64,000 bases of DNA from Aquimarina acroporae. Lineage in GTDB: Bacteria > Bacteroidota > Bacteroidia > Flavobacteriales > Flavobacteriaceae. The translations under genes were made by a program, and so were the position numbers. Within the stretch, counting starts at the first letter, position 1. Each line of letters starts with the position of its first letter. This document shows positions 1 through 64,000 of this stretch, piece by piece. The notes under the pieces are model-generated. The model saw only the letters and a list, made by a program, of their open reading frames with translations. It was not told the origin of the DNA and did not search any database. Location: positions 124,001-188,000 of the forward strand of contig NZ_JALPRE010000003.1 of the NCBI RefSeq assembly GCF_023195925.1, written 5' to 3'.

Positions 1-578
1 CAAAGCAAGGTTCGTTTGTTGAGGTTGTCCAAAACCTAGTTACAACATCTGTTTTTGATATGATTGTAATAGGAACAAAAGGCGCAACAGGTGCCAAGGA
101 ACTATTTTTAGGTAGTAATGCCCAAAATTTGATAAAAGGGGTGGACCATTGCCCTGTTTTAGTTATACCCGAAGAATCCTTTTTTAAAGACATTAGTGAA
201 CTAGCATTTGCAACCGATTTTGAGAGAATGTACTATAAATCAGAAGTTCGTCCTATCATAAATTTAGCAGAATATTATGATGCCAGAGTAAGAATGATTC
301 ATGTTTATGATGACCCAAAACTATCGCATGTGCAGCGTTATAATTCGAATTCGTTAGAACAGTATTTTAAGAACATAAAATATGATTTTCATGTCATTCC
401 TGATTTTTCTACCATAGAAAAAGCGATACAGGCGTTTTGCGAGGAATTTGAAATAGATATACTAGTAATGGTTAAATATGAACATAGTTTTATAGAACGT
501 TTAATGAGAGAGCCAGTTATTAAAAAAATATCTTTTCATACTACTATTCCTTTTTTAATAATTCCTGCAGATAACTGA
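1..578 (+). CDS. Universal stress protein, C-terminal part (5' end outside window)
   Basis: The reading frame is open from base 3, so the true start lies to the left of the window; the first ATG at position 60 is internal. The visible part holds the end of a first UspA domain, with the nucleotide-binding motif GTKGATG followed by LGSN, and then a second, degenerate UspA domain without that motif. This two-domain layout matches the full-length stress proteins at 646 and 1561. UspA-fold proteins are soluble and bind ATP or AMP in many cases; the role here is presumably stress or starvation adaptation. It is followed after 67 bases by the next paralogue. The family call is secure; the substrate and trigger are unknown. 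Confidence 0.9.
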   Translation, partial: KQGSFVEVVQNLVTTSVFDMIVIGTKGATGAKELFLGSNAQNLIKGVDHCPVLVIPEESFFKDISELAFATDFERMYYKSEVRPIINLAEYYDARVRMIHVYDDPKLSHVQRYNSNSLEQYFKNIKYDFHVIPDFSTIEKAIQAFCEEFEIDILVMVKYEHSFIERLMREPVIKKISFHTTIPFLIIPADN

Positions 579-618
579 GAATTGTCATAGTATTCCTCAC
601 GTTTACGGAATAGTTTTA
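576..618 (+). promoter_or_regulatory. FNR-like operator plus -7 box before universal stress gene at 646
   Basis: The sequence TGAG-AATT-GTCA lies at 576-587, and its TGA is also the stop codon of the preceding gene. A TAnnTTTG-like -7 box (TAGTTTTA) lies at 611-618, 27 bases before the start codon. The distance from operator centre to the end of the -7 box is 36.5 bp, the same as at seven other promoters in this window. No TTTG is seen at -33, which suggests an activator-dependent promoter. Confidence 0.6.
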
Positions 619-645
619 TATCAAGTAATTTATAAAACGACGATC

Positions 646-1494
646 ATGAAACGAATACTTGTTCCTACAGATTTTTCAAATAATGCATATAGTGCACTTT
701 TTTATGCAACTCGGCTATTTCAAAAAGAACCTTGCGAGTTTTTTATATTAAACACTTTTGATGTAAATACTCCTGGACTAACGAGTAGGCTAGATACAAG
801 TAAAGGGGATCTTTTGTATAAGCAATTAAGTGCAGAGTCTGAAGATAATCTTATCGAAATATCACATAAAATCGTGAGAGATACAGAAGATTATGAGCAT
901 AGCTTCGAGACCATTTCGGTATCTAAAGATCTTGCAGAAACCATCAATAAAACCATACGGAGTAAGAAGATAGACTTGGTAGTAATGGGTACTAAAGGAG
1001 CTAGTGGGTTAAAAGAAGTTTTTATGGGAAGTAACACGGTGAAAGTTATTCAGAAAATAAAAAACTGTCCGATACTCACTATACCTAATGAATATGATTT
1101 TAGAGTTCCTAAAAGTATTGCTTTCGCTACAGATTTTAGTCGATTGTATAGTAGAGAAGAGCTAGAGCCTCTTATAAAAATGACCGAGTTGTTTGGAGGT
1201 TCGATTCATATCCTGCACGTCAATGAAGAAGAAAAGTTAACCAAAGAGCAGGATTATAATATTACAAAACTCAGAGAATACTTCAAAGAAACAGAGTTCA
1301 GTATACATTGGGTGCCAAGTTCTGGTCAAAAATCAGAAACTATTCAAACTTTTATTGATCAAATGGGAATAGATATACTAGTAATGCTACGTTATAGGCA
1401 CAGTATTATAGAGAGCATTACTCATGAACCTATAGTTAAAAAAATAGGATTTGCAGCAGATATTCCTTTTTTGGTAATTCCTACCTCGAGCTGA
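646..1494 (+). CDS. Universal stress protein, tandem UspA domains
   Basis: This 282-residue protein begins with the typical UspA opening (KRILVPTDFSNNA) and carries the nucleotide-binding signature GTKGASG with a downstream MGSN at about residues 118-134. The second half (from about residue 150) is another UspA fold that opens with IAFATDFS but lacks the glycine signature, so only the first domain probably binds ATP. It is closely related to the neighbours on both sides and to the stress protein at 12958-13794, so these are local paralogues. It has its own promoter with an FNR-like palindrome at 576-618. The likely role is anaerobic or energy-stress survival; this is inferred from the promoter and from the family. 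Confidence 0.92.
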   Translation: MKRILVPTDFSNNAYSALFYATRLFQKEPCEFFILNTFDVNTPGLTSRLDTSKGDLLYKQLSAESEDNLIEISHKIVRDTEDYEHSFETISVSKDLAETINKTIRSKKIDLVVMGTKGASGLKEVFMGSNTVKVIQKIKNCPILTIPNEYDFRVPKSIAFATDFSRLYSREELEPLIKMTELFGGSIHILHVNEEEKLTKEQDYNITKLREYFKETEFSIHWVPSSGQKSETIQTFIDQMGIDILVMLRYRHSIIESITHEPIVKKIGFAADIPFLVIPTSS

Positions 1495-1534
1495 TAATTA
1501 TCATAGTTTTCTGTATACGTTACTTATACATTTA
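1492..1534 (+). promoter_or_regulatory. FNR-like operator plus -7 box before universal stress gene at 1561
   Basis: A perfect palindrome TGAT-AATT-ATCA lies at 1492-1503, overlapping the stop codon of the upstream gene. It is followed by TACATTTA at 1527-1534 (7 of 8 matches to TAnnTTTG), 26 bases before the ATG. The 36.5-bp spacing between palindrome centre and box end equals that of the other promoters described here. Confidence 0.65.
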
Positions 1535-1560
1535 TATTATAAATCTAAAAAACCAGAGTA

Positions 1561-2415
1561 ATGAAAAAAAAGATATTATTACCAACAGATTTTTCAAAAA
1601 ACGCTTGGAATGCAATAGTATATGCTATTGAGTTATATAAGAATGAAGCATGTGATTTTTATGTTTTAAATACGTTTAGCACAACGGGTTATGCGTTGGA
1701 AAGTATGATGGTTCCAGAACCAGGAGAGCGTTTATATGAAGAAGCAAAGGAAAAATCTGAAATTGGATTGGCAAAAACACTAGAGCGATTAACATTTAGG
1801 GATGATAACCCAGATCATAAGTTTTTTATAGTTTCTCAGTTTAACAGTCTTCTTGACGGAATTAAAGACTTAATCGATAAGAAGGACATAGAACTTGTGG
1901 TAATGGGAACAAAGGGAGACACAGATGCTGCTACAATAGTTTATGGTAGTAATACGGTTTTGATTATGGAAAAAGTGAGAAATTGTCCTGTATTGGCAAT
2001 TCCAAATGAAGCAAGTTTCCAAGAACCGAAAGAGATTGTTTTTCCAACAGATTTCAAAACTAGTTTTAAACGTAGAGAACTTCAATATCTAATAGAGATA
2101 GCAAAGATTAACAATGCAGCCATACGCATTTTACATATTTCAGAGTCTGATGAGCTTACAGAGGAACAGCAAGGAAACAAACAACTTCTGGAAGAAAACT
2201 TCGAGAATTTAGAGTATAGTTTTCATACACTTCATAATGTGGATGTAAGAAGCGGCTTGAGTGCATTTGTAGAAAGTAGAGAAAGTGATATGATCACATT
2301 TGTGAATAGAAAACATAGTTTCTTCGGCAGCATGTTCTCTAAACCAATGGTTAAGAACTTAGGATATCATTCTAAAGTTCCAGTATTAGCATTACATGAT
2401 TTTCAAATAAATTAA
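1561..2415 (+). CDS. Universal stress protein, tandem UspA domains
   Basis: This 284-residue two-domain UspA protein has the motif GTKGDTD then YGSN at about residues 118-136. The signature glycine after the aspartate is replaced compared with GTKGASG in its neighbour, so nucleotide binding may be weakened. The C-terminal domain is again degenerate. It follows the paralogue at 646 by 66 bases with its own promoter at 1492-1534, and the next gene starts 5 bases downstream, so these two are cotranscribed. Family assignment is firm; any specific stress signal is unknown. Confidence 0.9.
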   Translation: MKKKILLPTDFSKNAWNAIVYAIELYKNEACDFYVLNTFSTTGYALESMMVPEPGERLYEEAKEKSEIGLAKTLERLTFRDDNPDHKFFIVSQFNSLLDGIKDLIDKKDIELVVMGTKGDTDAATIVYGSNTVLIMEKVRNCPVLAIPNEASFQEPKEIVFPTDFKTSFKRRELQYLIEIAKINNAAIRILHISESDELTEEQQGNKQLLEENFENLEYSFHTLHNVDVRSGLSAFVESRESDMITFVNRKHSFFGSMFSKPMVKNLGYHSKVPVLALHDFQIN

Positions 2416-2420
2416 AGATT

Positions 2421-2843
2421 ATGAAAAATATAGGTATCTGGATGGATAAAGAGAAAGCGTATGTCATTACCGTAAATGAAAATGGAGAAGAAATGACTAC
2501 AATTACATCGAATATAGAGAATTTTCGTATACATGGAGGTTCTGGAACTCGATTAAAAGGAGGACCTCAAGATGTGGTACATGATAGTAAATATCTTGAA
2601 CGGGAAAAACGCCAGTTCAAAGCATATTTCTCAGAAATTGTTCCATTTCTTAATGATGCAAATAATATCGCAATTTTTGGACCAGCAGAGGCTGGAGAGA
2701 AGTTCAAGAAAGAATTAGAGCTGAATTATAAGAGTATTGCACAAAACGTAGAAGGTGTTTTTAAAGCCGATAGTATGACCGAGAATCAAACCAGAGCATT
2801 GATACGTGATCATTTTAAAAATACCAAAGAACAGATCGTGTAA
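2421..2843 (+). CDS. Small unknown protein, possibly of the bacterial eRF1-like (host-attachment) group
   Basis: The product has 140 residues and no signal peptide or membrane segment. It starts with a beta-strand-like stretch (NIGIWMDKEKAYVI) and has a central basic and glycine-rich segment (HGGSGTRLKGGPQ), then an alternating helix/strand part with IAIFGPAEAGEKFKKEL. That layout resembles bacterial relatives of eRF1 domain 1-2 proteins often annotated as host-attachment or translational-machinery proteins, but I recognise this only from the general pattern. It lies 5 bases after a universal stress gene and just before a terminator, so it belongs to the stress operon. A ribosome-associated stress role is a guess. 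Confidence 0.6.
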   Translation: MKNIGIWMDKEKAYVITVNENGEEMTTITSNIENFRIHGGSGTRLKGGPQDVVHDSKYLEREKRQFKAYFSEIVPFLNDANNIAIFGPAEAGEKFKKELELNYKSIAQNVEGVFKADSMTENQTRALIRDHFKNTKEQIV

Positions 2844-2876
2844 CGAAATTTATTATACTTAAAAGATTAAATACTA

Positions 2877-2913
2877 CAGGTAACCTAGATTTTAATGGGT
2901 TGCCTGTTTTTTT
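2877..2913 (+). terminator. Rho-independent terminator after the stress operon
   Basis: The stem arms are CAGGTAACC at 2877-2885 and GGTTGCCTG at 2898-2906, with one G-T wobble, followed by seven T residues at 2907-2913. It lies 34 bases after the stop of the 2421 gene. Confidence 0.8.
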
Positions 2914-2956
2914 ATATAAATAAATACCATTTTTAAAATGTAACTATCAGTAAATC

Positions 2957-2999
2957 TGATATTTGTCATTTTTTTCGTCAACAAGGTTAGGTAAATTCG
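2957..2999 (+). promoter_or_regulatory. FNR-like operator plus -7 box before gene at 3024
   Basis: TGAT-ATTT-GTCA lies at 2957-2968 and TAAATTCG at 2992-2999 (one mismatch to TAnnTTTG), 24 bases before the start codon. The spacing of 36.5 bp is the same as in the other members of the set. The 13 bases TTGTCATTTTTTT at 2963-2975 recur exactly at 3455-3467 before the heat-shock gene. Confidence 0.6.
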
Positions 3000-3023
3000 A
3001 ATACATCTAAAAACTATCCGATT

Positions 3024-3434
3024 ATGACAACAATACCTAGCACCGAAAAAGAACTAAAGAACATACATTTTACGACTTTAGAATGGAAATCAGGCCTTCA
3101 GTTCATAGAAGGAGAAATTCATTTCATGAATCAGTTATTGAATTCGTACGTTTTTGAGCCTAATACTCCCAATCTTTTTGAAAAATTACAAGAATTTAAA
3201 GAACGCCTGATAAAGGTTGAGGAGGAAGTAGAAAAACTTAACAATAGCATTAGAAAACATGAAAGTGAGTTAGGAGGGATATTGGAATGTAATACCATTT
3301 CTGAAGATCATTCTTACTACCAAGAACATGAATTAATGTGTGTCACTTTTGAAAAATTCTACAAACATTTCAGAATATTAAAAGCAGAAATATTTGCATA
3401 TGCCGGAGGCATATTAAAACACAGAAAAAACTAA
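3024..3434 (+). CDS. Small helical protein of unknown function, relative of the protein at 4040
   Basis: This 136-residue cytoplasmic protein is predicted to be almost all helix, with a coiled-coil stretch around residues 50-85 (many K, E and L at heptad spacing). Its early segment (W-x-S-x-L-x-F-I-x-x-E-x-x-F, residues 20-33) matches residues 14-27 of the protein encoded at 4040, so the two are distant paralogues lying on either side of the small heat-shock gene. It is transcribed from its own FNR-like promoter. The function is not known; partnership with the heat-shock protein is suggested only by position and shared promoter type. Confidence 0.75.
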   Translation: MTTIPSTEKELKNIHFTTLEWKSGLQFIEGEIHFMNQLLNSYVFEPNTPNLFEKLQEFKERLIKVEEEVEKLNNSIRKHESELGGILECNTISEDHSYYQEHELMCVTFEKFYKHFRILKAEIFAYAGGILKHRKN

Positions 3435-3448
3435 TAAAAAATGCAACG

Positions 3449-3491
3449 TGACAATTGTCATTTTTTTAAAGAATTTAGGAAAGTACTTTTA
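3449..3491 (+). promoter_or_regulatory. FNR-like operator plus -7 box before the small heat-shock gene
   Basis: A perfect palindrome TGAC-AATT-GTCA lies at 3449-3460 and TACTTTTA at 3484-3491. The centre-to-box distance is again 36.5 bp, and the box ends 39 bases before the ATG. There is no CIRCE-like or other heat-shock element nearby, so expression is probably tied to the same regulator as the universal stress genes. Confidence 0.65.
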
Positions 3492-3530
3492 ACATAGATT
3501 GAATAATAACTCATTAAAAACCTTAACATT

Positions 3531-3974
3531 ATGTCATTAATTAAATTTAATAAAAACCGATTTCCATGGATTAACGACAAGGTTGCTACTTGGTTAGATA
3601 CCGACGACTTTTTTGCAGATGACTTCTTCACAAGAGAAAGAAATCTTCCGGCAATGAATGTTAAAGAAAACAAAGGTGATTTTGAAATTGAAATTGCTGT
3701 TCCCGGTTTTTCTAAAAAGGATATCGAAGTAACCTTAGAAGATGATATGCTTCATATTTGTGCAAAGCAAAAAAAAGAAGTAGAAGATAAGAACGAAAAC
3801 TATACTCGAAGAGAGTTTAATTACAGTTCATTTGACAGAAAGCTGCAATTACCTTCTAGTGTTAATCAGGAAGAAAAGGTAAAAGCTATGTATGAAGACG
3901 GCATTTTAAAGCTGAATCTTGTTAAGAAAGAAGAAGCAAAAGAACCGCCTAAAAGAATAATTGATATAGCTTAA
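3531..3974 (+). CDS. Hsp20/alpha-crystallin small heat-shock protein
   Basis: The 147-residue product has the alpha-crystallin domain from about residue 42 to 135: NVKENKGDFEIEIAVPGF at the start, then the EDDMLHI strand, and the family hallmark A-x-x-x-x-G-I-L (AMYEDGILKLNL) near residue 123. Small heat-shock proteins hold unfolding proteins in soluble complexes without ATP. The size and layout are normal for the family, and the C-terminal tail contains an RIIDIA segment in the place of the I-x-I anchoring motif. It is flanked by two related helical proteins and ends at a strong terminator, so it is mainly monocistronic. Confidence 0.95.
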   Translation: MSLIKFNKNRFPWINDKVATWLDTDDFFADDFFTRERNLPAMNVKENKGDFEIEIAVPGFSKKDIEVTLEDDMLHICAKQKKEVEDKNENYTRREFNYSSFDRKLQLPSSVNQEEKVKAMYEDGILKLNLVKKEEAKEPPKRIIDIA

Positions 3975-3980
3975 ACCTAT

Positions 3981-4020
3981 AAGGCAGAGCAGATAAAATG
4001 GGGTTTATTCTCTGCCTTTT
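3981..4020 (+). terminator. Rho-independent terminator after the small heat-shock gene
   Basis: The arms AAGGCAGAG (3981-3989) and CTCTGCCTT (4010-4018) are perfectly complementary and run into TTTT. An in-frame ATG at 3998 lies in the loop of this hairpin, which argues against it as a start for the next gene and favours the ATG at 4040. Confidence 0.85.
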
Positions 4021-4039
4021 CCAATTAAAACGAAATCAA

Positions 4040-4483
4040 ATGAAACCAGTACAACTTAATGTAAAGTATATAGAGTGGTTTAGCCCAGAAGAATTACATG
4101 AAGTTTGTCTACAATGGATATCTGAGCTGGAATTTATAAAAATAGAATGTACTTTTTTAGACGAATTAGTAAAAAAATACACTTTAGACCTGTTGTCAGA
4201 AGAAAAGTTTGGGAAAAGTAAAGAACTAGTAAAAAACTTAGATAGAATTGAAAATATACATAAACCACTCATGGAAAAAATCAAAGCTCATCATAATGAT
4301 CTTATGATTTTAATAGACGGACTTGATCAACTTGAACGAGAAAAAAGGTATAAAGAAAACCATAGAATATTGGCGATTGAGATTAATGTTTATTTTGATA
4401 ATTATAAGGAAGTGAAAAGAAAAGTTTTTGATCTTATTAAACCCCTAATAAAACAAAATAAACAAAAACGTTTTTTGAATTGA
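4040..4483 (+). CDS. Small helical protein of unknown function, relative of the protein at 3024
   Basis: I chose the ATG at 4040 (147 residues) because the upstream ATG at 3998 sits inside the terminator hairpin. The product is charged, soluble and predicted to be all helix. Residues 14-27 repeat the W-x-S-x-L-x-F-I pattern of the protein at 3024, and both have a K/E-rich coiled-coil middle. It opens a tight run of four genes (4040, 4483, 5000, 5649) with overlaps or one-base gaps that ends with a lactate-dehydrogenase-like enzyme. No known domain is recognised. Confidence 0.75.
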   Translation: MKPVQLNVKYIEWFSPEELHEVCLQWISELEFIKIECTFLDELVKKYTLDLLSEEKFGKSKELVKNLDRIENIHKPLMEKIKAHHNDLMILIDGLDQLEREKRYKENHRILAIEINVYFDNYKEVKRKVFDLIKPLIKQNKQKRFLN

Positions 4484-4998
4484 TGACCTTAATGAAACGC
4501 ACTTTAAAAGTAGTTGTAGTATTAATTTTAGTATTGTTTTCCGGGTTTTGGATTTGGTATGAATATACCTACTCGATGGATACCGTAATTCCTTTTGAAG
4601 TAAATAGTTCACACAATAATACCAAAGTATTAATTGCTTCACAAGGAAGTAGATTTAAAGATTCTTTGGTGAAAAATATACTAAGTCATTATGAAAAAGA
4701 TACAATTTACTTTAAAGTAATAGATGTATATACCTTGTTCGCTACAAACATCGATAAGTGGGACGCTCTAGTGATCATAAATTCCTGGGAATATGGTAGT
4801 CCTCCTAAAAATGTAAAGCGATTTATAAAGAATCACCCTAATGATACAGATAAATTAATCATTCTTTCTACCGTAGGTAGTAGTCATATAACTATTAAAA
4901 ATGTCGATGTTATTTCTGGAGAGTCGATTATCGAAAAGACTCCAGAATATACAGAAATTGTGGTCAATAGATTAGACCAAATACTAAAATCAAAATAA
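4483..4998 (+). CDS. Membrane-anchored flavodoxin-like protein
   Basis: The start ATG at 4483 overlaps the previous stop by one base (TGATG); a second ATG at 4492 is equally possible. Residues 8-26 form one hydrophobic anchor, and the rest shows a flavodoxin-like alternation of strands and helices: KVLIASQGS, a WDALVIINSWEYGSPP stretch in the position of the flavin-binding loop, and KLIILSTVGS. No cysteine motif is seen. A role in periplasmic or membrane-side redox chemistry is possible but not demonstrated; similarity to flavodoxin or NAD(P)H reductase domains was judged only by eye. It is translationally coupled to its neighbours. Confidence 0.65.
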   Translation: MTLMKRTLKVVVVLILVLFSGFWIWYEYTYSMDTVIPFEVNSSHNNTKVLIASQGSRFKDSLVKNILSHYEKDTIYFKVIDVYTLFATNIDKWDALVIINSWEYGSPPKNVKRFIKNHPNDTDKLIILSTVGSSHITIKNVDVISGESIIEKTPEYTEIVVNRLDQILKSK

Positions 4999-4999
4999 A

Positions 5000-5668
5000 A
5001 TGAAAACTATTAAAACTTTAGTCTGGATAATTACAATAGTAGTTTTGAGCAGTTGCTCTACCAGTGAATTGGTTGAAAACTGGAAAAATCCTGATATAAT
5101 AACTTTTGAAGCACAAAAAGTATTAGTGATCGGGATCACCTCTAATGATGACGATCGACGATTTTTTGAAAGAAAGTTAGTTTCTGAATTAGGAAAAAAC
5201 GGGGTGAATGCCGTTAAGAGTATGGACTTTTTTGAGAAAGCCTTTACAACATCGCCAAAAACTGAAGACGAGATTATGGCATTAGAATCTAACCTGATAG
5301 ATAATGGTTTTGATGCAATTTTACTTTCTAAAGTTGTAGGAGTAGAAGATAAAGTTACCGTTGTGAAAGCCTATAGAAATTTAGATAGAACCTTTAAAAG
5401 TTTTAGGGATGATTACTATGAAAACCAGGATATATTTCATGACCAAGAATATTATGAAGAATACCAGGTTTTTCATGCAGAGTCTTCCTTGTATTGTATA
5501 TGCCCAGATAAGGACAAAGAATTAATATGGAAAGGATCTATAGATGTTACAGAGCCCGAAAACACAAGAAAAGCGGTAAGTGATTATGTGAAAGTTGTGA
5601 TTTGGGCATTGAAAGGACAAGAATTATTAATTATAGAAGAATTTATAGATGAAGGTATTGATATATAG
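5000..5668 (+). CDS. Lipoprotein of unknown function
   Basis: The 222-residue product has a lipoprotein signal peptide (hydrophobic residues 5-17, then LSSCS with the lipidated cysteine at 19). The mature part begins with a strand-helix unit (KVLVIGITSNDDDRR...FERKLVSEL) seen in periplasmic lipoproteins that have a curli CsgG-like or GNA1162-like fold, followed by an acidic middle rich in Y and E. The start codon follows the previous stop by one base, and its last 20 bases overlap the next gene, so translation is coupled. The function is unknown. Confidence 0.75.
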   Translation: MKTIKTLVWIITIVVLSSCSTSELVENWKNPDIITFEAQKVLVIGITSNDDDRRFFERKLVSELGKNGVNAVKSMDFFEKAFTTSPKTEDEIMALESNLIDNGFDAILLSKVVGVEDKVTVVKAYRNLDRTFKSFRDDYYENQDIFHDQEYYEEYQVFHAESSLYCICPDKDKELIWKGSIDVTEPENTRKAVSDYVKVVIWALKGQELLIIEEFIDEGIDI

Positions 5669-6653
5669 TGCTAAGGATTTTGAGGTTCCATTTCTGGAAA
5701 TAGCAAATAACGAAATACACCAAATCAAATATGTGCCAGAGCGTCTTACCGATAAAACTGCGGTTATGGCTTTGGGTTTTGATGTAATCTCTATTTTTTC
5801 TGCTGATGATGCGTCTTCTTCAGTTTTAGAAAAATTAAAAGATTTTGGAGTAAAACATATAGCGCTTCGTTCTACCGGATATGATAATATCAATCTTGCA
5901 AAAGCAAAAAAGTTAGGGGTAAAAGTAGCCAATGCTGCGGGGTATTCGCCTAATGCTATTGCAGAACACGCAATTGCACTATTATTGGCGTTGAACCGCA
6001 AATTAATGTTATCTCATAAACAGGTACATGAATATAACTTTTCACTAAGTGAATTGGTGGGTTTTGATCTTTACCAAAAAACAATCGGGGTTATAGGTAT
6101 GGGAAGCATAGGAAAAGTAATTGTCCAGATTATGAAAGGTTTTGGTTGTAATCTGGTTGCACATGATCCTTATGAAGAGGTAACCATGATAGAGAAATAT
6201 GGTGTCGAATATATGAGTTTAAGAGAGGTGTATCAAGAATCAGATGTCATATTTTTAAGCGCTCCTTTAAATAGTCAAACTCATCATTTGATTGATATGG
6301 AAGCTATAGCACAAATGAAAAACAACACAATATTGATCAATGTGGCTAGAGGTGCTATTGTGCATACCAAGGATCTAATTCAAGCTTTGCAAACAAAAAT
6401 GATCATGGCATATGGAGCCGATGTATATGAGTTTGAAAACGGTCTGTTTTTTTATGATCATTCTAAAAATAAACCCGAAGATGAATACTTACAGGTATTG
6501 TTGAAGCTACCAAATACTCTTATTACTCCTCATCAGGCTTTTGCAACCAAAGAAGCACTAACCAATATCGCTGAAACTACGTTTTACAATATTAACTGCT
6601 GGGAACAAGGCAAAACTCCTTCAAATGAACTAACCAAAGAATTAGTGAGGTAA
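5649..6653 (+). CDS. D-lactate dehydrogenase-type 2-hydroxyacid dehydrogenase
   Basis: This 334-residue NAD-dependent D-2-hydroxyacid dehydrogenase has a dinucleotide-binding GMGSIG at about residue 150, the substrate-binding arginine in NVARGAIV near 231, and the catalytic histidine in TPHQAF near 294. The spacing and the STGYDNI segment are those of fermentative D-lactate dehydrogenases (LdhA), which reduce pyruvate to D-lactate and regenerate NAD+. It is the last gene of the run that starts at 4040, overlapping the lipoprotein gene by 20 bases, and its 3' end overlaps the convergent transporter gene by 12 bases. Its position in an FNR-like stress region fits a low-oxygen role. The exact substrate is inferred. 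Confidence 0.88.
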   Translation: MKVLIYSAKDFEVPFLEIANNEIHQIKYVPERLTDKTAVMALGFDVISIFSADDASSSVLEKLKDFGVKHIALRSTGYDNINLAKAKKLGVKVANAAGYSPNAIAEHAIALLLALNRKLMLSHKQVHEYNFSLSELVGFDLYQKTIGVIGMGSIGKVIVQIMKGFGCNLVAHDPYEEVTMIEKYGVEYMSLREVYQESDVIFLSAPLNSQTHHLIDMEAIAQMKNNTILINVARGAIVHTKDLIQALQTKMIMAYGADVYEFENGLFFYDHSKNKPEDEYLQVLLKLPNTLITPHQAFATKEALTNIAETTFYNINCWEQGKTPSNELTKELVR

Positions 6654-7055
6654 TTTGTCCTTTAACAGACCATATAAAAATGTACCTAAGATAGCTGAGA
6701 TTATCACAATAAACATAGGAAGATAGCCAGCTCCCAAAAGAACAAACATAGGTCCTGGGCAAGCTCCTGCCAAGGCCCAGCCTAAACCAAAAATAATCCC
6801 TCCTAAAAGATACCTTGTAAGTTTCTTTTCTTTTGGGGTAATATAGATATGTTCTCCGTAGAAGGTTTTTAAGCGATTTCTCTTTATCATTTGAATCAAA
6901 AGAGTGCCGGTTATTACTGCGGTTCCAATAATACCATACATATGAAAAGAACCAAATTGAAACATCTCGTAAATTCTAAACCATGATGCAGCTTCAGACT
7001 TAAATAATACGATTCCGAAAAACACCCCAATAATTAAATAAATAATAGACTTCAT
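6642..7055 (-). CDS. YeeE/YedE-type sulfur transporter half (DUF6691-like)
   Basis: This 137-residue membrane protein has four hydrophobic segments and the conserved ALAGACPGP motif at about residues 99-107, whose cysteine marks YeeE/YedE-family proteins. Characterised relatives carry thiosulfate or related sulfur species across the membrane through conserved cysteines. It lies 4 bases after a second, longer YeeE-type gene, and such split pairs are usual in Bacteroidota. With the persulfide enzyme and sulfite/sulfur exporter next door it forms a sulfur-handling set. Transport direction and substrate are inferred. Confidence 0.85.
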   Translation of the reverse strand: MKSIIYLIIGVFFGIVLFKSEAASWFRIYEMFQFGSFHMYGIIGTAVITGTLLIQMIKRNRLKTFYGEHIYITPKEKKLTRYLLGGIIFGLGWALAGACPGPMFVLLGAGYLPMFIVIISAILGTFLYGLLKDKLPH

Positions 7056-7059
7056 AGTA

Positions 7060-7617
7060 TTAAAAGATTAAAGGAAAAATAAAATGTACCATAACTAACC
7101 CTCCGATAAAAAAACCAATAACGGCTAGTAACGATGGGATTTGTAAATTACTCAGCCCAGATATTGCATGTCCAGACGTGCATCCACCGGCATATCTTGC
7201 TCCAAAACCTACTAGCAGGCCTCCAAGAATAAGTAGTATAAGTATTTTAGGATCTTTAAGAGCATCTTCAGAAAATAATAAGTCTGGCATATAAGCTTCA
7301 CCGGCACTTTGAAAGCCTAGGCTTTTAAGGTCTGAAGCCACTTTGGTTTCTAAAGGTATAACTGTATTTAATGATAAGTAATTGTTTGCTATCGCACCTC
7401 CAATAATTACTCCTAGAACAACGATTAAGTTCCAACGTTGTGCTTTCCAATCAAATTTGAAAAAATCTGATGTTTTACCAGCACCACAAAGGGTGCACAT
7501 AGTTCTAAGGTTAGAAGACATCCCAAATCGTTTTCCCATCATTAATAAGAGGAACATAACCAGAGAAATAAGTGGCCCTGATATATACCAGGGCCATGAA
7601 TCATATATCCAATTCAT
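7060..7617 (-). CDS. YeeE/YedE-type sulfur transporter half
   Basis: The 185-residue product has about five membrane segments and the signature GGCTSGHAISGL at about residues 145-156, the cysteine motif of the YeeE/YedE family. Additional cysteines at CTLCG near residue 41 may take part in sulfur relay. It is the first gene of a two-gene unit with the shorter partner downstream. Its promoter holds a GTAAC-N4-GTTAC palindrome 48 bases before the ATG, shared with the other sulfur genes nearby. The family call is firm; the exact sulfur species is unknown. Confidence 0.88.
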   Translation of the reverse strand: MNWIYDSWPWYISGPLISLVMFLLLMMGKRFGMSSNLRTMCTLCGAGKTSDFFKFDWKAQRWNLIVVLGVIIGGAIANNYLSLNTVIPLETKVASDLKSLGFQSAGEAYMPDLLFSEDALKDPKILILLILGGLLVGFGARYAGGCTSGHAISGLSNLQIPSLLAVIGFFIGGLVMVHFIFPLIF

Positions 7618-7634
7618 GCTTTTAATCTTTTGGG

Positions 7635-7678
7635 CAAAGAAATTAAAAGCTACATTTTGAATCAGTAACTTATGTTAC
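7635..7678 (-). promoter_or_regulatory. GTAAC-N4-GTTAC operator and -7 box of the YeeE pair
   Basis: The palindrome GTAAC-TTAT-GTTAC lies at 7665-7678. On the minus strand TTTCTTTG (one mismatch to TAnnTTTG) lies at 7635-7642, and the centre-to-box distance is 36.5 bp. It is the presumed binding site of the Crp/Fnr regulator encoded at 10090-10722. Confidence 0.65.
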
Positions 7679-7690
7679 ACAGTGCTAAAT

Positions 7691-9103
7691 TTATTTTAGT
7701 GTAGTTGGGCATATATAGTCCGTAGTTTCCATGCCTACTCCTTTTATATCTTTAAAGCCACCTGCAATATCGATAAGGTTATGAATTCCTCTACTTTTTA
7801 AAATAGAAGCTGCAATTACAGAACGATATCCACCTGCACAGTGTACATAAAAAGTTTTGTCTTCGGGGAATTTCCCCAGGTAGTCATTTAAATAATCTAA
7901 CGGAGTGTTATGAGCTTTATCTAAATGTTCTGCAGTAAATTCACCTTCTTTACGAACATCAAAAATAGGAACTTCATTGGTCTCTACAATGTTTTTAAAC
8001 TCTAAAGCAGGTATAGAAGTTATCGTGTCAAATTCTTTGCCTTCGTTTTTCCAATTTTCAAATCCACCCTCTAAATACCCCAAGGTATTATCGAAACCAA
8101 CACGAGATAAACGTGTGATTGTTTCTTCTACCCGACCTTCTGGAGCGACAAGTAAAATAGGTTGCTTTACATCGGCGATTAAGGCACCTACCCAGGGAGC
8201 AAATCCACCATCGATCCCTATAAAAATAGATCTGGGAATATGCCCTTTTACATATTCATTTTGGTGTCTCACATCAAGAACCACAGCACCAGTATCATTG
8301 GCTAGAGCTTCAAAATTGTCTGGATTTAAAGGTCTTGCACCTCGTTCAATGACTTCATCAATATCGCTATATCCTTCTTTATTCATTTTTACATTAAGAG
8401 GAAAATACATAGGAGGAGGGAGTAGCCCGTCGGTTACTTCTTTTACAAATTCTTCCTTGGTCATATCTGCTCTTAGCGCATAATTCATTTTTTTCTGATT
8501 ACCTAAGGTATCTACTGTCTCTTTCATCATATTTTTCCCGCAAGCAGAACCAGCTCCATGCGCAGGGTATACGATAACATCATCAGCCAAAGGCATAATT
8601 TTATTTCTCAAGCTCTCAAAAAGGGTTCCTGCCAGTTCTTCCTGAGTCATATGAGCCGCTTTTTGAGCTAAATCTGGTCTACCTACATCTCCAAGGAATA
8701 AAGTGTCTCCGCTAAAAATTGCATGGTCTTTTCCCGTTTTATCCTTTAATAGATATGTGGTACTTTCCATAGTGTGCCCAGGAGTGTGTAATGCGATAAT
8801 AGTAATATCTCCCAATTTAAATTCTTGACCGTCTTTGGCAATAATGGCCTTAAAAGAAGGATTTGCCAATGGGCCATAGATGATATCTGCTCCAGTTTCT
8901 TTGGCCAAAGTAATGTGTCCACTCACAAAATCTGCATGAAAGTGCGTTTCAAAAATATATTTGATTTTGGCGTTATCTTCCTCAGCTTTTTCTATATAAG
9001 GTTTCACTTCACGAAGAGGGTCTATAATTGCAACCTCACCATTACTTTCTATATAATAAGCACCTTGTGCTAAACATCCTGTATATATTTGTTCTATCTT
9101 CAT
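7691..9103 (-). CDS. Metallo-beta-lactamase/rhodanese fusion, likely persulfide dioxygenase-sulfurtransferase
   Basis: The 470-residue protein has an ETHE1-like metallo-beta-lactamase domain (residues 1-250) with metal ligands in THFHAD (H54, H56, D58), H63 and HTPGH, then two rhodanese-like domains (about 260-350 and 370-470). The second rhodanese holds an active-site cysteine in VHCAGGYRS; the first has VAPEGR where the cysteine loop should be and is probably inactive. Relatives such as CstB oxidise low-molecular-weight persulfides and pass sulfur to sulfite, giving thiosulfate. It acts in the cytoplasm. It has its own GTAAC-type operator and sits between a sulfur importer and a TauE exporter, which fits sulfide/persulfide detoxification. 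Confidence 0.92.
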   Translation of the reverse strand: MKIEQIYTGCLAQGAYYIESNGEVAIIDPLREVKPYIEKAEEDNAKIKYIFETHFHADFVSGHITLAKETGADIIYGPLANPSFKAIIAKDGQEFKLGDITIIALHTPGHTMESTTYLLKDKTGKDHAIFSGDTLFLGDVGRPDLAQKAAHMTQEELAGTLFESLRNKIMPLADDVIVYPAHGAGSACGKNMMKETVDTLGNQKKMNYALRADMTKEEFVKEVTDGLLPPPMYFPLNVKMNKEGYSDIDEVIERGARPLNPDNFEALANDTGAVVLDVRHQNEYVKGHIPRSIFIGIDGGFAPWVGALIADVKQPILLVAPEGRVEETITRLSRVGFDNTLGYLEGGFENWKNEGKEFDTITSIPALEFKNIVETNEVPIFDVRKEGEFTAEHLDKAHNTPLDYLNDYLGKFPEDKTFYVHCAGGYRSVIAASILKSRGIHNLIDIAGGFKDIKGVGMETTDYICPTTLK

Positions 9104-9173
9104 TTGGTACTACTTCTTTTTTGAAAATTTTCTATCTCGGGGTCGAAATATAGTTTATTCATTAATTATTTGT

Positions 9174-9217
9174 CAAAAATAAGCCAATTATTATTTGAAT
9201 TCAGTAACTATTGTTAC
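9174..9217 (-). promoter_or_regulatory. GTAAC-N4-GTTAC operator and -7 box of the persulfide dioxygenase gene
   Basis: GTAAC-TATT-GTTAC lies at 9204-9217, overlapping the stop codon of the upstream TauE gene. A perfect -7 box TATTTTTG lies on the minus strand at 9174-9181, 36.5 bp from the palindrome centre, giving a 5' leader of about 65 bases. An alternative box (TATATTTC, 9145-9152, with TTTG at 9174-9177) is also present. Confidence 0.65.
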
Positions 9218-10023
9218 AAAACTTGATAACTTACTTCTTTGAAGATGATATAAATTCCCATTAGTAAAACGAACCATCCAAATCCTTTTTCGAGCTTTTT
9301 ACCTTGAATGAAATTGGATAGGTACATTCCTAAAAAGATTCCAGCAATAGATATCGTTGTAAATAAGAATAAAAAACTCCATTCTATAGCTATATTTTGT
9401 ACATCACCCACAAACCCAATTAAGGATTTTGATGCGATGATCAGCAGTGATGTAGCTACAGCTTGTTTCATAGGAAGTTTTGCCAATAAGACCAATGCTG
9501 GGATAATTAAGAAGCCTCCTCCGGCACCAACGATTCCGGTTACAACACCAACTATAATTCCTTCTATTAAAATGAGTACATAGTTGTACTGTATTTTCTC
9601 TTTTGGTAGCTCTTCTTTTCTGGTATTTCTTATCATTGATATAGAAGCTAGAATCATGATTGCTGCAAAAAAAATCATGATAGCCATTTCTTTGGTAAGT
9701 ATAAACTCTTCAAGACTAAAAATATATCCCGGAATTGCAGGTACCAGATATTTTCGGGTTAGGTATACTGCAATAAAAGCTGGAACAGAAAATACTATAG
9801 CAGTACGAATATGTACCAGCCTTTTTTTTAGGTTTACTATGGTGCCCACCAAAGCAGAAATACCTACAACAAAAAGAGAATAAGCAGTAGCGGTCACCGG
9901 ATTAATATTCATGAGATAGACAAATATGGGAACGGTAAGTATAGAACCACCTCCTCCAATCAAGCCTAAAACGACACCTATTACCAATGCACTGGCAAAT
10001 CCTAACACCTCTATTATTTCCAT
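9214..10023 (-). CDS. TauE/SafE family sulfur-anion exporter
   Basis: This 269-residue membrane protein has eight hydrophobic segments. Both halves carry the family's glycine motif (IGGGGSILTVPIF at about 22-34 and VGAGGGFLIIPALV at about 166-179). TauE/SafE proteins export sulfite, sulfoacetate and related anions. I use the ATG at 10023 rather than the in-frame TTG one codon upstream. It lies between the persulfide enzyme and the regulator gene and has its own GTAAC-type operator, so it probably removes sulfite or thiosulfate made from persulfide. Confidence 0.9.
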   Translation of the reverse strand: MEIIEVLGFASALVIGVVLGLIGGGGSILTVPIFVYLMNINPVTATAYSLFVVGISALVGTIVNLKKRLVHIRTAIVFSVPAFIAVYLTRKYLVPAIPGYIFSLEEFILTKEMAIMIFFAAIMILASISMIRNTRKEELPKEKIQYNYVLILIEGIIVGVVTGIVGAGGGFLIIPALVLLAKLPMKQAVATSLLIIASKSLIGFVGDVQNIAIEWSFLFLFTTISIAGIFLGMYLSNFIQGKKLEKGFGWFVLLMGIYIIFKEVSYQVL

Positions 10024-10039
10024 CAATTATTTTTTTGGT

Positions 10040-10083
10040 CAAAAATAATTTTGTGAGGAAGACAGTGCAGTAACAATTGTTAC
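10040..10083 (-). promoter_or_regulatory. GTAAC-N4-GTTAC operator and -7 box of the TauE gene
   Basis: The perfect palindrome GTAAC-AATT-GTTAC is at 10070-10083 and the perfect box TATTTTTG is on the minus strand at 10040-10047, 36.5 bp from centre to end. The box and its flanks (TTATTTTTGAC) are the same as in the persulfide dioxygenase promoter. The palindrome begins 7 bases after the stop of the Crp/Fnr gene. Confidence 0.7.
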
Positions 10084-10089
10084 AGAAGG

Positions 10090-10722
10090 TCAAATATGTA
10101 TAACTTCGATACTGTTTCTATTAAGTTTCACTTTTCCTTCGGTTTCAAGTTTTTTAAGTAATCTCGATATTACCACTCTGGAGGTATGAAGATCATAAGC
10201 TATTTGTTGATGTGTATTATGTATAATATGATCACTGGTTACTTTGTGTTTGTCTCGAAGATATTTGAGTAAGCGATCATCCATTTTTAGGAAAGCAATG
10301 CTATCTATAGTTTCTATGGCTTCTATTAGTCGTTTATGATAACTATCAAAAACAAAATTTCTCCAGGATTTGTATTTTGTTGTCCACTCTTCCATTTTTT
10401 CAACCGGAATCATGACAAGTTTTGCTTCTGTTTCTGCTATGGCTTTAATTTCACTTTTATGATGCCCTAAACAACATGATAAGGTCATAGCACAAGTATC
10501 TCCTCGTTCCAGAAAATAGAGAAGTAGTTCGTCTCCATCATCGTCTTGTCTAAGAATTTTGATAGCTCCTTGAAGAATGAGTGGCATCGATTTTATATAG
10601 CTACCAGGGCGTATTAATTCTTCGCCTTCAGAAACTTCTTTGAAGACAGCCACTTGGTTGATTTCTTCAATAAGATCTTTCTCAAAAAAGTGTCCGTAAC
10701 TTTTTTCCAGTTCTACTATCAT
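10090..10722 (-). CDS. Crp/Fnr family transcription regulator of the sulfur genes
   Basis: This 210-residue regulator has an N-terminal cyclic-nucleotide-binding-type beta barrel (to about 115), a dimer helix and a C-terminal winged helix with THQQIAYDLHTSRVVISRLLK at about 168-188 as the helix-turn-helix. It has no FNR-type N-terminal cysteine cluster, but three cysteines (77, 83, 84) in CAMTLSCC lie where cAMP contacts sit in Crp. In the recognition helix the glutamate usual in Crp and FNR is replaced by valine (SRVVISR). It is the last gene of the - strand operon that starts at 13794. It most likely activates the three GTAAC-type promoters nearby; sensing of persulfide through its cysteines is a hypothesis. 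Confidence 0.9.
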   Translation of the reverse strand: MIVELEKSYGHFFEKDLIEEINQVAVFKEVSEGEELIRPGSYIKSMPLILQGAIKILRQDDDGDELLLYFLERGDTCAMTLSCCLGHHKSEIKAIAETEAKLVMIPVEKMEEWTTKYKSWRNFVFDSYHKRLIEAIETIDSIAFLKMDDRLLKYLRDKHKVTSDHIIHNTHQQIAYDLHTSRVVISRLLKKLETEGKVKLNRNSIEVIHI

Positions 10723-10725
10723 TTA

Positions 10726-11505
10726 TTAGTTGTTTTTTAAAAGTGGTTCAAGTTGTGCTATTGCTTCTTCATATCCTAAGTTGAATACTTTATCTAACCC
10801 ACTTGTGCTAAAAATACCATGATTCACCAATTTTTTCGGTTGAATAACAATATCGCATAGCGTAAACATTGCTTCGGCATTGGGCATTGCTCTAAGATAG
10901 TATGCACGTTGCATTACATTATAAGAGTGTTTAAAATCGCTAATTTTTGGTTTTTTTATGGGGGATACGTCAACACCAATAATGAAATCACATTTTTTTT
11001 GCAGTGGACCTACCGGGAAATTATCTAAAATACCCCCATCGGCATAGAGTTCGTTTTGTATCGTTACCGGAGAAAAAACTCCAGGAAAAGCAGCAGAGGC
11101 CAATAGTGGTTTAATAAGTTGCCCGGTACTAAATACTTCGGTTTTACCTTCTATTAGATTTGTTGTAGTAACGAACATTTTTTTTTGAAGCGATTCAAAA
11201 CTATTATCAGGAAAGAAAGTAAGAAGATCGGAATAGAATTTTTCTGAATCTAAAAAACCTGCTTTTTTTCTGGTAAATCTATTAAAATTAAAGAGTGAAG
11301 TTTTTTTAAAGAAGTTAAGAATTGTTTGAGGTTCATGACCTGCAGCATATAAGGCTCCAACAAGGGCTCCTGCACTAGATCCAGAAATATATGCGGTAGA
11401 AATCCCTAGTTCTTCTAATGCTTGAATAACCCCAATATGAGCAACTCCTTTAAAGCCGCCTCCCGATAAAACTAATCCGATGTTCTTTGCTTCTTTCATA
11501 GTCAA
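10726..11505 (-). CDS. Patatin-like phospholipase
   Basis: The 259-residue protein has the complete patatin signature: oxyanion loop GGGFKG near residue 15, nucleophile serine in GSSAG near 42, and catalytic aspartate in DGG near 157. It has no signal peptide and no membrane segment, so it probably acts on the inner face of the membrane as a lipid acyl hydrolase. It lies 3 bases upstream of the Crp/Fnr gene and 5 bases downstream of cardiolipin synthase in one operon, which suggests membrane-lipid remodelling under stress. The substrate is unknown. Confidence 0.92.
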   Translation of the reverse strand: MTMKEAKNIGLVLSGGGFKGVAHIGVIQALEELGISTAYISGSSAGALVGALYAAGHEPQTILNFFKKTSLFNFNRFTRKKAGFLDSEKFYSDLLTFFPDNSFESLQKKMFVTTTNLIEGKTEVFSTGQLIKPLLASAAFPGVFSPVTIQNELYADGGILDNFPVGPLQKKCDFIIGVDVSPIKKPKISDFKHSYNVMQRAYYLRAMPNAEAMFTLCDIVIQPKKLVNHGIFSTSGLDKVFNLGYEEAIAQLEPLLKNN

Positions 11506-11510
11506 ATGAT

Positions 11511-12932
11511 TTATAAGACAGGGCTAAATACCTTAGCTATTCCCTCTTTAATTTTATGGTGCCAGGGTCTTTTTACAAAGGTATCATAGTTTAATTGAAT
11601 ACTTTGTTGAGAATCATTTAAAAAATCGTTTCTCAGAGCTACAGCAAACGAGTCATCATAAACTACCGCATTCACTTCATAGTTTTGCTCAAAACTTCTG
11701 ATATCGAGATTAGAGGTTCCTACCGATGAAACGGTATCATCTGCGACTATGGTTTTGCTGTGTAAAAAACCTTCAGGAAACAAATAAATTTTCACTCCCG
11801 CATGCAATAAACCTTCAAAATATGACCGCACACACCATTTTACGATTTTACTGTCAGACTTTTTTGATAGAAGTAATCGTACATCTATTCCGCTAAGTGC
11901 GGCTACTTTAAGTGACTCTAATATACTTTCACCAGGGATGATGTAAGGATTAGTAATATATACATAGTCTTTGGCTTCATTAATCATTGAAAAGAATAAT
12001 TGTTGAGCCGAGGAATAATCAGAATCGGGACCACTATGAACAATTTGAACGGTAGAGTTTCCTGGTTGATGATGGGCAGAGAAATAAGCAGTATCAAGAA
12101 TATCCTCTTTTTCGGTGATTAAATACCAATCCATAGAAAAAATAGTTTGTAAACTATGTACAACGGGTCCTTCTATTTGCAAGTGCATATCGTGCCACAT
12201 ACCTAGATTAGGATCTCCTTTTACATATTTGTCAGATACATTTATACCCCCTGTAAAAGCGATTTGGTCATCGATAATAATGATTTTACGATGATTTCTA
12301 TAATTGATAGAGCTTATAAATTTGCCAAAACGTATAGGAAGAAATCGATTGGTTTCGACTCCAATTTCCTGAAGTTTTTGTATGTATTTTTTACTTAAAG
12401 ACATACTACCAACTCCATCATAGATAATGCGAATTTTAACTCCTTCCTGAATCTTTTGATAAAATAAATCGAATAGTTCCTGTGTAAGCTCGCCTTCTTC
12501 AAAAATGTAATATTCTAAGTGAATAAAATGTTTTGCTTTTTTTAGAGCTTCAAAAATAGCAGTAAATGTAGCTTCTCCGTTTTTTAACAATTTCAATTTG
12601 TTGCCTGAGCTAGGTGCGAAATATGAATTTTTGGTAATTAAAGAAATGAGCTTTTGGTGTTCCAAATATTCATGTTTCGAGATAGGAGCATAATGGGTAA
12701 GTGCACGTTGTATATATGCGGTGACTTTGGGAGTATGTTTTAACTGAAAGAGTTTGTTTTTTCTTCGATTTCTCCCGAGCATTAAATATAGGAAGATACC
12801 GCCAACCGGAATTGTGAAAATAGCAAGTAACCAAGCTAATGTTTTAGTAGGACGAATACCGTTAAGCAGTAATCGTACTACAATAAAGATCCCAATAAGA
12901 ATATATACAATAATAAGAAGTGTAGATATCAT
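11511..12932 (-). CDS. cls: Cardiolipin synthase (phospholipase D type)
   Basis: This 473-residue protein has two N-terminal membrane helices (about 3-22 and 33-52) and two phospholipase D catalytic motifs: HRKIIIID near residue 215 and HSKTIVAD near 393. It joins two phosphatidylglycerol molecules to give cardiolipin and glycerol at the inner membrane. The length is normal for the bacterial Cls family. It follows the universal stress gene after 25 bases and precedes the patatin gene by 5, so cardiolipin synthesis is tied here to a stress-type promoter at 13816-13858. Confidence 0.93.
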   Translation of the reverse strand: MISTLLIIVYILIGIFIVVRLLLNGIRPTKTLAWLLAIFTIPVGGIFLYLMLGRNRRKNKLFQLKHTPKVTAYIQRALTHYAPISKHEYLEHQKLISLITKNSYFAPSSGNKLKLLKNGEATFTAIFEALKKAKHFIHLEYYIFEEGELTQELFDLFYQKIQEGVKIRIIYDGVGSMSLSKKYIQKLQEIGVETNRFLPIRFGKFISSINYRNHRKIIIIDDQIAFTGGINVSDKYVKGDPNLGMWHDMHLQIEGPVVHSLQTIFSMDWYLITEKEDILDTAYFSAHHQPGNSTVQIVHSGPDSDYSSAQQLFFSMINEAKDYVYITNPYIIPGESILESLKVAALSGIDVRLLLSKKSDSKIVKWCVRSYFEGLLHAGVKIYLFPEGFLHSKTIVADDTVSSVGTSNLDIRSFEQNYEVNAVVYDDSFAVALRNDFLNDSQQSIQLNYDTFVKRPWHHKIKEGIAKVFSPVL

Positions 12933-12957
12933 GGATCTAGAAGCATTTTCAAATTAG

Positions 12958-13794
12958 TTACATGTGCATAATTAAAAGAGGAACTCTAGTGCCATAACTT
13001 ATTTTTGAGGTTTCTGAACCCTTAAAAAAACGATCCATGAATGTCTCCTGTTTAATAAATATAGCCGTCATGTCTACATCCATTATTTGTACAAAACTAT
13101 TAATCGCTAAGGCTGTAGGCACATTAATAATAGAATGAAAGGTATGATTATTTTCTTTAAAAAACTCTTTCATCTGTTTTTTTTCATCAAATTCTGTAAT
13201 GGTAAGTGTGTCGTCTTCTTTTATTTTTAAGATTCGTAGAGAAGCTTTGTTTTTGTTTAAGATGTCCGTCAAAGGTTCTATGCCTTTGGTGACAAAATGA
13301 TCCCCATAATCTATAGCGAATAAGACTGTTTGGGGCTGAGTGAATGAATATCCTTCTGGAATAATTAATACCGGACAAGGTATTTTTCGAATCACCTTAA
13401 GTGTATTGCTGCCAAATAACACTTCTGATGCACCTGTTGCGCCATTAGATCCCATCACTATGAGATCTATGTTGTTAGCTTTTACAGCTTGTCGTATAGC
13501 ATCTACAAAAACATCATAATCTGTCAATGAAAAAAACGTATAATTCTCATTAGCATATGTTGTTTTTAGTTCATCTTCAAAAATTGATAACTTCTTTTTT
13601 ACGTCACCAATTACAGTTTGATGAATAGAAGTATTTGCTGGTGCAGACATTAAGTCATCTGTGGTATATCTTGATGCCTTTTGAACATTAAGAATGTAAA
13701 AAGTACATAATTCGTTTTTAAATAAATGCATGGCATAGTGAATTGCATTTTTTGAATTATTTGAAAAGTCAGTAGGTAGCAAAATGTTTTTCAT
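12958..13794 (-). CDS. Universal stress protein, tandem UspA domains
   Basis: This 278-residue paralogue of the stress proteins at 1-2415 starts with KNILLPTDFSNNSKNA and carries GSNGATG then FGSN at about residues 118-135 as the nucleotide-binding motif. The second domain is degenerate. It is the first gene of a - strand operon with cardiolipin synthase, patatin and the Crp/Fnr regulator (gaps 25, 5 and 3 bases). Its promoter has the best -7 box of the FNR-like set. The family call is firm. Confidence 0.92.
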   Translation of the reverse strand: MKNILLPTDFSNNSKNAIHYAMHLFKNELCTFYILNVQKASRYTTDDLMSAPANTSIHQTVIGDVKKKLSIFEDELKTTYANENYTFFSLTDYDVFVDAIRQAVKANNIDLIVMGSNGATGASEVLFGSNTLKVIRKIPCPVLIIPEGYSFTQPQTVLFAIDYGDHFVTKGIEPLTDILNKNKASLRILKIKEDDTLTITEFDEKKQMKEFFKENNHTFHSIINVPTALAINSFVQIMDVDMTAIFIKQETFMDRFFKGSETSKISYGTRVPLLIMHM

Positions 13795-13815
13795 GACTAT
13801 TTAATTTTATATAGT

Positions 13816-13858
13816 CAAAATTAGATAGCGTATAGTAGAATTAAAATGACTTTGGTCA
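13816..13858 (-). promoter_or_regulatory. FNR-like operator plus -7 box of the usp-cls-patatin-crp operon
   Basis: On the minus strand TGAC-CAAA-GTCA lies at 13847-13858 and a perfect -7 box TAATTTTG at 13816-13823, 36.5 bp from operator centre to box end and 21 bases before the ATG. The operon it drives includes the regulator that probably controls the GTAAC-type promoters, so the two promoter sets may form a cascade. Confidence 0.7.
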
Positions 13859-13957
13859 TAATAAAGCTCAAGCAATCTTTCTTAATCTTATATTAAATTT
13901 TGGCGTAAAACACCTAAAAAGTGTAACGCTTGAAAGCCTTTAGGGGTCTAATGTAAT

Positions 13958-14947
13958 ATGAAGAAGGTACTGCTCTGTATATGGTTATATCTTTCTGCGA
14001 TTACTATGTTGATTGCTGAAGATCATAGAGCTCGTTCGGTTTTCTTCTCGTCAGATCAAAATATTGTATTTTCTGAGGCTGAAATTTTAAATGAATATAC
14101 TGCTCGAATTCCTTTTAAACTAGTAGATCGACTAATAGTTGTAGAAGCGGAACTTCTTAACAAAAAGGGAAATTTTATTATTGATACCGGATCAGAAACC
14201 TTGATACTTAATGAGGTACATTTTCCTTTAAAATATGAACATGGTAATAGAAAAAGACAAACCACAGGAGTAATTGAGGTGGTAGATGATACATTTGAAC
14301 AAAACGTAAAAGAATTTATATTACAAAACTTCAATTTAAAAAATAAGACTTCAGACATCGTTAACCTATCTCATATTGAACGAACTAAAAAAATGAGACT
14401 TTTGGGAATAATAGGGTATAACATATTAAAAGATTATGAGGTGTTTATCGATATGCACCTTAATCAAATTACCTTAAGCAAGGTCGATGCTTATGGTAAT
14501 AAGTATGATAAGAATGTGTATGCTGAAAAAATCATAGATACGGTATCCTTTAAATTAAAAAACCATACGATCGTTTTAGAAGGATTTGTTGGAGATAAGA
14601 AGGTGACATTTGGATTGGATACCGCAGCAGAATTTAACCAGATCGATAAGAAGTTAGGTAGAAAAGCGTTGAAATTGTTTTACCCTAAAAAAAGGATGTT
14701 ATTATCTGGAGCTAGCGATCATAAAATAGAAGTAGTGGCAGGGAAATTGTTTAGAGTACGATTAAGCGAAACGATCTATTTTGGACCAATGAATACAATT
14801 CTAACCAATTTGAATAAAATGAATGTTGCTTTTGGTACCAAATTAGATGGAGTTTTGGGATATGAATTTTTTCAACAAAAAAGAACTATTATCAATTATC
14901 AAAAAGAAAAGCTTTATTTTGTAAATAGCCCTATACTAAGAAATTGA
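13958..14947 (+). CDS. Secreted aspartyl-protease-like (retropepsin-type) protein
   Basis: The 329-residue product has a signal peptide (about residues 1-20, ending at AEDH) and two retropepsin-like halves. The first holds the catalytic-type triplet in FIIDTGSE near residue 75; the second has FGLDTAAE near 217, where the usual Gly after Asp-Thr is Ala. Both halves together could form a pepsin-like pair with one altered active-site loop. It acts in the periplasm or outside. The next gene starts in its stop codon, so the two are cotranslated. The substrate is unknown. Confidence 0.8.
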   Translation: MKKVLLCIWLYLSAITMLIAEDHRARSVFFSSDQNIVFSEAEILNEYTARIPFKLVDRLIVVEAELLNKKGNFIIDTGSETLILNEVHFPLKYEHGNRKRQTTGVIEVVDDTFEQNVKEFILQNFNLKNKTSDIVNLSHIERTKKMRLLGIIGYNILKDYEVFIDMHLNQITLSKVDAYGNKYDKNVYAEKIIDTVSFKLKNHTIVLEGFVGDKKVTFGLDTAAEFNQIDKKLGRKALKLFYPKKRMLLSGASDHKIEVVAGKLFRVRLSETIYFGPMNTILTNLNKMNVAFGTKLDGVLGYEFFQQKRTIINYQKEKLYFVNSPILRN

Positions 14948-15909
14948 AAAGACATAGAATACATATCATTTTTCTAACACTTGCTTTGTTGAGTATCCCA
15001 ACTTTTGGTCAGATCGAAACCATTAAAGGATACCGAATAGAGGGAGATGAGCTTATTTTTACTTTTGATAAAAGAGATTACAAAATAGCCACTGCAGATC
15101 AATATAGCGAAGTTTTTGATTTTGATGACTTAGCTATTAAAAATGTGGTAGTCGCTGGAGAATTCAATAATTGGTCCAAAAAAAAGTGGCGCATGACCAA
15201 AGTTGATGATCATAGATATGAATTGAAGAAAAAGCTAAGTGATTTTACCGATGAGTTCTCCTGGGAATTTAAATTTGTGATTAATAATGCCCTATGGGCA
15301 GAGCCGTCTAAAAATTATGGTAATGCGGTTAGGGCGTTCAAAGATGGGCATGCGCTACCTGCATATAATCTTAAAATCTATTCGGCATACCCTGATTTAT
15401 CTGGCAATATAACTTTTACCCTTAATGGATATCAAGAAGCAAAAGAGGTAGTACTAAGTGGTAGCTTTAATAAATGGAATGAGCAAATCTTTAAGATGAA
15501 TAAAACCGAAGATTGTTGGTCGTTAACTTTAAGAATACGGCCGGGAGAATATCAATATAAATTTATAATAGATGGAAAATGGATCGAAGATCCAGTAAAT
15601 CCAAATAAAGTATTAAATGAGTTTAATGGGTATAACTCTGTGGTTGATGTTAGGGCTCAGGCGAGTTTTATACTTGATGGCTATTTAGATGCTCAAAAAG
15701 TTATTCTTTCCGGGTCTTTCAATGATTGGTCAGAGAGTGATTACCTCATGACTAAAACCTCAAAAGGTTGGGTGTATAAAACGATGTTACCAGGAGGGAA
15801 ACACCACTATAAATATATTGTAGATGATACCTGGATTTTGGACCCTCATAATCCTGTTAAAGAATATGATGGAAAAGGGAATATTAACTCTGTGTGTATG
15901 GTTAAATAA
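14944..15909 (+). CDS. Secreted protein with three AMPK-type glycogen-binding (CBM48-like) modules
   Basis: The start is a TTG at 14944 overlapping the previous TGA stop; no ATG occurs before the signal peptide (residues 1-22, cut after FGQ). Three modules follow, each with the (A/S)G(E/S)FN-x-W core: GEFNNW near residue 74, GSFNKW near 175 and GSFNDW near 256. Each ends in a Y/F-K-(F/Y)-(V/I)-(I/V)-(D/N) strand. Such modules bind alpha-glucans or mediate protein contacts. No catalytic domain is present. Pairing with an aspartyl-protease-like protein is unusual; the job of the pair is not known. The gene ends 4 bases from the convergent moaA stop. Confidence 0.8.
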   Translation: MKRHRIHIIFLTLALLSIPTFGQIETIKGYRIEGDELIFTFDKRDYKIATADQYSEVFDFDDLAIKNVVVAGEFNNWSKKKWRMTKVDDHRYELKKKLSDFTDEFSWEFKFVINNALWAEPSKNYGNAVRAFKDGHALPAYNLKIYSAYPDLSGNITFTLNGYQEAKEVVLSGSFNKWNEQIFKMNKTEDCWSLTLRIRPGEYQYKFIIDGKWIEDPVNPNKVLNEFNGYNSVVDVRAQASFILDGYLDAQKVILSGSFNDWSESDYLMTKTSKGWVYKTMLPGGKHHYKYIVDDTWILDPHNPVKEYDGKGNINSVCMVK

Positions 15910-15913
15910 GTAA

Positions 15914-16927
15914 TTATCCTCCAATGGTAATCATACTTCGATTATTATGTCCATCTATTTTTTTGAATTTTTCTAGCGTATCCATTCCGCTACGTATTTT
16001 GAGTTTAGATTTTATGGTCTGCGCTATAATTGGAGTAATAGGCTTACCTTGTCGTAGAGATGTTAACAAATCGGTTTCAGAAGAAGAGAACAAACAGTTT
16101 TTTAATTGTCCGTTTGCAGTGAGCCGAATTCTATTACATCCATCACAAAACGGATTGGTTACAGAGCTTATTATAGCAAAAGTACCGTTATAGTTTTTGA
16201 TTTTGTAACTCTTGGTGGTATCGTGAGGCGCATCCTGTAACTTAACAACTTCATTTTGATTGAAATGCGAATGTACCTTGTCCATTATTTCTTGAAGCGA
16301 TACTAGCTTTTCCATATTCCATCGATTGCCGTCAAAAGGCATAAATTCTATAAACCTAATGTGAACAGGTAGATCTTTGCTCAGGTTAATAAACTCTATA
16401 ATTTCATTATCATTAAACCCCTTCATTAAAACACAATTTACTTTTACAGTAAATCCTTCTTTTACCAATAAGAGAATGTTATTATACACTTTTTCAAAAT
16501 AAGATCTTCTCGTGATATTTTCGTTTTTGGCCGAATCCAAGGAATCAAGGCTTACATTCAAAGAAGTGATACCACATTTTTTAAATTGTTCTATAAATCT
16601 ATCGACAATGACCCCGTTTGTGGTTAGAGTAAGTTCAACAGGTAAGGAAGATAACTTATCTAGAATTAATGAGACATCTTTACGAACCAATGGTTCTCCA
16701 CCGGTCAACCTTATTTTAGTAACCCCATGATCTACAAATTCTTTGGCGATAGTGTAGATTTCTTCATAGGTCATAATATGTTCTTTTGGCGACAGTTGAA
16801 TGCCATCTGCAGGCATACAATAGGTACAACGAAGATTGCATCTTTCGGTAAGAGAAATACGCAGATAATTATGCTTTCTTTTGAAAGTATCTACAAGTAC
16901 GTTATTATCCTCACCTGGTTTAGTCAT
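15914..16927 (-). CDS. moaA: GTP 3',8-cyclase MoaA
   Basis: This 337-residue radical-SAM enzyme carries the N-terminal iron-sulfur cluster motif CNLRCTYC (C30, C34, C37) and the C-terminal cluster motif CDGCNRIRLTANGQLKNC. It ends in the Gly-Gly tail typical of MoaA. It converts GTP into 3',8-cyclo-GTP in the first step of molybdenum-cofactor synthesis, with MoaC completing cyclic pyranopterin monophosphate. It is the last gene of the seven-gene operon that starts at 20550 and overlaps the moaC fusion by 8 bases. Confidence 0.97.
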   Translation of the reverse strand: MTKPGEDNNVLVDTFKRKHNYLRISLTERCNLRCTYCMPADGIQLSPKEHIMTYEEIYTIAKEFVDHGVTKIRLTGGEPLVRKDVSLILDKLSSLPVELTLTTNGVIVDRFIEQFKKCGITSLNVSLDSLDSAKNENITRRSYFEKVYNNILLLVKEGFTVKVNCVLMKGFNDNEIIEFINLSKDLPVHIRFIEFMPFDGNRWNMEKLVSLQEIMDKVHSHFNQNEVVKLQDAPHDTTKSYKIKNYNGTFAIISSVTNPFCDGCNRIRLTANGQLKNCLFSSSETDLLTSLRQGKPITPIIAQTIKSKLKIRSGMDTLEKFKKIDGHNNRSMITIGG

Positions 16928-17831
16928 GTCTGGCTCCTTTTAATATTCTAAAAACATGTAAGGCTTCAGGGAAAATAGCTTCCATAGATTCTTTGGCGCC
17001 ATTGGTAGAACCTGGTAACGCCAGAACCAAAGTGTTTTTAATTGTTCCTACTACACTTCTTGAAAGCATTGCATAAGGCATACGATCCTGTCCATATTTA
17101 CGTATGGCTTCTTCCATTCCAGGAATGGTTCGATCTAGTAAAGGTTTAAGTGCTTCGGGAGTGACATCACGTTTCGATAAGCCTGTTCCTCCGGTATAAA
17201 TAATAAGGTCGGCTCCTTGTTCCTGATAATGTTTTGCTTTTTCCTGAATTGTATCTTTTTCATCAGGAATGATAATGTAATCTAGAATTTCAACATCGCA
17301 TTGTTTTAACTTAGCAATAATAGCTTTTCCTGCTTTATCTTCTTTTTTGCCTTCAGAAATGGTATCAGAACAAACAATAACTGAAGCTTTGAGATCGGTT
17401 CTAAATTTATCTTTATAATCAGATTTACCACCCTTCTTTTCAAGTAGTTTTATATGGTGAATTTCAACACCTTTGTCAATGGGTTTTAGCATATCATACA
17501 TGTTTAAAGCCACAATACTGGCTCCATGCATAGCTTCAACTTCTACCCCTGTTTTATAAATAGTTTTCACGGTTACCAATATTTGGATCTCAAGGTCATT
17601 AATGGTATACTCAATTCTGGTATATTCTATGGGTAATGGATGACAATCAGGAAGTAGATCTGGTGTTTTTTTCACCCCGAGCAATCCTGCAGCTTTACTC
17701 ATTGCAAACACATCTCCTTTGGGAACAGTTCCGTTTTCAATGGCCTCGATAGTTTTAGACGAGCTCACTTTTACGATGGCTTGCGCAGTTGCGATTCTTA
17801 ATGTTGAACTTTTATGGGTGATATCTACCAT
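16920..17831 (-). CDS. moaCB: MoaC-MogA/MoaB fusion, molybdenum cofactor synthesis
   Basis: The 303-residue protein joins MoaC (about residues 1-145; KGDVFAMSKAAGL and the family's C-H-P-L and E-x-M-H-G-A-S active-site blocks are visible) to a MogA/MoaB domain (about 150-303; VIVCSDTISEGKKEDKAG, YTGGTGLSKRDVTPE, ALPGSTNGAKE). The first half completes cyclic pyranopterin monophosphate; the second adenylylates molybdopterin before metal insertion. Fusions of this kind are known in Bacteroidota. It overlaps moaA by 8 bases and follows moaE by 30. Confidence 0.95.
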   Translation of the reverse strand: MVDITHKSSTLRIATAQAIVKVSSSKTIEAIENGTVPKGDVFAMSKAAGLLGVKKTPDLLPDCHPLPIEYTRIEYTINDLEIQILVTVKTIYKTGVEVEAMHGASIVALNMYDMLKPIDKGVEIHHIKLLEKKGGKSDYKDKFRTDLKASVIVCSDTISEGKKEDKAGKAIIAKLKQCDVEILDYIIIPDEKDTIQEKAKHYQEQGADLIIYTGGTGLSKRDVTPEALKPLLDRTIPGMEEAIRKYGQDRMPYAMLSRSVVGTIKNTLVLALPGSTNGAKESMEAIFPEALHVFRILKGARHD

Positions 17832-17861
17832 ATTAGGTTATGTTTTGTATTGAGTAATAGA

Positions 17862-18305
17862 TTAAGTGTTCTGTTTCCATTGATGTGTTTGGTCTTCGAA
17901 GATTTCTTTTCCAAAAACCGGAACTTCTGCTTTAATAGCTTCTACTACATATTCCAAAGCTTCAAAAACTACTTTTCTATGTGGGGAAGAAACAAAAACA
18001 AACAGGCAAATCTCTCCAATGTTTACGGTGCCAAGGCTATGATAAATATGCATACAAGTAAGATCATACTTTTCGAAAGTTGCTTCTCTAATTTCATGAA
18101 ACTTGAGATTTGCCATTTCTTCGTAAGCGGTATAATCTATAGCAGATACTGTTTTTCCTTCGATCTCATCGGCTCTCACTTGTCCCAAAAAAATGTTATG
18201 TGCTCCAATACTGGTTTTAGTTTGGTGTTTGGCAATAGATTCGCCAATAAACTCAGACGAAATGGCACCGTTTATAAAAACATTTTTTAGTTTCTTTTTT
18301 TCCAT
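17862..18305 (-). CDS. moaE: Molybdopterin synthase large subunit MoaE
   Basis: This 147-residue protein shows the MoaE core: GAHNIFLGQVR, YTAYEEMA, the HSLGTVNIGE block and VFVSSPHRKVVFEA, ending in the catalytic-lysine region VPVFGKE. With MoaD thiocarboxylate it adds two sulfurs to cyclic pyranopterin to give molybdopterin. Its length is normal. It stands between moeB (5-base gap) and the moaC fusion. Confidence 0.95.
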   Translation of the reverse strand: MEKKKLKNVFINGAISSEFIGESIAKHQTKTSIGAHNIFLGQVRADEIEGKTVSAIDYTAYEEMANLKFHEIREATFEKYDLTCMHIYHSLGTVNIGEICLFVFVSSPHRKVVFEALEYVVEAIKAEVPVFGKEIFEDQTHQWKQNT

Positions 18306-18310
18306 AAGTA

Positions 18311-19411
18311 TTATGCGATTTTAGATTCTTGATATTCTGAAAGGGAGATTGCACCACCCTTAATATGGCATACATTGGTAAAACCATGCTCCATCAAAAT
18401 TTCGACAGCCTTTCTACTTCTAATTCCAGACTGACAAAAGACAACAATTTCTTTTTCTTTATCTAGTTGATCAATATTTTGCTCTATTGTTCCCAGAGGG
18501 ATATATTTAGGGTGAAGGTTGTCTATTTTAGGTTGCTCAGAGGCTTCTCTAACATCTATAAATAAAGATTCGTTTCTGGTAAAAGCTTCTAGAGCACTAA
18601 TTTCTTTAACAGTGTTGATACCGCAAAAAAGATCATAATCGGTATTTTTGAACTCTGAAGCTAGGTTTTTTACTTTAGATACTTCTGAATCTACTCGTTG
18701 TACAGAAAACATTGAGCTTTTGGCAGTGAGGCTATCATACATCACAAATTGCCCACTTAAAACATCACCAATATCAAGAATTATTTTAATGACTTCATTG
18801 GCTTGCATGCTTCCAATAATACCCGGTAGAACTCCTAAAACTCCTATCTCTGCGCAAGAAGGTACGCTTCCTGCTTTCGGGGGATTTGGGAAAAGACATC
18901 GATAAGTAGGACCATTCAAATAATTAAAAACAGATAATTGTCCTTCAAACTTAAAAATAGCCCCATAAACCAAAGGTTTATTAGTTATTACACATGCATC
19001 ATTAACCAGATATCGAGTCGAAAAATTATCACTTCCATCTACAATAATATCGTATTTAGAAAATAAGGAAATGGCATTTTTTGGAGTCAGTTTTTCTGGA
19101 TAGGCTTCAATGGTTATTTCAGGATTAAGGTCTGAGAGTCTCTCTTTTGCAGCTACGGCCTTGTTTTTTCCCAAAGAACTGTTTCCATATAAAATCTGTC
19201 GATGCAGATTAGATGCTTCTACATGATCAAAATCAATAATACCAAGAGTTCCTACTCCTGCCGCCGCAAGGTATTGCAAGACCGGGCAGCTCAACCCTCC
19301 GGCTCCAATGACCAAAACTTTGGCTGTTGCTATTTTTTGTTGACCTTCTTCTCCTATTTCGGGAAGAAGAATTTGTCGGTGATATCTAGAGTTATATGAA
19401 TTCATTGTCAT
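18311..19411 (-). CDS. moeB: MoeB-type adenylyltransferase with C-terminal rhodanese domain
   Basis: This 366-residue protein has a ThiF/MoeB E1-like domain (about 1-250; nucleotide loop GAGGLSCPVLQYLAAAG near residue 37, then DGSDNFSTRYLVND) and a rhodanese domain (about 265-366) with the active cysteine in CQSGIRS. It activates the MoaD C-terminus with ATP, and the rhodanese part probably supplies sulfur directly to form the thiocarboxylate. It sits 2 bases after moaD and 5 bases before moaE. MoeZ-like proteins share this architecture. Confidence 0.95.
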   Translation of the reverse strand: MTMNSYNSRYHRQILLPEIGEEGQQKIATAKVLVIGAGGLSCPVLQYLAAAGVGTLGIIDFDHVEASNLHRQILYGNSSLGKNKAVAAKERLSDLNPEITIEAYPEKLTPKNAISLFSKYDIIVDGSDNFSTRYLVNDACVITNKPLVYGAIFKFEGQLSVFNYLNGPTYRCLFPNPPKAGSVPSCAEIGVLGVLPGIIGSMQANEVIKIILDIGDVLSGQFVMYDSLTAKSSMFSVQRVDSEVSKVKNLASEFKNTDYDLFCGINTVKEISALEAFTRNESLFIDVREASEQPKIDNLHPKYIPLGTIEQNIDQLDKEKEIVVFCQSGIRSRKAVEILMEHGFTNVCHIKGGAISLSEYQESKIA

Positions 19412-19413
19412 TT

Positions 19414-19650
19414 TTATCCACCAGCAAAAGGTGGTAATAGTGCCACTTCTGCTTCATTACTAATTATATAATCAAGAGTTACCAGTTGTTGATCAACGGC
19501 TACTTTAAAATCTACGTTTTGTAATTTCGGGTATGTAGATTGTAATTTTTTGAGCAATTGCGATACAGAACAGGCTTCCGTAGTAAAAGATTCCTTATCT
19601 ATCTCTGTTGCTTCGGTAAGCATACCAAAATATTTAATAGTTAACTCCAT
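19414..19650 (-). CDS. moaD: Molybdopterin synthase small subunit MoaD
   Basis: The 78-residue ubiquitin-like protein ends in the sulfur-carrier tail LPPFAGG, whose terminal Gly-Gly is adenylylated by MoeB and converted to a thiocarboxylate. It overlaps the mobA gene by 17 bases and precedes moeB by 2 bases. The small size is normal for MoaD. Confidence 0.95.
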   Translation of the reverse strand: MELTIKYFGMLTEATEIDKESFTTEACSVSQLLKKLQSTYPKLQNVDFKVAVDQQLVTLDYIISNEAEVALLPPFAGG

Positions 19651-20218
19651 TTTTAATTTCGTTAAGATCTTTCATTGTATTTATATTGCTTACCAAGATA
19701 TGTTCTTCTTTTGGAAGAGATATTGTTTTTGTACGTAGCTCAAGAACCAATTTTCTTAAACGTTTTTCACCTTGGTCTAATAGTTCCTGGCATTTCTTTA
19801 GGCATTGCCTCTTAAATAATGCTATTAACGGAATGGTATTGCCGTTTGCTTCAAATTGAACAATGTCAAATACCGAATTTTCCTTAGTTAATAATCTCTT
19901 CAAGAGTTTAGATGTGATTAAGGGCACATCGCAACTTAATATCAAATTGTATTCACGCTCTGAAGAAGATAACCCAGCATGAATTCCTCCAATAGGTCCT
20001 GAATTTTTAATACTATCTTCCACTCTCTTATAACCCAATTGATCATATTCGGTGTTTTCGCTCACAATAAGTATTTCAGATACCAAAGGTGTAATGCTAT
20101 CAATAATATGTTGAATGAACATCTTCTCATTAAAAAATAACAATCCTTTATCGGTTCCCATTCTAGAACTCTTACCTCCAGCCAGAATAATACCGGTTAT
20201 TTTGGTTTTGGCAATCAT
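19634..20218 (-). CDS. mobA: Molybdenum cofactor guanylyltransferase MobA
   Basis: This 194-residue protein has the nucleotidyltransferase signature LAGGKSSRMGTDKG near residue 12 and the metal-binding SCDVPL block near 96. It attaches GMP to molybdopterin to give the guanine-dinucleotide cofactor used by DMSO-reductase-family enzymes, which predicts that such a molybdoenzyme exists elsewhere in the genome. It overlaps modE by 4 bases and moaD by 17. Confidence 0.93.
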   Translation of the reverse strand: MIAKTKITGIILAGGKSSRMGTDKGLLFFNEKMFIQHIIDSITPLVSEILIVSENTEYDQLGYKRVEDSIKNSGPIGGIHAGLSSSEREYNLILSCDVPLITSKLLKRLLTKENSVFDIVQFEANGNTIPLIALFKRQCLKKCQELLDQGEKRLRKLVLELRTKTISLPKEEHILVSNINTMKDLNEIKNGVNY

Positions 20219-20550
20219 AGTGAAATCTGCTTGAGTTCTTTATCGAGAAATTGCCAACATTTCTGATTGATGTTGTCAAAAGTTTCAATTACAGCTTTAC
20301 CATACTCGGTTACATGGGCACCTCCTCCTCCTTTACCTCCAGTGACAGTAATTACTAGAGGTTTTGCGGCTACCTTGTTCATGCTATCTAAAAGATTCCA
20401 TGCTTTTTTATATGACATGTTTAATAGATTTGCTGCCTTACGTAAGGAGCCTGTTTCTTCTATTGCCTTTAGCAAACGAACTCTACCTTCTCCCAAAAAA
20501 ACTCCTTCTTCAGACTCTATCCAAATCCTGCTTTTTATTGTGTAATTCAT
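20215..20550 (-). CDS. modE: ModE-type winged-helix regulator without molybdate-binding domain
   Basis: The 111-residue protein has a ModE N-terminal winged helix: LLKAIEETGSLRKAANLLNMSYKKAW at about 24-49 and the following TGGKGGGGAHVTEYG segment. The C-terminal molybdate-binding (MOP) domains of full-length ModE are absent, as in many short relatives. It heads the moa/mob operon and probably regulates it. A 16-base perfect inverted repeat at 20558-20573 lies between the -7 box and the start codon and is a good candidate for its own operator. How it would sense molybdate is not visible. Confidence 0.88.
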   Translation of the reverse strand: MNYTIKSRIWIESEEGVFLGEGRVRLLKAIEETGSLRKAANLLNMSYKKAWNLLDSMNKVAAKPLVITVTGGKGGGGAHVTEYGKAVIETFDNINQKCWQFLDKELKQISL

Positions 20551-20557
20551 TCTTTCT

Positions 20558-20588
20558 AAAACCGTTTGGTTTTTAAAGATACAACGAA
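20558..20588 (-). promoter_or_regulatory. Promoter and inverted-repeat operator of the moa/mob operon
   Basis: A -7 box TATCTTTA lies on the minus strand at 20574-20581, preceded by TTCGTTG (15-base element 20574-20588). AAAACC-GTTT-GGTTTT, a perfect inverted repeat, covers 20558-20573 directly downstream of the box, over the likely transcription start. The 15-base element recurs with two changes before moeA at 21876-21890. Binding by the ModE-like protein is inferred. Confidence 0.55.
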
Positions 20589-20679
20589 TTTTTAGTAAGG
20601 CATTTTCTTTATATAAATTTTAGCAAATAAGGATTTTTACCTGCGTTTTTTTAACAAATTTGGTCTTAGCAGTCACTTT

Positions 20680-21855
20680 TTATGGTAAATTGATGACCTC
20701 TAAAGTATCTCCTGGGTTAACTTCGGTGATATCTTCGGGAAGATAAACCAGGGCATTTGACAAGGCAAAAGATCGTAACATAGAAGAGGCTTGTCCGTCG
20801 AGAATAATTACTTTTCCTTCTTTACAAATGGCTTTCAAAAACTCTGCTCGTTGCCCTTTTTTAATATACTTAGATTGAGCAACACCTTTACTTCTTTGTA
20901 AATGATATTCAGAAAATCCAGAATACTTTAACAAAGCAGGTAAAACATAAATATAGAAACAACTTAAAGAAGAAGCAGGATTACCAGGTAATGCAAATAT
21001 ATTTTTATCTTCTTTTGTAGCATAAAACAGAGGCTTACCAGGTTTTTGTTTTACTTTATAGAAGATTTCAGTGACATTAAGTTCTCTTAATGCTTTACCC
21101 ACAAAATCATAATCTCCAACCGATATTCCTCCAGAAATAAGAATCATTTCATGTTTTTGAACTGCACTCTCAATAATATTTCTGGTAGCATCGTATTCAT
21201 CAACTACTTTATAACAACTTACTTCTGTAATACCAGATTGATATAATGCTGCTGTTAACATAGACGAGTTACTTTCATAAATCTGTCCGGGTTTTAAAGA
21301 TTGTCCTGGGGGGACCAATTCGTTACCCGTTGTGATGATACCCACCGAAGGCTTTTTATATACTTCTACATGAGTAATGCCTAAAGTAGCTAAGTAACCT
21401 ATGCCAGATGCAGTTATTTTGGTTCCTTTTTGTAAAGCAATGTCTCCCGTTTTAATTTGTTCACCCATAGGACGAATATTTGCATTCGCTACAATGGGTT
21501 CATGTAGTTTGATATGGGTGCCAGAAGCATCGACTTTCTCTTGCATAACTACTGCCATGGCTTTTGGGGGTACGGGTGCACCGGTAAAAATTCTAATAGC
21601 TTCTCCTTCTTTTATTTCGGGCATGTGTGCATCTCCCGCTTTGATCTCTCCGACAAGGGAAAATTCTGTTTGATTTGTAGAACCCAAAGCATATCCATCC
21701 ATCGCAGACTGCTTAAAAGGAGGCATGTTTATGGGGGATACTACATCTTTTGCAAGAACATACCCTAAGGAACCAGTAGTAGGTATGTTTATAGTATTAG
21801 AAGTTGGTATAGTATGTTTTTCTACCAATTGAATTGCCTGAGGTACTGTTATCAT
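20680..21855 (-). CDS. moeA: Molybdopterin molybdenumtransferase MoeA
   Basis: From the ATG at 21855 the product has 391 residues, normal for MoeA. A longer frame to 21948 exists but would run back into the terminator at 21938-21969 and adds no family sequence. Visible blocks are MPPFKQSAMDGYA near residue 45, IFTGAPVPP near 85, TTGNELVPPG near 178, SGGISVGDYDFV near 246 and ALPGNPASS near 293. It inserts molybdate into adenylylated molybdopterin. It is transcribed separately from the moa operon but from a promoter of matching sequence. Confidence 0.95.
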   Translation of the reverse strand: MITVPQAIQLVEKHTIPTSNTINIPTTGSLGYVLAKDVVSPINMPPFKQSAMDGYALGSTNQTEFSLVGEIKAGDAHMPEIKEGEAIRIFTGAPVPPKAMAVVMQEKVDASGTHIKLHEPIVANANIRPMGEQIKTGDIALQKGTKITASGIGYLATLGITHVEVYKKPSVGIITTGNELVPPGQSLKPGQIYESNSSMLTAALYQSGITEVSCYKVVDEYDATRNIIESAVQKHEMILISGGISVGDYDFVGKALRELNVTEIFYKVKQKPGKPLFYATKEDKNIFALPGNPASSLSCFYIYVLPALLKYSGFSEYHLQRSKGVAQSKYIKKGQRAEFLKAICKEGKVIILDGQASSMLRSFALSNALVYLPEDITEVNPGDTLEVINLP

Positions 21856-21875
21856 AACTTGTAGTTCTATACCGG

Positions 21876-21890
21876 TAAAAGTACAACGAA
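21876..21890 (-). promoter_or_regulatory. moeA promoter element matching the modE-operon promoter
   Basis: On the minus strand TTCGTTGTACTTTTA matches TTCGTTGTATCTTTA (20574-20588) in 13 of 15 positions, including the -7 box TACTTTTA at 21876-21883, 20 bases before the moeA ATG. The match suggests shared control of the two molybdenum-cofactor units. Confidence 0.5.
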
Positions 21891-21937
21891 ATTCATTTTC
21901 ATAAAACGAACCGAGGTAAATTTGAAAAATATAAAGT

Positions 21938-21969
21938 AAAAAAGCCATAAAAAGGTATTTATGGCTTTT
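21938..21969 (-). terminator. Rho-independent terminator after the gene at 22036
   Basis: Twelve-base perfect arms AAAAGCCATAAA (21940-21951) and TTTATGGCTTTT (21958-21969) surround a six-base loop. On the minus strand the stem is followed by a run of six T. It separates the unknown gene from moeA. Confidence 0.85.
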
Positions 21970-22035
21970 CTTAAGTGATGTAATGGTAATTTTTTATTCT
22001 TATAACTTGTTTTTGGCTAACAGTTTTGTTTAAGA

Positions 22036-22605
22036 TTACAAGGATACGATCGTTGTAATTTTTAAACTAGGATTAATTTGAGAAATGATCGTAATACTCT
22101 TATCGGTTTGTTCAATAACCTTAGTTTCGGGAATATCGATCAATTCACCTTCTCTTGTAAGTTGTAAAGGGTTACCCCTCGAATAATAAGTATCGGTTTG
22201 ATGCGCAAATCGTACCGATTTAACTTCCTCGTCTAAAGATTGATTAGATTTAAGATAAACTGACAATGGTCTGGGTTTAAAATCGATGAGCCAACTTATT
22301 AATTCTAAGTTTGCTGGCGTAGTCGACTTGGTTTCTCCATTTAAAAAGTTTACAATAGGTTTAAACTTGTCTCCTTTTACACGTTCAATGGCGTGCAACT
22401 TGTTTTCCCCTTCTTTAAATTTAAAAAATCTGTTCAAAATGCCTTCATCATACTTCCCTTTTCGCCTGGGCAATAGCCACATACATGCCTCTTTAATTTG
22501 TTTGCGAGTGGGTTGAAAAAGATAGTTGCTCATTTCTCCACCTTTTTCCCTTTGGTACTTCTGAAGAATCTCATTCTTGTAAGTAATACTTGTTTTTGTC
22601 TCCAT
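22036..22605 (-). CDS. Protein of unknown function
   Basis: This 189-residue soluble protein is not recognised. It has a basic N-terminal half (residues 30-55 rich in K and R, with an ACMWLLPRRKGKYDEG stretch) that could contact nucleic acid, and a C-terminal half of alternating strands (VIEQTDKSITIISQINPSLKITTIV). It has neither signal peptide nor membrane segment. It stands alone between its own terminator and a 331-base intergenic region with several palindromes, so it may be controlled independently. Confidence 0.7.
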   Translation of the reverse strand: METKTSITYKNEILQKYQREKGGEMSNYLFQPTRKQIKEACMWLLPRRKGKYDEGILNRFFKFKEGENKLHAIERVKGDKFKPIVNFLNGETKSTTPANLELISWLIDFKPRPLSVYLKSNQSLDEEVKSVRFAHQTDTYYSRGNPLQLTREGELIDIPETKVIEQTDKSITIISQINPSLKITTIVSL

Positions 22606-22936
22606 AGTGTTCTTGAATTATTGGAATCTTTAGGATTTCTTAGGAATCTTTGGAATTCCTGGAATTGTTTATGAATATAGATTTGGGTTCTCATTAAATT
22701 CACATTAACAAATTAGTTCCAGTTACATATTGCTAACATAGTAAATGTACAGACTTAGTTTTTACGGAAATCCGTAAGTCGATAACCATTGGTCAATGGA
22801 AAGTAACTAAAAGTTATCGTATCGGATTTTCACTTTCCAAATCAAAAGGAGTACTCCCTTTCAAAATGATTGCCGTGTCTTATGTTGGTGAAAACCAGCC
22901 GGTAATCCAATACATAAACCTAAAAAATTCATACCC
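22606..22936. other. 331-base intergenic region with palindromes and a tandem GGAATC-type repeat
   Basis: The stretch separates two divergent units. It holds imperfect repeats of GGAATC(T/C) at about 22620-22672, a 16-base palindrome at 22762-22777, a 14-base palindrome CCATTG-GT-CAATGG at 22786-22799, and GGAGTACTCC at about 22850-22859. A 24-codon reading frame at 22866-22940 ends in the start codon of the small lipoprotein. No tRNA or other RNA gene was recognised. Confidence 0.6.
22762..22777. promoter_or_regulatory. Palindrome TTACGGA-AA-TCCGTAA upstream of the lipoprotein/kinase/regulator genes
   Basis: This is a perfect 16-base palindrome 175 bases before the small lipoprotein gene. 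A copy with one central change (TTACGGAAAGCCGTAA) lies at 25828-25843, just after the response-regulator gene. Two copies flanking one two-component gene set point to a binding site of that response regulator. Confidence 0.55.
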
Positions 22937-23089
22937 ATGAGAACATTTATTTACATTCTTACAGCCCTTTTTATGACCATAAGTTTAGCTTCTTGTTCAA
23001 CCGATAGTATTGCAGACGAAGATGTATCCTTTGAAGAGTACGGAACCCAAGGTTCGGACGGTTCATATGAAGAAGAAGATGAAGGTTAA
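22937..23089 (+). CDS. Small acidic lipoprotein, 50 residues
   Basis: This short gene encodes 50 residues: a lipoprotein signal peptide with the lipobox LASC (cysteine 20), then a 30-residue acidic tail (SIADEDV ... YEEEDEG) with no basic residue. The D/E-rich segment after the cysteine resembles surface-export signals of Bacteroidota lipoproteins. Its start overlaps the stop of a possible 24-codon leader (ATGA), and a TPR histidine kinase begins 105 bases downstream. It could be a peptide ligand, a partner of the kinase sensor part, or a cell-surface marker; none of these is shown. Confidence 0.7.
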   Translation: MRTFIYILTALFMTISLASCSTDSIADEDVSFEEYGTQGSDGSYEEEDEG

Positions 23090-23194
23090 AAATATTATTT
23101 ATTATCAATTTTAAGAAAACAAAAGTACTTTTAATTCGGTGCATGTATTACATTTATAATATATGCACCGAATTAAATTTAGTACTTTTAAGGT

Positions 23195-25126
23195 ATGAAA
23201 CTTTGGCGTGTCAACTTTCCCCGACTAATTAGTGTATGGGGACTTATTTCCTGTATCACTATTTCAGCTTTTGGTCAAGACAAGGAGCTTCCCAAAATGA
23301 CTCAAAAACAGCTGGATAGCATTTTGGTTTTTTATCGTAATAGTAATTTAGACTCAATTAACATTAATGAAAGGATAAGTGATGTTTCTTCCTTTTTGAA
23401 ATTCGCGCGCTTACATAAGCAAGACTCTCTAGTTTATATGGGATTGATGCGGAAAACCAAACTTCTTGGAAAAAACAAAAAATATACCGATGCGATAAAG
23501 TATTCTAATGAACTATATGATTTAGCTGTTCTTAATAAGGATACCTCTTATATTCAAAAAGCTCTTACCAAATTAGGATTGTATCATAGGCAAAATAATC
23601 AATTGGATGAGGCATTTAAATATTATAATGAATCTTTTATAATATCAAGGAAAACAAAAGATAGTATAAAAGCAGGAAGAAATTTATTGCAAATGGCTAA
23701 TATTCAGTATTTTTTTGAGGATTTCTCCGGCAGTAAAACCACCGCTATAGATGGTCTTTCTTATCTAGAAAAAACCAATGATGGTAGAAGTTTGGCTGGC
23801 TTGTATCATAGAATTTCTGTTGCCAATCGTAAACAAAAAAATTATGAAGAAGCTTTAAAGTATAACCAAAAAGCAATAGAAATTGATACTTCGGTAAGAG
23901 GTTTGCATATTTTAAGGAATACTAGAGCAAATATATTATCTGATCAAGAAAAATACGATGAGGCAATTTCAATTTTCAAGGAACTTATAAATGACACTTT
24001 AATTAAGAAAAATAGAGAAGAATATGCTCGTGTACTTGGTAATTTAGGTCATGTAGAATGGTTAAAGAATCCGCAAAATCTAAATTCAGAACCATTATTA
24101 CTTAAATCCAAAAACATCCGAGAATATATTAAGGATGTGCGAGGTTTAATAGCTAGTAATATTTACTTAACTAATTATTATTTTGACAAGGATACAATAA
24201 AAGCCATAAAGTATGCAGAGGCAGCATATCAAAATGCAGAAAAAATTAATGGATTAGTTTCAATGGTTGATGCTTTAGGCTTTTTAATACAGTTAAAGGA
24301 TGACACTAAAGAAGAAGCCAAAATTGCTTTAAAGCTTAATGATAAACGCCAAGTAATAAATCAAAGTAACCGTGAAATCTATGCAGCAACCAAATATGAA
24401 AATGATAAACTTACCACTGAAAATCTGGTGCTTAAAGCTGAGACTGCAAAAAAAGAACGACAACGTATCATTTATTTATTTGGGACCATTATTCTTGCTT
24501 TAATAGCAGTAATTGTAGTGTATTTATTACGACAACGACATAAAAGAGAAATCATAAGAGATGTATACAATGCCGAAGCTCGTATTTCTAAAAAATTGCA
24601 TGATGAGTTGGCCAATGATATCTATAATGTGATGGTGCAAATACAAAATGAGCAAAGTAATCAGGACGTATTAGACAAATTGGAAGATATTTACCATAGT
24701 ACCAGAGATATTTCACGAGAAAATAGTAGTTTTAATGAAGGTCGGGACTTTTCTGCAGAGTTAGGTCATATGATGAGTAGTTATAGTGGAGATTATACTA
24801 AAATTATAATCAAGGATATCGATGAGATACCTTGGGACTCGGTTACTCCCGAGAAAAAAATAATCGTTTACAGAATTTTGCAAGAGCTCATGATCAATAT
24901 GAAAAAACATAGTGAGGCAAATCTGGTAGCGATTACCTTTAAAAAAGGACAGAAAAACATAAAAATCACCTATGCCGATAATGGTATTGGGGTAAAAAAA
25001 GATGATATAATTTATAGTAATGGACTTCGAAATGCGGAAAACCGTATAAAAACGATCGGAGGATCATTTATATTTGATTCAGAAATTGAAAGAGGCTTCA
25101 AAGCCACATTACATTTCCCGAATTAA
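23195..25126 (+). CDS. TPR-sensor histidine kinase (NarX/DesK-like transmitter)
   Basis: The 643-residue protein has a signal peptide (ends at FGQD, residue 30), an extracytoplasmic region of tetratricopeptide repeats (about 75-370), a coiled coil, one membrane helix (about 427-446) and a HisKA_3-type transmitter. The phosphorylated histidine is H469 in KLHDELAND, and the ATPase domain shows the N-box (ELMINMKKHS) and the G1 box ADNGIG near residue 600. It pairs with the response regulator starting 16 bases downstream. TPR sensors of this kind are frequent in Flavobacteriia, but their signals are mostly unknown. Confidence 0.92.
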   Translation: MKLWRVNFPRLISVWGLISCITISAFGQDKELPKMTQKQLDSILVFYRNSNLDSININERISDVSSFLKFARLHKQDSLVYMGLMRKTKLLGKNKKYTDAIKYSNELYDLAVLNKDTSYIQKALTKLGLYHRQNNQLDEAFKYYNESFIISRKTKDSIKAGRNLLQMANIQYFFEDFSGSKTTAIDGLSYLEKTNDGRSLAGLYHRISVANRKQKNYEEALKYNQKAIEIDTSVRGLHILRNTRANILSDQEKYDEAISIFKELINDTLIKKNREEYARVLGNLGHVEWLKNPQNLNSEPLLLKSKNIREYIKDVRGLIASNIYLTNYYFDKDTIKAIKYAEAAYQNAEKINGLVSMVDALGFLIQLKDDTKEEAKIALKLNDKRQVINQSNREIYAATKYENDKLTTENLVLKAETAKKERQRIIYLFGTIILALIAVIVVYLLRQRHKREIIRDVYNAEARISKKLHDELANDIYNVMVQIQNEQSNQDVLDKLEDIYHSTRDISRENSSFNEGRDFSAELGHMMSSYSGDYTKIIIKDIDEIPWDSVTPEKKIIVYRILQELMINMKKHSEANLVAITFKKGQKNIKITYADNGIGVKKDDIIYSNGLRNAENRIKTIGGSFIFDSEIERGFKATLHFPN

Positions 25127-25142
25127 TTATAATAGCGAGCTT

Positions 25143-25811
25143 ATGTTTAAGAAAGTTTTAGTTAATGAAGATCTCGGAAGTATTAACCATGGGGTAGCCC
25201 ATATACTTCTTGAGAGAACCGGAGTAAAAGAGATACAACAAGCACAGTATTGTGATGATGCTTATCTCAAATTTAGAAGAGCACTTCAAGATGGAGATCC
25301 TTTTGATCTACTGGTAACAGATCTTTCCTTTAAAGAAAGTCATCGTGAACGAAAGCTATCTTCAGGAATTGAACTGATAGATGAAATACGATCTATACAC
25401 CCAGATATTAAAATTATAGTTTATTCTATGGAAGACCGCCCAGCAAAGATAAAAGCTATGTTTGATGAACAATATATAGATGGATATGTTTGTAAAGGGA
25501 GGTATGGCCTAAACGAATTGGTGCAATCTGTATCTGAAGTATATAGAGGTAGTAGATTTATATCTCAACGTGTATCAAATATGATGAGTAAGAATAATGT
25601 GTTTGAACTAAGAGATTATGATTTACTGTTGCTGAAACATTTATCTGATGGGCTAACCCAGGAACAAATAGGAGAATACTTTAAGAAGAATCATATTTCT
25701 CCTAATAGTATAAGTTCTATAGAGAAAAGACTTAATAAATTAAAATTCAACTTCAAGGCCAGAAATGCAATTCATCTGGTTGCTATGACCAAAGATTTAG
25801 GTCTTTTGTAG
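25143..25811 (+). CDS. Response regulator with LuxR/NarL-type DNA-binding domain
   Basis: From the ATG at 25143 the protein has 222 residues; a longer in-frame start at 25074 would overlap the kinase gene and adds nothing receiver-like. The receiver domain has the acidic pair in VNEDLG (residues 8-9) and phospho-acceptor D60 in LVTDLSF. The C-terminal helix-turn-helix (about 150-222) has LSDGLTQEQIGEYF, where the conserved LuxR 'ANKEIA' block is modified. It is the partner of the TPR kinase. The two 16-base palindromes at 22762 and 25828 are probable binding sites. Confidence 0.9.
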   Translation: MFKKVLVNEDLGSINHGVAHILLERTGVKEIQQAQYCDDAYLKFRRALQDGDPFDLLVTDLSFKESHRERKLSSGIELIDEIRSIHPDIKIIVYSMEDRPAKIKAMFDEQYIDGYVCKGRYGLNELVQSVSEVYRGSRFISQRVSNMMSKNNVFELRDYDLLLLKHLSDGLTQEQIGEYFKKNHISPNSISSIEKRLNKLKFNFKARNAIHLVAMTKDLGLL

Positions 25812-25827
25812 ACAAAAAAAGATGCGC

Positions 25828-25843
25828 TTACGGAAAGCCGTAA
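25828..25843. promoter_or_regulatory. Palindrome TTACGGAAAGCCGTAA downstream of the response-regulator gene
   Basis: This copy matches the palindrome at 22762-22777 in 15 of 16 positions and is extended by C and G on its two sides (25827-25844). It starts 17 bases after the stop codon. It could be an operator for a transcript within the following non-coding region. Confidence 0.5.
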
Positions 25844-25880
25844 GGAAATCTCACCATTTAATTATACATTTGACAATTAC

Positions 25881-25925
25881 CCCTTGTTATCCTCTTTTTT
25901 GAAAAGATAATTAAGGGTTTTGTTA
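25881..25925 (+). terminator. Probable terminator after the response regulator
   Basis: The arms CCCTT-g-TTATC (25881-25891) and GATAA-tt-AAGGG (25906-25917) form an imperfect stem and are followed by TTTTG. The loop is rather long, so confidence is moderate. Confidence 0.5.
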
Positions 25926-26022
25926 TGCTTAGAAATAAAACAACCCCGCAATTGTAAAACTTTGGCGAGCCAACAAAAGCAGGGTCTGAATAACGATTGA
26001 TTTAATAAAATCAACCATTAAA

Positions 26023-26089
26023 AGGATTCTTAATAATCGTTAATATATTCAAGACCAGTATTGTTTCGAATATATTAACGAAGAATCCT
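26023..26089. repeat. 67-base imperfect hairpin with 22 paired positions
   Basis: The outer arms AGGATTCTT (26023-26031) and AAGAATCCT (26081-26089) and the inner arms CGTTAATATATTC (26038-26050) and GAATATATTAACG (26068-26080) are each perfectly complementary. A six-base bulge (26032-26037) interrupts the left side only, and the loop is 17 bases. It is not followed by a T-run, so it is not a simple terminator. Confidence 0.7.
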
Positions 26090-26436
26090 ACTATAAATTT
26101 TTTATTATAAGTGGGTGCAACCTTATTTTCCTAAAGCACAATATAATAAGAAGCTTTTAAATATTTATAATTTATTTCAGGTATTTGTGCTTTTTTGGTT
26201 GATTTCTAGAAGTTCTAAAAGGTTAAAATTATAGGTTAGCCAAACTTTTATGAGTGCGTTTTTATTTCAATATTAAAATAAAGTAATATAAAATGAGTCA
26301 CTAATTTGCCTACACTGAGATCTTTATCGCGGTCAAGAAAATGATATTTACTCGCCCCTAGCTATAGTATAAGAAGTAAAAGATTTTGTTGACCGATTTT
26401 AAGGAAAGATCAGTTATGGTTTGTTTCATATCCAGT

Positions 26437-26468
26437 AAAAGGCCAAATCTTTAGATTTGGCCTTTTTT
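26437..26468 (+). terminator. Strong terminator with no gene upstream
   Basis: The arms AAAAGGCCAAATCT (26437-26450) and AGATTTGGCCTTTT (26453-26466) are perfectly complementary with a two-base loop and run on in T. No gene lies between the previous stop at 25811 and this site, which marks the 3' end of an unannotated transcript. Confidence 0.85.
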
Positions 26469-26592
26469 CTTATGTTTAAGAAGTACAGGACATAAAAAGG
26501 AATAGTGAATTGTTATAGTATAATATATATTCAAAAATTTCTATTAAATTCACTGCATAGCTCCATAACTAATACAATTAAAGCCGTACTAC

Positions 26593-28047
26593 ATGAAAGC
26601 TAAATCAATAGGATTGATTGCAGGACCTTTGTTTTTCACTTTGATTTTAGTGTTTTTAGATCCACAACATTTATCGTCTCAAGGTTTAGCAACTATGGCA
26701 ATAGCTGCCTGGATAGCTATTTGGTGGATCACAGAAGCGATACCTATTTCGGCGACAGCTTTATTACCCTTAGTGCTTTTTCCATTATGCGGTGTAATGC
26801 AAGTGAAAGATGTAACCAATGCTTTTGCAAGCCAGATGGTGTTCCTTTTTTTAGGAGGATTTATTTTGGCGGTAGCTATAGAAAAAACCAATTTACATAA
26901 ACGAATAGCTCTTAACATAATATATCGTATTGGTAGTAATTGGAACAAAGTGATATTAGGGTTTATGATTGCCACCTCCTTTTTGAGCATGTGGATATCG
27001 AATACTGCTACGGCAGTTATGATGCTCCCCATTGGTCTGGCTGTAATATCACAAATTCAAACAAAAGAACATACCAAAAAAAGTATGGGGCAATCATTAA
27101 TGTTGGCCATAGCTTATGGGTGTTCTATAGGAGGGATTGCAACTATTATTGGTACTCCTACCAATGTCATTTTCATAGGTGTAGTAGAAGAAGTATACGG
27201 ACAAACAATTTCATTTACACAATGGATGATGTTGGGGCTTCCTTTTTCGGTATTTATGCTCATCATTGGATGGTTTTATATAACCAAAATTGTTTTTGTA
27301 TCTGATGTTGAAGGAATACCTGGAGGAAAAGAAACGATTAGAATCGAGTTGCGAAAATTAGGGAAAATCTCTTATCAGGAAAAGGCAGTTCTAGTAGTTT
27401 TTTTACTAGTCGCTTTATGTTGGATATCTAGCTCTTTTTTATTAAAAAAAATAATTCCTGGAATTAATGATACTTTAATCGCTATTGCTGGTGCGATAAG
27501 CCTTTTTGTAATTCCATCAGGAAAAAATAAAAAACTTGGAATCATAACTTGGAAAACTGCGGAATCTATTCCTTGGGGGATTTTACTGCTTTTTGGAGGT
27601 GGTTTGGCTCTTGCCGAAGGTTTTAAGGTCTCTGGTTTGGCGCAATGGATAGGAAATCAATTTACACTATTCGAAGTATTACCAACGCTATTATTGATTT
27701 TTTCAATTATAACTGTTGTTAATTTTCTTACTGAAATAACATCAAACGTGGCAACAGCTGCCATGTTGATGCCAGTTTTAGGAGCGTTAGCTCTTTCAAT
27801 CGACGTGCATCCTTATCTTTTAATGATTGCCGGTACCATAGCCGCATCATGTGCTTTTATGCTTCCTGTCGCTACACCTCCTAATGCTGTAGTTTTTGGC
27901 TCAGGATTTTTAACCATCCCTAGAATGATAAAAGTGGGATTATGGATGAATATAATTTCAATTTTGCTTGCCACTCTTATACTTTATTTCCTATTACCTG
28001 CAGTTTGGGATATAAAAATTGATAGTTTTCCAGAGCTGTTTAAATAA
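26593..28047 (+). CDS. DASS/SLC13-family sodium-coupled anion transporter
   Basis: This 484-residue membrane protein has about 12 hydrophobic segments and the two SNT-type signatures of the divalent anion:sodium symporter family: WISNTATAVMMLPIG near residue 137 and EITSNVATAAMLMPVLG near 386. The family carries dicarboxylates, citrate or sulfate with sodium ions. It stands alone between the orphan terminator and a weak hairpin. The substrate cannot be told from sequence; dicarboxylates are the commonest for this subgroup. Confidence 0.9.
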   Translation: MKAKSIGLIAGPLFFTLILVFLDPQHLSSQGLATMAIAAWIAIWWITEAIPISATALLPLVLFPLCGVMQVKDVTNAFASQMVFLFLGGFILAVAIEKTNLHKRIALNIIYRIGSNWNKVILGFMIATSFLSMWISNTATAVMMLPIGLAVISQIQTKEHTKKSMGQSLMLAIAYGCSIGGIATIIGTPTNVIFIGVVEEVYGQTISFTQWMMLGLPFSVFMLIIGWFYITKIVFVSDVEGIPGGKETIRIELRKLGKISYQEKAVLVVFLLVALCWISSSFLLKKIIPGINDTLIAIAGAISLFVIPSGKNKKLGIITWKTAESIPWGILLLFGGGLALAEGFKVSGLAQWIGNQFTLFEVLPTLLLIFSIITVVNFLTEITSNVATAAMLMPVLGALALSIDVHPYLLMIAGTIAASCAFMLPVATPPNAVVFGSGFLTIPRMIKVGLWMNIISILLATLILYFLLPAVWDIKIDSFPELFK

Positions 28048-28051
28048 TCAT

Positions 28052-28071
28052 TAACTGTTTATATACAGTTA
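28052..28071 (+). terminator. Weak hairpin after the anion transporter gene
   Basis: A seven-base perfect stem TAACTGT (28052-28058) and ACAGTTA (28065-28071) with a six-base loop lies 4 bases after the stop codon. Only a short T-run follows, so termination is uncertain. Confidence 0.35.
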
Positions 28072-28186
28072 TTTATGATAATTATATAGTGAAATCATAA
28101 ACTTCATTCGAATAGAAAAATAGGGTGATTTAAAAGTTTGGTGTTGTATACATATAATCAAGTTTAAAGTATAAACCCAAAGAATT

Positions 28187-29164
28187 ATGAAGAAAGTAAA
28201 CCAGTGGAGCTATATAGTATTAATTTTTCTGAGTATTATAACAATTACATTTCAATCTTGTAGTAAAGATGATGATGCATCGGTACCAGAAGAAAACTCT
28301 AATATAGATGATGAGGATAATCCAGGTGTTGGTAATGAGAGTAGTAATGGTAATATATCGCTTTACAGGGTCGAGGGAGATAATATTGTGAAAGAAATAG
28401 ACTATAACGTAACAGGTGCGGCTTTGGGTTTTCAAAGAGATACAAAGAAGCATGAGGAAATATGGGAGTTGGTGAAAAAGATAGTTCCGTTAGATTATAG
28501 GTCTCGAATGAGCGAATTTGTGATTTACATGGGGCAAGAGAGTGGTACCGCTGGCTATGTTGTTGAACGCACACAAGATCTTGAAAAATGGCAAATGGGA
28601 ATTGCTATCGACTTTGCGTACCAAGGAGGTTTCAATGCTGGTGGAGAATTGGCCTATACCATTGTCCACGAATTTGGGCATATTCTTACTTTAGATAAGA
28701 CCCAGTTAGATTCATCTATTTCTCAGAATAACTGTAAAAATTACTTTCCTGGAGAGGGATGCTCAAGAGATGGAGCATTAATCAATACACTCTATAAAAA
28801 TCATTGGGAAGATATATGGGATGAATATCGAAGAGTGAATACCGAAGAAGATGCTCAGGTATTTTATGATAAATACAGAGAACGATTTGTAACACAATAC
28901 GCGTCTACAAATCCTGGAGAAGATATTGCCGAAGTTTTTGCCGTGTTTGTAACTAGAGCTGGAAGCGCAGATGGAACTTCTGGTGCCGAACAAAAGATTC
29001 AGATCATGTATGATACTAATGAAATGGTAAAATTGAGAAATTATATTCGAGGGAATATTGCCAAAAGTAGCCAGAATTTCTTACCGGCTCCAGGTACTTG
29101 GAAACGCGCAAATACTTTTGGGAACAAAAACTCCTCACATTGTAGTCGTCATAAAAAAAAGTAA
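28187..29164 (+). CDS. Lipoprotein zinc metallopeptidase of unknown family
   Basis: The 325-residue product has a lipoprotein signal peptide (QSCSKDDDAS, cysteine 25) with an acidic stretch behind the cysteine that resembles the surface-export signal of Bacteroidota. The zinc motif HEFGH (about residues 159-163) is followed some 80 residues later by EDIAEVFAVF, whose glutamate could be the third ligand of a gluzincin-type site. The tail is basic and ends in HCSRHKKK. It is monocistronic, with a terminator at 29222. It probably digests protein or peptides at the cell surface; the substrate is unknown. Confidence 0.8.
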   Translation: MKKVNQWSYIVLIFLSIITITFQSCSKDDDASVPEENSNIDDEDNPGVGNESSNGNISLYRVEGDNIVKEIDYNVTGAALGFQRDTKKHEEIWELVKKIVPLDYRSRMSEFVIYMGQESGTAGYVVERTQDLEKWQMGIAIDFAYQGGFNAGGELAYTIVHEFGHILTLDKTQLDSSISQNNCKNYFPGEGCSRDGALINTLYKNHWEDIWDEYRRVNTEEDAQVFYDKYRERFVTQYASTNPGEDIAEVFAVFVTRAGSADGTSGAEQKIQIMYDTNEMVKLRNYIRGNIAKSSQNFLPAPGTWKRANTFGNKNSSHCSRHKKK

Positions 29165-29221
29165 TAGCAAAAAATAATAATTAGCAATGATGAGTGGTGT
29201 TTAATTATTAGGATTCTTGCC

Positions 29222-29255
29222 AAAAGCCTGGTGCATTTAGTTTGCCAGGCTTTTT
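29222..29255 (+). terminator. Rho-independent terminator after the metallopeptidase gene
   Basis: The arms AAAGCCTGG (29223-29231) and CCAGGCTTT (29245-29253) are perfect, with a 13-base loop and flanking A and T runs on both sides, so the terminator could work in both directions. Confidence 0.85.
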
Positions 29256-29542
29256 CTTTCTGTTTTAGCGGCTTTTAGCAGTCTTTTTAATTTCATTTTT
29301 TTAATTCTACATCTAGTGTTGGTTAAATCATTTTGTGTTCTATAGATTAGTGATTCACAATAATCTATTCGGCTGGCGGCAGGGAATTTTGAAATTACCT
29401 TTCCATACAAGTTATCTATCTGAGATAACTCCTTGGGGAGATTTTTTTTATGAAAGAACATGTTCTTATGATTTTTGGGGTTTTTAGTAATAAATCTTAA
29501 GAATAACGTCTCAAAATTCATTCCCAAATAGCATTGAAACAC
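29237..29542 (-). CDS. Doubtful small reading frame, 101 residues
   Basis: This frame would encode a basic, mostly helical 101-residue protein (many K and R in the last third, e.g. RIKKMKLKRLLKAAKTER). It has no recognisable domain. Its last five codons lie in the loop and arm of the terminator at 29222-29255, which speaks against it, although the helical C-terminal pattern looks protein-like. It may be a remnant of a gene or a chance frame. It is reported only because it is the sole candidate in a 522-base gap (29165-29686). Confidence 0.25.
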   Translation of the reverse strand: MFQCYLGMNFETLFLRFITKNPKNHKNMFFHKKNLPKELSQIDNLYGKVISKFPAASRIDYCESLIYRTQNDLTNTRCRIKKMKLKRLLKAAKTERKSLAN

Positions 29543-29686
29543 ATAAATTTTGTTAAGATTTATATGTAAGCCTATAAGAACATGGTTTAGATTAAATATA
29601 GTATTGGTGATACTAGACCCAATGCCTACTTATAGCAAGAAAACCTTAGCGAAGTATTTTTATAGATTTTCTCTTCTAAAGAAAAA

Positions 29687-30415
29687 TTATGAGGAAGATC
29701 CAGATTCATTATCCTTAAATATAGTATTTCGCACATCATTAAGATAACTTCTACCTATAGGATAACGAATATCTGCTATCTCTATGCTATTACCTTCAAC
29801 TGCATCTATTTTTTCAATAGATATGGTGTATGATCTATGAATGCGTATAAATTTGTCTGAAGGGAGTTCATCAGTAAAACTACTCAATGTTTGATGAATC
29901 ATATACTTGTCTGCCCCAGTATTTATTTTGATATAATCTCCTAAACTTTCAATAGATAAGATTTCATCCAGATAAATTTTCTGCATCTTTTTCTTATCAA
30001 TTTTTATAAAAAGATAAGCTCTATCATTATGAGAGGCAAAATCATCCTTTTGTTGGTATTCCTTCATTTTAAATGCCTTATTTACTCCCATCAAAAACCG
30101 ATGAAAAGAAATAGGTTTTACCAGGTAATCTACGACCTCTAATTCGTAACTCTCGACTGCAAATTCTTCATGAGCAGTAGTGATAATGGTTAATGGTTTT
30201 TTGGGGATACTTTTCAAAAGGTTTAGACCATCCAATAGTGGCATATTAATGTCTAGAAAAATAAGATCAGGTTCGTTATTTCGTAAGTAATCGACGCTCT
30301 CGGTTGCATCGTTGAAAGAGTTCAATAATATGAGCCCTTTGGTTTGATCTATATAGTTTTTAATAACATTTATTGCCAATGGCTCATCATCAATAATTAC
30401 GCATTTTAAATCCAT
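29687..30415 (-). CDS. LytTR-family response regulator
   Basis: This 242-residue protein has a receiver domain (acidic pair in IIDDEP, phospho-acceptor D55 in LIFLDINMP) and a C-terminal LytTR DNA-binding domain (about 135-240; IDKKKMQKIYLDEILSIES, then FIRIHRSYTISIEKI). Its start overlaps the kinase stop by one base. LytTR proteins bind paired short direct repeats. Divergent orientation to the glycan locus at 31637 suggests that it regulates this locus. Confidence 0.93.
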   Translation of the reverse strand: MDLKCVIIDDEPLAINVIKNYIDQTKGLILLNSFNDATESVDYLRNNEPDLIFLDINMPLLDGLNLLKSIPKKPLTIITTAHEEFAVESYELEVVDYLVKPISFHRFLMGVNKAFKMKEYQQKDDFASHNDRAYLFIKIDKKKMQKIYLDEILSIESLGDYIKINTGADKYMIHQTLSSFTDELPSDKFIRIHRSYTISIEKIDAVEGNSIEIADIRYPIGRSYLNDVRNTIFKDNESGSSS

Positions 30416-31494
30416 TACACTTTAATTTTTAAATCCACTACGTATAAGTTGTTGTTTTCCCCTATGGTTAAATCGTATTCTTCTTGTTTATATCCTAGTT
30501 CTAGTCTTTTTTTAACATTTCCAATTCCGATACCACCGGGGTAAGATACGATTTCGTTATTATTAATTTGTGTAGGAAGTGGATTTGTGATCTTAAAATG
30601 AAGAAAATCATCGATTACGTTAAAGTCAATATTAATTTCAACTTCCCCAATGTTTTTATTGGCTCCATGCTTAAATGAGTTCTCAACAAATGATAATAAT
30701 AACATAGGTGCAATCTCTTTATCTTCAATTTCACCAGAAATGTTAATATTGATTTTTAATAGTTCACCATATCGAATACGTTCAAGATCGAGATAATTTT
30801 GTAAACAAATAATTTCTTTGGAGAGATGTTGACGTTTTTGATTTGTTTCATGAAGCAAATACCTCATTAATTCAGATAGCTTTAATATGGTTTTAGGTGT
30901 TTTTTCTGATTTCTCTACAGCCAAAGAGTAAATGTTATTTAAAGTATTGAAAAAGAAATGAGGAGATATTTGAGTTCGTAAAAAACGGAGTTCTGTTTCT
31001 AATTGCAATTTTTCTACGTCTACTAGTTTTTTATGTTCACGTAACCAATCCAAAGTAACCTTTATTGCTGCTACAAAAGCCATTACATAGAGCTCACCCA
31101 ACATCATTTCTATGGCATAGTTTAAAGTAAGTTCATTGGTGACTTCTGGACCTTCGGGCCAAACATTATGACTCACCATAAAATAGGTTAAATAAAATTT
31201 AGCCAAGAGCATTAAAAACAACGCAATAATTACCGATATGATATATAATAGGTATTTACGCTTATGAATAAATTTTGGCATTAAGAAGTAGATGTTGAAG
31301 TAACTCAACGTCATATGTATGATAAACCCTAATACCGTGGTTTTAAAAGAATACACATAATCATTAAAGTAACTCCCCCATCTAAATGTGGTAAATAAGA
31401 AATATACCAGCCAAAATATTACATGATGCTTTAATGTAATATTATAATTATTGCTGGGAGTGATATTTATAAGTTGTCTAACTTTTTGCAACAT
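30415..31494 (-). CDS. LytS/YehU-type sensor histidine kinase
   Basis: The 359-residue protein has four N-terminal membrane helices (about 22-155), no extracytoplasmic sensor domain, and a His_kinase domain with QISPHFFFNTLNNIYSLA near residue 195 as phosphorylation block, then an ATPase domain with the N-box SFVENSFKHGAN and the G box GGIGIGNVKKRL. It is followed immediately by its LytTR regulator. Its start lies 143 bases from the divergent GH92 gene. It may sense a membrane-derived signal or a sugar; not determined. Confidence 0.92.
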   Translation of the reverse strand: MLQKVRQLINITPSNNYNITLKHHVIFWLVYFLFTTFRWGSYFNDYVYSFKTTVLGFIIHMTLSYFNIYFLMPKFIHKRKYLLYIISVIIALFLMLLAKFYLTYFMVSHNVWPEGPEVTNELTLNYAIEMMLGELYVMAFVAAIKVTLDWLREHKKLVDVEKLQLETELRFLRTQISPHFFFNTLNNIYSLAVEKSEKTPKTILKLSELMRYLLHETNQKRQHLSKEIICLQNYLDLERIRYGELLKININISGEIEDKEIAPMLLLSFVENSFKHGANKNIGEVEINIDFNVIDDFLHFKITNPLPTQINNNEIVSYPGGIGIGNVKKRLELGYKQEEYDLTIGENNNLYVVDLKIKV

Positions 31495-31511
31495 ATTCCC
31501 CGTGTTTTTTT

Positions 31512-31607
31512 TAGACGTTTAACAGAGTTGCTTTGTTATTGGTCTAAAATTATTCGTTTAAAGATAAGATTTGTAAATATTTATATTATTGTTGTTTTAG
31601 TGGTCTA
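31512..31607. promoter_or_regulatory. Candidate control region between LytTR system and glycan locus
   Basis: The 142-base gap between the kinase gene and the first GH92 gene contains the direct repeat GGTCTA(A/C)AA at 31541-31549 and 31602-31610 and the inverted half-motif TAGAC at 31512-31516. Repeats spaced by 61 bases do not match the usual 20-23-base spacing of LytTR sites, so this is only a candidate. Confidence 0.3.
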
Positions 31608-31636
31608 CAAATCATTTAAACGCAAATTATATACAG

Positions 31637-33910
31637 ATGAAAATACTTTACAATGTTAAACTGTTACTAGGAATTTTATTGATCATATTTTTTTCGTGCG
31701 ACCGAAAAAAAACTAGTAGCAATGGTATAAATATAATAGAAACAAATTTAACCGGATTTGTAGACCCTTTTATTGGTACCGGTGGTCATGGTCATACATA
31801 TCCTGGTGCCACAGTACCTTTTGGAATGGTTCAGGTGAGTCCAGATAATGGTATTTCTGGGTGGGATTGGTGTTCTGGTTACCATTATTCAGATTCTAAA
31901 ACTATTGGATTTAGTCATTTACATCTTAGTGGAACAGGAATAGGTGATCTAACGGATATCAGGGTAATGCCAATTAACAAAAAAGTTGACCTTTCTCTTC
32001 CTGTAAAGTCACGAGATGACATACCTTATATTTCTAAGTACTCCCATGCAAATGAAAAGGCAAATCCGGGATATTATAGTGTCTTTCTCGAAGATTTTGG
32101 CATAAAGGCAGAGCTTACTGCAGATCTTAGAACTGCTTTTCATAGATATACCTTTAATGATGGTGATGATCAATCTTTAATTCTGGATCTGGGGTATACT
32201 GTCAATTGGGACAAAACAGTTGATTCAAAAATCACCATTGAAGATAAATACACGGTATCAGGATTTAGACACAGTACCGGATGGGCCAAAAATCAAAAAG
32301 TATATTATGTACTTCAATTTTCAAAATCTATTAATGGTTATGATTTATATAAAGGGAATACTAAAGTAGAAAAATCAAATACCGTTCGAGACACGGCCAC
32401 ATCTGTACAACTATTTTTTAATGAGGTGATAAAAAATCAGTTAGAAGTAAAGGTAGGAATCTCTTCGGTTAGTGTAGAGAATGCTAAGAGAAATATTAGT
32501 GAACATAAAAATAATTTCGAATTCGATTCGGTAAAAGAAAGATCAGAAACTTCTTGGGAAAATGTGCTTTCTCGTATAACCGTTGATACGGAGGTAGATT
32601 CTCTAAAGACAATCTTTTATACAGCCTTGTATCATTCGCAAATAGCACCTGTAACCTACAGTGATAATAATGGGGCCTTTAGGAAAGAGAATGACAGTAT
32701 TCTATACGCTAATGATTATACTGCATATTCTACATTATCTCTTTGGGATACTTTTCGCGCAGAGCACCCGCTACTTATTTTGACTGCTCCTGATAAAGTT
32801 TCAGATATTATTAAATCTATGTTGGCATATTATGAGGATAAAAAGATATTACCCGTTTGGACCTTATATGCAAATGAAACAAATACCATGACAGGCTACC
32901 ATTCTGTATCGGTAATAGCCGAAGCCTATCTAAAAGGTATTAGAGATTTCGATATCGAGAAAGCGTATGTAGCCATGAAGCAAACCATGATGCAAGATGA
33001 AAGAGGGTTAGATTTTTATAAAAAATACGGATATATCCCTTATGAATTATTAGATGAATCGGTTACCATAACATTAGAATACGCATATAATGACTGGTGT
33101 GTAGCGCAAATTGCAAAAGCCCTTAATAAAATAGAGGATTACCAATATTTTATAAAACGTTCCGAAGCATATACACATTTGTTTGACAAGGAAACAGGCT
33201 TTATGAGAGGAAAAAATAAGGAAGGCACTGCATGGCATGAACCTTTTGATCCAAAATTTTCTGCTCATCGTATTCATGCAGATTATACAGAGGGAAATGC
33301 CTGGCAACACAGTTGGTTTGTTCCGCATAATGTTAAAGGATTAATTCAATTGTTTGGAGACAAAAGTTCTTTTGTTACAAAATTGGAGCAATTATTCACT
33401 GAAGACTCTAAGATAACAGGAGACAATGTTTCAGCAGATATATCTGGTTTAATTGGGCAGTATGCACATGGTAATGAACCTAGTCATCATATAGCCTATA
33501 TGTTTAATAAGGCCAATATGCCTTGGAAAACCCAGTATTGGGTCAATCAAATCTTAAAAACACAATATAACACTACTCCAAATGGTCTTAGTGGAAATGA
33601 AGATTGTGGTCAAATGTCTGCTTGGTATGTATTTAGTGGGTTAGGAATCTATCCAATGAATCCCGCTTCTGGTGAATATGAAATTGGAAGTCCGCTTTTT
33701 GAGAAATCAACCATAAAAATAAAGGATGGGGTCGATTTTATCATTGAGGCAGAGCATGTTTCAGATAACAACATATATATACAATCGGCAACATTAAACG
33801 GAAAAGAAATTAATCGATCATATATTACTCATCAGGAAATCATAGAAGGAGGAACATTACATTTTGTTATGGGATCATCTCCTAATAAAAACTGGGGAGT
33901 AAAGAACTAA
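31637..33910 (+). CDS. GH92 alpha-mannosidase lipoprotein (first of four)
   Basis: The 757-residue lipoprotein (FFSC, cysteine about residue 21) has the GH92 layout: an N-terminal beta-sandwich opening with VDPFIGTGGHGHTYPGA, a linker, and an (alpha/alpha)6 barrel. The likely catalytic acid is E552 in TEGNAWQ, and the likely base lies in NEDCGQMSAW (D656), by analogy with characterised calcium-dependent exo-alpha-mannosidases. HGNEPSHH around residue 614 is intact. GH92 enzymes trim alpha-1,2-, 1,3- or 1,6-linked mannose with inversion. It is the first gene of the locus, 10 bases before the symporter. Confidence 0.95.
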   Translation: MKILYNVKLLLGILLIIFFSCDRKKTSSNGINIIETNLTGFVDPFIGTGGHGHTYPGATVPFGMVQVSPDNGISGWDWCSGYHYSDSKTIGFSHLHLSGTGIGDLTDIRVMPINKKVDLSLPVKSRDDIPYISKYSHANEKANPGYYSVFLEDFGIKAELTADLRTAFHRYTFNDGDDQSLILDLGYTVNWDKTVDSKITIEDKYTVSGFRHSTGWAKNQKVYYVLQFSKSINGYDLYKGNTKVEKSNTVRDTATSVQLFFNEVIKNQLEVKVGISSVSVENAKRNISEHKNNFEFDSVKERSETSWENVLSRITVDTEVDSLKTIFYTALYHSQIAPVTYSDNNGAFRKENDSILYANDYTAYSTLSLWDTFRAEHPLLILTAPDKVSDIIKSMLAYYEDKKILPVWTLYANETNTMTGYHSVSVIAEAYLKGIRDFDIEKAYVAMKQTMMQDERGLDFYKKYGYIPYELLDESVTITLEYAYNDWCVAQIAKALNKIEDYQYFIKRSEAYTHLFDKETGFMRGKNKEGTAWHEPFDPKFSAHRIHADYTEGNAWQHSWFVPHNVKGLIQLFGDKSSFVTKLEQLFTEDSKITGDNVSADISGLIGQYAHGNEPSHHIAYMFNKANMPWKTQYWVNQILKTQYNTTPNGLSGNEDCGQMSAWYVFSGLGIYPMNPASGEYEIGSPLFEKSTIKIKDGVDFIIEAEHVSDNNIYIQSATLNGKEINRSYITHQEIIEGGTLHFVMGSSPNKNWGVKN

Positions 33911-33920
33911 CAACCTTTAC

Positions 33921-35753
33921 ATGAATCTAGCTACCATCGATATTGTAATAATTATTTGTTACATCATTATTACTCTTATTCTGGGATTTTATGTTTCTAA
34001 AAAAGCATCAAAAGATATAAAATCTTACTTTTTAGGAGGAAACGAAATTCCGTGGTATTATCTGGGTTTATCGAATGCCTCTGGAATGTTTGATATCTCT
34101 GGAACGATGTGGGCAGTAACAGCAATGTTTGTGTATGGACTTAAAAGTGCTTGGTTGCCCTGGTTATGGCCAGTATGGAATCAGGTTTTTATTATGGTGT
34201 TTTTAGCAGCATGGTTAAGAAGATCTAATGTTATGACAGGAGCGCAATGGATCACATATCGATTTGGAAAAGACTTGGGAGCAAGACTATCCCATATCAT
34301 TGTAACGGTATTCGCAATTATTAGTACACTTGGGTTTATCGCTTATTTTTTTGAAGGAATAGGCAAATTTGCTACTATATTTTTTCCATGGGATCTTTCG
34401 TTCACCATTGGTTCTTTATTAATTTCCTCAGAGCAGTCTTATGCACTGTTAATTATCGCAATTACTACAATTTATACGTTGAAAGGAGGAATGTACAGTG
34501 TGGTGGGAACAGAAGTGATTCAATTCATAATCATGACAATTTCCTGTCTGGTAATAGGATATATTGCTTTTACAACAGTTTCTGCAGAGCAGATCTCTTC
34601 TTCAGTACCTCAAAATTGGGATAATTTGTTTTTTGGGACGAAACTAGATATAGATTGGACAGGATATATCGATAGTGTGAATACCAAAATCGAAGAAGAT
34701 GGATTTTCTCTTTTCGGATTTTTATTCATGATGATGATTTTCAAAGGTATTTTTGCAAGTTTGGCTGGCCCTGTACCAAGTTATGATATGCAACGCATAT
34801 TGTCTACAAAAAATGAGGTGGAAGCTTCAAAAATGAGTGCATTAACTATTGTGGTATTGTCTATACCACGTTATCTTATGATTACTGGTTTTGCAGTTTT
34901 GGGACTGGTATATCTAGGACCAGAGTTACAAATAGCAGGAACAGGAATAGATTTTGAAACCATTTTGCCACTAGCAATTCAACGATTTATACCAGTGGGG
35001 CTTAAAGGGTTGTTACTTGCAGGGTTATTAGCCGCTTTTATGGGAACCTTTGCAGCATTTATTAATGCCGCTCCTGCTTATCTAGTCAATGATATTTATA
35101 AAAAATATATCAACCCCAAGGCTTCCAGTAAAACATACGTTAGGTTCAGCTACCTTTCATCAATATTAATAGTAATTATTGGACTGTTGTTTGGTTTTTT
35201 TGCCTCGTCAATTAATACACTAACAGTTTGGTTGACCTCGGCTTTGTACGGTGGCTACGCAGCAGCCAATGTGTTAAAATGGATTTGGTGGCGTTTTAAT
35301 TCATATGGCTATTTTGGAGGCATGTTGGCAGGTTTAATTGCTGCTTCTATTGTGCCTGTTTTTTTTCCTGAAACACCTGCAATTTATCTGTTTCCTTTGA
35401 TACTTCTATTATCGTTTATAGGGTGTTTTTTAGGAGTTTATTTAGGTAAACCTGATGATATGAGGGTTTTGAAACACTTTTATAAGACAACAAAACCATG
35501 GGGGTTTTGGAAACCAGTGTACGACCAAATTAAAATTGAAGATCCCGAATTTACTTCTAATACAGATTTTTGGAAAGATACTTTCAATTGTGTTATTGGG
35601 GTGATCTGGCAAATGACTTTCGTCTTGATTCCAATGTATTTAATAATCAGAGAATATGATTATTTAAGTATTGTCATTTGTATTATGCTGGTAACAACAT
35701 TTATTTTAAAAAAAACGTGGTATGATAAACTTATTATAAATACAAAAAGATAA
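33921..35753 (+). CDS. SSS-family sodium:solute symporter
   Basis: The 610-residue inner-membrane protein has about 14 hydrophobic segments and SSS-family features such as SYFLGGNEIPWYYLGLSNASGMFD near the N-terminus and TLKGGMYSVVGTE. The N-terminal helices and position are those of SGLT/sialic-acid-type sodium symporters. It sits between GH92 and the T9SS GH18 genes with 10-base and 26-base gaps, so it most likely brings a released sugar (mannose or a mannosyl-GlcNAc disaccharide) into the cell. Substrate is inferred from context. Confidence 0.9.
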   Translation: MNLATIDIVIIICYIIITLILGFYVSKKASKDIKSYFLGGNEIPWYYLGLSNASGMFDISGTMWAVTAMFVYGLKSAWLPWLWPVWNQVFIMVFLAAWLRRSNVMTGAQWITYRFGKDLGARLSHIIVTVFAIISTLGFIAYFFEGIGKFATIFFPWDLSFTIGSLLISSEQSYALLIIAITTIYTLKGGMYSVVGTEVIQFIIMTISCLVIGYIAFTTVSAEQISSSVPQNWDNLFFGTKLDIDWTGYIDSVNTKIEEDGFSLFGFLFMMMIFKGIFASLAGPVPSYDMQRILSTKNEVEASKMSALTIVVLSIPRYLMITGFAVLGLVYLGPELQIAGTGIDFETILPLAIQRFIPVGLKGLLLAGLLAAFMGTFAAFINAAPAYLVNDIYKKYINPKASSKTYVRFSYLSSILIVIIGLLFGFFASSINTLTVWLTSALYGGYAAANVLKWIWWRFNSYGYFGGMLAGLIAASIVPVFFPETPAIYLFPLILLLSFIGCFLGVYLGKPDDMRVLKHFYKTTKPWGFWKPVYDQIKIEDPEFTSNTDFWKDTFNCVIGVIWQMTFVLIPMYLIIREYDYLSIVICIMLVTTFILKKTWYDKLIINTKR

Positions 35754-35779
35754 CTCTTACAACCAAAACCATTAATATT

Positions 35780-38221
35780 ATGAAAACATACAGATTCATT
35801 TTCAAATTAATACTACTTCTATTTTGGATAGGAGTGAGTTTTCAGATGAACGCTCAGGAAACGGCTATTTATGCCGGAGGACCAATCTATAATAATAGAA
35901 ATGTTTCGATTGATGAATTACGTAATTCTGGATACACTACGGTAATTGTATGGACAATTCATATAGAGGCAAATGGTGATTTAGGATTTAATGGAGAGTT
36001 CCCACTGGTGCAAAACGGGGTTTATGTTGGCGGTAATACATATCCTAACTTTCCAAACGATATTGTTAGGTTAAAAACTGCGCCAACATCAATTAATAGG
36101 GTAGAATTTGGGTTGAGTGCAGCGGGTTCTGGAACATTTGATGCAGTTCGCAATTTTTATAACTCCGAAGGATTTGGTCCTGGTACAACGTTGTATGAAA
36201 ACTTTTTAGCGCTCAAGAATGCCATTCCAGGGATAGATGCATTTAACAATGATGATGAAGGAACATATCATGTGCCATCAGCAGTTGCATTTACAAAAAT
36301 GCTTGCAGGATTAGGGTATAAAAATGCTATTGTACCCTATACCAGAAGTAGCTTTTGGAGTGCTCTGGTAAGTCAGGTAAATGCTGATTATCCTGGCAAT
36401 ATAGATAGAAATTATCTACAATGCTATGCAGGAGGAAGCGGTAATAATCCTTGTTCTTCAACCTGGGATTTTGGAATACCGGTATATCCTGGACTTTGGG
36501 GAGGATCGGGGCAGTCTAGTATAGCAACAGTAGAAAGTAGGATGAACTCTTGGCAAAACAGTTGCGGAATTACAGGAGGTTTTATGTGGATTTATGATGA
36601 TTTTGATAATAGTCCAGACGTGGCTGGATATGCTACGGCAATTAATAATGCTCTTTCTCCGGGCAATGCGCCAGGAACGGCTAGTGCTCCTAACCCTTCA
36701 AATAATGCAACCAATGTGAGTACCAATATTTCGTTAAGTTGGTCTGCAGGATCTGAAGCGACTTCTCATAATGTGTTTTTTGGAACCACTTCTAGCTTGG
36801 GATCGGGAGATGCTCAGGGAAATCAACCTGGAACTACCTTTAATCCGGGTATTTTAAATCCAAATACCACATATTACTGGAGAATAGATGAGGTAAATAC
36901 CATAGGAACCACAACTGGCACGGTATGGAGCTTTACTACCACCAATACAAATACCAATGAGGTAGATCATACAGATCCCGTTGGAACAGGAACCATTACC
37001 GCTAGGGCAGAAATAAATAGTGCAGAATCAGCCAATAGAGCTTTTGATAATTTAAGTACCAATGGTACCCAAAATACCAATTGGAGTAAGTGGTTAGATA
37101 ATGGTGGGATACCTGGAGCTGCCAACCCTAGTTGGATTCAGATACAGTTACCTAATGCCGTTGTAGTAAATAAACTAGCAATCACCAGCGCAAACGATGT
37201 GCCCGATAGAGACCCAGAAGACTTTAACATTCAAGGATCAAATGATGGAACCAATTGGACTAACTTAAATAGTTGGGTAGGACAAACATGGTCTACTAGG
37301 TTTCAGCGTAAAGAATTTAGCTTCATTAACACAACCAATTATTCCTATTATCGTTTAAATACTACCAAGAATAGAGGAGGAATCTCAATGACCCAAATCT
37401 GCGAAATTGAATTAATAGGGCCAGCAAGTGCTACCAATCCTCCCGTTGGGTGTGGAGATTGCATCGATTTTAATACCGTAACATTGGGATCTTATTCTAA
37501 TCAAGATGCTGATGGGACATACTTTATAGAAGATAATGGTGAAACTGCCCGATTGGTAAATAATACTTGGAAACGGTCATCAAGTACATATACAATAACA
37601 GCTAATACGATGTTAGAATTTGATTTTAAAAGCTCTAATGAAGGAGAAATTCATGGTATTGGCTTTGATGAAAACAATTCATTAAGTAGCAATAGAATTT
37701 TTAAAGTACATGGTACTCAGAACTGGGGAATTAGAACCCATGATAATTACGATGCTAACGGTAGTTATAAAACATATGTGATCCCTATTGGTAATTCTTA
37801 CACAGGAAATACCATGAATCTGATTCTTGTAAATGATAACGACGCTGGTAGCGGCAATAATAGTTCATTTAGAAATGTTAGAATTTACGAAAGTACGCGA
37901 TCGGCTAATCTCACTATGAATAAAAGTATAAATATTGTAGATGAACTCGACGATGAACCTATAGGTAATTTGGCAGACAAAGATGTGTTAATCTATCCAA
38001 GTCCAATTAAAGAATCTTTACAAATCAAATTATTGAGAAGTCATAGTTTTACAAGTGCTAAGATATTCAATCTTTCTGGACAATTAGTGAGTGCGAAAAA
38101 GGTAATACCAGGGCAAGATCACATTCAGTTTGATGCCTTACAAAATTTAAATAGTGGTATTTATATTTTGAAACTTGAAGGGCAACAAAACTTCAATATT
38201 CATAAATTTATTAAAAGATAA
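35780..38221 (+). CDS. Multidomain GH18-like glycosidase with T9SS sorting domain
   Basis: The 813-residue protein has a signal peptide (ending NAQE, residue 30), a GH18-like barrel (about 30-290), a fibronectin-like domain (about 300-390), a F5/8 type C (discoidin) domain (about 400-550), a further beta-sandwich module (about 560-710) and a type IX C-terminal sorting domain (about 735-813, DVLIYPSPIKESLQI to the end). The catalytic segment reads IDAFNNDDE with E160 at the acid position; the canonical DGxDxDxE has Asn instead of the second Asp. It is probably an endo-beta-N-acetylglucosaminidase-like surface enzyme, but reduced or altered activity is possible. Confidence 0.75.
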   Translation: MKTYRFIFKLILLLFWIGVSFQMNAQETAIYAGGPIYNNRNVSIDELRNSGYTTVIVWTIHIEANGDLGFNGEFPLVQNGVYVGGNTYPNFPNDIVRLKTAPTSINRVEFGLSAAGSGTFDAVRNFYNSEGFGPGTTLYENFLALKNAIPGIDAFNNDDEGTYHVPSAVAFTKMLAGLGYKNAIVPYTRSSFWSALVSQVNADYPGNIDRNYLQCYAGGSGNNPCSSTWDFGIPVYPGLWGGSGQSSIATVESRMNSWQNSCGITGGFMWIYDDFDNSPDVAGYATAINNALSPGNAPGTASAPNPSNNATNVSTNISLSWSAGSEATSHNVFFGTTSSLGSGDAQGNQPGTTFNPGILNPNTTYYWRIDEVNTIGTTTGTVWSFTTTNTNTNEVDHTDPVGTGTITARAEINSAESANRAFDNLSTNGTQNTNWSKWLDNGGIPGAANPSWIQIQLPNAVVVNKLAITSANDVPDRDPEDFNIQGSNDGTNWTNLNSWVGQTWSTRFQRKEFSFINTTNYSYYRLNTTKNRGGISMTQICEIELIGPASATNPPVGCGDCIDFNTVTLGSYSNQDADGTYFIEDNGETARLVNNTWKRSSSTYTITANTMLEFDFKSSNEGEIHGIGFDENNSLSSNRIFKVHGTQNWGIRTHDNYDANGSYKTYVIPIGNSYTGNTMNLILVNDNDAGSGNNSSFRNVRIYESTRSANLTMNKSINIVDELDDEPIGNLADKDVLIYPSPIKESLQIKLLRSHSFTSAKIFNLSGQLVSAKKVIPGQDHIQFDALQNLNSGIYILKLEGQQNFNIHKFIKR

Positions 38222-38224
38222 CCA

Positions 38225-39190
38225 ATGAGTAATATTCCCTGGCAGGACCCGCCAAAAGGGTTTACCGATGTAGTTTGGAGGTATGAGGAAAATCCAATAA
38301 TTCATAGGAATGCTATCCCCTCCTCAAATAGCATTTTTAACAGCGCAGTGGTTCCGTTTAAAGATGGTTTTGCCGGGGTTTTTAGATGTGATAATAAGGC
38401 AGTACAAATGAATATTTTCGCTGGCTTTAGTAAAGATGGTATCAATTGGGAAATTAACCATGACCCCATAGTAATGAAACAAGGGAATACCAAAATGATT
38501 CATTCCGATTATAAATATGATCCTCGGGTCACTTTTATCGAAGATAGATATTGGATTACCTGGTGCAATGGGTACCATGGGCCTACAATAGGGATTGCAT
38601 ATACCTATGATTTTGAAGAGTTTTTTCAATGCGAAAATGCCTTTTTACCTTTTAATAGAAATGGAGTTTTATTCCCCCAAAAGATCAATGGGAAATATGC
38701 TATGTTAAGTAGACCTAGTGATAATGGGCATACTCCTTTTGGAGATATATTTATTAGTTACAGTCCAGATATGAAATATTGGGGAGAACATCGAAATGTA
38801 ATGAAGGTTGCCCCCTTTGAAGAAAGTGCCTGGCAGTGCACCAAAATTGGAGCAGGTTCGGTGCCATTTTTAACAGAAGAAGGTTGGTTAATGTTTTATC
38901 ATGGTGTTATTAATACTTGCAATGGATTTCGTTATGCCATGGGAGCAGCAATTTTAGATGAAAAACATCCTGAAAATGTAAAATATCGCACAAAGCCCTA
39001 TCTCCTATCTCCATCTGTATATTATGAACAAATAGGTGATGTGCCCAATGTAATTTTTCCTTGTGCTACACTGCAAGATATAGAACAAGATAAAGTAACC
39101 ATTTATTATGGTGCCGCAGATACCTCAGTGGCCATTGCCTTTGGAAGGATAAGCGAAATTATTAAGTTTACTAAGGACAATACCTTATAA
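38225..39190 (+). CDS. GH130 mannoside phosphorylase
   Basis: This 321-residue protein lacks a signal peptide, so it is cytoplasmic. It shows the GH130 five-bladed propeller: [17 protein letters not shown] near residue 98, whose aspartate corresponds to the catalytic acid, then [20 protein letters not shown] and [12 protein letters not shown]. Characterised GH130 members of this group split beta-1,4-mannosyl-N-acetylglucosamine with phosphate, giving mannose-1-phosphate and GlcNAc. That would be the last step of N-glycan core breakdown. It begins 4 bases after the GH18-like gene. Confidence 0.9.
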
Positions 39191-39192
39191 TC

Positions 39193-40305
39193 ATGATTCA
39201 AACAAAAGACCATATTTACAGCGTAGAAAAATATAGTAATATACAATGCTTGATTGTATTTCTATTCGTAGTATTTTGGTCTTATGCACAGGAGAGTAAT
39301 GAGCGGGTATCTCCTAAAAAATATATAGCATATTTTACCGATCAATCTATTGATATAGATGGAAATGAATCTGAAGAATCCTGGAAAAAAGTAAAAGCAA
39401 CAGAACACTTTATAGATATCGAGGGTATAAAAACTCCTAAGTATAAAACATCTGTAAAAATGTTATGGGATCAAAAATACGTGTATTTTTTAGCCAAAAT
39501 GGAAGAACCTCATGTTTGGGGAAACTTAAAACAAAGAGATACTATTATTTTCTATAATAATGATTTTGAAATTTTTATAGATCCAGATAATGATACTCAT
39601 AACTATTATGAATTCGAAATTAATGCCCTGAATACGCTTTGGGATTTATTCATTACCAAACCTTATAGAGAAGGAACTCCCGTATTAAACGATTGGGATG
39701 CGAATGGCTTAAAATCAGCAGTAAAAATAAATGGTACTATAAATAACCCATCTGATGTTGATAAAAGGTGGACACTTGAAGTAGCTATCCCATTCAAAGT
39801 TTTTAGAACTTCTTATTATCATAAAAACATTCCAAAAGATACTTTTTGGAGAGTGAATTTTTCGAGGGTAAATTGGGATTTTCAGCTCGAACAAAATAGA
39901 TACCAAAGAAAGAAAAACAAACAAGGAAAATTCGAGTCAGAATACAATTGGGTTTGGTCTCCTATGGGAGTGGTTAATATGCATCGCCCAGAAGATTGGG
40001 GGTACGTATATTTCTCCTCAAAAAAAGCTGGAGAGCAAGATGCCTTTGAAATACCTAAAGATCATATAGTGAAACAATATTTATATGAGCAGTATCGAAA
40101 ACAAAAAGAGTTCTACAAGAAAAACAAACGATGGGGGACTACTTTTGACGAAATTTCTTCAAGTAACCTTGAAATAGAAGGGAATAGACTTATACGGAAT
40201 TTAGAAAATCATCAAACAGGATTTAATATAACAGTAGTGAGCCCATTTACTAATCGTTTATTCATCATAAAAGAAGACGGTAAAATAGTTGAAAAAGAAG
40301 ATTGA
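39193..40305 (+). CDS. CBM9-like sugar-binding secreted protein
   Basis: The 370-residue protein has an unusually long N-region before its signal sequence (hydrophobic residues 20-32, cut after SYAQ). The body is a carbohydrate-binding family 9-like domain (about 50-260): DIDGNESEESWKK, SVKMLWDQKYVYFLAKMEEPH, NNDFEIFIDPD and the paired W motifs. The C-terminal part (270-370) is a charged helix of unknown role. Proteins like this bind glycans at the cell surface. It is located between GH130 and a GHL10-like gene, 2 bases after the former. Confidence 0.82.
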   Translation: MIQTKDHIYSVEKYSNIQCLIVFLFVVFWSYAQESNERVSPKKYIAYFTDQSIDIDGNESEESWKKVKATEHFIDIEGIKTPKYKTSVKMLWDQKYVYFLAKMEEPHVWGNLKQRDTIIFYNNDFEIFIDPDNDTHNYYEFEINALNTLWDLFITKPYREGTPVLNDWDANGLKSAVKINGTINNPSDVDKRWTLEVAIPFKVFRTSYYHKNIPKDTFWRVNFSRVNWDFQLEQNRYQRKKNKQGKFESEYNWVWSPMGVVNMHRPEDWGYVYFSSKKAGEQDAFEIPKDHIVKQYLYEQYRKQKEFYKKNKRWGTTFDEISSSNLEIEGNRLIRNLENHQTGFNITVVSPFTNRLFIIKEDGKIVEKED

Positions 40306-40306
40306 T

Positions 40307-41419
40307 ATGAACATGATCAAAGGTATATATCTAGTAATCATACTTATTCTTATCGGTTGTCAAGCCGAAGAAAAAAAGGAAACAATTACACAGAAAGAAG
40401 GAGTGTTAGAAATGAAAACAGAACCTTTTAAATATTGGACATGGATAACCGCTAACCAGGAAAAAACAGATGAGGAGTATACAACCGAATTCAAGAAATA
40501 TAAAAATAATGGCATAGACGCTGTGTTGATTAATACTTTTGCAGATCCTAAAATTTTAGAAAAATTAACCCAACTGGCAGTAAGAGAAGAGTTAGAAGTT
40601 CATGCATGGATGTTTACCATGAACAGACCAGATGATAAGATTGCTTTGCAACATCCAGATTGGTATATGGTAAGCAGAAGTGGCAAATCTTGTTTTGACG
40701 ATAGACCCTATGTAGACTACTACCAGTGGTTATCTCCTAGTCATCCAGAAGCGCGACAACATGTTTGGGATTTGGTAGAAGGTTTGGCAAAAGTTAAGGA
40801 CGTAGCCAGCGTACATCTAGATTATATAAGATATCCAGATGTTTATTTACCCGTGGGACTATTGCCAAAGTATAATTTGGTACAAAATGAAGAGTTGCCA
40901 GATTTTGATTTTGATTATTCTAAAGCTTCGGTAGAAAAGTTTGAACGATTATATGGTAAAGATATTAGACAATCTGAAGTTCCAGCAATAGATATTGAGT
41001 GGAAACAGTTTAGATTAAATGAAATCAAAGCGGTTGTAGATGGTGCGTATGAAATAGCACATAAACACGGGAAAAAATTGACGGCAGCGGTTTTCCCCTA
41101 TCCTGAAATGGCAGATCATATGGTACGACAACGTTGGGATAAATGGAATGTAGATGAAGTTTTACCCATGATCTATTATAATTTTTATAACGAAACTGTA
41201 GATTGGGTAGGTTTTGCTACTAGACAAGGAGTAGCAGACCTTAAAGGAAAAAATACCAAACTACATACGGGTATTTATTTGCCACCTATGAGCGCAAAAG
41301 ATGTTTCTGTAGCTATTGAGTTGGCAAAAAACAATGGAGCTTCTGGGGTATCTTTTTTCGACGGTGAGGCAATAACAGATGAGCAGTTTGCAGTAATAAA
41401 ATCTTCAAAAAACAACTAA
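40307..41419 (+). CDS. GHL10-like glycoside-hydrolase-family lipoprotein
   Basis: From ATG 40307 (one base after the previous stop; a TTG at 40289 is less likely) the product is a lipoprotein with the lipobox ILIGC. The body is a TIM-barrel of the glycosyl-hydrolase-like 10 (DUF4015/GHL10) type, with HAWMFTMNRP, SPSHPEARQHVWDLVEGLA, HLDYIRYPD near residue 180 and VLPMIYYNFYN. GHL10 proteins are rarely characterised; some resemble GH families acting on beta-linked glycans. Its place between CBM9 and GH92 genes suggests a role in the glycan pathway, with the bond unknown. Confidence 0.8.
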   Translation: MNMIKGIYLVIILILIGCQAEEKKETITQKEGVLEMKTEPFKYWTWITANQEKTDEEYTTEFKKYKNNGIDAVLINTFADPKILEKLTQLAVREELEVHAWMFTMNRPDDKIALQHPDWYMVSRSGKSCFDDRPYVDYYQWLSPSHPEARQHVWDLVEGLAKVKDVASVHLDYIRYPDVYLPVGLLPKYNLVQNEELPDFDFDYSKASVEKFERLYGKDIRQSEVPAIDIEWKQFRLNEIKAVVDGAYEIAHKHGKKLTAAVFPYPEMADHMVRQRWDKWNVDEVLPMIYYNFYNETVDWVGFATRQGVADLKGKNTKLHTGIYLPPMSAKDVSVAIELAKNNGASGVSFFDGEAITDEQFAVIKSSKNN

Positions 41420-41448
41420 AATGCACATTTCCTGATGAAATCGGACTA

Positions 41449-43710
41449 ATGAAAACAGTATACATAAATATCGTCATCATGCTATTTCTTTGGTCTTGTA
41501 AAGAGGAACAAGCCAAGAGGGAGAATAATGCTTTTTCCGAATCATTATTGACCTCATATGTGAATACTTTTATAGGAACCGATGGTCCCGGGAACACATA
41601 TCCCGGGGCTACTCTTCCTTTCGGAATGGTACAACTGAGTCCAGACATAGGAATTCCTGGGTGGGACCGTATTGCAGGATATTATTATAAAGATTCTATC
41701 ATTAGTGGTTTCTCACACACCCATCTTACTGGTACCGGAGCCGGTGATTTATATGATATTTTGGTAATACCCACAAATAGCAGGTTTTCAGAAAGAATAA
41801 AAGAAAACAATTATAAACCATTTTCTAAGTTTAGTCATGAAAAAGAGAAATCTGCACCAGGATATTATACCGTTGATTTATTAGATTATGGTATCAAAGC
41901 AGAGCTTACCACTACCAAAAGAGTAGGAATACATCGTTATACATTTCCTAAAGATTCTGCAACTGCAATACATATAGATTTAGGGTATGCTCTTAATTGG
42001 GATAAACCTACGGATACTTTTATAGAAAAAGTCAACGACTCAACACTTCATGGGTATCGAAAGTCTACCGGTTGGGCAAAGGATCAAAGAGTTTATTTTG
42101 TAATGCAATTTTCTAAGCCATTTCATGGCTATACGGTATTTAAAAATGATAGTATAAATTCTTTACCTGTACAAGGAGAAAATACAAAAATTGTAGTCAA
42201 TTATAACACTTCCGAAAATGAACAGATCGTCATAAAAACAGGTCTTTCTACTGCAGATATTCAAGGAGCATTGGCTTCCTTAGAACAAGAAACAAAGGAT
42301 TTTGACTTTGACCATTACAAGAAAAAAGCAGAGGAAACATGGGAGAAGGAATTACAAAAGATGAAGATAACCACAGCTGATGTAGATAAGAAAACAATTT
42401 TCTACACAATGATGTATCAGTCTATGTTGGCACCAACTTTATTAAGCGATACCAACGGGAACTATAAAGGAGCCAATGACACTATTGCTCGTGCAGTAGG
42501 ATTTGATAGGTATGATACATTTTCGCTATGGGATACCTTTAGAGCTGCACACCCTCTATATACCATTACTCAACCAGAACGTGTACCAGATATGATAAAG
42601 TCTCTTTTGGCACATTATAAAGAAACCAACAAACTACCCGTGTGGTCTATGCAAGGAAATGAAACCAACATGATGATCGGCTATCATGCGGTTCCTGTAA
42701 TTGTGGATGCTTATTTTAAAGGATTTGAATTTGATGTTGAGCTTGCATATAAAGCTTGTAAGGAGAGTGCTATGGTAAACGATCGACAAATTGATGTATA
42801 TAAGAGTTTGGGATATATCCCAATCGATGAGCATCACGAAAATTGGTCGGTTTCAAAAACACTAGAATATGCATATGACGACTGGTGCATAGCCATGTTT
42901 GCAAAAGATTTGGGAAGAGAAGATGATTATGAATACTTTATCAATCGATCAAAAAATTGGGAAAACGTCTATAACAATAAAAGATCTTGGATACAACCTA
43001 AAAGCAATAATGGAGATTTTATTGAACCATTTATCCCCAAAGAATATACACCATATTTCTGTGAAAGTAACGCCTGGCAATACTATTGGTTTGTTCCTCA
43101 GAATATCGATGGTTTAATCGAAAAGACGGGAGGAAACGAACGATTTACGCAAAAACTAGATTCTATGTTTTCTTATGCTCCCGAACCAGGAGATAAATTA
43201 CCCATATTTAGTACAGGTATGATTGGACAATATGCCCATGGAAATGAACCAAGCCATCATGTAGCATTCTTGTATAACTATGTTAAAAGACCTTCTAAAA
43301 CTCAAGAATTAACTCAGGAGATTTTATCAAAACAATATCAAAATCAACCTAATGGGCATTGCGGGAATGAGGACTGCGGGCAAATGTCATCTTGGTATAT
43401 TTTTAGCTCGCTTGGTTTTTACCCTGTAAACCCGGCACAAGGAACTTATCTTTTAACATCACCCATTTTTGAAGAAGTTGTGATACAATTGCCAGAAGGA
43501 AAAGTTTTTACAATCAAGGCCAAAAACCTCTCAAAGGAGAATACATACATTTCAAATGTTACACTTAATGGAACGTCTCTGGAACAATTATTTATTACTC
43601 ATAAGACAATTATAAATGGAGGAGTTTTAGAATTTGAAATGAGCGATAAACCCAATGATGCGAAATTTATAAATATGGGATTACCCGAAATTAATAAGAT
43701 ATATCAATGA
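41449..43710 (+). CDS. GH92 alpha-mannosidase lipoprotein (second of four)
   Basis: This 753-residue lipoprotein (LWSCKEE) is close in layout to the first GH92: VNTFIGTDGPGNTYPGA at the start, catalytic-acid candidate E539 in ESNAWQYYW, HGNEPSHH near residue 600 and NEDCGQMSSWY near 642. Its overall similarity to the 31637 product is high and points to local duplication. The stop overlaps the start of the glycosylasparaginase gene by 4 bases, so they are coupled. It probably removes alpha-linked mannose from high-mannose chains. Confidence 0.95.
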   Translation: MKTVYINIVIMLFLWSCKEEQAKRENNAFSESLLTSYVNTFIGTDGPGNTYPGATLPFGMVQLSPDIGIPGWDRIAGYYYKDSIISGFSHTHLTGTGAGDLYDILVIPTNSRFSERIKENNYKPFSKFSHEKEKSAPGYYTVDLLDYGIKAELTTTKRVGIHRYTFPKDSATAIHIDLGYALNWDKPTDTFIEKVNDSTLHGYRKSTGWAKDQRVYFVMQFSKPFHGYTVFKNDSINSLPVQGENTKIVVNYNTSENEQIVIKTGLSTADIQGALASLEQETKDFDFDHYKKKAEETWEKELQKMKITTADVDKKTIFYTMMYQSMLAPTLLSDTNGNYKGANDTIARAVGFDRYDTFSLWDTFRAAHPLYTITQPERVPDMIKSLLAHYKETNKLPVWSMQGNETNMMIGYHAVPVIVDAYFKGFEFDVELAYKACKESAMVNDRQIDVYKSLGYIPIDEHHENWSVSKTLEYAYDDWCIAMFAKDLGREDDYEYFINRSKNWENVYNNKRSWIQPKSNNGDFIEPFIPKEYTPYFCESNAWQYYWFVPQNIDGLIEKTGGNERFTQKLDSMFSYAPEPGDKLPIFSTGMIGQYAHGNEPSHHVAFLYNYVKRPSKTQELTQEILSKQYQNQPNGHCGNEDCGQMSSWYIFSSLGFYPVNPAQGTYLLTSPIFEEVVIQLPEGKVFTIKAKNLSKENTYISNVTLNGTSLEQLFITHKTIINGGVLEFEMSDKPNDAKFINMGLPEINKIYQ

Positions 43711-44711
43711 TAATAAGAAAATATACATATCGCTATTCCATACTGATGTTAATCGCTGTTTTTTTGAGTTGTACCAACGAAAAAAAGAGCGAGAGTCTTA
43801 ATATAGAAAAGAAAGAAGAGGTTAATTCGGTAAAACCAGTGGTAATTTCTACCTGGAATCATGGTGTGCCGGCAAATGAAGAAGCCTGGAAAGTATTGGA
43901 AACCGGAGGAAATGCATTAGATGCTGTGGAATTAGGAGTGCGAACAGCTGAAGCAAATCCCGATATTCAAACTGTTGGATTGGGAGGTTTTCCAGATCGA
44001 GAAGGTAATGTAACTCTTGATGCATGTATTATGGATCATAACAGTAACTGTGGAGCTGTATCATTTTTACAACATATAAAACATCCAATTTCTGTGGCTC
44101 GTAAGGTTATGGAAAATACACCGCATATTATGCTTACAGGCGAAGGCGCCTTACAGTTTGCATTGGAACAGGGTTTTGAGAAAGAAAACTTACTTACTCC
44201 TGCTTCTAAAAAAGCATATGAAGAATGGTTGCAAACATCAAATTACAAACCAACTATTAATATAGAGAATCATGATACCATTAGCATGCTTGCCCTAGAT
44301 GAAGATGGTAATTTATCTGGTGCGTGTACTACCAGTGGAGCTGCCTGGAAAATGCATGGGAGAGTAGGAGACTCTCCTATAATTGGAGCAGGGTTGTTTT
44401 TAGATAACGAAGTAGGAGCTGCAGCAGCAACGGGACTTGGTGAGGCCATAATTAGAACTGCAGGAAGCGCTATGGTGGTAGAGCTAATGCGACAAGGAAA
44501 ATCACCGTATGAAGCTTGTAAAGAAGTTGTAGAACGTATTTATAAAGTACATAAAAATCACAGCGATTTAGAATATTTACAAGTTGGCTTTATAGCATTA
44601 AATAAAAACGGAGAATATGGATCATATTGCTTAAGACCCGGATTTAATTATGCTGTTAAAAACTCTCTTGTTAACAATGAATTGAAAAATGCAGATTATA
44701 AGATAAACTAA
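43707..44711 (+). CDS. N4-(beta-N-acetylglucosaminyl)-L-asparaginase lipoprotein
   Basis: The 334-residue protein is an Ntn-hydrolase with a lipoprotein signal (FLSCTNEKK) instead of the usual signal or none. The family features are STWNHGVPANEEAWK at the front and the self-cleavage site in NHDTISML, with T191 as the new N-terminal nucleophile, then RVGDSPIIGAGL and the GLGEAI block. Glycosylasparaginase cuts the GlcNAc-asparagine bond once the protein part has been digested, which directly supports N-glycoprotein as the substrate of this locus. It overlaps the upstream GH92 gene by 4 bases. Confidence 0.93.
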   Translation: MIIRKYTYRYSILMLIAVFLSCTNEKKSESLNIEKKEEVNSVKPVVISTWNHGVPANEEAWKVLETGGNALDAVELGVRTAEANPDIQTVGLGGFPDREGNVTLDACIMDHNSNCGAVSFLQHIKHPISVARKVMENTPHIMLTGEGALQFALEQGFEKENLLTPASKKAYEEWLQTSNYKPTINIENHDTISMLALDEDGNLSGACTTSGAAWKMHGRVGDSPIIGAGLFLDNEVGAAAATGLGEAIIRTAGSAMVVELMRQGKSPYEACKEVVERIYKVHKNHSDLEYLQVGFIALNKNGEYGSYCLRPGFNYAVKNSLVNNELKNADYKIN

Positions 44712-44744
44712 GAATTTGATTGTATAACCAAAAGAAATCAACAG

Positions 44745-47111
44745 ATGAAAAAGAGACAAGCTTTGATGTACTTTTTGATTTTTTTTATTGCTGCAATTTT
44801 TATAAAGTGGATGTTTTCCTCTCCAAATGAGGAATATGTAGCACTCAAAAAAAACGCAGAGACAAGTACAGAACAGACCGGAGCCGAAGGTGAGTTAGAA
44901 CAAGCGATACCTAATAACATAAGTTATAGTTTTCATGTAAAACCAATTCTATCTGACAAGTGTTTTGCGTGTCATGGGCCGGACGAAGCAACAATGGAGA
45001 GCGGACTTCGATTTGACACCAAAGACGGCGCCTATATAGCTTTGGGAGAAAATAAAGATCGTTATGCGGTAATACCAGGAGATATTGCAAATAGTGAAAT
45101 GATAAAGAGAATTTACACTGAGGAGTCTCTTAAAGTTATGCCTCCTAAAGATTCTAATTTAACCTTGAGTAATTATGAGAAGGAAGTACTAAAAAAATGG
45201 ATCGAACAGGGAGCAAAATGGGATTCACACTGGTCATTTAAAGTTCCAGAAAAACCTTCGATTCCTAGAGTAGTAAATCAGGATTGGGTAAAGAATGAAA
45301 TCGATTTTTTTATTCTTAAGCGAATAGAAAATGAAAAACTTAAGCCTGCCGATAGAGCTAAAAAAGAAAGATTAATAAGAAGAGTATCTTTTGATCTTAC
45401 GGGTTTGCCACCAACTATTAAAGATATAGAAGACTTTGTTAAAGATAAATCGTCAAATGCTTTCGAAAAAGTAGTAGATCGATTACTAGCATCTAAAGCA
45501 TATGGAGAACGCATGGCGTTAGACTGGATGGAGGTATCACGATATGCCGATACCCATGGGTATCAAGATGATTTGGAGCGCACGATGTGGCCTTGGAGAG
45601 ATTGGGTAATACATGCCTTTAACGAAAATCTACCATATAATGAATTTGTAAAATGGCAGTTGGCAGGAGATCAAATTGATAATGCAAATTTAGAACAGAT
45701 AGTAGCCTCTGGGTTTAATAGAAATCATAAAATCACTCAAGAAGGAGGGGTTATAGATGAAGAGTATCGTGTAGAGTATGTGATGGATCGAACCAATACT
45801 ACTGCAAAAGCATTTATGGGGCTTACTATGGAATGTGCGCGTTGTCATGATCATAAATATGACCCAATTTCTCAAGAAGAATTTTACGGGATGTATAGTT
45901 TTTTCAATCAATTGAATGAAAAGGGACAAATGGATTATGGAGAAATACCTGAACCGTATATCACTCTCGATAAAAAAACAATCGATGCCAAGTTATCATT
46001 TATGAATATACCTGATTCTATTGCCGAAGTCAAATTGATGGTAATGAAAGATGAAAAGGGAATCCGAAAAAATAAATTATTGAATCGAGGTCTTTATGAC
46101 GCCCCAGGAGAGGAAGTGCCTTATGCATTACCAGAAAATGTACTTCCGTTTTCTGAAGAGTATAGCAAAGATAGATTAGGGCTAGCAACCTGGTTTTTTG
46201 ATGATAACAATCCCTTAACAGCAAGAGTAATGGTTAACCGCCTATGGCAACAAATGTTTGGGACAGGTATTGTTGCCACTGCAGATGATTTTGGTAACCA
46301 GGGAGCTTTACCCACTCACCCAGAATTATTAGATTGGTTAGCCGTTACTTTTAAAGAAGAAGGTTGGGATATTAAACGTATGCTAAAAAGAATGGCTTTA
46401 TCTGCAACCTATCAGCAAAATTCTAAAATTACTCCAGAATTATTAGAAAAAGACCCGGAGAATCAATTATTGGCACGGGGAGTTCGGTATAAATTACCGG
46501 CCGAAGCTATTCGAGATAATGCACTAGCTGCTAGTGGATTGTTGGTTGAGAAAGTTGGAGGGCCAAGTGTAAAACCTTACCAGCCCAGTGGCCTTTGGGC
46601 TGAAACTACCTCTGGAGTTGGTCTTACCGAATATATTCAGGATAAAGGAGAAGGGTTGTATAGGAGAAGTTTGTATACTTTTTGGAAACGTACCGTACCT
46701 CCTCCTTCGATGCTCACTTTTGATGCTGCTTCCAGAGATTTTTGTACAGTACAACGACAAAAAACCAGTACACCTTTGCAAGCTTTAGTGCTAATGAACG
46801 ATCCACAGTTTATAGAAGCTTCAGAAGTGATGGCTATTCAAGTATTAAAAAACAATTCTTCTTCAGAACCAAAAAAGATTGAAACTTTATTTCAAAAAAT
46901 AACTTCAAGAAAACCAGATGAGTCAGAAGTAAATAAGTTATCGGCATACTTGAATGAACAACGAATTGAGAATGCCGAAAGTGAGATTACAAAGGAGTTT
47001 TCAGAAAGTACTAGAGAATTGCCAAAAGGTATTGATGAAAAAGAGTATAAAGCGTATACGGCTTTAGTTAGTTTGTTATTCAACTTAGACGAAACAATTA
47101 CCAAAAGTTAA
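44745..47111 (+). CDS. PSD1-type c-type cytochrome protein (DUF1549/DUF1553)
   Basis: This 788-residue protein has an N-terminal membrane anchor (about 7-22) and a planctomycete-type cytochrome domain with a heme motif CFACH (C73-C76-H77) and a conserved MPPKDSNLT segment that could hold the methionine ligand. DUF1549 (about 180-385, with the invariant CARCHDH at C364) and DUF1553 (about 440-740) follow. Planctomycete relatives usually exceed 1000 residues, so this copy is short. PSD1 and DUF1501 proteins always occur side by side and are of unknown function. Its presence in an N-glycan locus is notable. Confidence 0.88.
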   Translation: MKKRQALMYFLIFFIAAIFIKWMFSSPNEEYVALKKNAETSTEQTGAEGELEQAIPNNISYSFHVKPILSDKCFACHGPDEATMESGLRFDTKDGAYIALGENKDRYAVIPGDIANSEMIKRIYTEESLKVMPPKDSNLTLSNYEKEVLKKWIEQGAKWDSHWSFKVPEKPSIPRVVNQDWVKNEIDFFILKRIENEKLKPADRAKKERLIRRVSFDLTGLPPTIKDIEDFVKDKSSNAFEKVVDRLLASKAYGERMALDWMEVSRYADTHGYQDDLERTMWPWRDWVIHAFNENLPYNEFVKWQLAGDQIDNANLEQIVASGFNRNHKITQEGGVIDEEYRVEYVMDRTNTTAKAFMGLTMECARCHDHKYDPISQEEFYGMYSFFNQLNEKGQMDYGEIPEPYITLDKKTIDAKLSFMNIPDSIAEVKLMVMKDEKGIRKNKLLNRGLYDAPGEEVPYALPENVLPFSEEYSKDRLGLATWFFDDNNPLTARVMVNRLWQQMFGTGIVATADDFGNQGALPTHPELLDWLAVTFKEEGWDIKRMLKRMALSATYQQNSKITPELLEKDPENQLLARGVRYKLPAEAIRDNALAASGLLVEKVGGPSVKPYQPSGLWAETTSGVGLTEYIQDKGEGLYRRSLYTFWKRTVPPPSMLTFDAASRDFCTVQRQKTSTPLQALVLMNDPQFIEASEVMAIQVLKNNSSSEPKKIETLFQKITSRKPDESEVNKLSAYLNEQRIENAESEITKEFSESTRELPKGIDEKEYKAYTALVSLLFNLDETITKS

Positions 47112-47116
47112 TAGTC

Positions 47117-48589
47117 ATGAACGAGTTATTCAAGCATTTTAATAATAATAACAGGAGACATTTCTTAAAGAAAGTAGGATTAGGGATTGGGGGATTAGCT
47201 TTAGGTTCTTTAATTGACCCTGTACAAATGTTTCGAGCGTCAGATACTGCTCAGAATTTGGATTTAAGTCCGGGATCTTTAAAATTACCCCATTTCGCAC
47301 CTAAAGCGAAAAAAGTAATTTACCTATTCCAGAGTGGAGGGCCTTCACAGTTAGATTTATTCGATTATAAACCAAAACTAACAGACATGAGAGGGCAGGA
47401 TTTACCAGAATCTGTTAGAAAAGGTCAACGACTTACAGGTATGACTTCTGGTCAAGCAAGTTTCCCATTGGTAGATAGTAACTTCACATTTAAACAATAC
47501 GGAGAATCCAGAGCATGGGTTAGTAGTTTGATGCCTTATGTTTCTAAAGTAGTAGATGAACTATGTTTTATAAAATCAATGCAGACTGATGCTATAAATC
47601 ATGATCCGGCGATTACTTTTTTTCAGACAGGATCGCAACAATCGGGTAGACCTAGTATTGGATCTTGGATGAGCTATGGTTTAGGAAGTCTCAATAATAA
47701 TCTCCCTGCCTTTTCTGTGTTATTAAGCAGAGGAACCGGGCGGCCCAATGCACAACCTTTGTATTCGAAGCTATGGGGAAATGGGTTTTTGAGTTCGCTT
47801 CATCAAGGAGTTCAATTCCGATCAGGAAAAGATCCAGTACTGTACTTAAAAGACCCAGATGGAATGTCCAGATTAGATCGCAGAAAAATGTTGGATTATT
47901 TAAGTGAGTTAAATCATAAACAAGAATCAGAATTTGGAGATCCCGAAATCAATAGCCGTATCGCTCAATATGAAATGGCTTATCGAATGCAAACCTCTGT
48001 TCCTGAAACTATGAATATAGATGATGAACCGGATCATATCTTTAGAATGTACGGTCCTGATTCTCAGATTCCGGGAACTTTTGCAGCAAACTGCATACTA
48101 GCCAGACGGCTAATAGAAAAAGATGTACGCTTTGTACAGTTGTATCATATGGGTTGGGATCAGCATGATAATCTTCCCACTCAAATTGAGAAACAGGCCA
48201 AAGATGTAGATCAGGCATCTGCCGCGCTTATTTTAGATTTGAAACAAAGAGGATTACTTGAAGAAACCCTGGTAATATGGGGAGGCGAGTTTGGAAGAAC
48301 CAATTATAGCCAGGGAACACTTACAGATACCAATTATGGTCGTGACCATCACCCGAGATCTTTCACCATTTTTATGGCGGGAGGAGGTGTGAAACCGGGA
48401 TTCACCTATGGAGAAACCGATGAGTTGGGGTATAACGTAGTAAAAGATCCTGTGCATATTCATGACTTTCAGGCAACATTAATGCACCTTATGGGAATTG
48501 ATCATACCAAGTTTACGTTCAAACACCAGGGAAGAAGGTTTAGATTAACAGATGTGCATGGTCATGTTATCAATGATATTATCGCTTAA
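47117..48589 (+). CDS. DUF1501 (sulfatase-fold-like) Tat-exported protein
   Basis: The 490-residue product begins with a twin-arginine signal (RRHFLKKVGLGIGGLALGSL, R13-R14), so it is exported folded, which often means a bound metal or cofactor. The body is a DUF1501 domain of alkaline-phosphatase/sulfatase-like fold: YLFQSGGPSQLDLFDYKP near residue 70, VQLYHMGWDQHDN near 339, WGGEFGRT near 392 and YGRDHHPRSFT near 410 supply possible metal ligands. It starts 5 bases after the PSD1 gene. The family is known as the constant partner of PSD1; its reaction is unknown. Confidence 0.9.
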   Translation: MNELFKHFNNNNRRHFLKKVGLGIGGLALGSLIDPVQMFRASDTAQNLDLSPGSLKLPHFAPKAKKVIYLFQSGGPSQLDLFDYKPKLTDMRGQDLPESVRKGQRLTGMTSGQASFPLVDSNFTFKQYGESRAWVSSLMPYVSKVVDELCFIKSMQTDAINHDPAITFFQTGSQQSGRPSIGSWMSYGLGSLNNNLPAFSVLLSRGTGRPNAQPLYSKLWGNGFLSSLHQGVQFRSGKDPVLYLKDPDGMSRLDRRKMLDYLSELNHKQESEFGDPEINSRIAQYEMAYRMQTSVPETMNIDDEPDHIFRMYGPDSQIPGTFAANCILARRLIEKDVRFVQLYHMGWDQHDNLPTQIEKQAKDVDQASAALILDLKQRGLLEETLVIWGGEFGRTNYSQGTLTDTNYGRDHHPRSFTIFMAGGGVKPGFTYGETDELGYNVVKDPVHIHDFQATLMHLMGIDHTKFTFKHQGRRFRLTDVHGHVINDIIA

Positions 48590-48603
48590 TACCTGGGATA
48601 AGT

Positions 48604-49647
48604 ATGAATAGAAGAAATTTTCTCCATAAATCGGTTTGTGTTTCGGCAGGAATGCTCACTTTACCTATGTACTCTGGAGCATACAGGTTTGATACTTCCA
48701 AAGATTTGATCATTGGTCATAATACTCACCAGTATAAGGTAGATATGAGCTGGGGGAATTTGAATGCTTCTGAAGTTCCTGTTAACGATTGCCATGAAAT
48801 TATTCAGGATTCTAAAGGGCGAATTGTACTGCTCACAAATCATATAAAAAACAACATCATTATTTATGACAAATCAGGGAAGTTAATAGAGACTTGGGGG
48901 ACGGACTATCCCGGAGCACATGGTCTAACACTTTCTGTCGAAAATGGAGAAGATTTTCTTTTTATTACCGATTATGAGCGTCATCAGGTGATTAAAACCA
49001 CTATAGATGGTAAGGTGGTAATGACGTTAGATTATCCGGCAGATTCAGGTAAATACAAAAACAAAGGAGAGTTTAAACCTACCGAGACTACAGTGCTTGA
49101 AAACGGAGATTTCTATGTAGCAGATGGCTATGGAAATCAATTTATTTCCCATTACAATCATAAAGGAGAATTATTAAACGTTTTTGGAGGCAAAGGAACC
49201 GAGAATGATCAGTTTTTGAATGCTCATGGCATCTGCCTAGATCAAAGAGATAAAGATAACCCTGTATTACTGATCACTGCTAGAGAGCAAAATGTTTTAA
49301 AAAGATTTTCTCTCCAAGGTGAATTTCTATCTTCTATAGCGGTTCCAGGAGCTTTAATATGCAGGCCAGTCATTCATAAAGATGAAATTTATTTTGCGGT
49401 GCTTAAATCTAAAGGATCGACCCATGATGCTTCTGGTTTTCTATTAATTATGAATAATAAAAACGAAGTTGTTTCCTGTCCTGGTGCTACAAAACCGATA
49501 TACAAAAATGATAAACTATCAGAATTGTATCAAACTATAAAATTATTTCAACATCCTCATGATGTATGTATCGATGAAGATGATAATGTATATGTTGCTC
49601 AATGGAACTCTGGTCAAACATATCCTATAAAACTAACCAGAATATGA
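48604..49647 (+). CDS. Tat-exported beta-propeller (NHL-like) protein
   Basis: This 347-residue protein starts with RRNFLHK, a twin-arginine signal, and folds as a six-bladed propeller of NHL-like repeats (for example GRIVLLTNHIKNNIIIYDKSGKLIETWG, then KGELLNVFGGKGTENDQFLNAHGICLD). Conserved H residues in AHGL, AHGI and HPHDV lie at blade starts. Propellers of this type bind sugars, peptides or metals, or act as lyases or oxidoreductases. It is 14 bases after the DUF1501 gene and overlaps the next lipoprotein gene by 4 bases. Confidence 0.82.
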   Translation: MNRRNFLHKSVCVSAGMLTLPMYSGAYRFDTSKDLIIGHNTHQYKVDMSWGNLNASEVPVNDCHEIIQDSKGRIVLLTNHIKNNIIIYDKSGKLIETWGTDYPGAHGLTLSVENGEDFLFITDYERHQVIKTTIDGKVVMTLDYPADSGKYKNKGEFKPTETTVLENGDFYVADGYGNQFISHYNHKGELLNVFGGKGTENDQFLNAHGICLDQRDKDNPVLLITAREQNVLKRFSLQGEFLSSIAVPGALICRPVIHKDEIYFAVLKSKGSTHDASGFLLIMNNKNEVVSCPGATKPIYKNDKLSELYQTIKLFQHPHDVCIDEDDNVYVAQWNSGQTYPIKLTRI

Positions 49648-50471
49648 GAGTTTTAATAGTTATAATAGGAGTGGTGTTTTTTTATTCGTGTAACACCGAT
49701 AAAAAGGATAGTTTGGCATCGAAATCTTTTGTACAAGCAAAAGAAATACAGCTAGCGAATCCGAAAATTGAAGTAGATCATGTAATTATAGATGGTTCTT
49801 CTTTGATGACCGCTTCTTTAAGGCTAGATAATGCAGATATATTTTACACTGTTGATGGAAGTGAGCCTACTCAAGAATCGAAACAATATAAAGAAACTAT
49901 TGTAGTCTCAACACCCGAGAAATATACATTTAGGGCTTTTCACGAAGATTTTAAACCAAGTGAAACTGAAACAGTGATTTTTTATAAAAAAGGGATTGAT
50001 GTAGATCGTCTTTCGATCATCTCTACGTTGAATGAGCAATACCCTGGGCAAGGAACCCGTACATTGGTAAATCATAAAAAAGGAAGTTTGAATTTTAGAG
50101 ATGGTCAATGGATTGGAGTGACAGAACCTTTTATAGCCGAAATTGATTTTAAGAAGAACATAGTTTTAGAATCGTTGGATATAGGGTATTTGGTAAATAC
50201 CGATGCATGGATCTTTCCTATAGAAGATATTACTATCAAAATTTCTACTGATGGAGGTGGTTTTGAATCTTTATCGGTTGATATTTCTGATAACAAAATA
50301 ACTCAAGGTAGCATAAGCCTTGAGAATATTCACATTCCAGTGTTAAAAGAATTGAATAAAATACGAATCGAGATATCGAATACTTCATCAATTCCTGAGT
50401 GGCATCAAGGTAGAGATAACCCTGCATGGCTTTTTATGGATGAATGGATTTTTAACACCAAAAATAATTGA
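49644..50471 (+). CDS. Lipoprotein with chitobiase C-terminal-like and discoidin-like domains
   Basis: I use the ATG at 49644, which overlaps the previous stop (ATGA); the in-frame ATG at 49602 lies inside the neighbour. The 275-residue lipoprotein (FFYSCNTDKK) has a CHB_HEX_C_1-like domain (about 55-110, FYTVDGSEPTQESKQY) and a discoidin-like beta-sandwich (about 120-275, ending WHQGRDNPAWLFMDEW). The C-terminal half of the protein encoded at 50475 has the same two domains in the same order. It probably recognises sugar ends for the cytochrome module. No catalytic motif is seen. Confidence 0.78.
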   Translation: MRVLIVIIGVVFFYSCNTDKKDSLASKSFVQAKEIQLANPKIEVDHVIIDGSSLMTASLRLDNADIFYTVDGSEPTQESKQYKETIVVSTPEKYTFRAFHEDFKPSETETVIFYKKGIDVDRLSIISTLNEQYPGQGTRTLVNHKKGSLNFRDGQWIGVTEPFIAEIDFKKNIVLESLDIGYLVNTDAWIFPIEDITIKISTDGGGFESLSVDISDNKITQGSISLENIHIPVLKELNKIRIEISNTSSIPEWHQGRDNPAWLFMDEWIFNTKNN

Positions 50472-50474
50472 TGT

Positions 50475-52565
50475 ATGTTGGGACTATTAGATATGTTTTT
50501 GGCAGAATTACTTTATTTGGAATCGACAAATAACACACCAGAGTTTTTATTATTCCTAGGGCGTTTTCACCCGTTAATTTTGCATCTTCCTATTGGGGGA
50601 TTGCTATTGGTGTTTTATTTTGAAATAGTAGGTCGTATTCAGAAAAAATACTCAGACAATCTTATTAAAAATGGATTAGGCTTTAGTGCTGTTTTTGCCA
50701 TATTGGCCTGTATATTGGGTTACTTTTTATCCCTTGAAGGTGGTTATGAAGAAGGAATTACGAATATTCATATGTATACGGGAATAGGGACAGCAATACT
50801 AATTACAATATTATTTTTGCTCAAAAAATCATCAAAAGAAAAGCTATACTTCCCTTTGTTTGTACTAACTATAATTTTAATAAGTATAACAGGGCATTAT
50901 GGAAGTGTTTTAACGCATGGAGATACTTTTCTAACCCAATATTCACCCTTAACCACAAAAAAAGAAAAACCTAAAGTTGTAGATAGCCTTCAGTATTTTT
51001 CAGATGTAATATTCCCAATTCTTGAAGACAAATGCATCCAGTGTCATAATGCTACAAAACAAAAAGGGGGGTTGTCCCTAATTTCAGAAATGATGATTTT
51101 ACAGGGAGGCGACGAAGGTAAAGGACTTCTTCCAGGAAACGCTATTGCCAGCAACATTGTAAAGAGAATTGTACTTCCTGTAGAAGATGAAAATCATATG
51201 CCTCCAGCAGGTAAAAATCAAATAACCTCAAACGAATTATGGTTGTTAAAACACTGGATCAATAATGGAGCAAGTTTTAAAGATAAAGCCCTTGCTTTTG
51301 AGAATAATGATACCTTGGTTAATCTACTGGTTAATTATTTAGAAAAAGATCTAGAAATAGTGCCAGAAGCTTCTATTAGTGCTATAAATAAAGTGGTGAA
51401 AGCAGGTTTTTCTTTACACAGAGTAGCAACAGATCAACCCCAATTAAGTGCGAAATTTGATAAAGATTCTATTTCTGAAGAAGCAATATCAACCCTGAAA
51501 GGAATTGCAAAACAATTGGTGCAATTAGATTTGAACAATACCAATTTGACAGATGATATGTCCGAAGGTTTAAAAAGATTAAAAAAACTAGAGCATCTCC
51601 GCTTAGACAATAACAAAATCTCTAACAAAACATTAAATTATCTGGTCGATTTAGAAGGTATCAAGGTTCTTAACTTGCATAATACTTTGGTAGATAACGA
51701 GGGACTTTCTATGATTGTTAATGAGATTTCTCCCAAAGATATTTATGTTTGGAATACCAAAGTAGATGAGCAATATGCTGCTGAAATGATACAAAAGGAT
51801 CAAACGGTAATACATCATGGAATTTTTGAAGGGTTTGCAGAAATTAAACCTTTAAAACCCCCGAAGCTGGTTACACAACAAACAATTTTTAAAGATAGTT
51901 TAGAGATTGTTTTTAATGAACCTTTACGAAAAGCTAGGTTGTATTATACGCTGGATGGGTCTGAACCAGATAGTACTTCTTCTCGATATATTGAACCGAT
52001 TAAAATTACCAATTCGGTGAGCTTAAAAGCTAAAATGTATCAAAAAGAATGGTTACCAAGCCCTACGATGCAAGAAGAATTTTTTAAGATAAAACATAGG
52101 GTAGAAAATTTTGATATGCTACACAAACCATCAGTAAAATACCCAGGATCGTATAAAGTATTTGATTTCGTAGAAGCGAGTACTACTTTTTCAGATGGGA
52201 AATGGGCCGGTTTTGAAGGTGATGATTTAGTAACTAAGATTAATTTTGAAGAACCTCAAACGATAAATAGTGTTTCAGTAAGTTCACTGCAAGACACCGG
52301 ATCCTGGATCTTTTTTCCAAAGAAGATTGAAATTTATGCCAAAAGTGAAAATACTCCTTTTGAGAAAATAGAAACCATAAATTATGACGCAACAAATGAA
52401 AACAAAGCGACCGAAATAAAGAAAAAACGTTTTAAAATCGAGTTTCCTACTATACATACGAAACAAATTAGGATAGTAGTGCATAATGTAGGGAAACTTC
52501 CTAGTTGGCATCAGGGAGTAGGTCAAAAAGGATGGCTTTTTGTTGATGAAATATTAATACAGTAA
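50475..52565 (+). CDS. Membrane c-type cytochrome fused to leucine-rich, chitobiase-like and discoidin-like domains
   Basis: The 696-residue protein has four N-terminal membrane segments of DUF2231 type (about 20-155, FHPLILHLPIGGLLLVFYF), a planctomycete-type cytochrome domain with the heme motif CIQCH (C187-C190-H191) and MPPAGKNQ, leucine-rich repeats (about 350-420), a CHB_HEX_C_1 domain (about 475-545) and a discoidin-like domain (about 560-696, ending WHQGVGQKGWLFVDE). The fusion links an inner-membrane electron-transfer unit with an extracytoplasmic sugar-binding end. It starts 3 bases after the preceding lipoprotein gene. Its role as the electron outlet of the module is inferred. Confidence 0.82.
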   Translation: MLGLLDMFLAELLYLESTNNTPEFLLFLGRFHPLILHLPIGGLLLVFYFEIVGRIQKKYSDNLIKNGLGFSAVFAILACILGYFLSLEGGYEEGITNIHMYTGIGTAILITILFLLKKSSKEKLYFPLFVLTIILISITGHYGSVLTHGDTFLTQYSPLTTKKEKPKVVDSLQYFSDVIFPILEDKCIQCHNATKQKGGLSLISEMMILQGGDEGKGLLPGNAIASNIVKRIVLPVEDENHMPPAGKNQITSNELWLLKHWINNGASFKDKALAFENNDTLVNLLVNYLEKDLEIVPEASISAINKVVKAGFSLHRVATDQPQLSAKFDKDSISEEAISTLKGIAKQLVQLDLNNTNLTDDMSEGLKRLKKLEHLRLDNNKISNKTLNYLVDLEGIKVLNLHNTLVDNEGLSMIVNEISPKDIYVWNTKVDEQYAAEMIQKDQTVIHHGIFEGFAEIKPLKPPKLVTQQTIFKDSLEIVFNEPLRKARLYYTLDGSEPDSTSSRYIEPIKITNSVSLKAKMYQKEWLPSPTMQEEFFKIKHRVENFDMLHKPSVKYPGSYKVFDFVEASTTFSDGKWAGFEGDDLVTKINFEEPQTINSVSVSSLQDTGSWIFFPKKIEIYAKSENTPFEKIETINYDATNENKATEIKKKRFKIEFPTIHTKQIRIVVHNVGKLPSWHQGVGQKGWLFVDEILIQ

Positions 52566-52572
52566 ATCAAAA

Positions 52573-53565
52573 ATGGCAGCTACAGATAAAATTTTGTATC
52601 CGTTAAAATTTTACCCAATATTAAAAGAAAAGGTATGGGGTGGGAATAAACTGAGTGCCCGTTTTAACAAAAAATCGATAAAAGATAATATTGGAGAAAG
52701 TTGGGAAGTATCTGATGTCGATGGTGATGTGTCGGTAGTATCTAATGGTTCTTTGGCAGGTAAAACATTACCCGAAATCTTAGCAGAATATAAAGACTTG
52801 TTAGTTGGGAAACATGTGTATGAACTTTTTGAAAACAAATTTCCTTTGCTTATTAAGTTTATCGATGCAAAAGAACCTCTAAGTATTCAGGTACATCCTA
52901 ATAATGAATTGGCGCAAGAACGACATAACTCTTTTGGTAAAACTGAGATGTGGTATATTATGGATGCCGAAAAAAATGGAAATTTAGTGGTCGGGTTTAA
53001 AAATGATTCTGATCAAGATGAATATCTGGAACATCTCAATAATAAAACCTTGATGAACATCCTCAACGAGGACAAAGTACAGGAAGGAGATGTATATTTT
53101 ATTCCCACTGGTAGAGTACATGCCATAGGAGCGGGAGTATTATTGGCAGAGATTCAGCAAACTAGTGATATTACATATCGTATTTATGATTGGGATAGGC
53201 CAGACCAGTATGGTAATTATAGAGAATTGCATACAGACTTAGCATTGGATGCTATTGATTATAAGGCCGAAAAAATATATAAATCATCCTATGAAACTAA
53301 GCAAAACATACCGACAGAATTAGTGAGTTGTGAGTATTTTACCACTAATCAATTACTGATAAATAATGATACTTATGAAGCAGATAACCTTAAGGATTCA
53401 TTTGTCATTTATATATGTGTAAGTGGAGGATGTAGTATTCAATATGATAATGATTTAGAAGTAGATTTAGAAGTTGGACAGACTGTGTTACTTCCTGCTA
53501 TTTTGAAAAAGTATTCTATTTATTCCAAATCTGAAGTGAAACTACTTGAAGTATACATTAAATAA
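52573..53565 (+). CDS. manA: Mannose-6-phosphate isomerase, type I
   Basis: This 330-residue cytoplasmic enzyme has zinc ligands in QVHPNN (near residue 113), E in GKTEMWY (near 131) and H in GRVHAIGAG (near 183), as in short bacterial type I ManA. It converts mannose-6-phosphate to fructose-6-phosphate. With GH130 giving mannose-1-phosphate, it predicts a phosphomannomutase elsewhere. It starts 7 bases after the cytochrome fusion and 39 before the third GH92 gene, thus clearly inside the locus. Confidence 0.93.
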   Translation: MAATDKILYPLKFYPILKEKVWGGNKLSARFNKKSIKDNIGESWEVSDVDGDVSVVSNGSLAGKTLPEILAEYKDLLVGKHVYELFENKFPLLIKFIDAKEPLSIQVHPNNELAQERHNSFGKTEMWYIMDAEKNGNLVVGFKNDSDQDEYLEHLNNKTLMNILNEDKVQEGDVYFIPTGRVHAIGAGVLLAEIQQTSDITYRIYDWDRPDQYGNYRELHTDLALDAIDYKAEKIYKSSYETKQNIPTELVSCEYFTTNQLLINNDTYEADNLKDSFVIYICVSGGCSIQYDNDLEVDLEVGQTVLLPAILKKYSIYSKSEVKLLEVYIK

Positions 53566-53604
53566 AAATCACGGCACTAGTAAATTATTAAGAGAATTTA
53601 AGCA

Positions 53605-55944
53605 ATGAAAAACCAGTATATAACCATATTATTAATCTCGTGTTTATTCTTTTCCTGCCAACAAAACCAGGAAGTGCAATCTGCTGTAGAACCCGTTGAA
53701 AAGTTAGAAAATCTTACCGATTTGGTAAATCCATTAATGGGAACAGATTCTGCTTTCGATTTGTCTAATGGAAACACCTACCCCGCAATTGCAACTCCAT
53801 GGGGGATGAATTTCTGGACACCAATGACATCAAAAATGGGTGATGGTTGGACGTATAAATATGATGAAAATAAGATAAGAGGAATAAAGCAAACCCACCA
53901 ACCGAGTCCGTGGATTAATGATTACGCCGCTTTTTCGTTAATGGCGGTTACTGGAGATCTTAAATATAAAGAAGAAGAAAGAGCCTCATGGTTTTCTCAT
54001 AAAGCCGAAGTCGTGAAACCTCATTATTACAAAACCTACTTAGCAGATCATGATGCCACTGTAGAGGTTTCTCCTACAGAGCGAGCAGCACATTTTAAGT
54101 TTACATTCCCAGAGAGAGAGCAGTCCTATATTATTCTAGATGCTTTTTTTAAAGGATCTATGGTTAAGATTATCCCCGAAGAAAGAAAGATTATTGGATA
54201 TTGTCGAAATAATAGCGGCGGGGTTCCAGATAATTTTCATAACTATTTCGTAGCTGAATTTGATAAAGATTTTGAAGTAAGCCATACCTGGGGAGATGGT
54301 TGGAAATTGGTTGAAAATTCTAAAGATAATGAAGGAGAACATGTAGGTGCAATTGTTGGGTTTAAAACCAAAAAAGGAGAAGTTGTGCACGTTAAAGTGG
54401 CTTCTTCTTTTATAAGCCCAAAGCAAGCACAGTTAAATTTAGACAGGGAAATTGGTGATCATACTTTTGAGCAAACCAAAGAAAATGCAAAAAAAGAATG
54501 GGAAAAAGAATTAGGAAGGATTCAGTTGGAAGACAGTAACACAGAGCGCATTAAAACTTTTTACTCCTGTTTGTATAGAGTGCTTCTTTTCCCAAGGAAG
54601 TTTTATGAGTTTAACGAGAACAACGAGATCGTCCATTACAGCCCGTACAACGGTAAAGTGCTACCGGGATATATGTTTACCGACAATGGTTTTTGGGATA
54701 CGTTTAGAGCTGTATTTCCTTTTTTCAATATGATGTATCCAGAATTAAATGGGCATATTATGGAAGGCTTGACAAATACCTATAAAGAATCGGGTTGGTT
54801 ACCAGAATGGGCTAGTCCAGGACACAGAGATTGTATGATTGGCTCTAACTCTGCACCTATTATTGTAGATGCTTTTCTGAAAGGAGTACCCAACATGGAT
54901 ACAGAGGTTTTGTTTGAAGCAATTCTTAAAAATGCAACAACTTCTGAAGGTAGACCCCTATCAAACGGAAACCCAATTAGATCAGTTGGAAGAGAAGGGG
55001 TAGAATACTATAATGAACTTGGGTATGTGCCATATGATGTAAAGATTAATGAAAATGCCGCTCGTACGTTAGAGTATGCGTATGCAGATTTTACCATAGC
55101 AAAAATGGCAGAAAAACTAGGCAAGCAAGAGGTTGCTAATTCTTTCTACGAAAGATCTCAAAATTACAAGAATCTATTTGATTCTTCTACCAAATTAATG
55201 AGAGGTAAAAATGAAGATGGTAGTTTTCAAAAGCCTTTTAATCCATTAAAATGGGGAGATGCCTTTACCGAAGGAAACAGCTTGCATTATACTTGGTCTG
55301 TTTTTCATGATGTTGAGGGATTAATTCAATTAATGGGAGGAAAATCAGAGTTCGAAAAAAAATTGGATGAGGTATTTACGATGCCTCCAGATTTTGATGC
55401 CTCTTATTATGGTTTTACGATTCATGAAATAAGAGAAATGCAAATCGTAAATATGGGGAATTACGCCCATGGCAATCAACCCATTCAGCATATGATTTAT
55501 TTATATAACTATGCGAATGCGGCATATAAAGCCCAAGAAAAAATTCGAGATGTATTGACCAAACTATATGCAGCTACTCCTGATGGGTATTGCGGAGACG
55601 AAGATAACGGACAAACTTCTGCGTGGTATGTGTTTAGTTCGTTAGGATTCTATCCTGTAACACCAGGGGTAAACCAGTATGTTATTGGAAGTCCGTTATT
55701 CAAGAAAGCAACTTTACATTTGGAAAACGGGAAAACTTTTGAAATCAAAGCTCCTGAAAATTCAGATGCTAATATGTATATTCAATCTCTTACTTTAAAC
55801 CAAAAAGAGTATGATAAAGGTTATTTAAGATTTGAAGATATTCAACAAGGAGGAGAATTAAATTTTCTATTAGGAAGTGACCCCAATAAAAATTGGGCAA
55901 ATACTAGCGAAGCTGTACCTTACTCTTTAAGTAATAAACAATAA
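53605..55944 (+). CDS. GH92 alpha-mannosidase lipoprotein (third of four), divergent active-site blocks
   Basis: The 779-residue lipoprotein (LFFSCQQ) opens with VNPLMGTDSAFDLSNGNTYPAIATPWGMNFW. E556 in TEGNSLHYTW is the likely catalytic acid, but the usual NAWQ that follows is NSLH. The HGNEPSHH block of the first two enzymes reads HGNQPIQH (Q625), and the base block is DEDNGQTSAWY. These changes mark a different subgroup and probably a different linkage preference (for example alpha-1,3 or 1,6 rather than 1,2). It lies between manA and the fourth GH92 gene with a 6-base gap. Confidence 0.93.
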   Translation: MKNQYITILLISCLFFSCQQNQEVQSAVEPVEKLENLTDLVNPLMGTDSAFDLSNGNTYPAIATPWGMNFWTPMTSKMGDGWTYKYDENKIRGIKQTHQPSPWINDYAAFSLMAVTGDLKYKEEERASWFSHKAEVVKPHYYKTYLADHDATVEVSPTERAAHFKFTFPEREQSYIILDAFFKGSMVKIIPEERKIIGYCRNNSGGVPDNFHNYFVAEFDKDFEVSHTWGDGWKLVENSKDNEGEHVGAIVGFKTKKGEVVHVKVASSFISPKQAQLNLDREIGDHTFEQTKENAKKEWEKELGRIQLEDSNTERIKTFYSCLYRVLLFPRKFYEFNENNEIVHYSPYNGKVLPGYMFTDNGFWDTFRAVFPFFNMMYPELNGHIMEGLTNTYKESGWLPEWASPGHRDCMIGSNSAPIIVDAFLKGVPNMDTEVLFEAILKNATTSEGRPLSNGNPIRSVGREGVEYYNELGYVPYDVKINENAARTLEYAYADFTIAKMAEKLGKQEVANSFYERSQNYKNLFDSSTKLMRGKNEDGSFQKPFNPLKWGDAFTEGNSLHYTWSVFHDVEGLIQLMGGKSEFEKKLDEVFTMPPDFDASYYGFTIHEIREMQIVNMGNYAHGNQPIQHMIYLYNYANAAYKAQEKIRDVLTKLYAATPDGYCGDEDNGQTSAWYVFSSLGFYPVTPGVNQYVIGSPLFKKATLHLENGKTFEIKAPENSDANMYIQSLTLNQKEYDKGYLRFEDIQQGGELNFLLGSDPNKNWANTSEAVPYSLSNKQ

Positions 55945-55950
55945 ACTTTT

Positions 55951-58260
55951 ATGGTAACCTTTCAACAAAAGACATTTCTTCAGATTTTCTTAGTCCTTGC
56001 TAGTATTATTTTTGGGGCATGTAAGCAAGAAGAACTTAAACAAGGTGCTATTGTAGACCAAGAATCTGAGCAAATACCAATAAAAGAGGTTGCCAAATAT
56101 GTAAATCCATTTATAGGAACATCTAATTTTGGAACTACTAACCCTGGCCCGATAGCCGTAAGAGGAATGGTAAATGTATCTCCTTTTAATGTAGCAGGTT
56201 CTCAAAATTTACCTTTAGAAAAAGATAGTCGATGGCTATCTACCCCATATGTAAAAGAAAATACATTTTTAACAGGTTTTAGTCATGTCAACTTAAGTGG
56301 AGTAGGTTGCCCAGACTTGGGAGTAATTATTACCATGCCAACAACAGGAACCTTACAAACCAATCATTTAAAGTATGGTTCTACATATTCAGACGAAATT
56401 TCTAAAGTAGGTTATTATTCAAACACTTTGGATAAATATAATATCAAAGTAGAAACTACTGCTACCACTCGATCTGGAGTAAGTAAATATTCTTTTCCAA
56501 AAGGAGAAGCAAATATTCTACTTAATCTGGGATTGGGATTGACCAATGAACAAGGAGGAATGATAAAAATGGTTTCTTCAACCGAAATTGAAGGGTTTCG
56601 TACGGTAGGTTCTTTTTGCTACTATAAACCCGATGAAACATATCCTGTTTATTTTGTGGCTAAGTTTTCAAAACCGGCTGTTGAATTTGGAGTTTGGCAA
56701 AACCGGAATAAATACAAAGGGGTAGAATCTGAATGGATGAAAGCATACAATGACAGTACTATACTAAAGAAACAATATACCAAAGAGGTTGTAGGAGATA
56801 GTATTGGTGGCTATATGAAATATCATTTCGATGCTCCCGGCCAGGTCGAAGTAAAAGTAGGGATCTCGTATGTGAGCATAAAAAATGCCAGGGAGAATCT
56901 TGAAAAAGAAACAGGGTTAAAAACCTTTGAGCAGATTAGGAAAGAAACTAATGAAGAGTGGAACCAATATTTATCTAAAATAGAAGTTGAGGGAGGTGAA
57001 GAAGATGATAAAATTAAATTTTACACAGCACTGTATCATACACTTATACACCCCAGTACATTGAATGACGTAAATGGGGAGTACCCGAAAATGAAAACAA
57101 GAGAAACATTAAAGACCCATGGGACTAGGTATACAGTATTTTCTCTTTGGGATACCTATAGGAACTTACATCAATTGATGAGTCTTGTATATCCCAAGCA
57201 ACAATCTAATATGATAAAAAGTATGTTGCAAATTTACGAGGAGTCGGGTTGGCTTCCGAAGTGGGAACTAAACGCTACAGAAACAACTACAATGGTTGGA
57301 GATCCAGCGGGAATTATTATCGCCGATACCTATTTAAGAGGGATAAAAGATTTTGATATTCAAAAAGCGTATGAGGCAATGGTAAAGAGTGCAGACCATA
57401 TCGAAAACAATCCTCTGCGTCCTGGGCTAAAAGATTATCTAGAAAAGGGATATCTTACCACGGCAACCACTAACAGTGGTTCGGTATCAATAACACAAGA
57501 ATATAATATTGCAGACTATGCAATAGCGCAATTAGCTAAAGAGCTAGGTAGAGAACAAGACTACAAACGTTTTTCAAAAAGATCATTATCTTATAAAGGT
57601 CTTTTTGATCCTGAATTTAATTTACTACGCCCTAAAAATAATGATGGAACATGGTTAACTCCGTACCGTCCCGAAACAGGTGCAAACTTTGTGAAAAATT
57701 TAGGTTTTATCGAAGGGAATGCATGGCAATATACATTTATGGTACCCCATGATATTGACGGGTTAAAAGCTTTGATGGGAGGAGATCAGGTTTTTCTTGA
57801 ACAATTGCAGAAAGTTTTTGATAACCAACAGTTCGATATGGCAAATGAACCCGACATAGGATATCCTTTTCTATTTAATTATATCGAAGGAGAAGAGTGG
57901 AGAACTCAAAAAACGGTGAATTCCTTATTAGATAAGTATTATAAAAACACACCTGATGGATTACCCGGTAACGATGATACAGGAACGATGTCTGCTTGGG
58001 TAGTGTTTTCAATGATGGGGATATATCCGGTTGAACCTGCAACACCTCTCTACACTTTTTGCACTCCAAAATTTGAAAAAATTAGTATTCATTTAGATAG
58101 AGAATATTACAATTCAGATACATTAACTATCACTTCTCAAAAAACCACAGGTAAAAAAATGATAAAAACAATTGAAATAGATAATGTATCATTTGACAAT
58201 TTTTTTATCTCCCATAAGGAGCTTTTAAATGCTAAAAACATTCACTTTACATTACAGTAG
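55951..58260 (+). CDS. GH92 alpha-mannosidase lipoprotein (fourth of four)
   Basis: This 769-residue lipoprotein (FGACKQEE) opens with VNPFIGTSNFGTTNPGPIAVRGM. The likely catalytic acid is E588 in IEGNAWQY, and the base block is NDDTGTMSAWVVFSMMG (about 674-690). In place of HGNEPSHH it has ANEPDIGYPFLFNY (E633). It is thus a third subgroup among the four enzymes of the locus, which together could cover all alpha-mannosidic bonds of high-mannose N-glycans. A 248-base gap follows. Confidence 0.94.
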   Translation: MVTFQQKTFLQIFLVLASIIFGACKQEELKQGAIVDQESEQIPIKEVAKYVNPFIGTSNFGTTNPGPIAVRGMVNVSPFNVAGSQNLPLEKDSRWLSTPYVKENTFLTGFSHVNLSGVGCPDLGVIITMPTTGTLQTNHLKYGSTYSDEISKVGYYSNTLDKYNIKVETTATTRSGVSKYSFPKGEANILLNLGLGLTNEQGGMIKMVSSTEIEGFRTVGSFCYYKPDETYPVYFVAKFSKPAVEFGVWQNRNKYKGVESEWMKAYNDSTILKKQYTKEVVGDSIGGYMKYHFDAPGQVEVKVGISYVSIKNARENLEKETGLKTFEQIRKETNEEWNQYLSKIEVEGGEEDDKIKFYTALYHTLIHPSTLNDVNGEYPKMKTRETLKTHGTRYTVFSLWDTYRNLHQLMSLVYPKQQSNMIKSMLQIYEESGWLPKWELNATETTTMVGDPAGIIIADTYLRGIKDFDIQKAYEAMVKSADHIENNPLRPGLKDYLEKGYLTTATTNSGSVSITQEYNIADYAIAQLAKELGREQDYKRFSKRSLSYKGLFDPEFNLLRPKNNDGTWLTPYRPETGANFVKNLGFIEGNAWQYTFMVPHDIDGLKALMGGDQVFLEQLQKVFDNQQFDMANEPDIGYPFLFNYIEGEEWRTQKTVNSLLDKYYKNTPDGLPGNDDTGTMSAWVVFSMMGIYPVEPATPLYTFCTPKFEKISIHLDREYYNSDTLTITSQKTTGKKMIKTIEIDNVSFDNFFISHKELLNAKNIHFTLQ

Positions 58261-58309
58261 CGATCTTTCTTTCGTTAAAATTTATTAGGATCAAATTTTC
58301 TTTTTACGG

Positions 58310-58380
58310 CTAAAACCTAAACGCAAAAGTATTTAGACGTACTGTGAAGACTTCTTCTTTTTGACAAACATAGGTTTTAG
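58310..58380. repeat. Wide inverted repeat between GH92 and GH18 genes
   Basis: The ten-base arms CTAAAACCTA (58310-58319) and TAGGTTTTAG (58371-58380) are perfectly complementary and 51 bases apart, in the gap between two transcription units. A small GAAG/CTTC hairpin followed by T residues lies inside. It may be a terminator-like structure or an operator. Confidence 0.4.
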
Positions 58381-58508
58381 ATTCGTTCAACCTATTTGAG
58401 TGGTTATTCATCTTTTTTTTTAGGGTAAAAGAGAAGCTCTAAATACCTTTAAGATAGCTTTTTAGCTTTCCTAAACTTCCGAGTATTAACCATTTTAATA
58501 AATATATT

Positions 58509-59474
58509 ATGTACACACAAATCAGAAAAATCAAAATTGCAACATTTATCTCACTCCTAATGATGTTAGGTATATCCTGTAGTAAGGATGATATTAGTGA
58601 AGAAGAACCTGTCAATTTAGAAGAGTTTACCGAAGCACAGGAAAAAGCGCACGGATTAAAAAGCCCAGCTTCTGTTATGTATATAGAAGTAAATAACCAA
58701 AAGATGCAAAATGCGGGTGCATATACTTTACCCAATGGGAAACCAATGATAGATATCGCGGTGATTTTTGCAGCGAATATCAATTACCATACTCAGAACG
58801 GAAGGACTCATAAATTGAGCATGAATCCTAATGTTAGGAGAGTCCTTAATAACAGAAATAATACGATCAAACCATTACAAAGAAAAGGAATAAAAGTACT
58901 ATTGTCGATTTTAGGAAATCATCAGGCAGTTGGTATTGCAAACTTTCCGACTAGGGCGGAGGCCAGAAGATTTGCTAAAGAAGTGGCCAATGTTGTAAAG
59001 AATAATGGTCTTGATGGGGTAGATTTGGATGACGAATTTGCTAAGTATGGTTCCATACCGGGAAGACCAGCAATTAATAGAAATTCGTTTATTTGGTTAC
59101 TTCAAGAGCTAAGAGCTGCTATGCCAAGTAATAAGATCATTACATATTATCGTATAGGTGAATCTACGAGTCAAATGCAATCACAAGGAAAGAGAGCTGG
59201 GCAGTTTTTAGATTTTGCATTTCAACCATTTTATGGATCATATGCCAATATAAATGTTCCAGGGTTGGGAAAGAGGAAAAAGGCAGCTGCAGCTGTTGAC
59301 GTGACGAGAACTGCGGCCTCAACAGCTAGAGATTTTGCAAATAGAACAAAGAGAGATCGATATGGTGCCTTTGTAATGTATAATTTAGATGGGGTAAATA
59401 GAGAAAGTTATTTGAATGGAATTTCTCAAGGACTGTATGGGAAACAAACTAAATTAACAGGAACCCTACAATGA
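58509..59474 (+). CDS. GH18 endo-beta-N-acetylglucosaminidase lipoprotein (Endo F/H-like)
   Basis: The 321-residue lipoprotein (GISCSKDDISEEE) has the acidic surface-export signal after its cysteine 24. Residues 70-300 form a GH18 barrel with the canonical catalytic motif DGVDLDDE (D169 to acid E176). The alternation VLLSILGNH, the motif, then ITYYRIGES and DFAFQPFYGSY follow the Endo H/Endo F1-like layout. Such enzymes cut the chitobiose core of high-mannose or hybrid N-glycans, leaving one GlcNAc on the protein. It is the probable first enzyme of the pathway at the cell surface, next to SusC/SusD. Confidence 0.9.
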   Translation: MYTQIRKIKIATFISLLMMLGISCSKDDISEEEPVNLEEFTEAQEKAHGLKSPASVMYIEVNNQKMQNAGAYTLPNGKPMIDIAVIFAANINYHTQNGRTHKLSMNPNVRRVLNNRNNTIKPLQRKGIKVLLSILGNHQAVGIANFPTRAEARRFAKEVANVVKNNGLDGVDLDDEFAKYGSIPGRPAINRNSFIWLLQELRAAMPSNKIITYYRIGESTSQMQSQGKRAGQFLDFAFQPFYGSYANINVPGLGKRKKAAAAVDVTRTAASTARDFANRTKRDRYGAFVMYNLDGVNRESYLNGISQGLYGKQTKLTGTLQ

Positions 59475-59505
59475 TAATAACAATAGAATAACTGTTTGAA
59501 AATAT

Positions 59506-59538
59506 AGAGGTTATCTGGATATAGATAACCTCTTTTTG
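59506..59538 (+). terminator. Rho-independent terminator after the GH18 gene
   Basis: Eleven-base perfect arms AGAGGTTATCT (59506-59516) and AGATAACCTCT (59523-59533) are followed by TTTT. It separates the endoglycosidase unit from susC. Confidence 0.88.
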
Positions 59539-59611
59539 TTGGTTATCTGTGGAAATAAATTAGATTTTTTTAAAATATTAGAAACTTCAAACGTTTTCGT
59601 TGTTCTGCTTT

Positions 59612-59659
59612 TTAACTTTTCAGCGTCGTTATTGATCGAAAAACTTTTTGAAAAGTTAA
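59612..59659. promoter_or_regulatory. Repeated AACTTTT elements upstream of susC
   Basis: TTAACTTTTCA (59612-59622) and its perfect inverse TGAAAAGTTAA (59649-59659) flank a second AACTTTT at 59642-59648, which pairs with AAAAGTT at 59651-59657 in a 16-base palindrome. The first two AACTTTT are 28 bases apart. The site is 80-130 bases before the susC start, the usual place for a regulator of an outer-membrane uptake operon. Confidence 0.45.
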
Positions 59660-59739
59660 TGATATTATAATATTTATGTTAATAATTAATGATTACCCTA
59701 AGGGAAACAAATATCAAATTAACAATTAAATAAACAAAT

Positions 59740-62700
59740 ATGTGTAAGAAGTTACTAGTATTTATGCTGTTTATGTCTTTTACATGTTTTGAATCTATTT
59801 TCGCACAAGGTTCAACAGTAACAGGTAAGGTAACAGATGCTAAGGAAGGTAATCCTCTTCCGGGAGTAAACGTAATAGTCAAGGGCACATCAGTCGGTGT
59901 TTTAACCGATTTCGATGGAAATTATTCGATTAATTTGCCAAAGCAAAATGCGGTCTTAGTTTTTTCTACTTTGGGGTATGCGACCCAAGAATTAGCGGTA
60001 AACGGGCAAACTACAATTAATGTATCGCTAACCGTAGAAACAGAACAATTAGATGAGGTTATTGTAACAGCCTTAGGTATTGAACGTGACCGAAAAACAC
60101 TTGGATATTCAGTTACCCAGTTGGAAGGTGAATCGATATCAGAAGTAAAAACACCCAATGCTCTCAACGCATTACAAGGTAAAGTTGCAGGGGTAAATAT
60201 TACACCACCATCTACTGGAGCCGCAGGGTCAAGTAGAGTTATTATTAGAGGGGCTTCAAGTATTTCGGGTACAAATCAACCATTATATGTTGTTGATGGA
60301 GTTACCATAGACAATACTCAGTTAGGAGCGGCAAGTGAATGGGGAGGTTCAGATTTTGGTGATGGAATTTCAAGTATTAATCCAGATGATATCGAATCGG
60401 TAAGTGTGTTAAAAGGAGGTGCAGCAGGGGCATTATATGGATCCCGAGCATCAAATGGAGTGATCATTATAAAAACAAAGAATGGTAAGAGAGAACAAGG
60501 GTTTGGTGTAGAATACAGTACTCAAATAACTTTTGAAGATATATTAACAAACGTAAGAGATTTTCAAAGAACCTATGGTCAGGGATCTCAAGGTGTAGCA
60601 CCAACGACAGCACAAGAAGGGTTGCAAACTGCATTTTCTTCCTGGGGACCAAGATTAGGGAGTATACCTTCTTCGGTACAATTTGATGGTGTTTCTAGAC
60701 CTTATGTAGATAGAGGTAATAATTTGGATAAGTTCTATGATACTGGGGTTACCATAATTAACACCGTTGCAGTGTCAAAGAATAGTGATAATTTTAATTA
60801 TAGATTTGCAGCCACAGATTTTGATAACGATGATGTACTTCCTAATTCTGAATTAAATAGGAAATCCTTTTCACTTAATTTAGGATCGGTTGCAGCAGAT
60901 AAACTCTCATTAAACTTAAGCGCAAGATATATTGTAGAAAAGGTAACTAACAGACCTAGGGTATCTGATGCGCCTGGAAATGCAAATTTCTCAGCGGGAT
61001 TATTGCCAGCCAATGTGAATATAGAAGATTTAGCTCCAGGATTTAATGAAGATGGTGTAGAGCAACAAATTTCAGGAAACCCTTTTGTTCAAAATCCATA
61101 TTGGGCAGCAGAGCGATTCAGAACATTTGATAGAAGAAATAGAATATTGAGTTCAGCAACAGTTAAGTATCAAATTTTTGATTGGTTAGATATTACTGCC
61201 AGAGCCGGAATTGATCATGGTACCACACGAACCACTCAAATTGAGGGGTATGGTACTGCGTTTACTCCACTTGGAAGTATCGAAGAAAGAGAAAATAATA
61301 TAACCCAGGTAGATGCAGACTTGATCTTAGGGTTTAATAAACAAGTTACTGAAAATTTAGGGATTAAGGCTTTTCTTGGGGCCAACAAAAATACACAAAG
61401 AAGAGATTTTCTTAGGTTAAGGGGAGAGCGATTTGTAGTGCCCTTTTTAGAAATTTTAGGTAATGTAGAAAACACAAGTAATGAAAGAACTCTTACTGAG
61501 TTAGCGTTTTCAGGGATTTATGGTTCTGTCGAACTTGGATATAAAGACTTCTTGTATTTGACCGTTACAGGGCGTAATGATTGGTTTTCTACCTTATCTG
61601 CGGCCGGTAAGTCATCACCAAACAATGATTTTTATCCTTCGGTTAGTGGTAGTTTTGTTTTTTCTAGTGCCTGGGATATGCCATCTTGGTTAACCTTTGG
61701 TAGAGTTAGGGCAAATTACTCAGAGGTAGCAGGAGGTACCGAAACGCCTTACCAATTAAGCCTGCCATATCGTATTTTTGGACAGGGACATTTGGGGCAA
61801 CCTCTAGGAGAAATTGCTACTGGTACATTACCTAATACGTCTTTAACTCCTTTTAGCAAAAGCGAATTCGAAGTTGGGTTGGATCTTAGTTTCTTTAATA
61901 GTAGATTGGGAATAGATGTAGCGTACTATCGTAATGAGACCGAAAGAGATATTTTACCTGTAGACATTTCTAATACTTCTGGTTTTTCCAACGTATTGTC
62001 TAATATAGGAATCCTTGAAAACAATGGGCTTGAATTGTTAGTTCGAGGAACACCTATACGAACTTCTAATTTTAGTTGGGATGTTACTTATAATTTAGGT
62101 TTCAACGAAAGTGAAATAGTTGCAACAGATGATCAAAGTAATATTCTTACCGTAGGTAATGTTAGAACTTTTGATGCTAGCATAAGCCAAATTGTTGGGG
62201 AGCCATTCGGAGTTATTTATGGTACTGCTTATGAAAGAAATGCTGCAGGGCAAATTGTATTTGGTGCAGATGGATTACCTATTGAAAGCGCAGAACGTAA
62301 AATTTTAGGAGAAGGAGTGCCACCATGGACCATGGGACTTACCAATACCTTCCGATATAAAAACTTTGATTTAAGTTTCTTAATAGATGCGAAGTTTGGT
62401 GGTCAGGTTTATGCCGGTACCAATGCCATAGCACTGTCAACAGGTTTAGATAAGCGTACCTTAGAAGGTAGAGAAGGAGGATTAACCGTAAGCGGAGTTG
62501 ATGAAGCAGGAAATCCATTCACCTTTACCCACGATAATTCTACATTACAAGCGTATTATGGACGAATTTCAGGAATTGCAGAAGAGGTTATTGAAGATGC
62601 AGATTTTATTAAATTACGTCAATTAAGTTTGGGGTATACGTTTCCATCAAAATTATTGGAGAAAATTTTCATAGATACTGCAAGTATTTCACTCGTTGGA

Positions 62701-62841
62701 AGAAACCTGTTCTTTATCATGAGAGAATCTGAGAATATTGACCCAGAAGCAGGATTTAATGGAGGTAACGCTCAAGGGTTAGAATACTTTGGATTACCGC
62801 CTATCGCGAGTTACGGACTTACTGTTAATTTGAAATTTTAA
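59740..62841 (+). CDS. susC: SusC-like TonB-dependent outer-membrane transporter
   Basis: This 1033-residue protein has a signal peptide (ending FAQG, residue 23), a carboxypeptidase-regulatory-like domain (about 25-105, VTGKVTDAKEGNPLPGVNVIVKGT), a plug domain (about 115-240, with NALQGKVAGVNI and VLKGGAAGALYGSRASNGVI) and a beta-barrel to the C-terminal F. It is followed 21 bases later by a SusD-like gene, the standard pair. Together they bind and import oligosaccharides across the outer membrane; here probably N-glycan pieces freed by the neighbouring GH18 enzyme. Confidence 0.96.
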   Translation: MCKKLLVFMLFMSFTCFESIFAQGSTVTGKVTDAKEGNPLPGVNVIVKGTSVGVLTDFDGNYSINLPKQNAVLVFSTLGYATQELAVNGQTTINVSLTVETEQLDEVIVTALGIERDRKTLGYSVTQLEGESISEVKTPNALNALQGKVAGVNITPPSTGAAGSSRVIIRGASSISGTNQPLYVVDGVTIDNTQLGAASEWGGSDFGDGISSINPDDIESVSVLKGGAAGALYGSRASNGVIIIKTKNGKREQGFGVEYSTQITFEDILTNVRDFQRTYGQGSQGVAPTTAQEGLQTAFSSWGPRLGSIPSSVQFDGVSRPYVDRGNNLDKFYDTGVTIINTVAVSKNSDNFNYRFAATDFDNDDVLPNSELNRKSFSLNLGSVAADKLSLNLSARYIVEKVTNRPRVSDAPGNANFSAGLLPANVNIEDLAPGFNEDGVEQQISGNPFVQNPYWAAERFRTFDRRNRILSSATVKYQIFDWLDITARAGIDHGTTRTTQIEGYGTAFTPLGSIEERENNITQVDADLILGFNKQVTENLGIKAFLGANKNTQRRDFLRLRGERFVVPFLEILGNVENTSNERTLTELAFSGIYGSVELGYKDFLYLTVTGRNDWFSTLSAAGKSSPNNDFYPSVSGSFVFSSAWDMPSWLTFGRVRANYSEVAGGTETPYQLSLPYRIFGQGHLGQPLGEIATGTLPNTSLTPFSKSEFEVGLDLSFFNSRLGIDVAYYRNETERDILPVDISNTSGFSNVLSNIGILENNGLELLVRGTPIRTSNFSWDVTYNLGFNESEIVATDDQSNILTVGNVRTFDASISQIVGEPFGVIYGTAYERNAAGQIVFGADGLPIESAERKILGEGVPPWTMGLTNTFRYKNFDLSFLIDAKFGGQVYAGTNAIALSTGLDKRTLEGREGGLTVSGVDEAGNPFTFTHDNSTLQAYYGRISGIAEEVIEDADFIKLRQLSLGYTFPSKLLEKIFIDTASISLVGRNLFFIMRESENIDPEAGFNGGNAQGLEYFGLPPIASYGLTVNLKF

Positions 62842-62862
62842 GAATTTAAAAATATTTCAACG

Positions 62863-64000
62863 ATGAAAAAAATAATCATAGCAATTTTGGTCATCTTTTT
62901 AGGTACTACTTCTTGTGATAGTGGTTTTGAAGACCTAAATGTTAATCCAAATACAGCAACAGAACTAGAACCAGGACCAAAGTTCACTAATGCAATTTTG
63001 AGAACCGCCGGAGATCGTTTTGAGAATTGGAGAGGAAATTTAATTTATTCTTCGATGATGATACAACACATGGCTTCAATAGGTGGTGTTTGGGCTGGAG
63101 ATAAATACTTTTACAATGCACAATGGTCTGGCGCCTGGTTTGAAAGAGGGTATAATGATCAAGTGAAAATTATCGAAGATATAGTCACTCAATTAGAAAC
63201 AGATACCGAAGATCAATACTCCGAAGAAATGTTGGCCATCGCCAGAATACTTAGGGTGTTTATTTATCATAAAATCACCGATCTTTATGGAGATGTACCT
63301 TATAGTGAAGCAGGAAGAGGTTTTACCGATGGGAATTTTAGACCTGCTTATGATCCTCAAAGTGAAATTTATGCAGATATGCTAAATGAGTTGGCAGAAG
63401 CAACAGCCGCCTTAGGGACAGGAACTTCGCAATTCGGTACTGCAGATATTCTTTTTGATGGAGATCAAGACAAATGGAAACGTTTTGGATATTCTATGAT
63501 GTTGCGTTTAGGATTACGTCTTATAAAGGTTGATCCCTCGGGAGCACAACAATGGGCACAAAGAGCAATAGACGGTGGTGTAATGCAGTCTAATGATGAT
63601 ACTTCTTATGTAGAACATACTGATGGCCCAGAAGGAATCAATAGAAATGGTAACGGTCAGGTATTTAGTGCAGATGATGATATGCGTTTAAGCGATACGT
63701 TCATCAATGCTTTGGCCGGAGATCCAAGATTGCGAATTTATGCAGCTTTACCAGACGGTGATGGTGATAGAAATACAAGTGGCAGTAATGATCCTGCTAT
63801 GCAAATAGGGCTACCTAATGGGCTTGATGCTACCACAGTTCTTGATATACCTGGAGGAGATGATATCAACAATTTTTCAGAACCTAATAGAAATTTGATT
63901 ACAGCAGAAGACGAACCTTATTTTTTCCAAACCTATGCAGAAGTAGAATTTATGCTAGCCGAAGCAGATATTAGATGGGGAATTGCAGGAGGTGATCCAG
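62863..64000 (+). CDS. susD: SusD/RagB-like glycan-binding lipoprotein (3' end outside window)
   Basis: The frame is open from the ATG at 62863 to the window end (379 complete codons). It has a lipoprotein signal (TTSCDSGFEDLNVNPNTA, cysteine 18) and the SusD_2-like family start 'LNVNPN'. Alpha-helical TPR-like units follow (AIARILRVFIYHKITDLYGDVPYSEA, KRFGYSMMLRLGLRLIKVDP), and the last visible part (FFQTYAEVEFMLAEADIRWG) is the typical C-terminal helical segment, so most of the protein is present. It is the surface partner that closes over the SusC barrel with bound glycan. Confidence 0.94.
   Translation, partial: MKKIIIAILVIFLGTTSCDSGFEDLNVNPNTATELEPGPKFTNAILRTAGDRFENWRGNLIYSSMMIQHMASIGGVWAGDKYFYNAQWSGAWFERGYNDQVKIIEDIVTQLETDTEDQYSEEMLAIARILRVFIYHKITDLYGDVPYSEAGRGFTDGNFRPAYDPQSEIYADMLNELAEATAALGTGTSQFGTADILFDGDQDKWKRFGYSMMLRLGLRLIKVDPSGAQQWAQRAIDGGVMQSNDDTSYVEHTDGPEGINRNGNGQVFSADDDMRLSDTFINALAGDPRLRIYAALPDGDGDRNTSGSNDPAMQIGLPNGLDATTVLDIPGGDDINNFSEPNRNLITAEDEPYFFQTYAEVEFMLAEADIRWGIAGGDP

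Follow-up and report, generated by a model that had tools for sequence, protein, structure and literature searches.

Eight Crp/Fnr-type palindromes lie at one fixed distance from a Bacteroidota -7 promoter box in a 64,000-nucleotide stretch of the Aquimarina acroporae genome (hereafter the window), and this spacing geometry, exact to the base pair, is very well supported in related loci and for two operator families. As a first-pass annotation of the same DNA had proposed, the arrangement is best explained by class II promoters, on which Crp/Fnr proteins would act as activators at the Bacteroidota -7 box, and we hold this reading, with its two regulons, with considerable confidence. The eight promoters probably belong to two regulons with different regulators and one shared geometry. 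For the TGAY-N4-RTCA operators, the probable binding protein is a receiver-Crp fusion with a FixL-like partner kinase; for the GTAAC-N4-GTTAC operators it is probably a Crp/Fnr protein encoded in the window, which would control sulfur-handling genes.

Window promoters and their fixed spacing

A re-scan returned every centre and strand that the first-pass annotation had given (Table 1). In 8/8 promoters, a TAnnTTTG-like box ends 36.5 bp from the operator centre and covers bases 30-37 downstream of it, which bears out the claim of a fixed distance: the summed box score of the eight is 43 of 48 letters at this offset and only 7-23 at the other offsets from 10 to 69. The TAnnTTTG -7 box of Bacteroidota sigma-A is exact in three promoters and carries one mismatch in five, and one pair of boxes is identical (TATTTTTG twice), again as annotated. 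The three GTAAC palindromes among the eight are perfect, and the palindrome at 581.5 (TGAGAATTGTCA) is one letter away from TGAYN4RTCA. The sigma-A promoter of Bacteroidota also has a TTTG at -33. None of the eight window promoters has a TTTG starting at bases 3-9, the place of that element, as the annotation had noted, and the operator occupies the place of the upstream promoter element. Mapped starts in Flavobacterium psychrophilum put the sigma-A box at -12 to -5 (PMC9723704); with start sites placed by this analogy, the operator centre would fall at exactly -41.5, the class II position, in 8/8 window promoters.

Table 1. Operators, -7 boxes and genes, in window coordinates unless a contig is named; boxes follow the order of their operators
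Feature	Position	Strand	Remarks
Operator TGAGAATTGTCA	576..587	+	centre 581.5; TGAY type with one mismatch
-7 box TAGTTTTA	611..618	+	predicted +1 at 623
Universal stress protein (USP)	646..1494	+	predicted target
Operator TGATAATTATCA	1492..1503	+	centre 1497.5
-7 box TACATTTA	1527..1534	+	predicted +1 at 1539
Universal stress protein	1561..2415	+	predicted target
Operator TGATATTTGTCA	2957..2968	+	centre 2962.5
-7 box TAAATTCG	2992..2999	+	predicted +1 at 3004
Protein without functional assignment	3024..3434	+	predicted target
Operator TGACAATTGTCA	3449..3460	+	centre 3454.5
-7 box TACTTTTA	3484..3491	+	predicted +1 at 3496
Hsp20	3531..3974	+	predicted target
D-2-hydroxyacid dehydrogenase	5649..6653	+	downstream of Hsp20 gene, same strand
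Operator GTAACATAAGTTAC	7665..7678	-	centre 7671.5; GTAAC type
-7 box TTTCTTTG	7635..7642	-	predicted +1 at 7630
Sulfur-transport family protein (Sulf_transp)	7060..7617	-	predicted target of GTAAC site
Operator GTAACAATAGTTAC	9204..9217	-	centre 9210.5; GTAAC type
-7 box TATTTTTG	9174..9181	-	predicted +1 at 9169
Metallo-beta-lactamase and rhodanese protein	7691..9103	-	predicted target of GTAAC site
Operator GTAACAATTGTTAC	10070..10083	-	centre 10076.5; GTAAC type
-7 box TATTTTTG	10040..10047	-	predicted +1 at 10035
TauE/SafE family protein	9214..10026	-	predicted target of GTAAC site
Crp/Fnr-family regulator	10090..10722	-	probable binder of GTAAC operators
Operator TGACCAAAGTCA	13847..13858	-	centre 13852.5
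-7 box TAATTTTG	13816..13823	-	predicted +1 at 13811
Universal stress protein	12958..13794	-	predicted target
One-mismatch TGAY sites in ORFs, with box	centres 5151.5, 39758.5, 45721.5, 49774.5, 53015.5, 53867.5		taken as background
Receiver-Crp fusion protein	contig C23:107951-109012		~15 kb upstream of window

The window holds nine perfect TGAYN4RTCA sites. Four are the claimed ones with a box, and the other five are without a box at the claimed offset; these lie in ORFs (5132.5, 10342.5, 19229.5 and 53009.5) or, near the window end, outside our crude ORF map (63461.5). Of the many one-mismatch TGAY sites within ORFs, six have a box of at least 5/6 letters at this offset on one strand, and were taken as background. 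The annotation had also suggested a genome-wide scan for TGAY-box pairs. Using the pattern TGAYN4RTCA-N{8,38}-TANNTTT, we found a peak at gap 23, which is the claimed spacing, with at least 17 matches against 0-9 (mean 2.8) at each of the other 30 gaps, among the 100 matches listed of 114.

The same spacing stands out in 80 related loci, which were fetched around these regulators, so that the nearness of operator to regulator is partly by design. Among 931 intergenic operator orientations, 445 had a box at offset 30, while the remaining offsets from 8 to 79 had 3-29 each; after collapse at 70% identity, the count was 331/829, and the remaining offsets from 10 to 49 averaged 8.7. Where an intergenic TGAY operator had both flanks, a box stood at the exact spacing on at least one side in 419/464 cases; the count for TGAY sites in ORFs of these loci was 41/107. 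At base 42, where +1 is predicted, the base composition shifts towards A. A TTTG started at bases 3-9 in only 13 of 489 related promoters, and at base 12 in 23 of them. Smaller peaks were seen at offsets 12, 14, 19, 28 and 31 of the 80-locus scan. At the genome scale, right-spacing pairs numbered 387 in 30 family genomes, against 322 over ten wrong spacings together, and 95 in another 37 class genomes, against 183.

Single-site class I promoters were considered as another architecture and rejected. Family loci rise slightly at offsets 51 and 52 (23 and 29 of 1145 orientations), with a partner copy at +22 in 0/29, and we do not take this rise as real; no clear single-site class I position was seen in the loci scanned, where the operator centre is almost only at -41.5. 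GTAAC sites around 30 relatives of the window regulator follow the same rule: of 106 orientations, 47 have the box at offset 30, a count that includes orthologous promoters uncollapsed, and 0-5 have it at the other offsets from 10 to 69.

Candidate regulators of the two operator types

The TGAY-N4-RTCA operators lie within a low-oxygen island with genes for cbb3 oxidase, HemN, stress proteins and Hsp20. This island extends beyond the window, which holds only part of it, and has 14 promoters, 13 of them with an assigned ORF. The receiver-Crp fusion is made up of a receiver (match to residues 4-116), a cNMP-binding domain and HTH_Crp, with D52, E319 and R323 invariant in 160/160 rows. FNR carries a cysteine cluster beside its Crp part; the fusion has no such cluster, its only cysteines being C29 and C51, both inside the receiver match. 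The partner kinase combines a FixL-like PAS domain with HisKA and HATPase_c. Its PAS aligns to FixL without gaps, placing H66 (80/80 rows) and R86 (79/80) opposite the FixL His and Arg, presumably His200 and Arg220. Histidine, distal arginine and kinase core together are the sequence marks of a FixL-type heme oxygen sensor, which the kinase is predicted to be. Beyond the regulator clade to which the window belongs, 39/42 loci keep the H66 of the kinase but only 24/42 keep R86, and 29 of 71 loci are without such a kinase within 6 kb.

In the Crp/Fnr protein encoded at 10090-10722, C77, C83, C84 and V183 are invariant in 31/31 aligned rows, this protein itself being counted twice. The GTAAC operator has a close counterpart: the HcpR2 motif GTAACnnnnGTTAC (Rodionov et al. 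2005, PMC1274295) is identical to the three perfect window sites. According to that paper, residue 181 of HcpR2 is Pro in most members and Ser or Gln in three species, whereas the CRP-181 place is Val in 31/31 rows here (aligned to CRP by eye), and the window sites have sulfur genes as their predicted targets.

Tandem operators and alternative explanations

Outside the family, operators of the same regulator type occur in tandem at -63.5 and -41.5, the second site lying two DNA turns further upstream, in related orders. The signal at offset 52 in these loci is real and part of the tandem sites, and the arrangement was repeated in a second set of loci and in a scan of 295 genomes. Outside the family, 64 loci around the fusion were read and 53 of them have a tandem promoter, a count that covers the fusion loci only. 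The strict tandem site was found in 85/141 class genomes with the fusion and in 34/154 without it, where "without" means no fusion match at E 1e-60. Among phylum genomes outside the class (223 of 296 searched), G271 was an exception. The regulator tree is a quick version, with long branches for L120 and L121. These data can be read as a class-wide low-oxygen switch, in which the FixL-FixJ-FixK cascade is condensed by fusion into one kinase and one receiver-Crp activator, the pair of dimers at -63.5 and -41.5 serves in most orders examined, and two flavobacterial lineages were later reduced to one strong -41.5 site; we consider the chances of this broader scheme to be even.

Ownership of the TGAY operators could instead lie mainly with other Crp/Fnr paralogs of FNR- or ANR-like type, the fusion being nearby by accident and the class II geometry unchanged. 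The genome has eight HTH_Crp_2 matches above cut-off, and in three paralogs (L006, L009 and L010) the recognition helix is of the FNR-like E..SR form, so that the operators are assigned to the fusion by gene neighbourhood, by co-occurrence and by the residues of the helix. Right-spacing pairs average 7.1 in the 14 family genomes without a fusion match at the same threshold, against 1.1 per wrong spacing; together with the tandem sites of the 34 class genomes, these pairs indicate that other regulators, or missed fusions, use such sites. The average is 2.5-fold higher, 17.9 pairs, in the 16 family genomes that have the fusion, tandem sites are likewise commoner with it and mark most of the fusion loci read outside the family, and E319 and R323 of the fusion are invariant. 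We regard the paralogs as unlikely to be the main owners.

Far less probable is that the palindromes are repressor operators laid over the promoter, where a protein would block polymerase rather than recruit it. Crp/Fnr proteins are able to repress, and the operator does overlap the -33 region. A repressor would nevertheless have no need of single-base-pair spacing, yet the other offsets are near background, and no -33 TTTG is there to support unaided activity in any of the eight promoters. The targets of the TGAY set also resemble sets induced by low oxygen elsewhere, and F. psychrophilum makes more cbb3 oxidase when oxygen is limiting. Chance can be dismissed: AT-rich intergenic DNA would, on this view, be full of TAnnTTTG-like boxes from which a reader might pick a spacing, and a box of at least 5/6 letters occurs at 1.5% of random intergenic places/strands, but 50,000 random sets of eight such places, with the best of 60 offsets taken for each, gave at most a sum of 33 and four boxes (observed, 43 and eight). 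Scans of all operators and the peaks in related loci likewise rule out reader selection, and the pattern was repeated with another regulator and with separate sets of loci.

Proposed mechanism and comparison with known systems

Under the class II reading, a Crp/Fnr dimer at -41.5 would substitute for the missing -33 element and hold RNA polymerase by direct contact, and this contact would be the reason why the spacing is invariant to one base pair. Given the FixL-like heme-PAS of the partner kinase, low oxygen would lead to phosphorylation of the receiver-Crp fusion and so to induction of the cbb3 oxidase, USP and Hsp20 genes. The Crp/Fnr protein of the window would act on GTAAC sites to control sulfur genes.

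Activator action on the Bacteroidota promoter, with its -7 box and different sigma factor, seems little described, as the first-pass annotation held and as our literature search of open-licence papers agreed. One exact distance, kept in hundreds of promoters and by both operator families, suggests that Bacteroidota polymerase supports the class II mechanism, and it can serve as a simple rule when regulons are sought in genomes of this kind. The shift between two sites and one within a regulator family opens the evolution of an activation mechanism to tests, and the fused regulator offers a putative one-step oxygen-response system for study.

In Escherichia coli class II promoters, CRP or FNR binds a dimeric palindrome at -41.5, over the upstream element. 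The window promoters share the operator centre, its place and the dimeric palindrome, and differ in that they use the Bacteroidota -7 box without a -33 element and almost only the -41.5 position. Stress regulons of Anr/FNR and DosR include USP, Hsp20 and oxidase genes, and the predicted targets here likewise include universal stress proteins, Hsp20, a high-affinity oxidase and HemN. Regulator architecture sets them apart, as DosR is a NarL-type protein and Anr/FNR sense via an Fe-S cluster. To the FixL-FixJ-FixK system of rhizobia, the likeness lies in the kinase PAS, with His and Arg opposite those of FixL, in the predicted cbb3 oxidase targets, and in matches of the fusion to the models of FixJ and FixK, each of which scores far below its cut-off. 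The FixK box differs from the TGAY half-site used here, and the FixJ-like and FixK-like parts stand in one protein, a fusion that would turn a two-step cascade into one step.

Operator-to-box spacing in the window and the A. acroporae genome

The first-pass annotation proposed that eight Crp/Fnr-type palindromes lie at one fixed distance from a TAnnTTTG-like -7 box. All eight were found where claimed, and in 8/8 the box occupies bases 30-37 from the operator centre (offset 30) on the proposed strand. Summed over the eight promoters, the match to TAnnTTTG is 43/48, against 7-23 at every other offset between 10 and 69; among 50,000 random sets of eight intergenic places with the offset left free, the maximum was a sum of 33 and four boxes, so that chance is a poor account of the spacing. 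The window holds nine perfect TGAYN4RTCA (TGAY) operators, of which four are claimed sites with a box and five have none, four of the latter lying in ORFs and one outside a crude ORF map close to the end of the window. A further six TGAY sites, each with one mismatch and a box, lie inside ORFs and count as background. Predicted leaders, from +1 to the next start codon, measure 9-66 bases, in keeping with the F. psychrophilum median of 24 in the available text of PMC9723704.

A genome pattern search (TGAYN4RTCA, 8-38 bases, TANNTTT) gave 114 matches, with gaps counted from the 100 listed. Gap 23, the fixed spacing, occurred 17 times among the matches listed and each other gap 0-9 times, and 12 of these 17 pairs fall within one island that starts before the window and extends into its first 14 kb. 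The island carries cbb3 oxidase genes (CcoN/O, CcoP, CcoG and CcoS), heavy-metal P-type ATPase, HemN and Hsp20 genes, and eight genes with a Usp match. It contains fourteen perfect TGAY operators with a box of 5-of-6 or better, and the ORFs assigned to 13 encode five USP, Hsp20, CcoNO (with the small CcoS gene standing ahead of it), the ATPase, one protein with an HMA domain, one DUF1706 protein and three proteins of unknown function. Of six genomic matches to the GTAACN4GTTAC (GTAAC) operator with a box, three keep the fixed distance; the 7671.5 site is absent from this count because its box has one mismatch.

Three small proteins of unknown function, encoded amid the window's stress genes, gave no Pfam match over the cut-off and no NCBIfam match at E 0.001. 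The window also holds a molybdenum cofactor gene cluster.

Coordinates of operators, genes and two-sided sites (C23, the contig in its own coordinates)
Feature	Location	Remark
Palindromes (centres)	window 581.5, 1497.5, 2962.5, 3454.5, 13852.5	
GTAAC operator (centre)	window 7671.5	one mismatch in box
GTAAC operators (centres)	window 9210.5, 10076.5	box at fixed distance
GTAAC operator	C23:112.3 kb	box at fixed distance; before fatty-acid hydroxylase gene
Island	C23:99.8-137.9 kb	
Receiver-Crp fusion gene	C23:107951-109012	
Second Crp/Fnr regulator	window 10090-10722	
Gene with Usp match	window 60-578	matches over just 37 residues
Small proteins	window 2421-2843, 3024-3434, 3998-5668	
Molybdenum cofactor cluster	window 15914-21948	
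MoaC fused to MoCF_biosynth domain	window 16920-17831	within cofactor cluster
Two-sided single operator (example)	L088, position 6747	
Two-sided tandem pair	G488 C94:14474-14567	
Two-sided tandem pair	G545 C54:35908-36001	
Two-sided tandem pair	G539 C9:95761-95854	
Two-sided tandem pair	G675 C56:52439-52532	

Single and tandem operators in related genomes

Of 518 loci surrounding relatives of the fusion regulator, the best 80 (L014-L093) served to follow conservation; most are labelled Aquimarina or other Flavobacteriaceae, L061 is labelled Cytophagaceae, and L034 and L080 only Bacteroidia. A box at offset 30 accompanied 445/931 intergenic TGAY orientations, with 3-29 at each other offset from 8 to 79; after similar promoters were collapsed at 70% identity the count was 331/829, where the other offsets from 10 to 49 averaged 8.7. 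Intergenic sites with both flanks had a box on at least one side in 419/464 cases, compared with 41/107 ORF sites (both sides, 2/107). The operator consensus is asymmetric, with RTCAT on the promoter side (T in 96%) and mostly CTGAY in the far half, and base composition turns A-rich at base 42 from the operator centre. Start mapping in F. psychrophilum places the box at -12 to -5 in the available text of PMC9723704; base 42 is therefore the predicted +1 and the operator would be centred at -41.5, in agreement with the roughly 42 bp first proposed. At 25/464 intergenic sites a single operator is flanked on each side by a correctly spaced box, so that a single dimer possibly serves two divergent promoters.

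Whole-genome pairs at the right spacing versus ten wrong spacings summed numbered 387 vs 322 in 30 genomes of the family, 28 vs 55 in 6 of the order and 95 vs 183 in 37 of the class. In 30 fusion loci from 27 genomes of families other than Flavobacteriaceae (L094-L123), boxes stood at offsets 30 and 52 in 20 and 21 of 148 intergenic orientations, and in 11 and 10 of 118 ORF orientations. The offset-52 peak consists of a far operator followed by a weaker copy exactly 22 bp on, present in 26/31 cases versus about 0.5 at other shifts. An independent set of 34 further fusion loci (L169-L202), in which one promoter may enter both counts, had the copy at +22 in 29/36 sites with a box at 52 and at -22 in 30/47 with a box at 30, against 0.8-0.9 at other shifts. 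With a box at offset 53 the copy shifts to 23 (12/23), and therefore the near site appears fixed at -41.5 and the far site free by one base. Together the 64 loci hold 96 tandem promoters (-63.5 and -41.5, 22 bp apart) and 19 single ones, with at least one tandem in 53/64. A search of 295 class genomes with a strict tandem pattern found 277 matches spread over 119 of them; its backward control had none among the matches listed. The tandem pattern is present in 85/141 genomes with the fusion vs 34/154 without; to judge by these 34, either the pattern has users besides the fusion or some fusions escaped detection. Four tandem pairs, each read from either strand, carry a box on both sides and are possible divergent tandem promoters.

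By the rule applied to the 64 loci, the window's regulator clade has 20 tandem vs 506 single promoters across 88 loci. Upstream copies in 488 family promoters numbered 8 at -22 and 12 at -23, within the 0-15 of other shifts, and hence show no clear excess. In a quick, midpoint-rooted regulator tree the window's type forms one clade (support 100) nested in tandem users. Of two further flavobacterial groups, one (four loci) has single sites only and the other (three loci) combines four tandem with twelve single sites. From this placement and the site types, single sites look derived, twice, in Flavobacteriaceae.

Probable regulators of the two operator types

The fusion, the probable regulator of the TGAY sites, comprises a receiver, a cNMP-binding domain and a Crp-type HTH, and its receiver D52 and recognition-helix E319 and R323 are invariant in 160/160 aligned rows. 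A PAS histidine kinase gene precedes it. The best solved relatives of the kinase PAS domain are FixL heme domains (E 1.6e-15, gapless alignment), with H66 and R86 opposite the FixL His and Arg, which we take to be His200 and Arg220. Kinase rows from the window's regulator clade retain H66 in 80/80 and R86 in 79/80 cases; outside the clade such a kinase lies within 6 kb in 42/71 loci, with H66 in 39 and R86 in 24 of the 42. Given this gradient in conservation, heme binding is likely within the clade and less sure beyond it.

At E 1e-60 the fusion occurs in 43/296 genomes of Bacteroidota (family 16/30, order 1/6, class 26/37, beyond 0/223). Family genomes average 17.9 operator-box pairs with the fusion vs 7.1 without, and since 7.1 exceeds the 1.1 per wrong spacing in the same fusion-less genomes, another Crp/Fnr protein must, on these predicted pairs, also use TGAY sites unless some fusions were overlooked. 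A. acroporae has three paralogs with FNR-like helices (L006, L009 and L010). G271, a genome from another class of the phylum, has 24 pairs at the right spacing vs 14 over ten wrong spacings and no fused regulator at E 1e-60; a different regulator therefore seems to use the geometry there.

Relatives of the second regulator, the probable binder of the GTAAC sites, occur in 160/199 family genomes (E 1e-40). In 30 short loci, with at most one mismatch and similar promoters all counted uncollapsed, GTAAC sites gave 106 orientations in 27 loci, with a box at offset 30 in 47 and 0-5 at other offsets from 10 to 69; these predicted promoters are a second instance of the same geometry. Cysteines 77, 83 and 84 are invariant in 31/31 aligned rows (the window protein counted twice), and TauE, rhodanese and sulfur-transport genes are predicted targets, which suggests a sensor of sulfur species, an attractive guess and no more.

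Proposed mechanism and comparison with known systems

Beyond the sequence facts, we infer each step of the mechanism from FixL, FNR and CRP. Low oxygen would free the heme-PAS kinase, as in FixL; the kinase would phosphorylate the fusion receiver and the protein would dimerise. The dimer would bind TGAY-N4-RTCA at -41.5 and contact polymerase there as FNR and CRP do, substituting for a -33 element. At the tandem sites of other orders, the weak near dimer would bind with help from a strong far one.

The architecture had been called little described in Bacteroidota, and we found no open-licence title or abstract on a -41.5 Crp/Fnr arrangement there, or on a receiver-Crp fusion paired with a FixL-like kinase. 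HcpR work in Bacteroides mentions the -7 region of hcp in its available text (PMC13370916), and neither "transcription start" nor "class II" occurs in the available part of PMC12040651. The second regulator's recognition helix, SRVV.SRLL, lacks the E of FNR-like proteins. Rodionov et al., in the accessible portion of PMC1274295, tie the recognition-helix residue to the operator motif, and the predicted helix fits this link, although the residue is mostly Pro in HcpR2 and V183 in the window protein.
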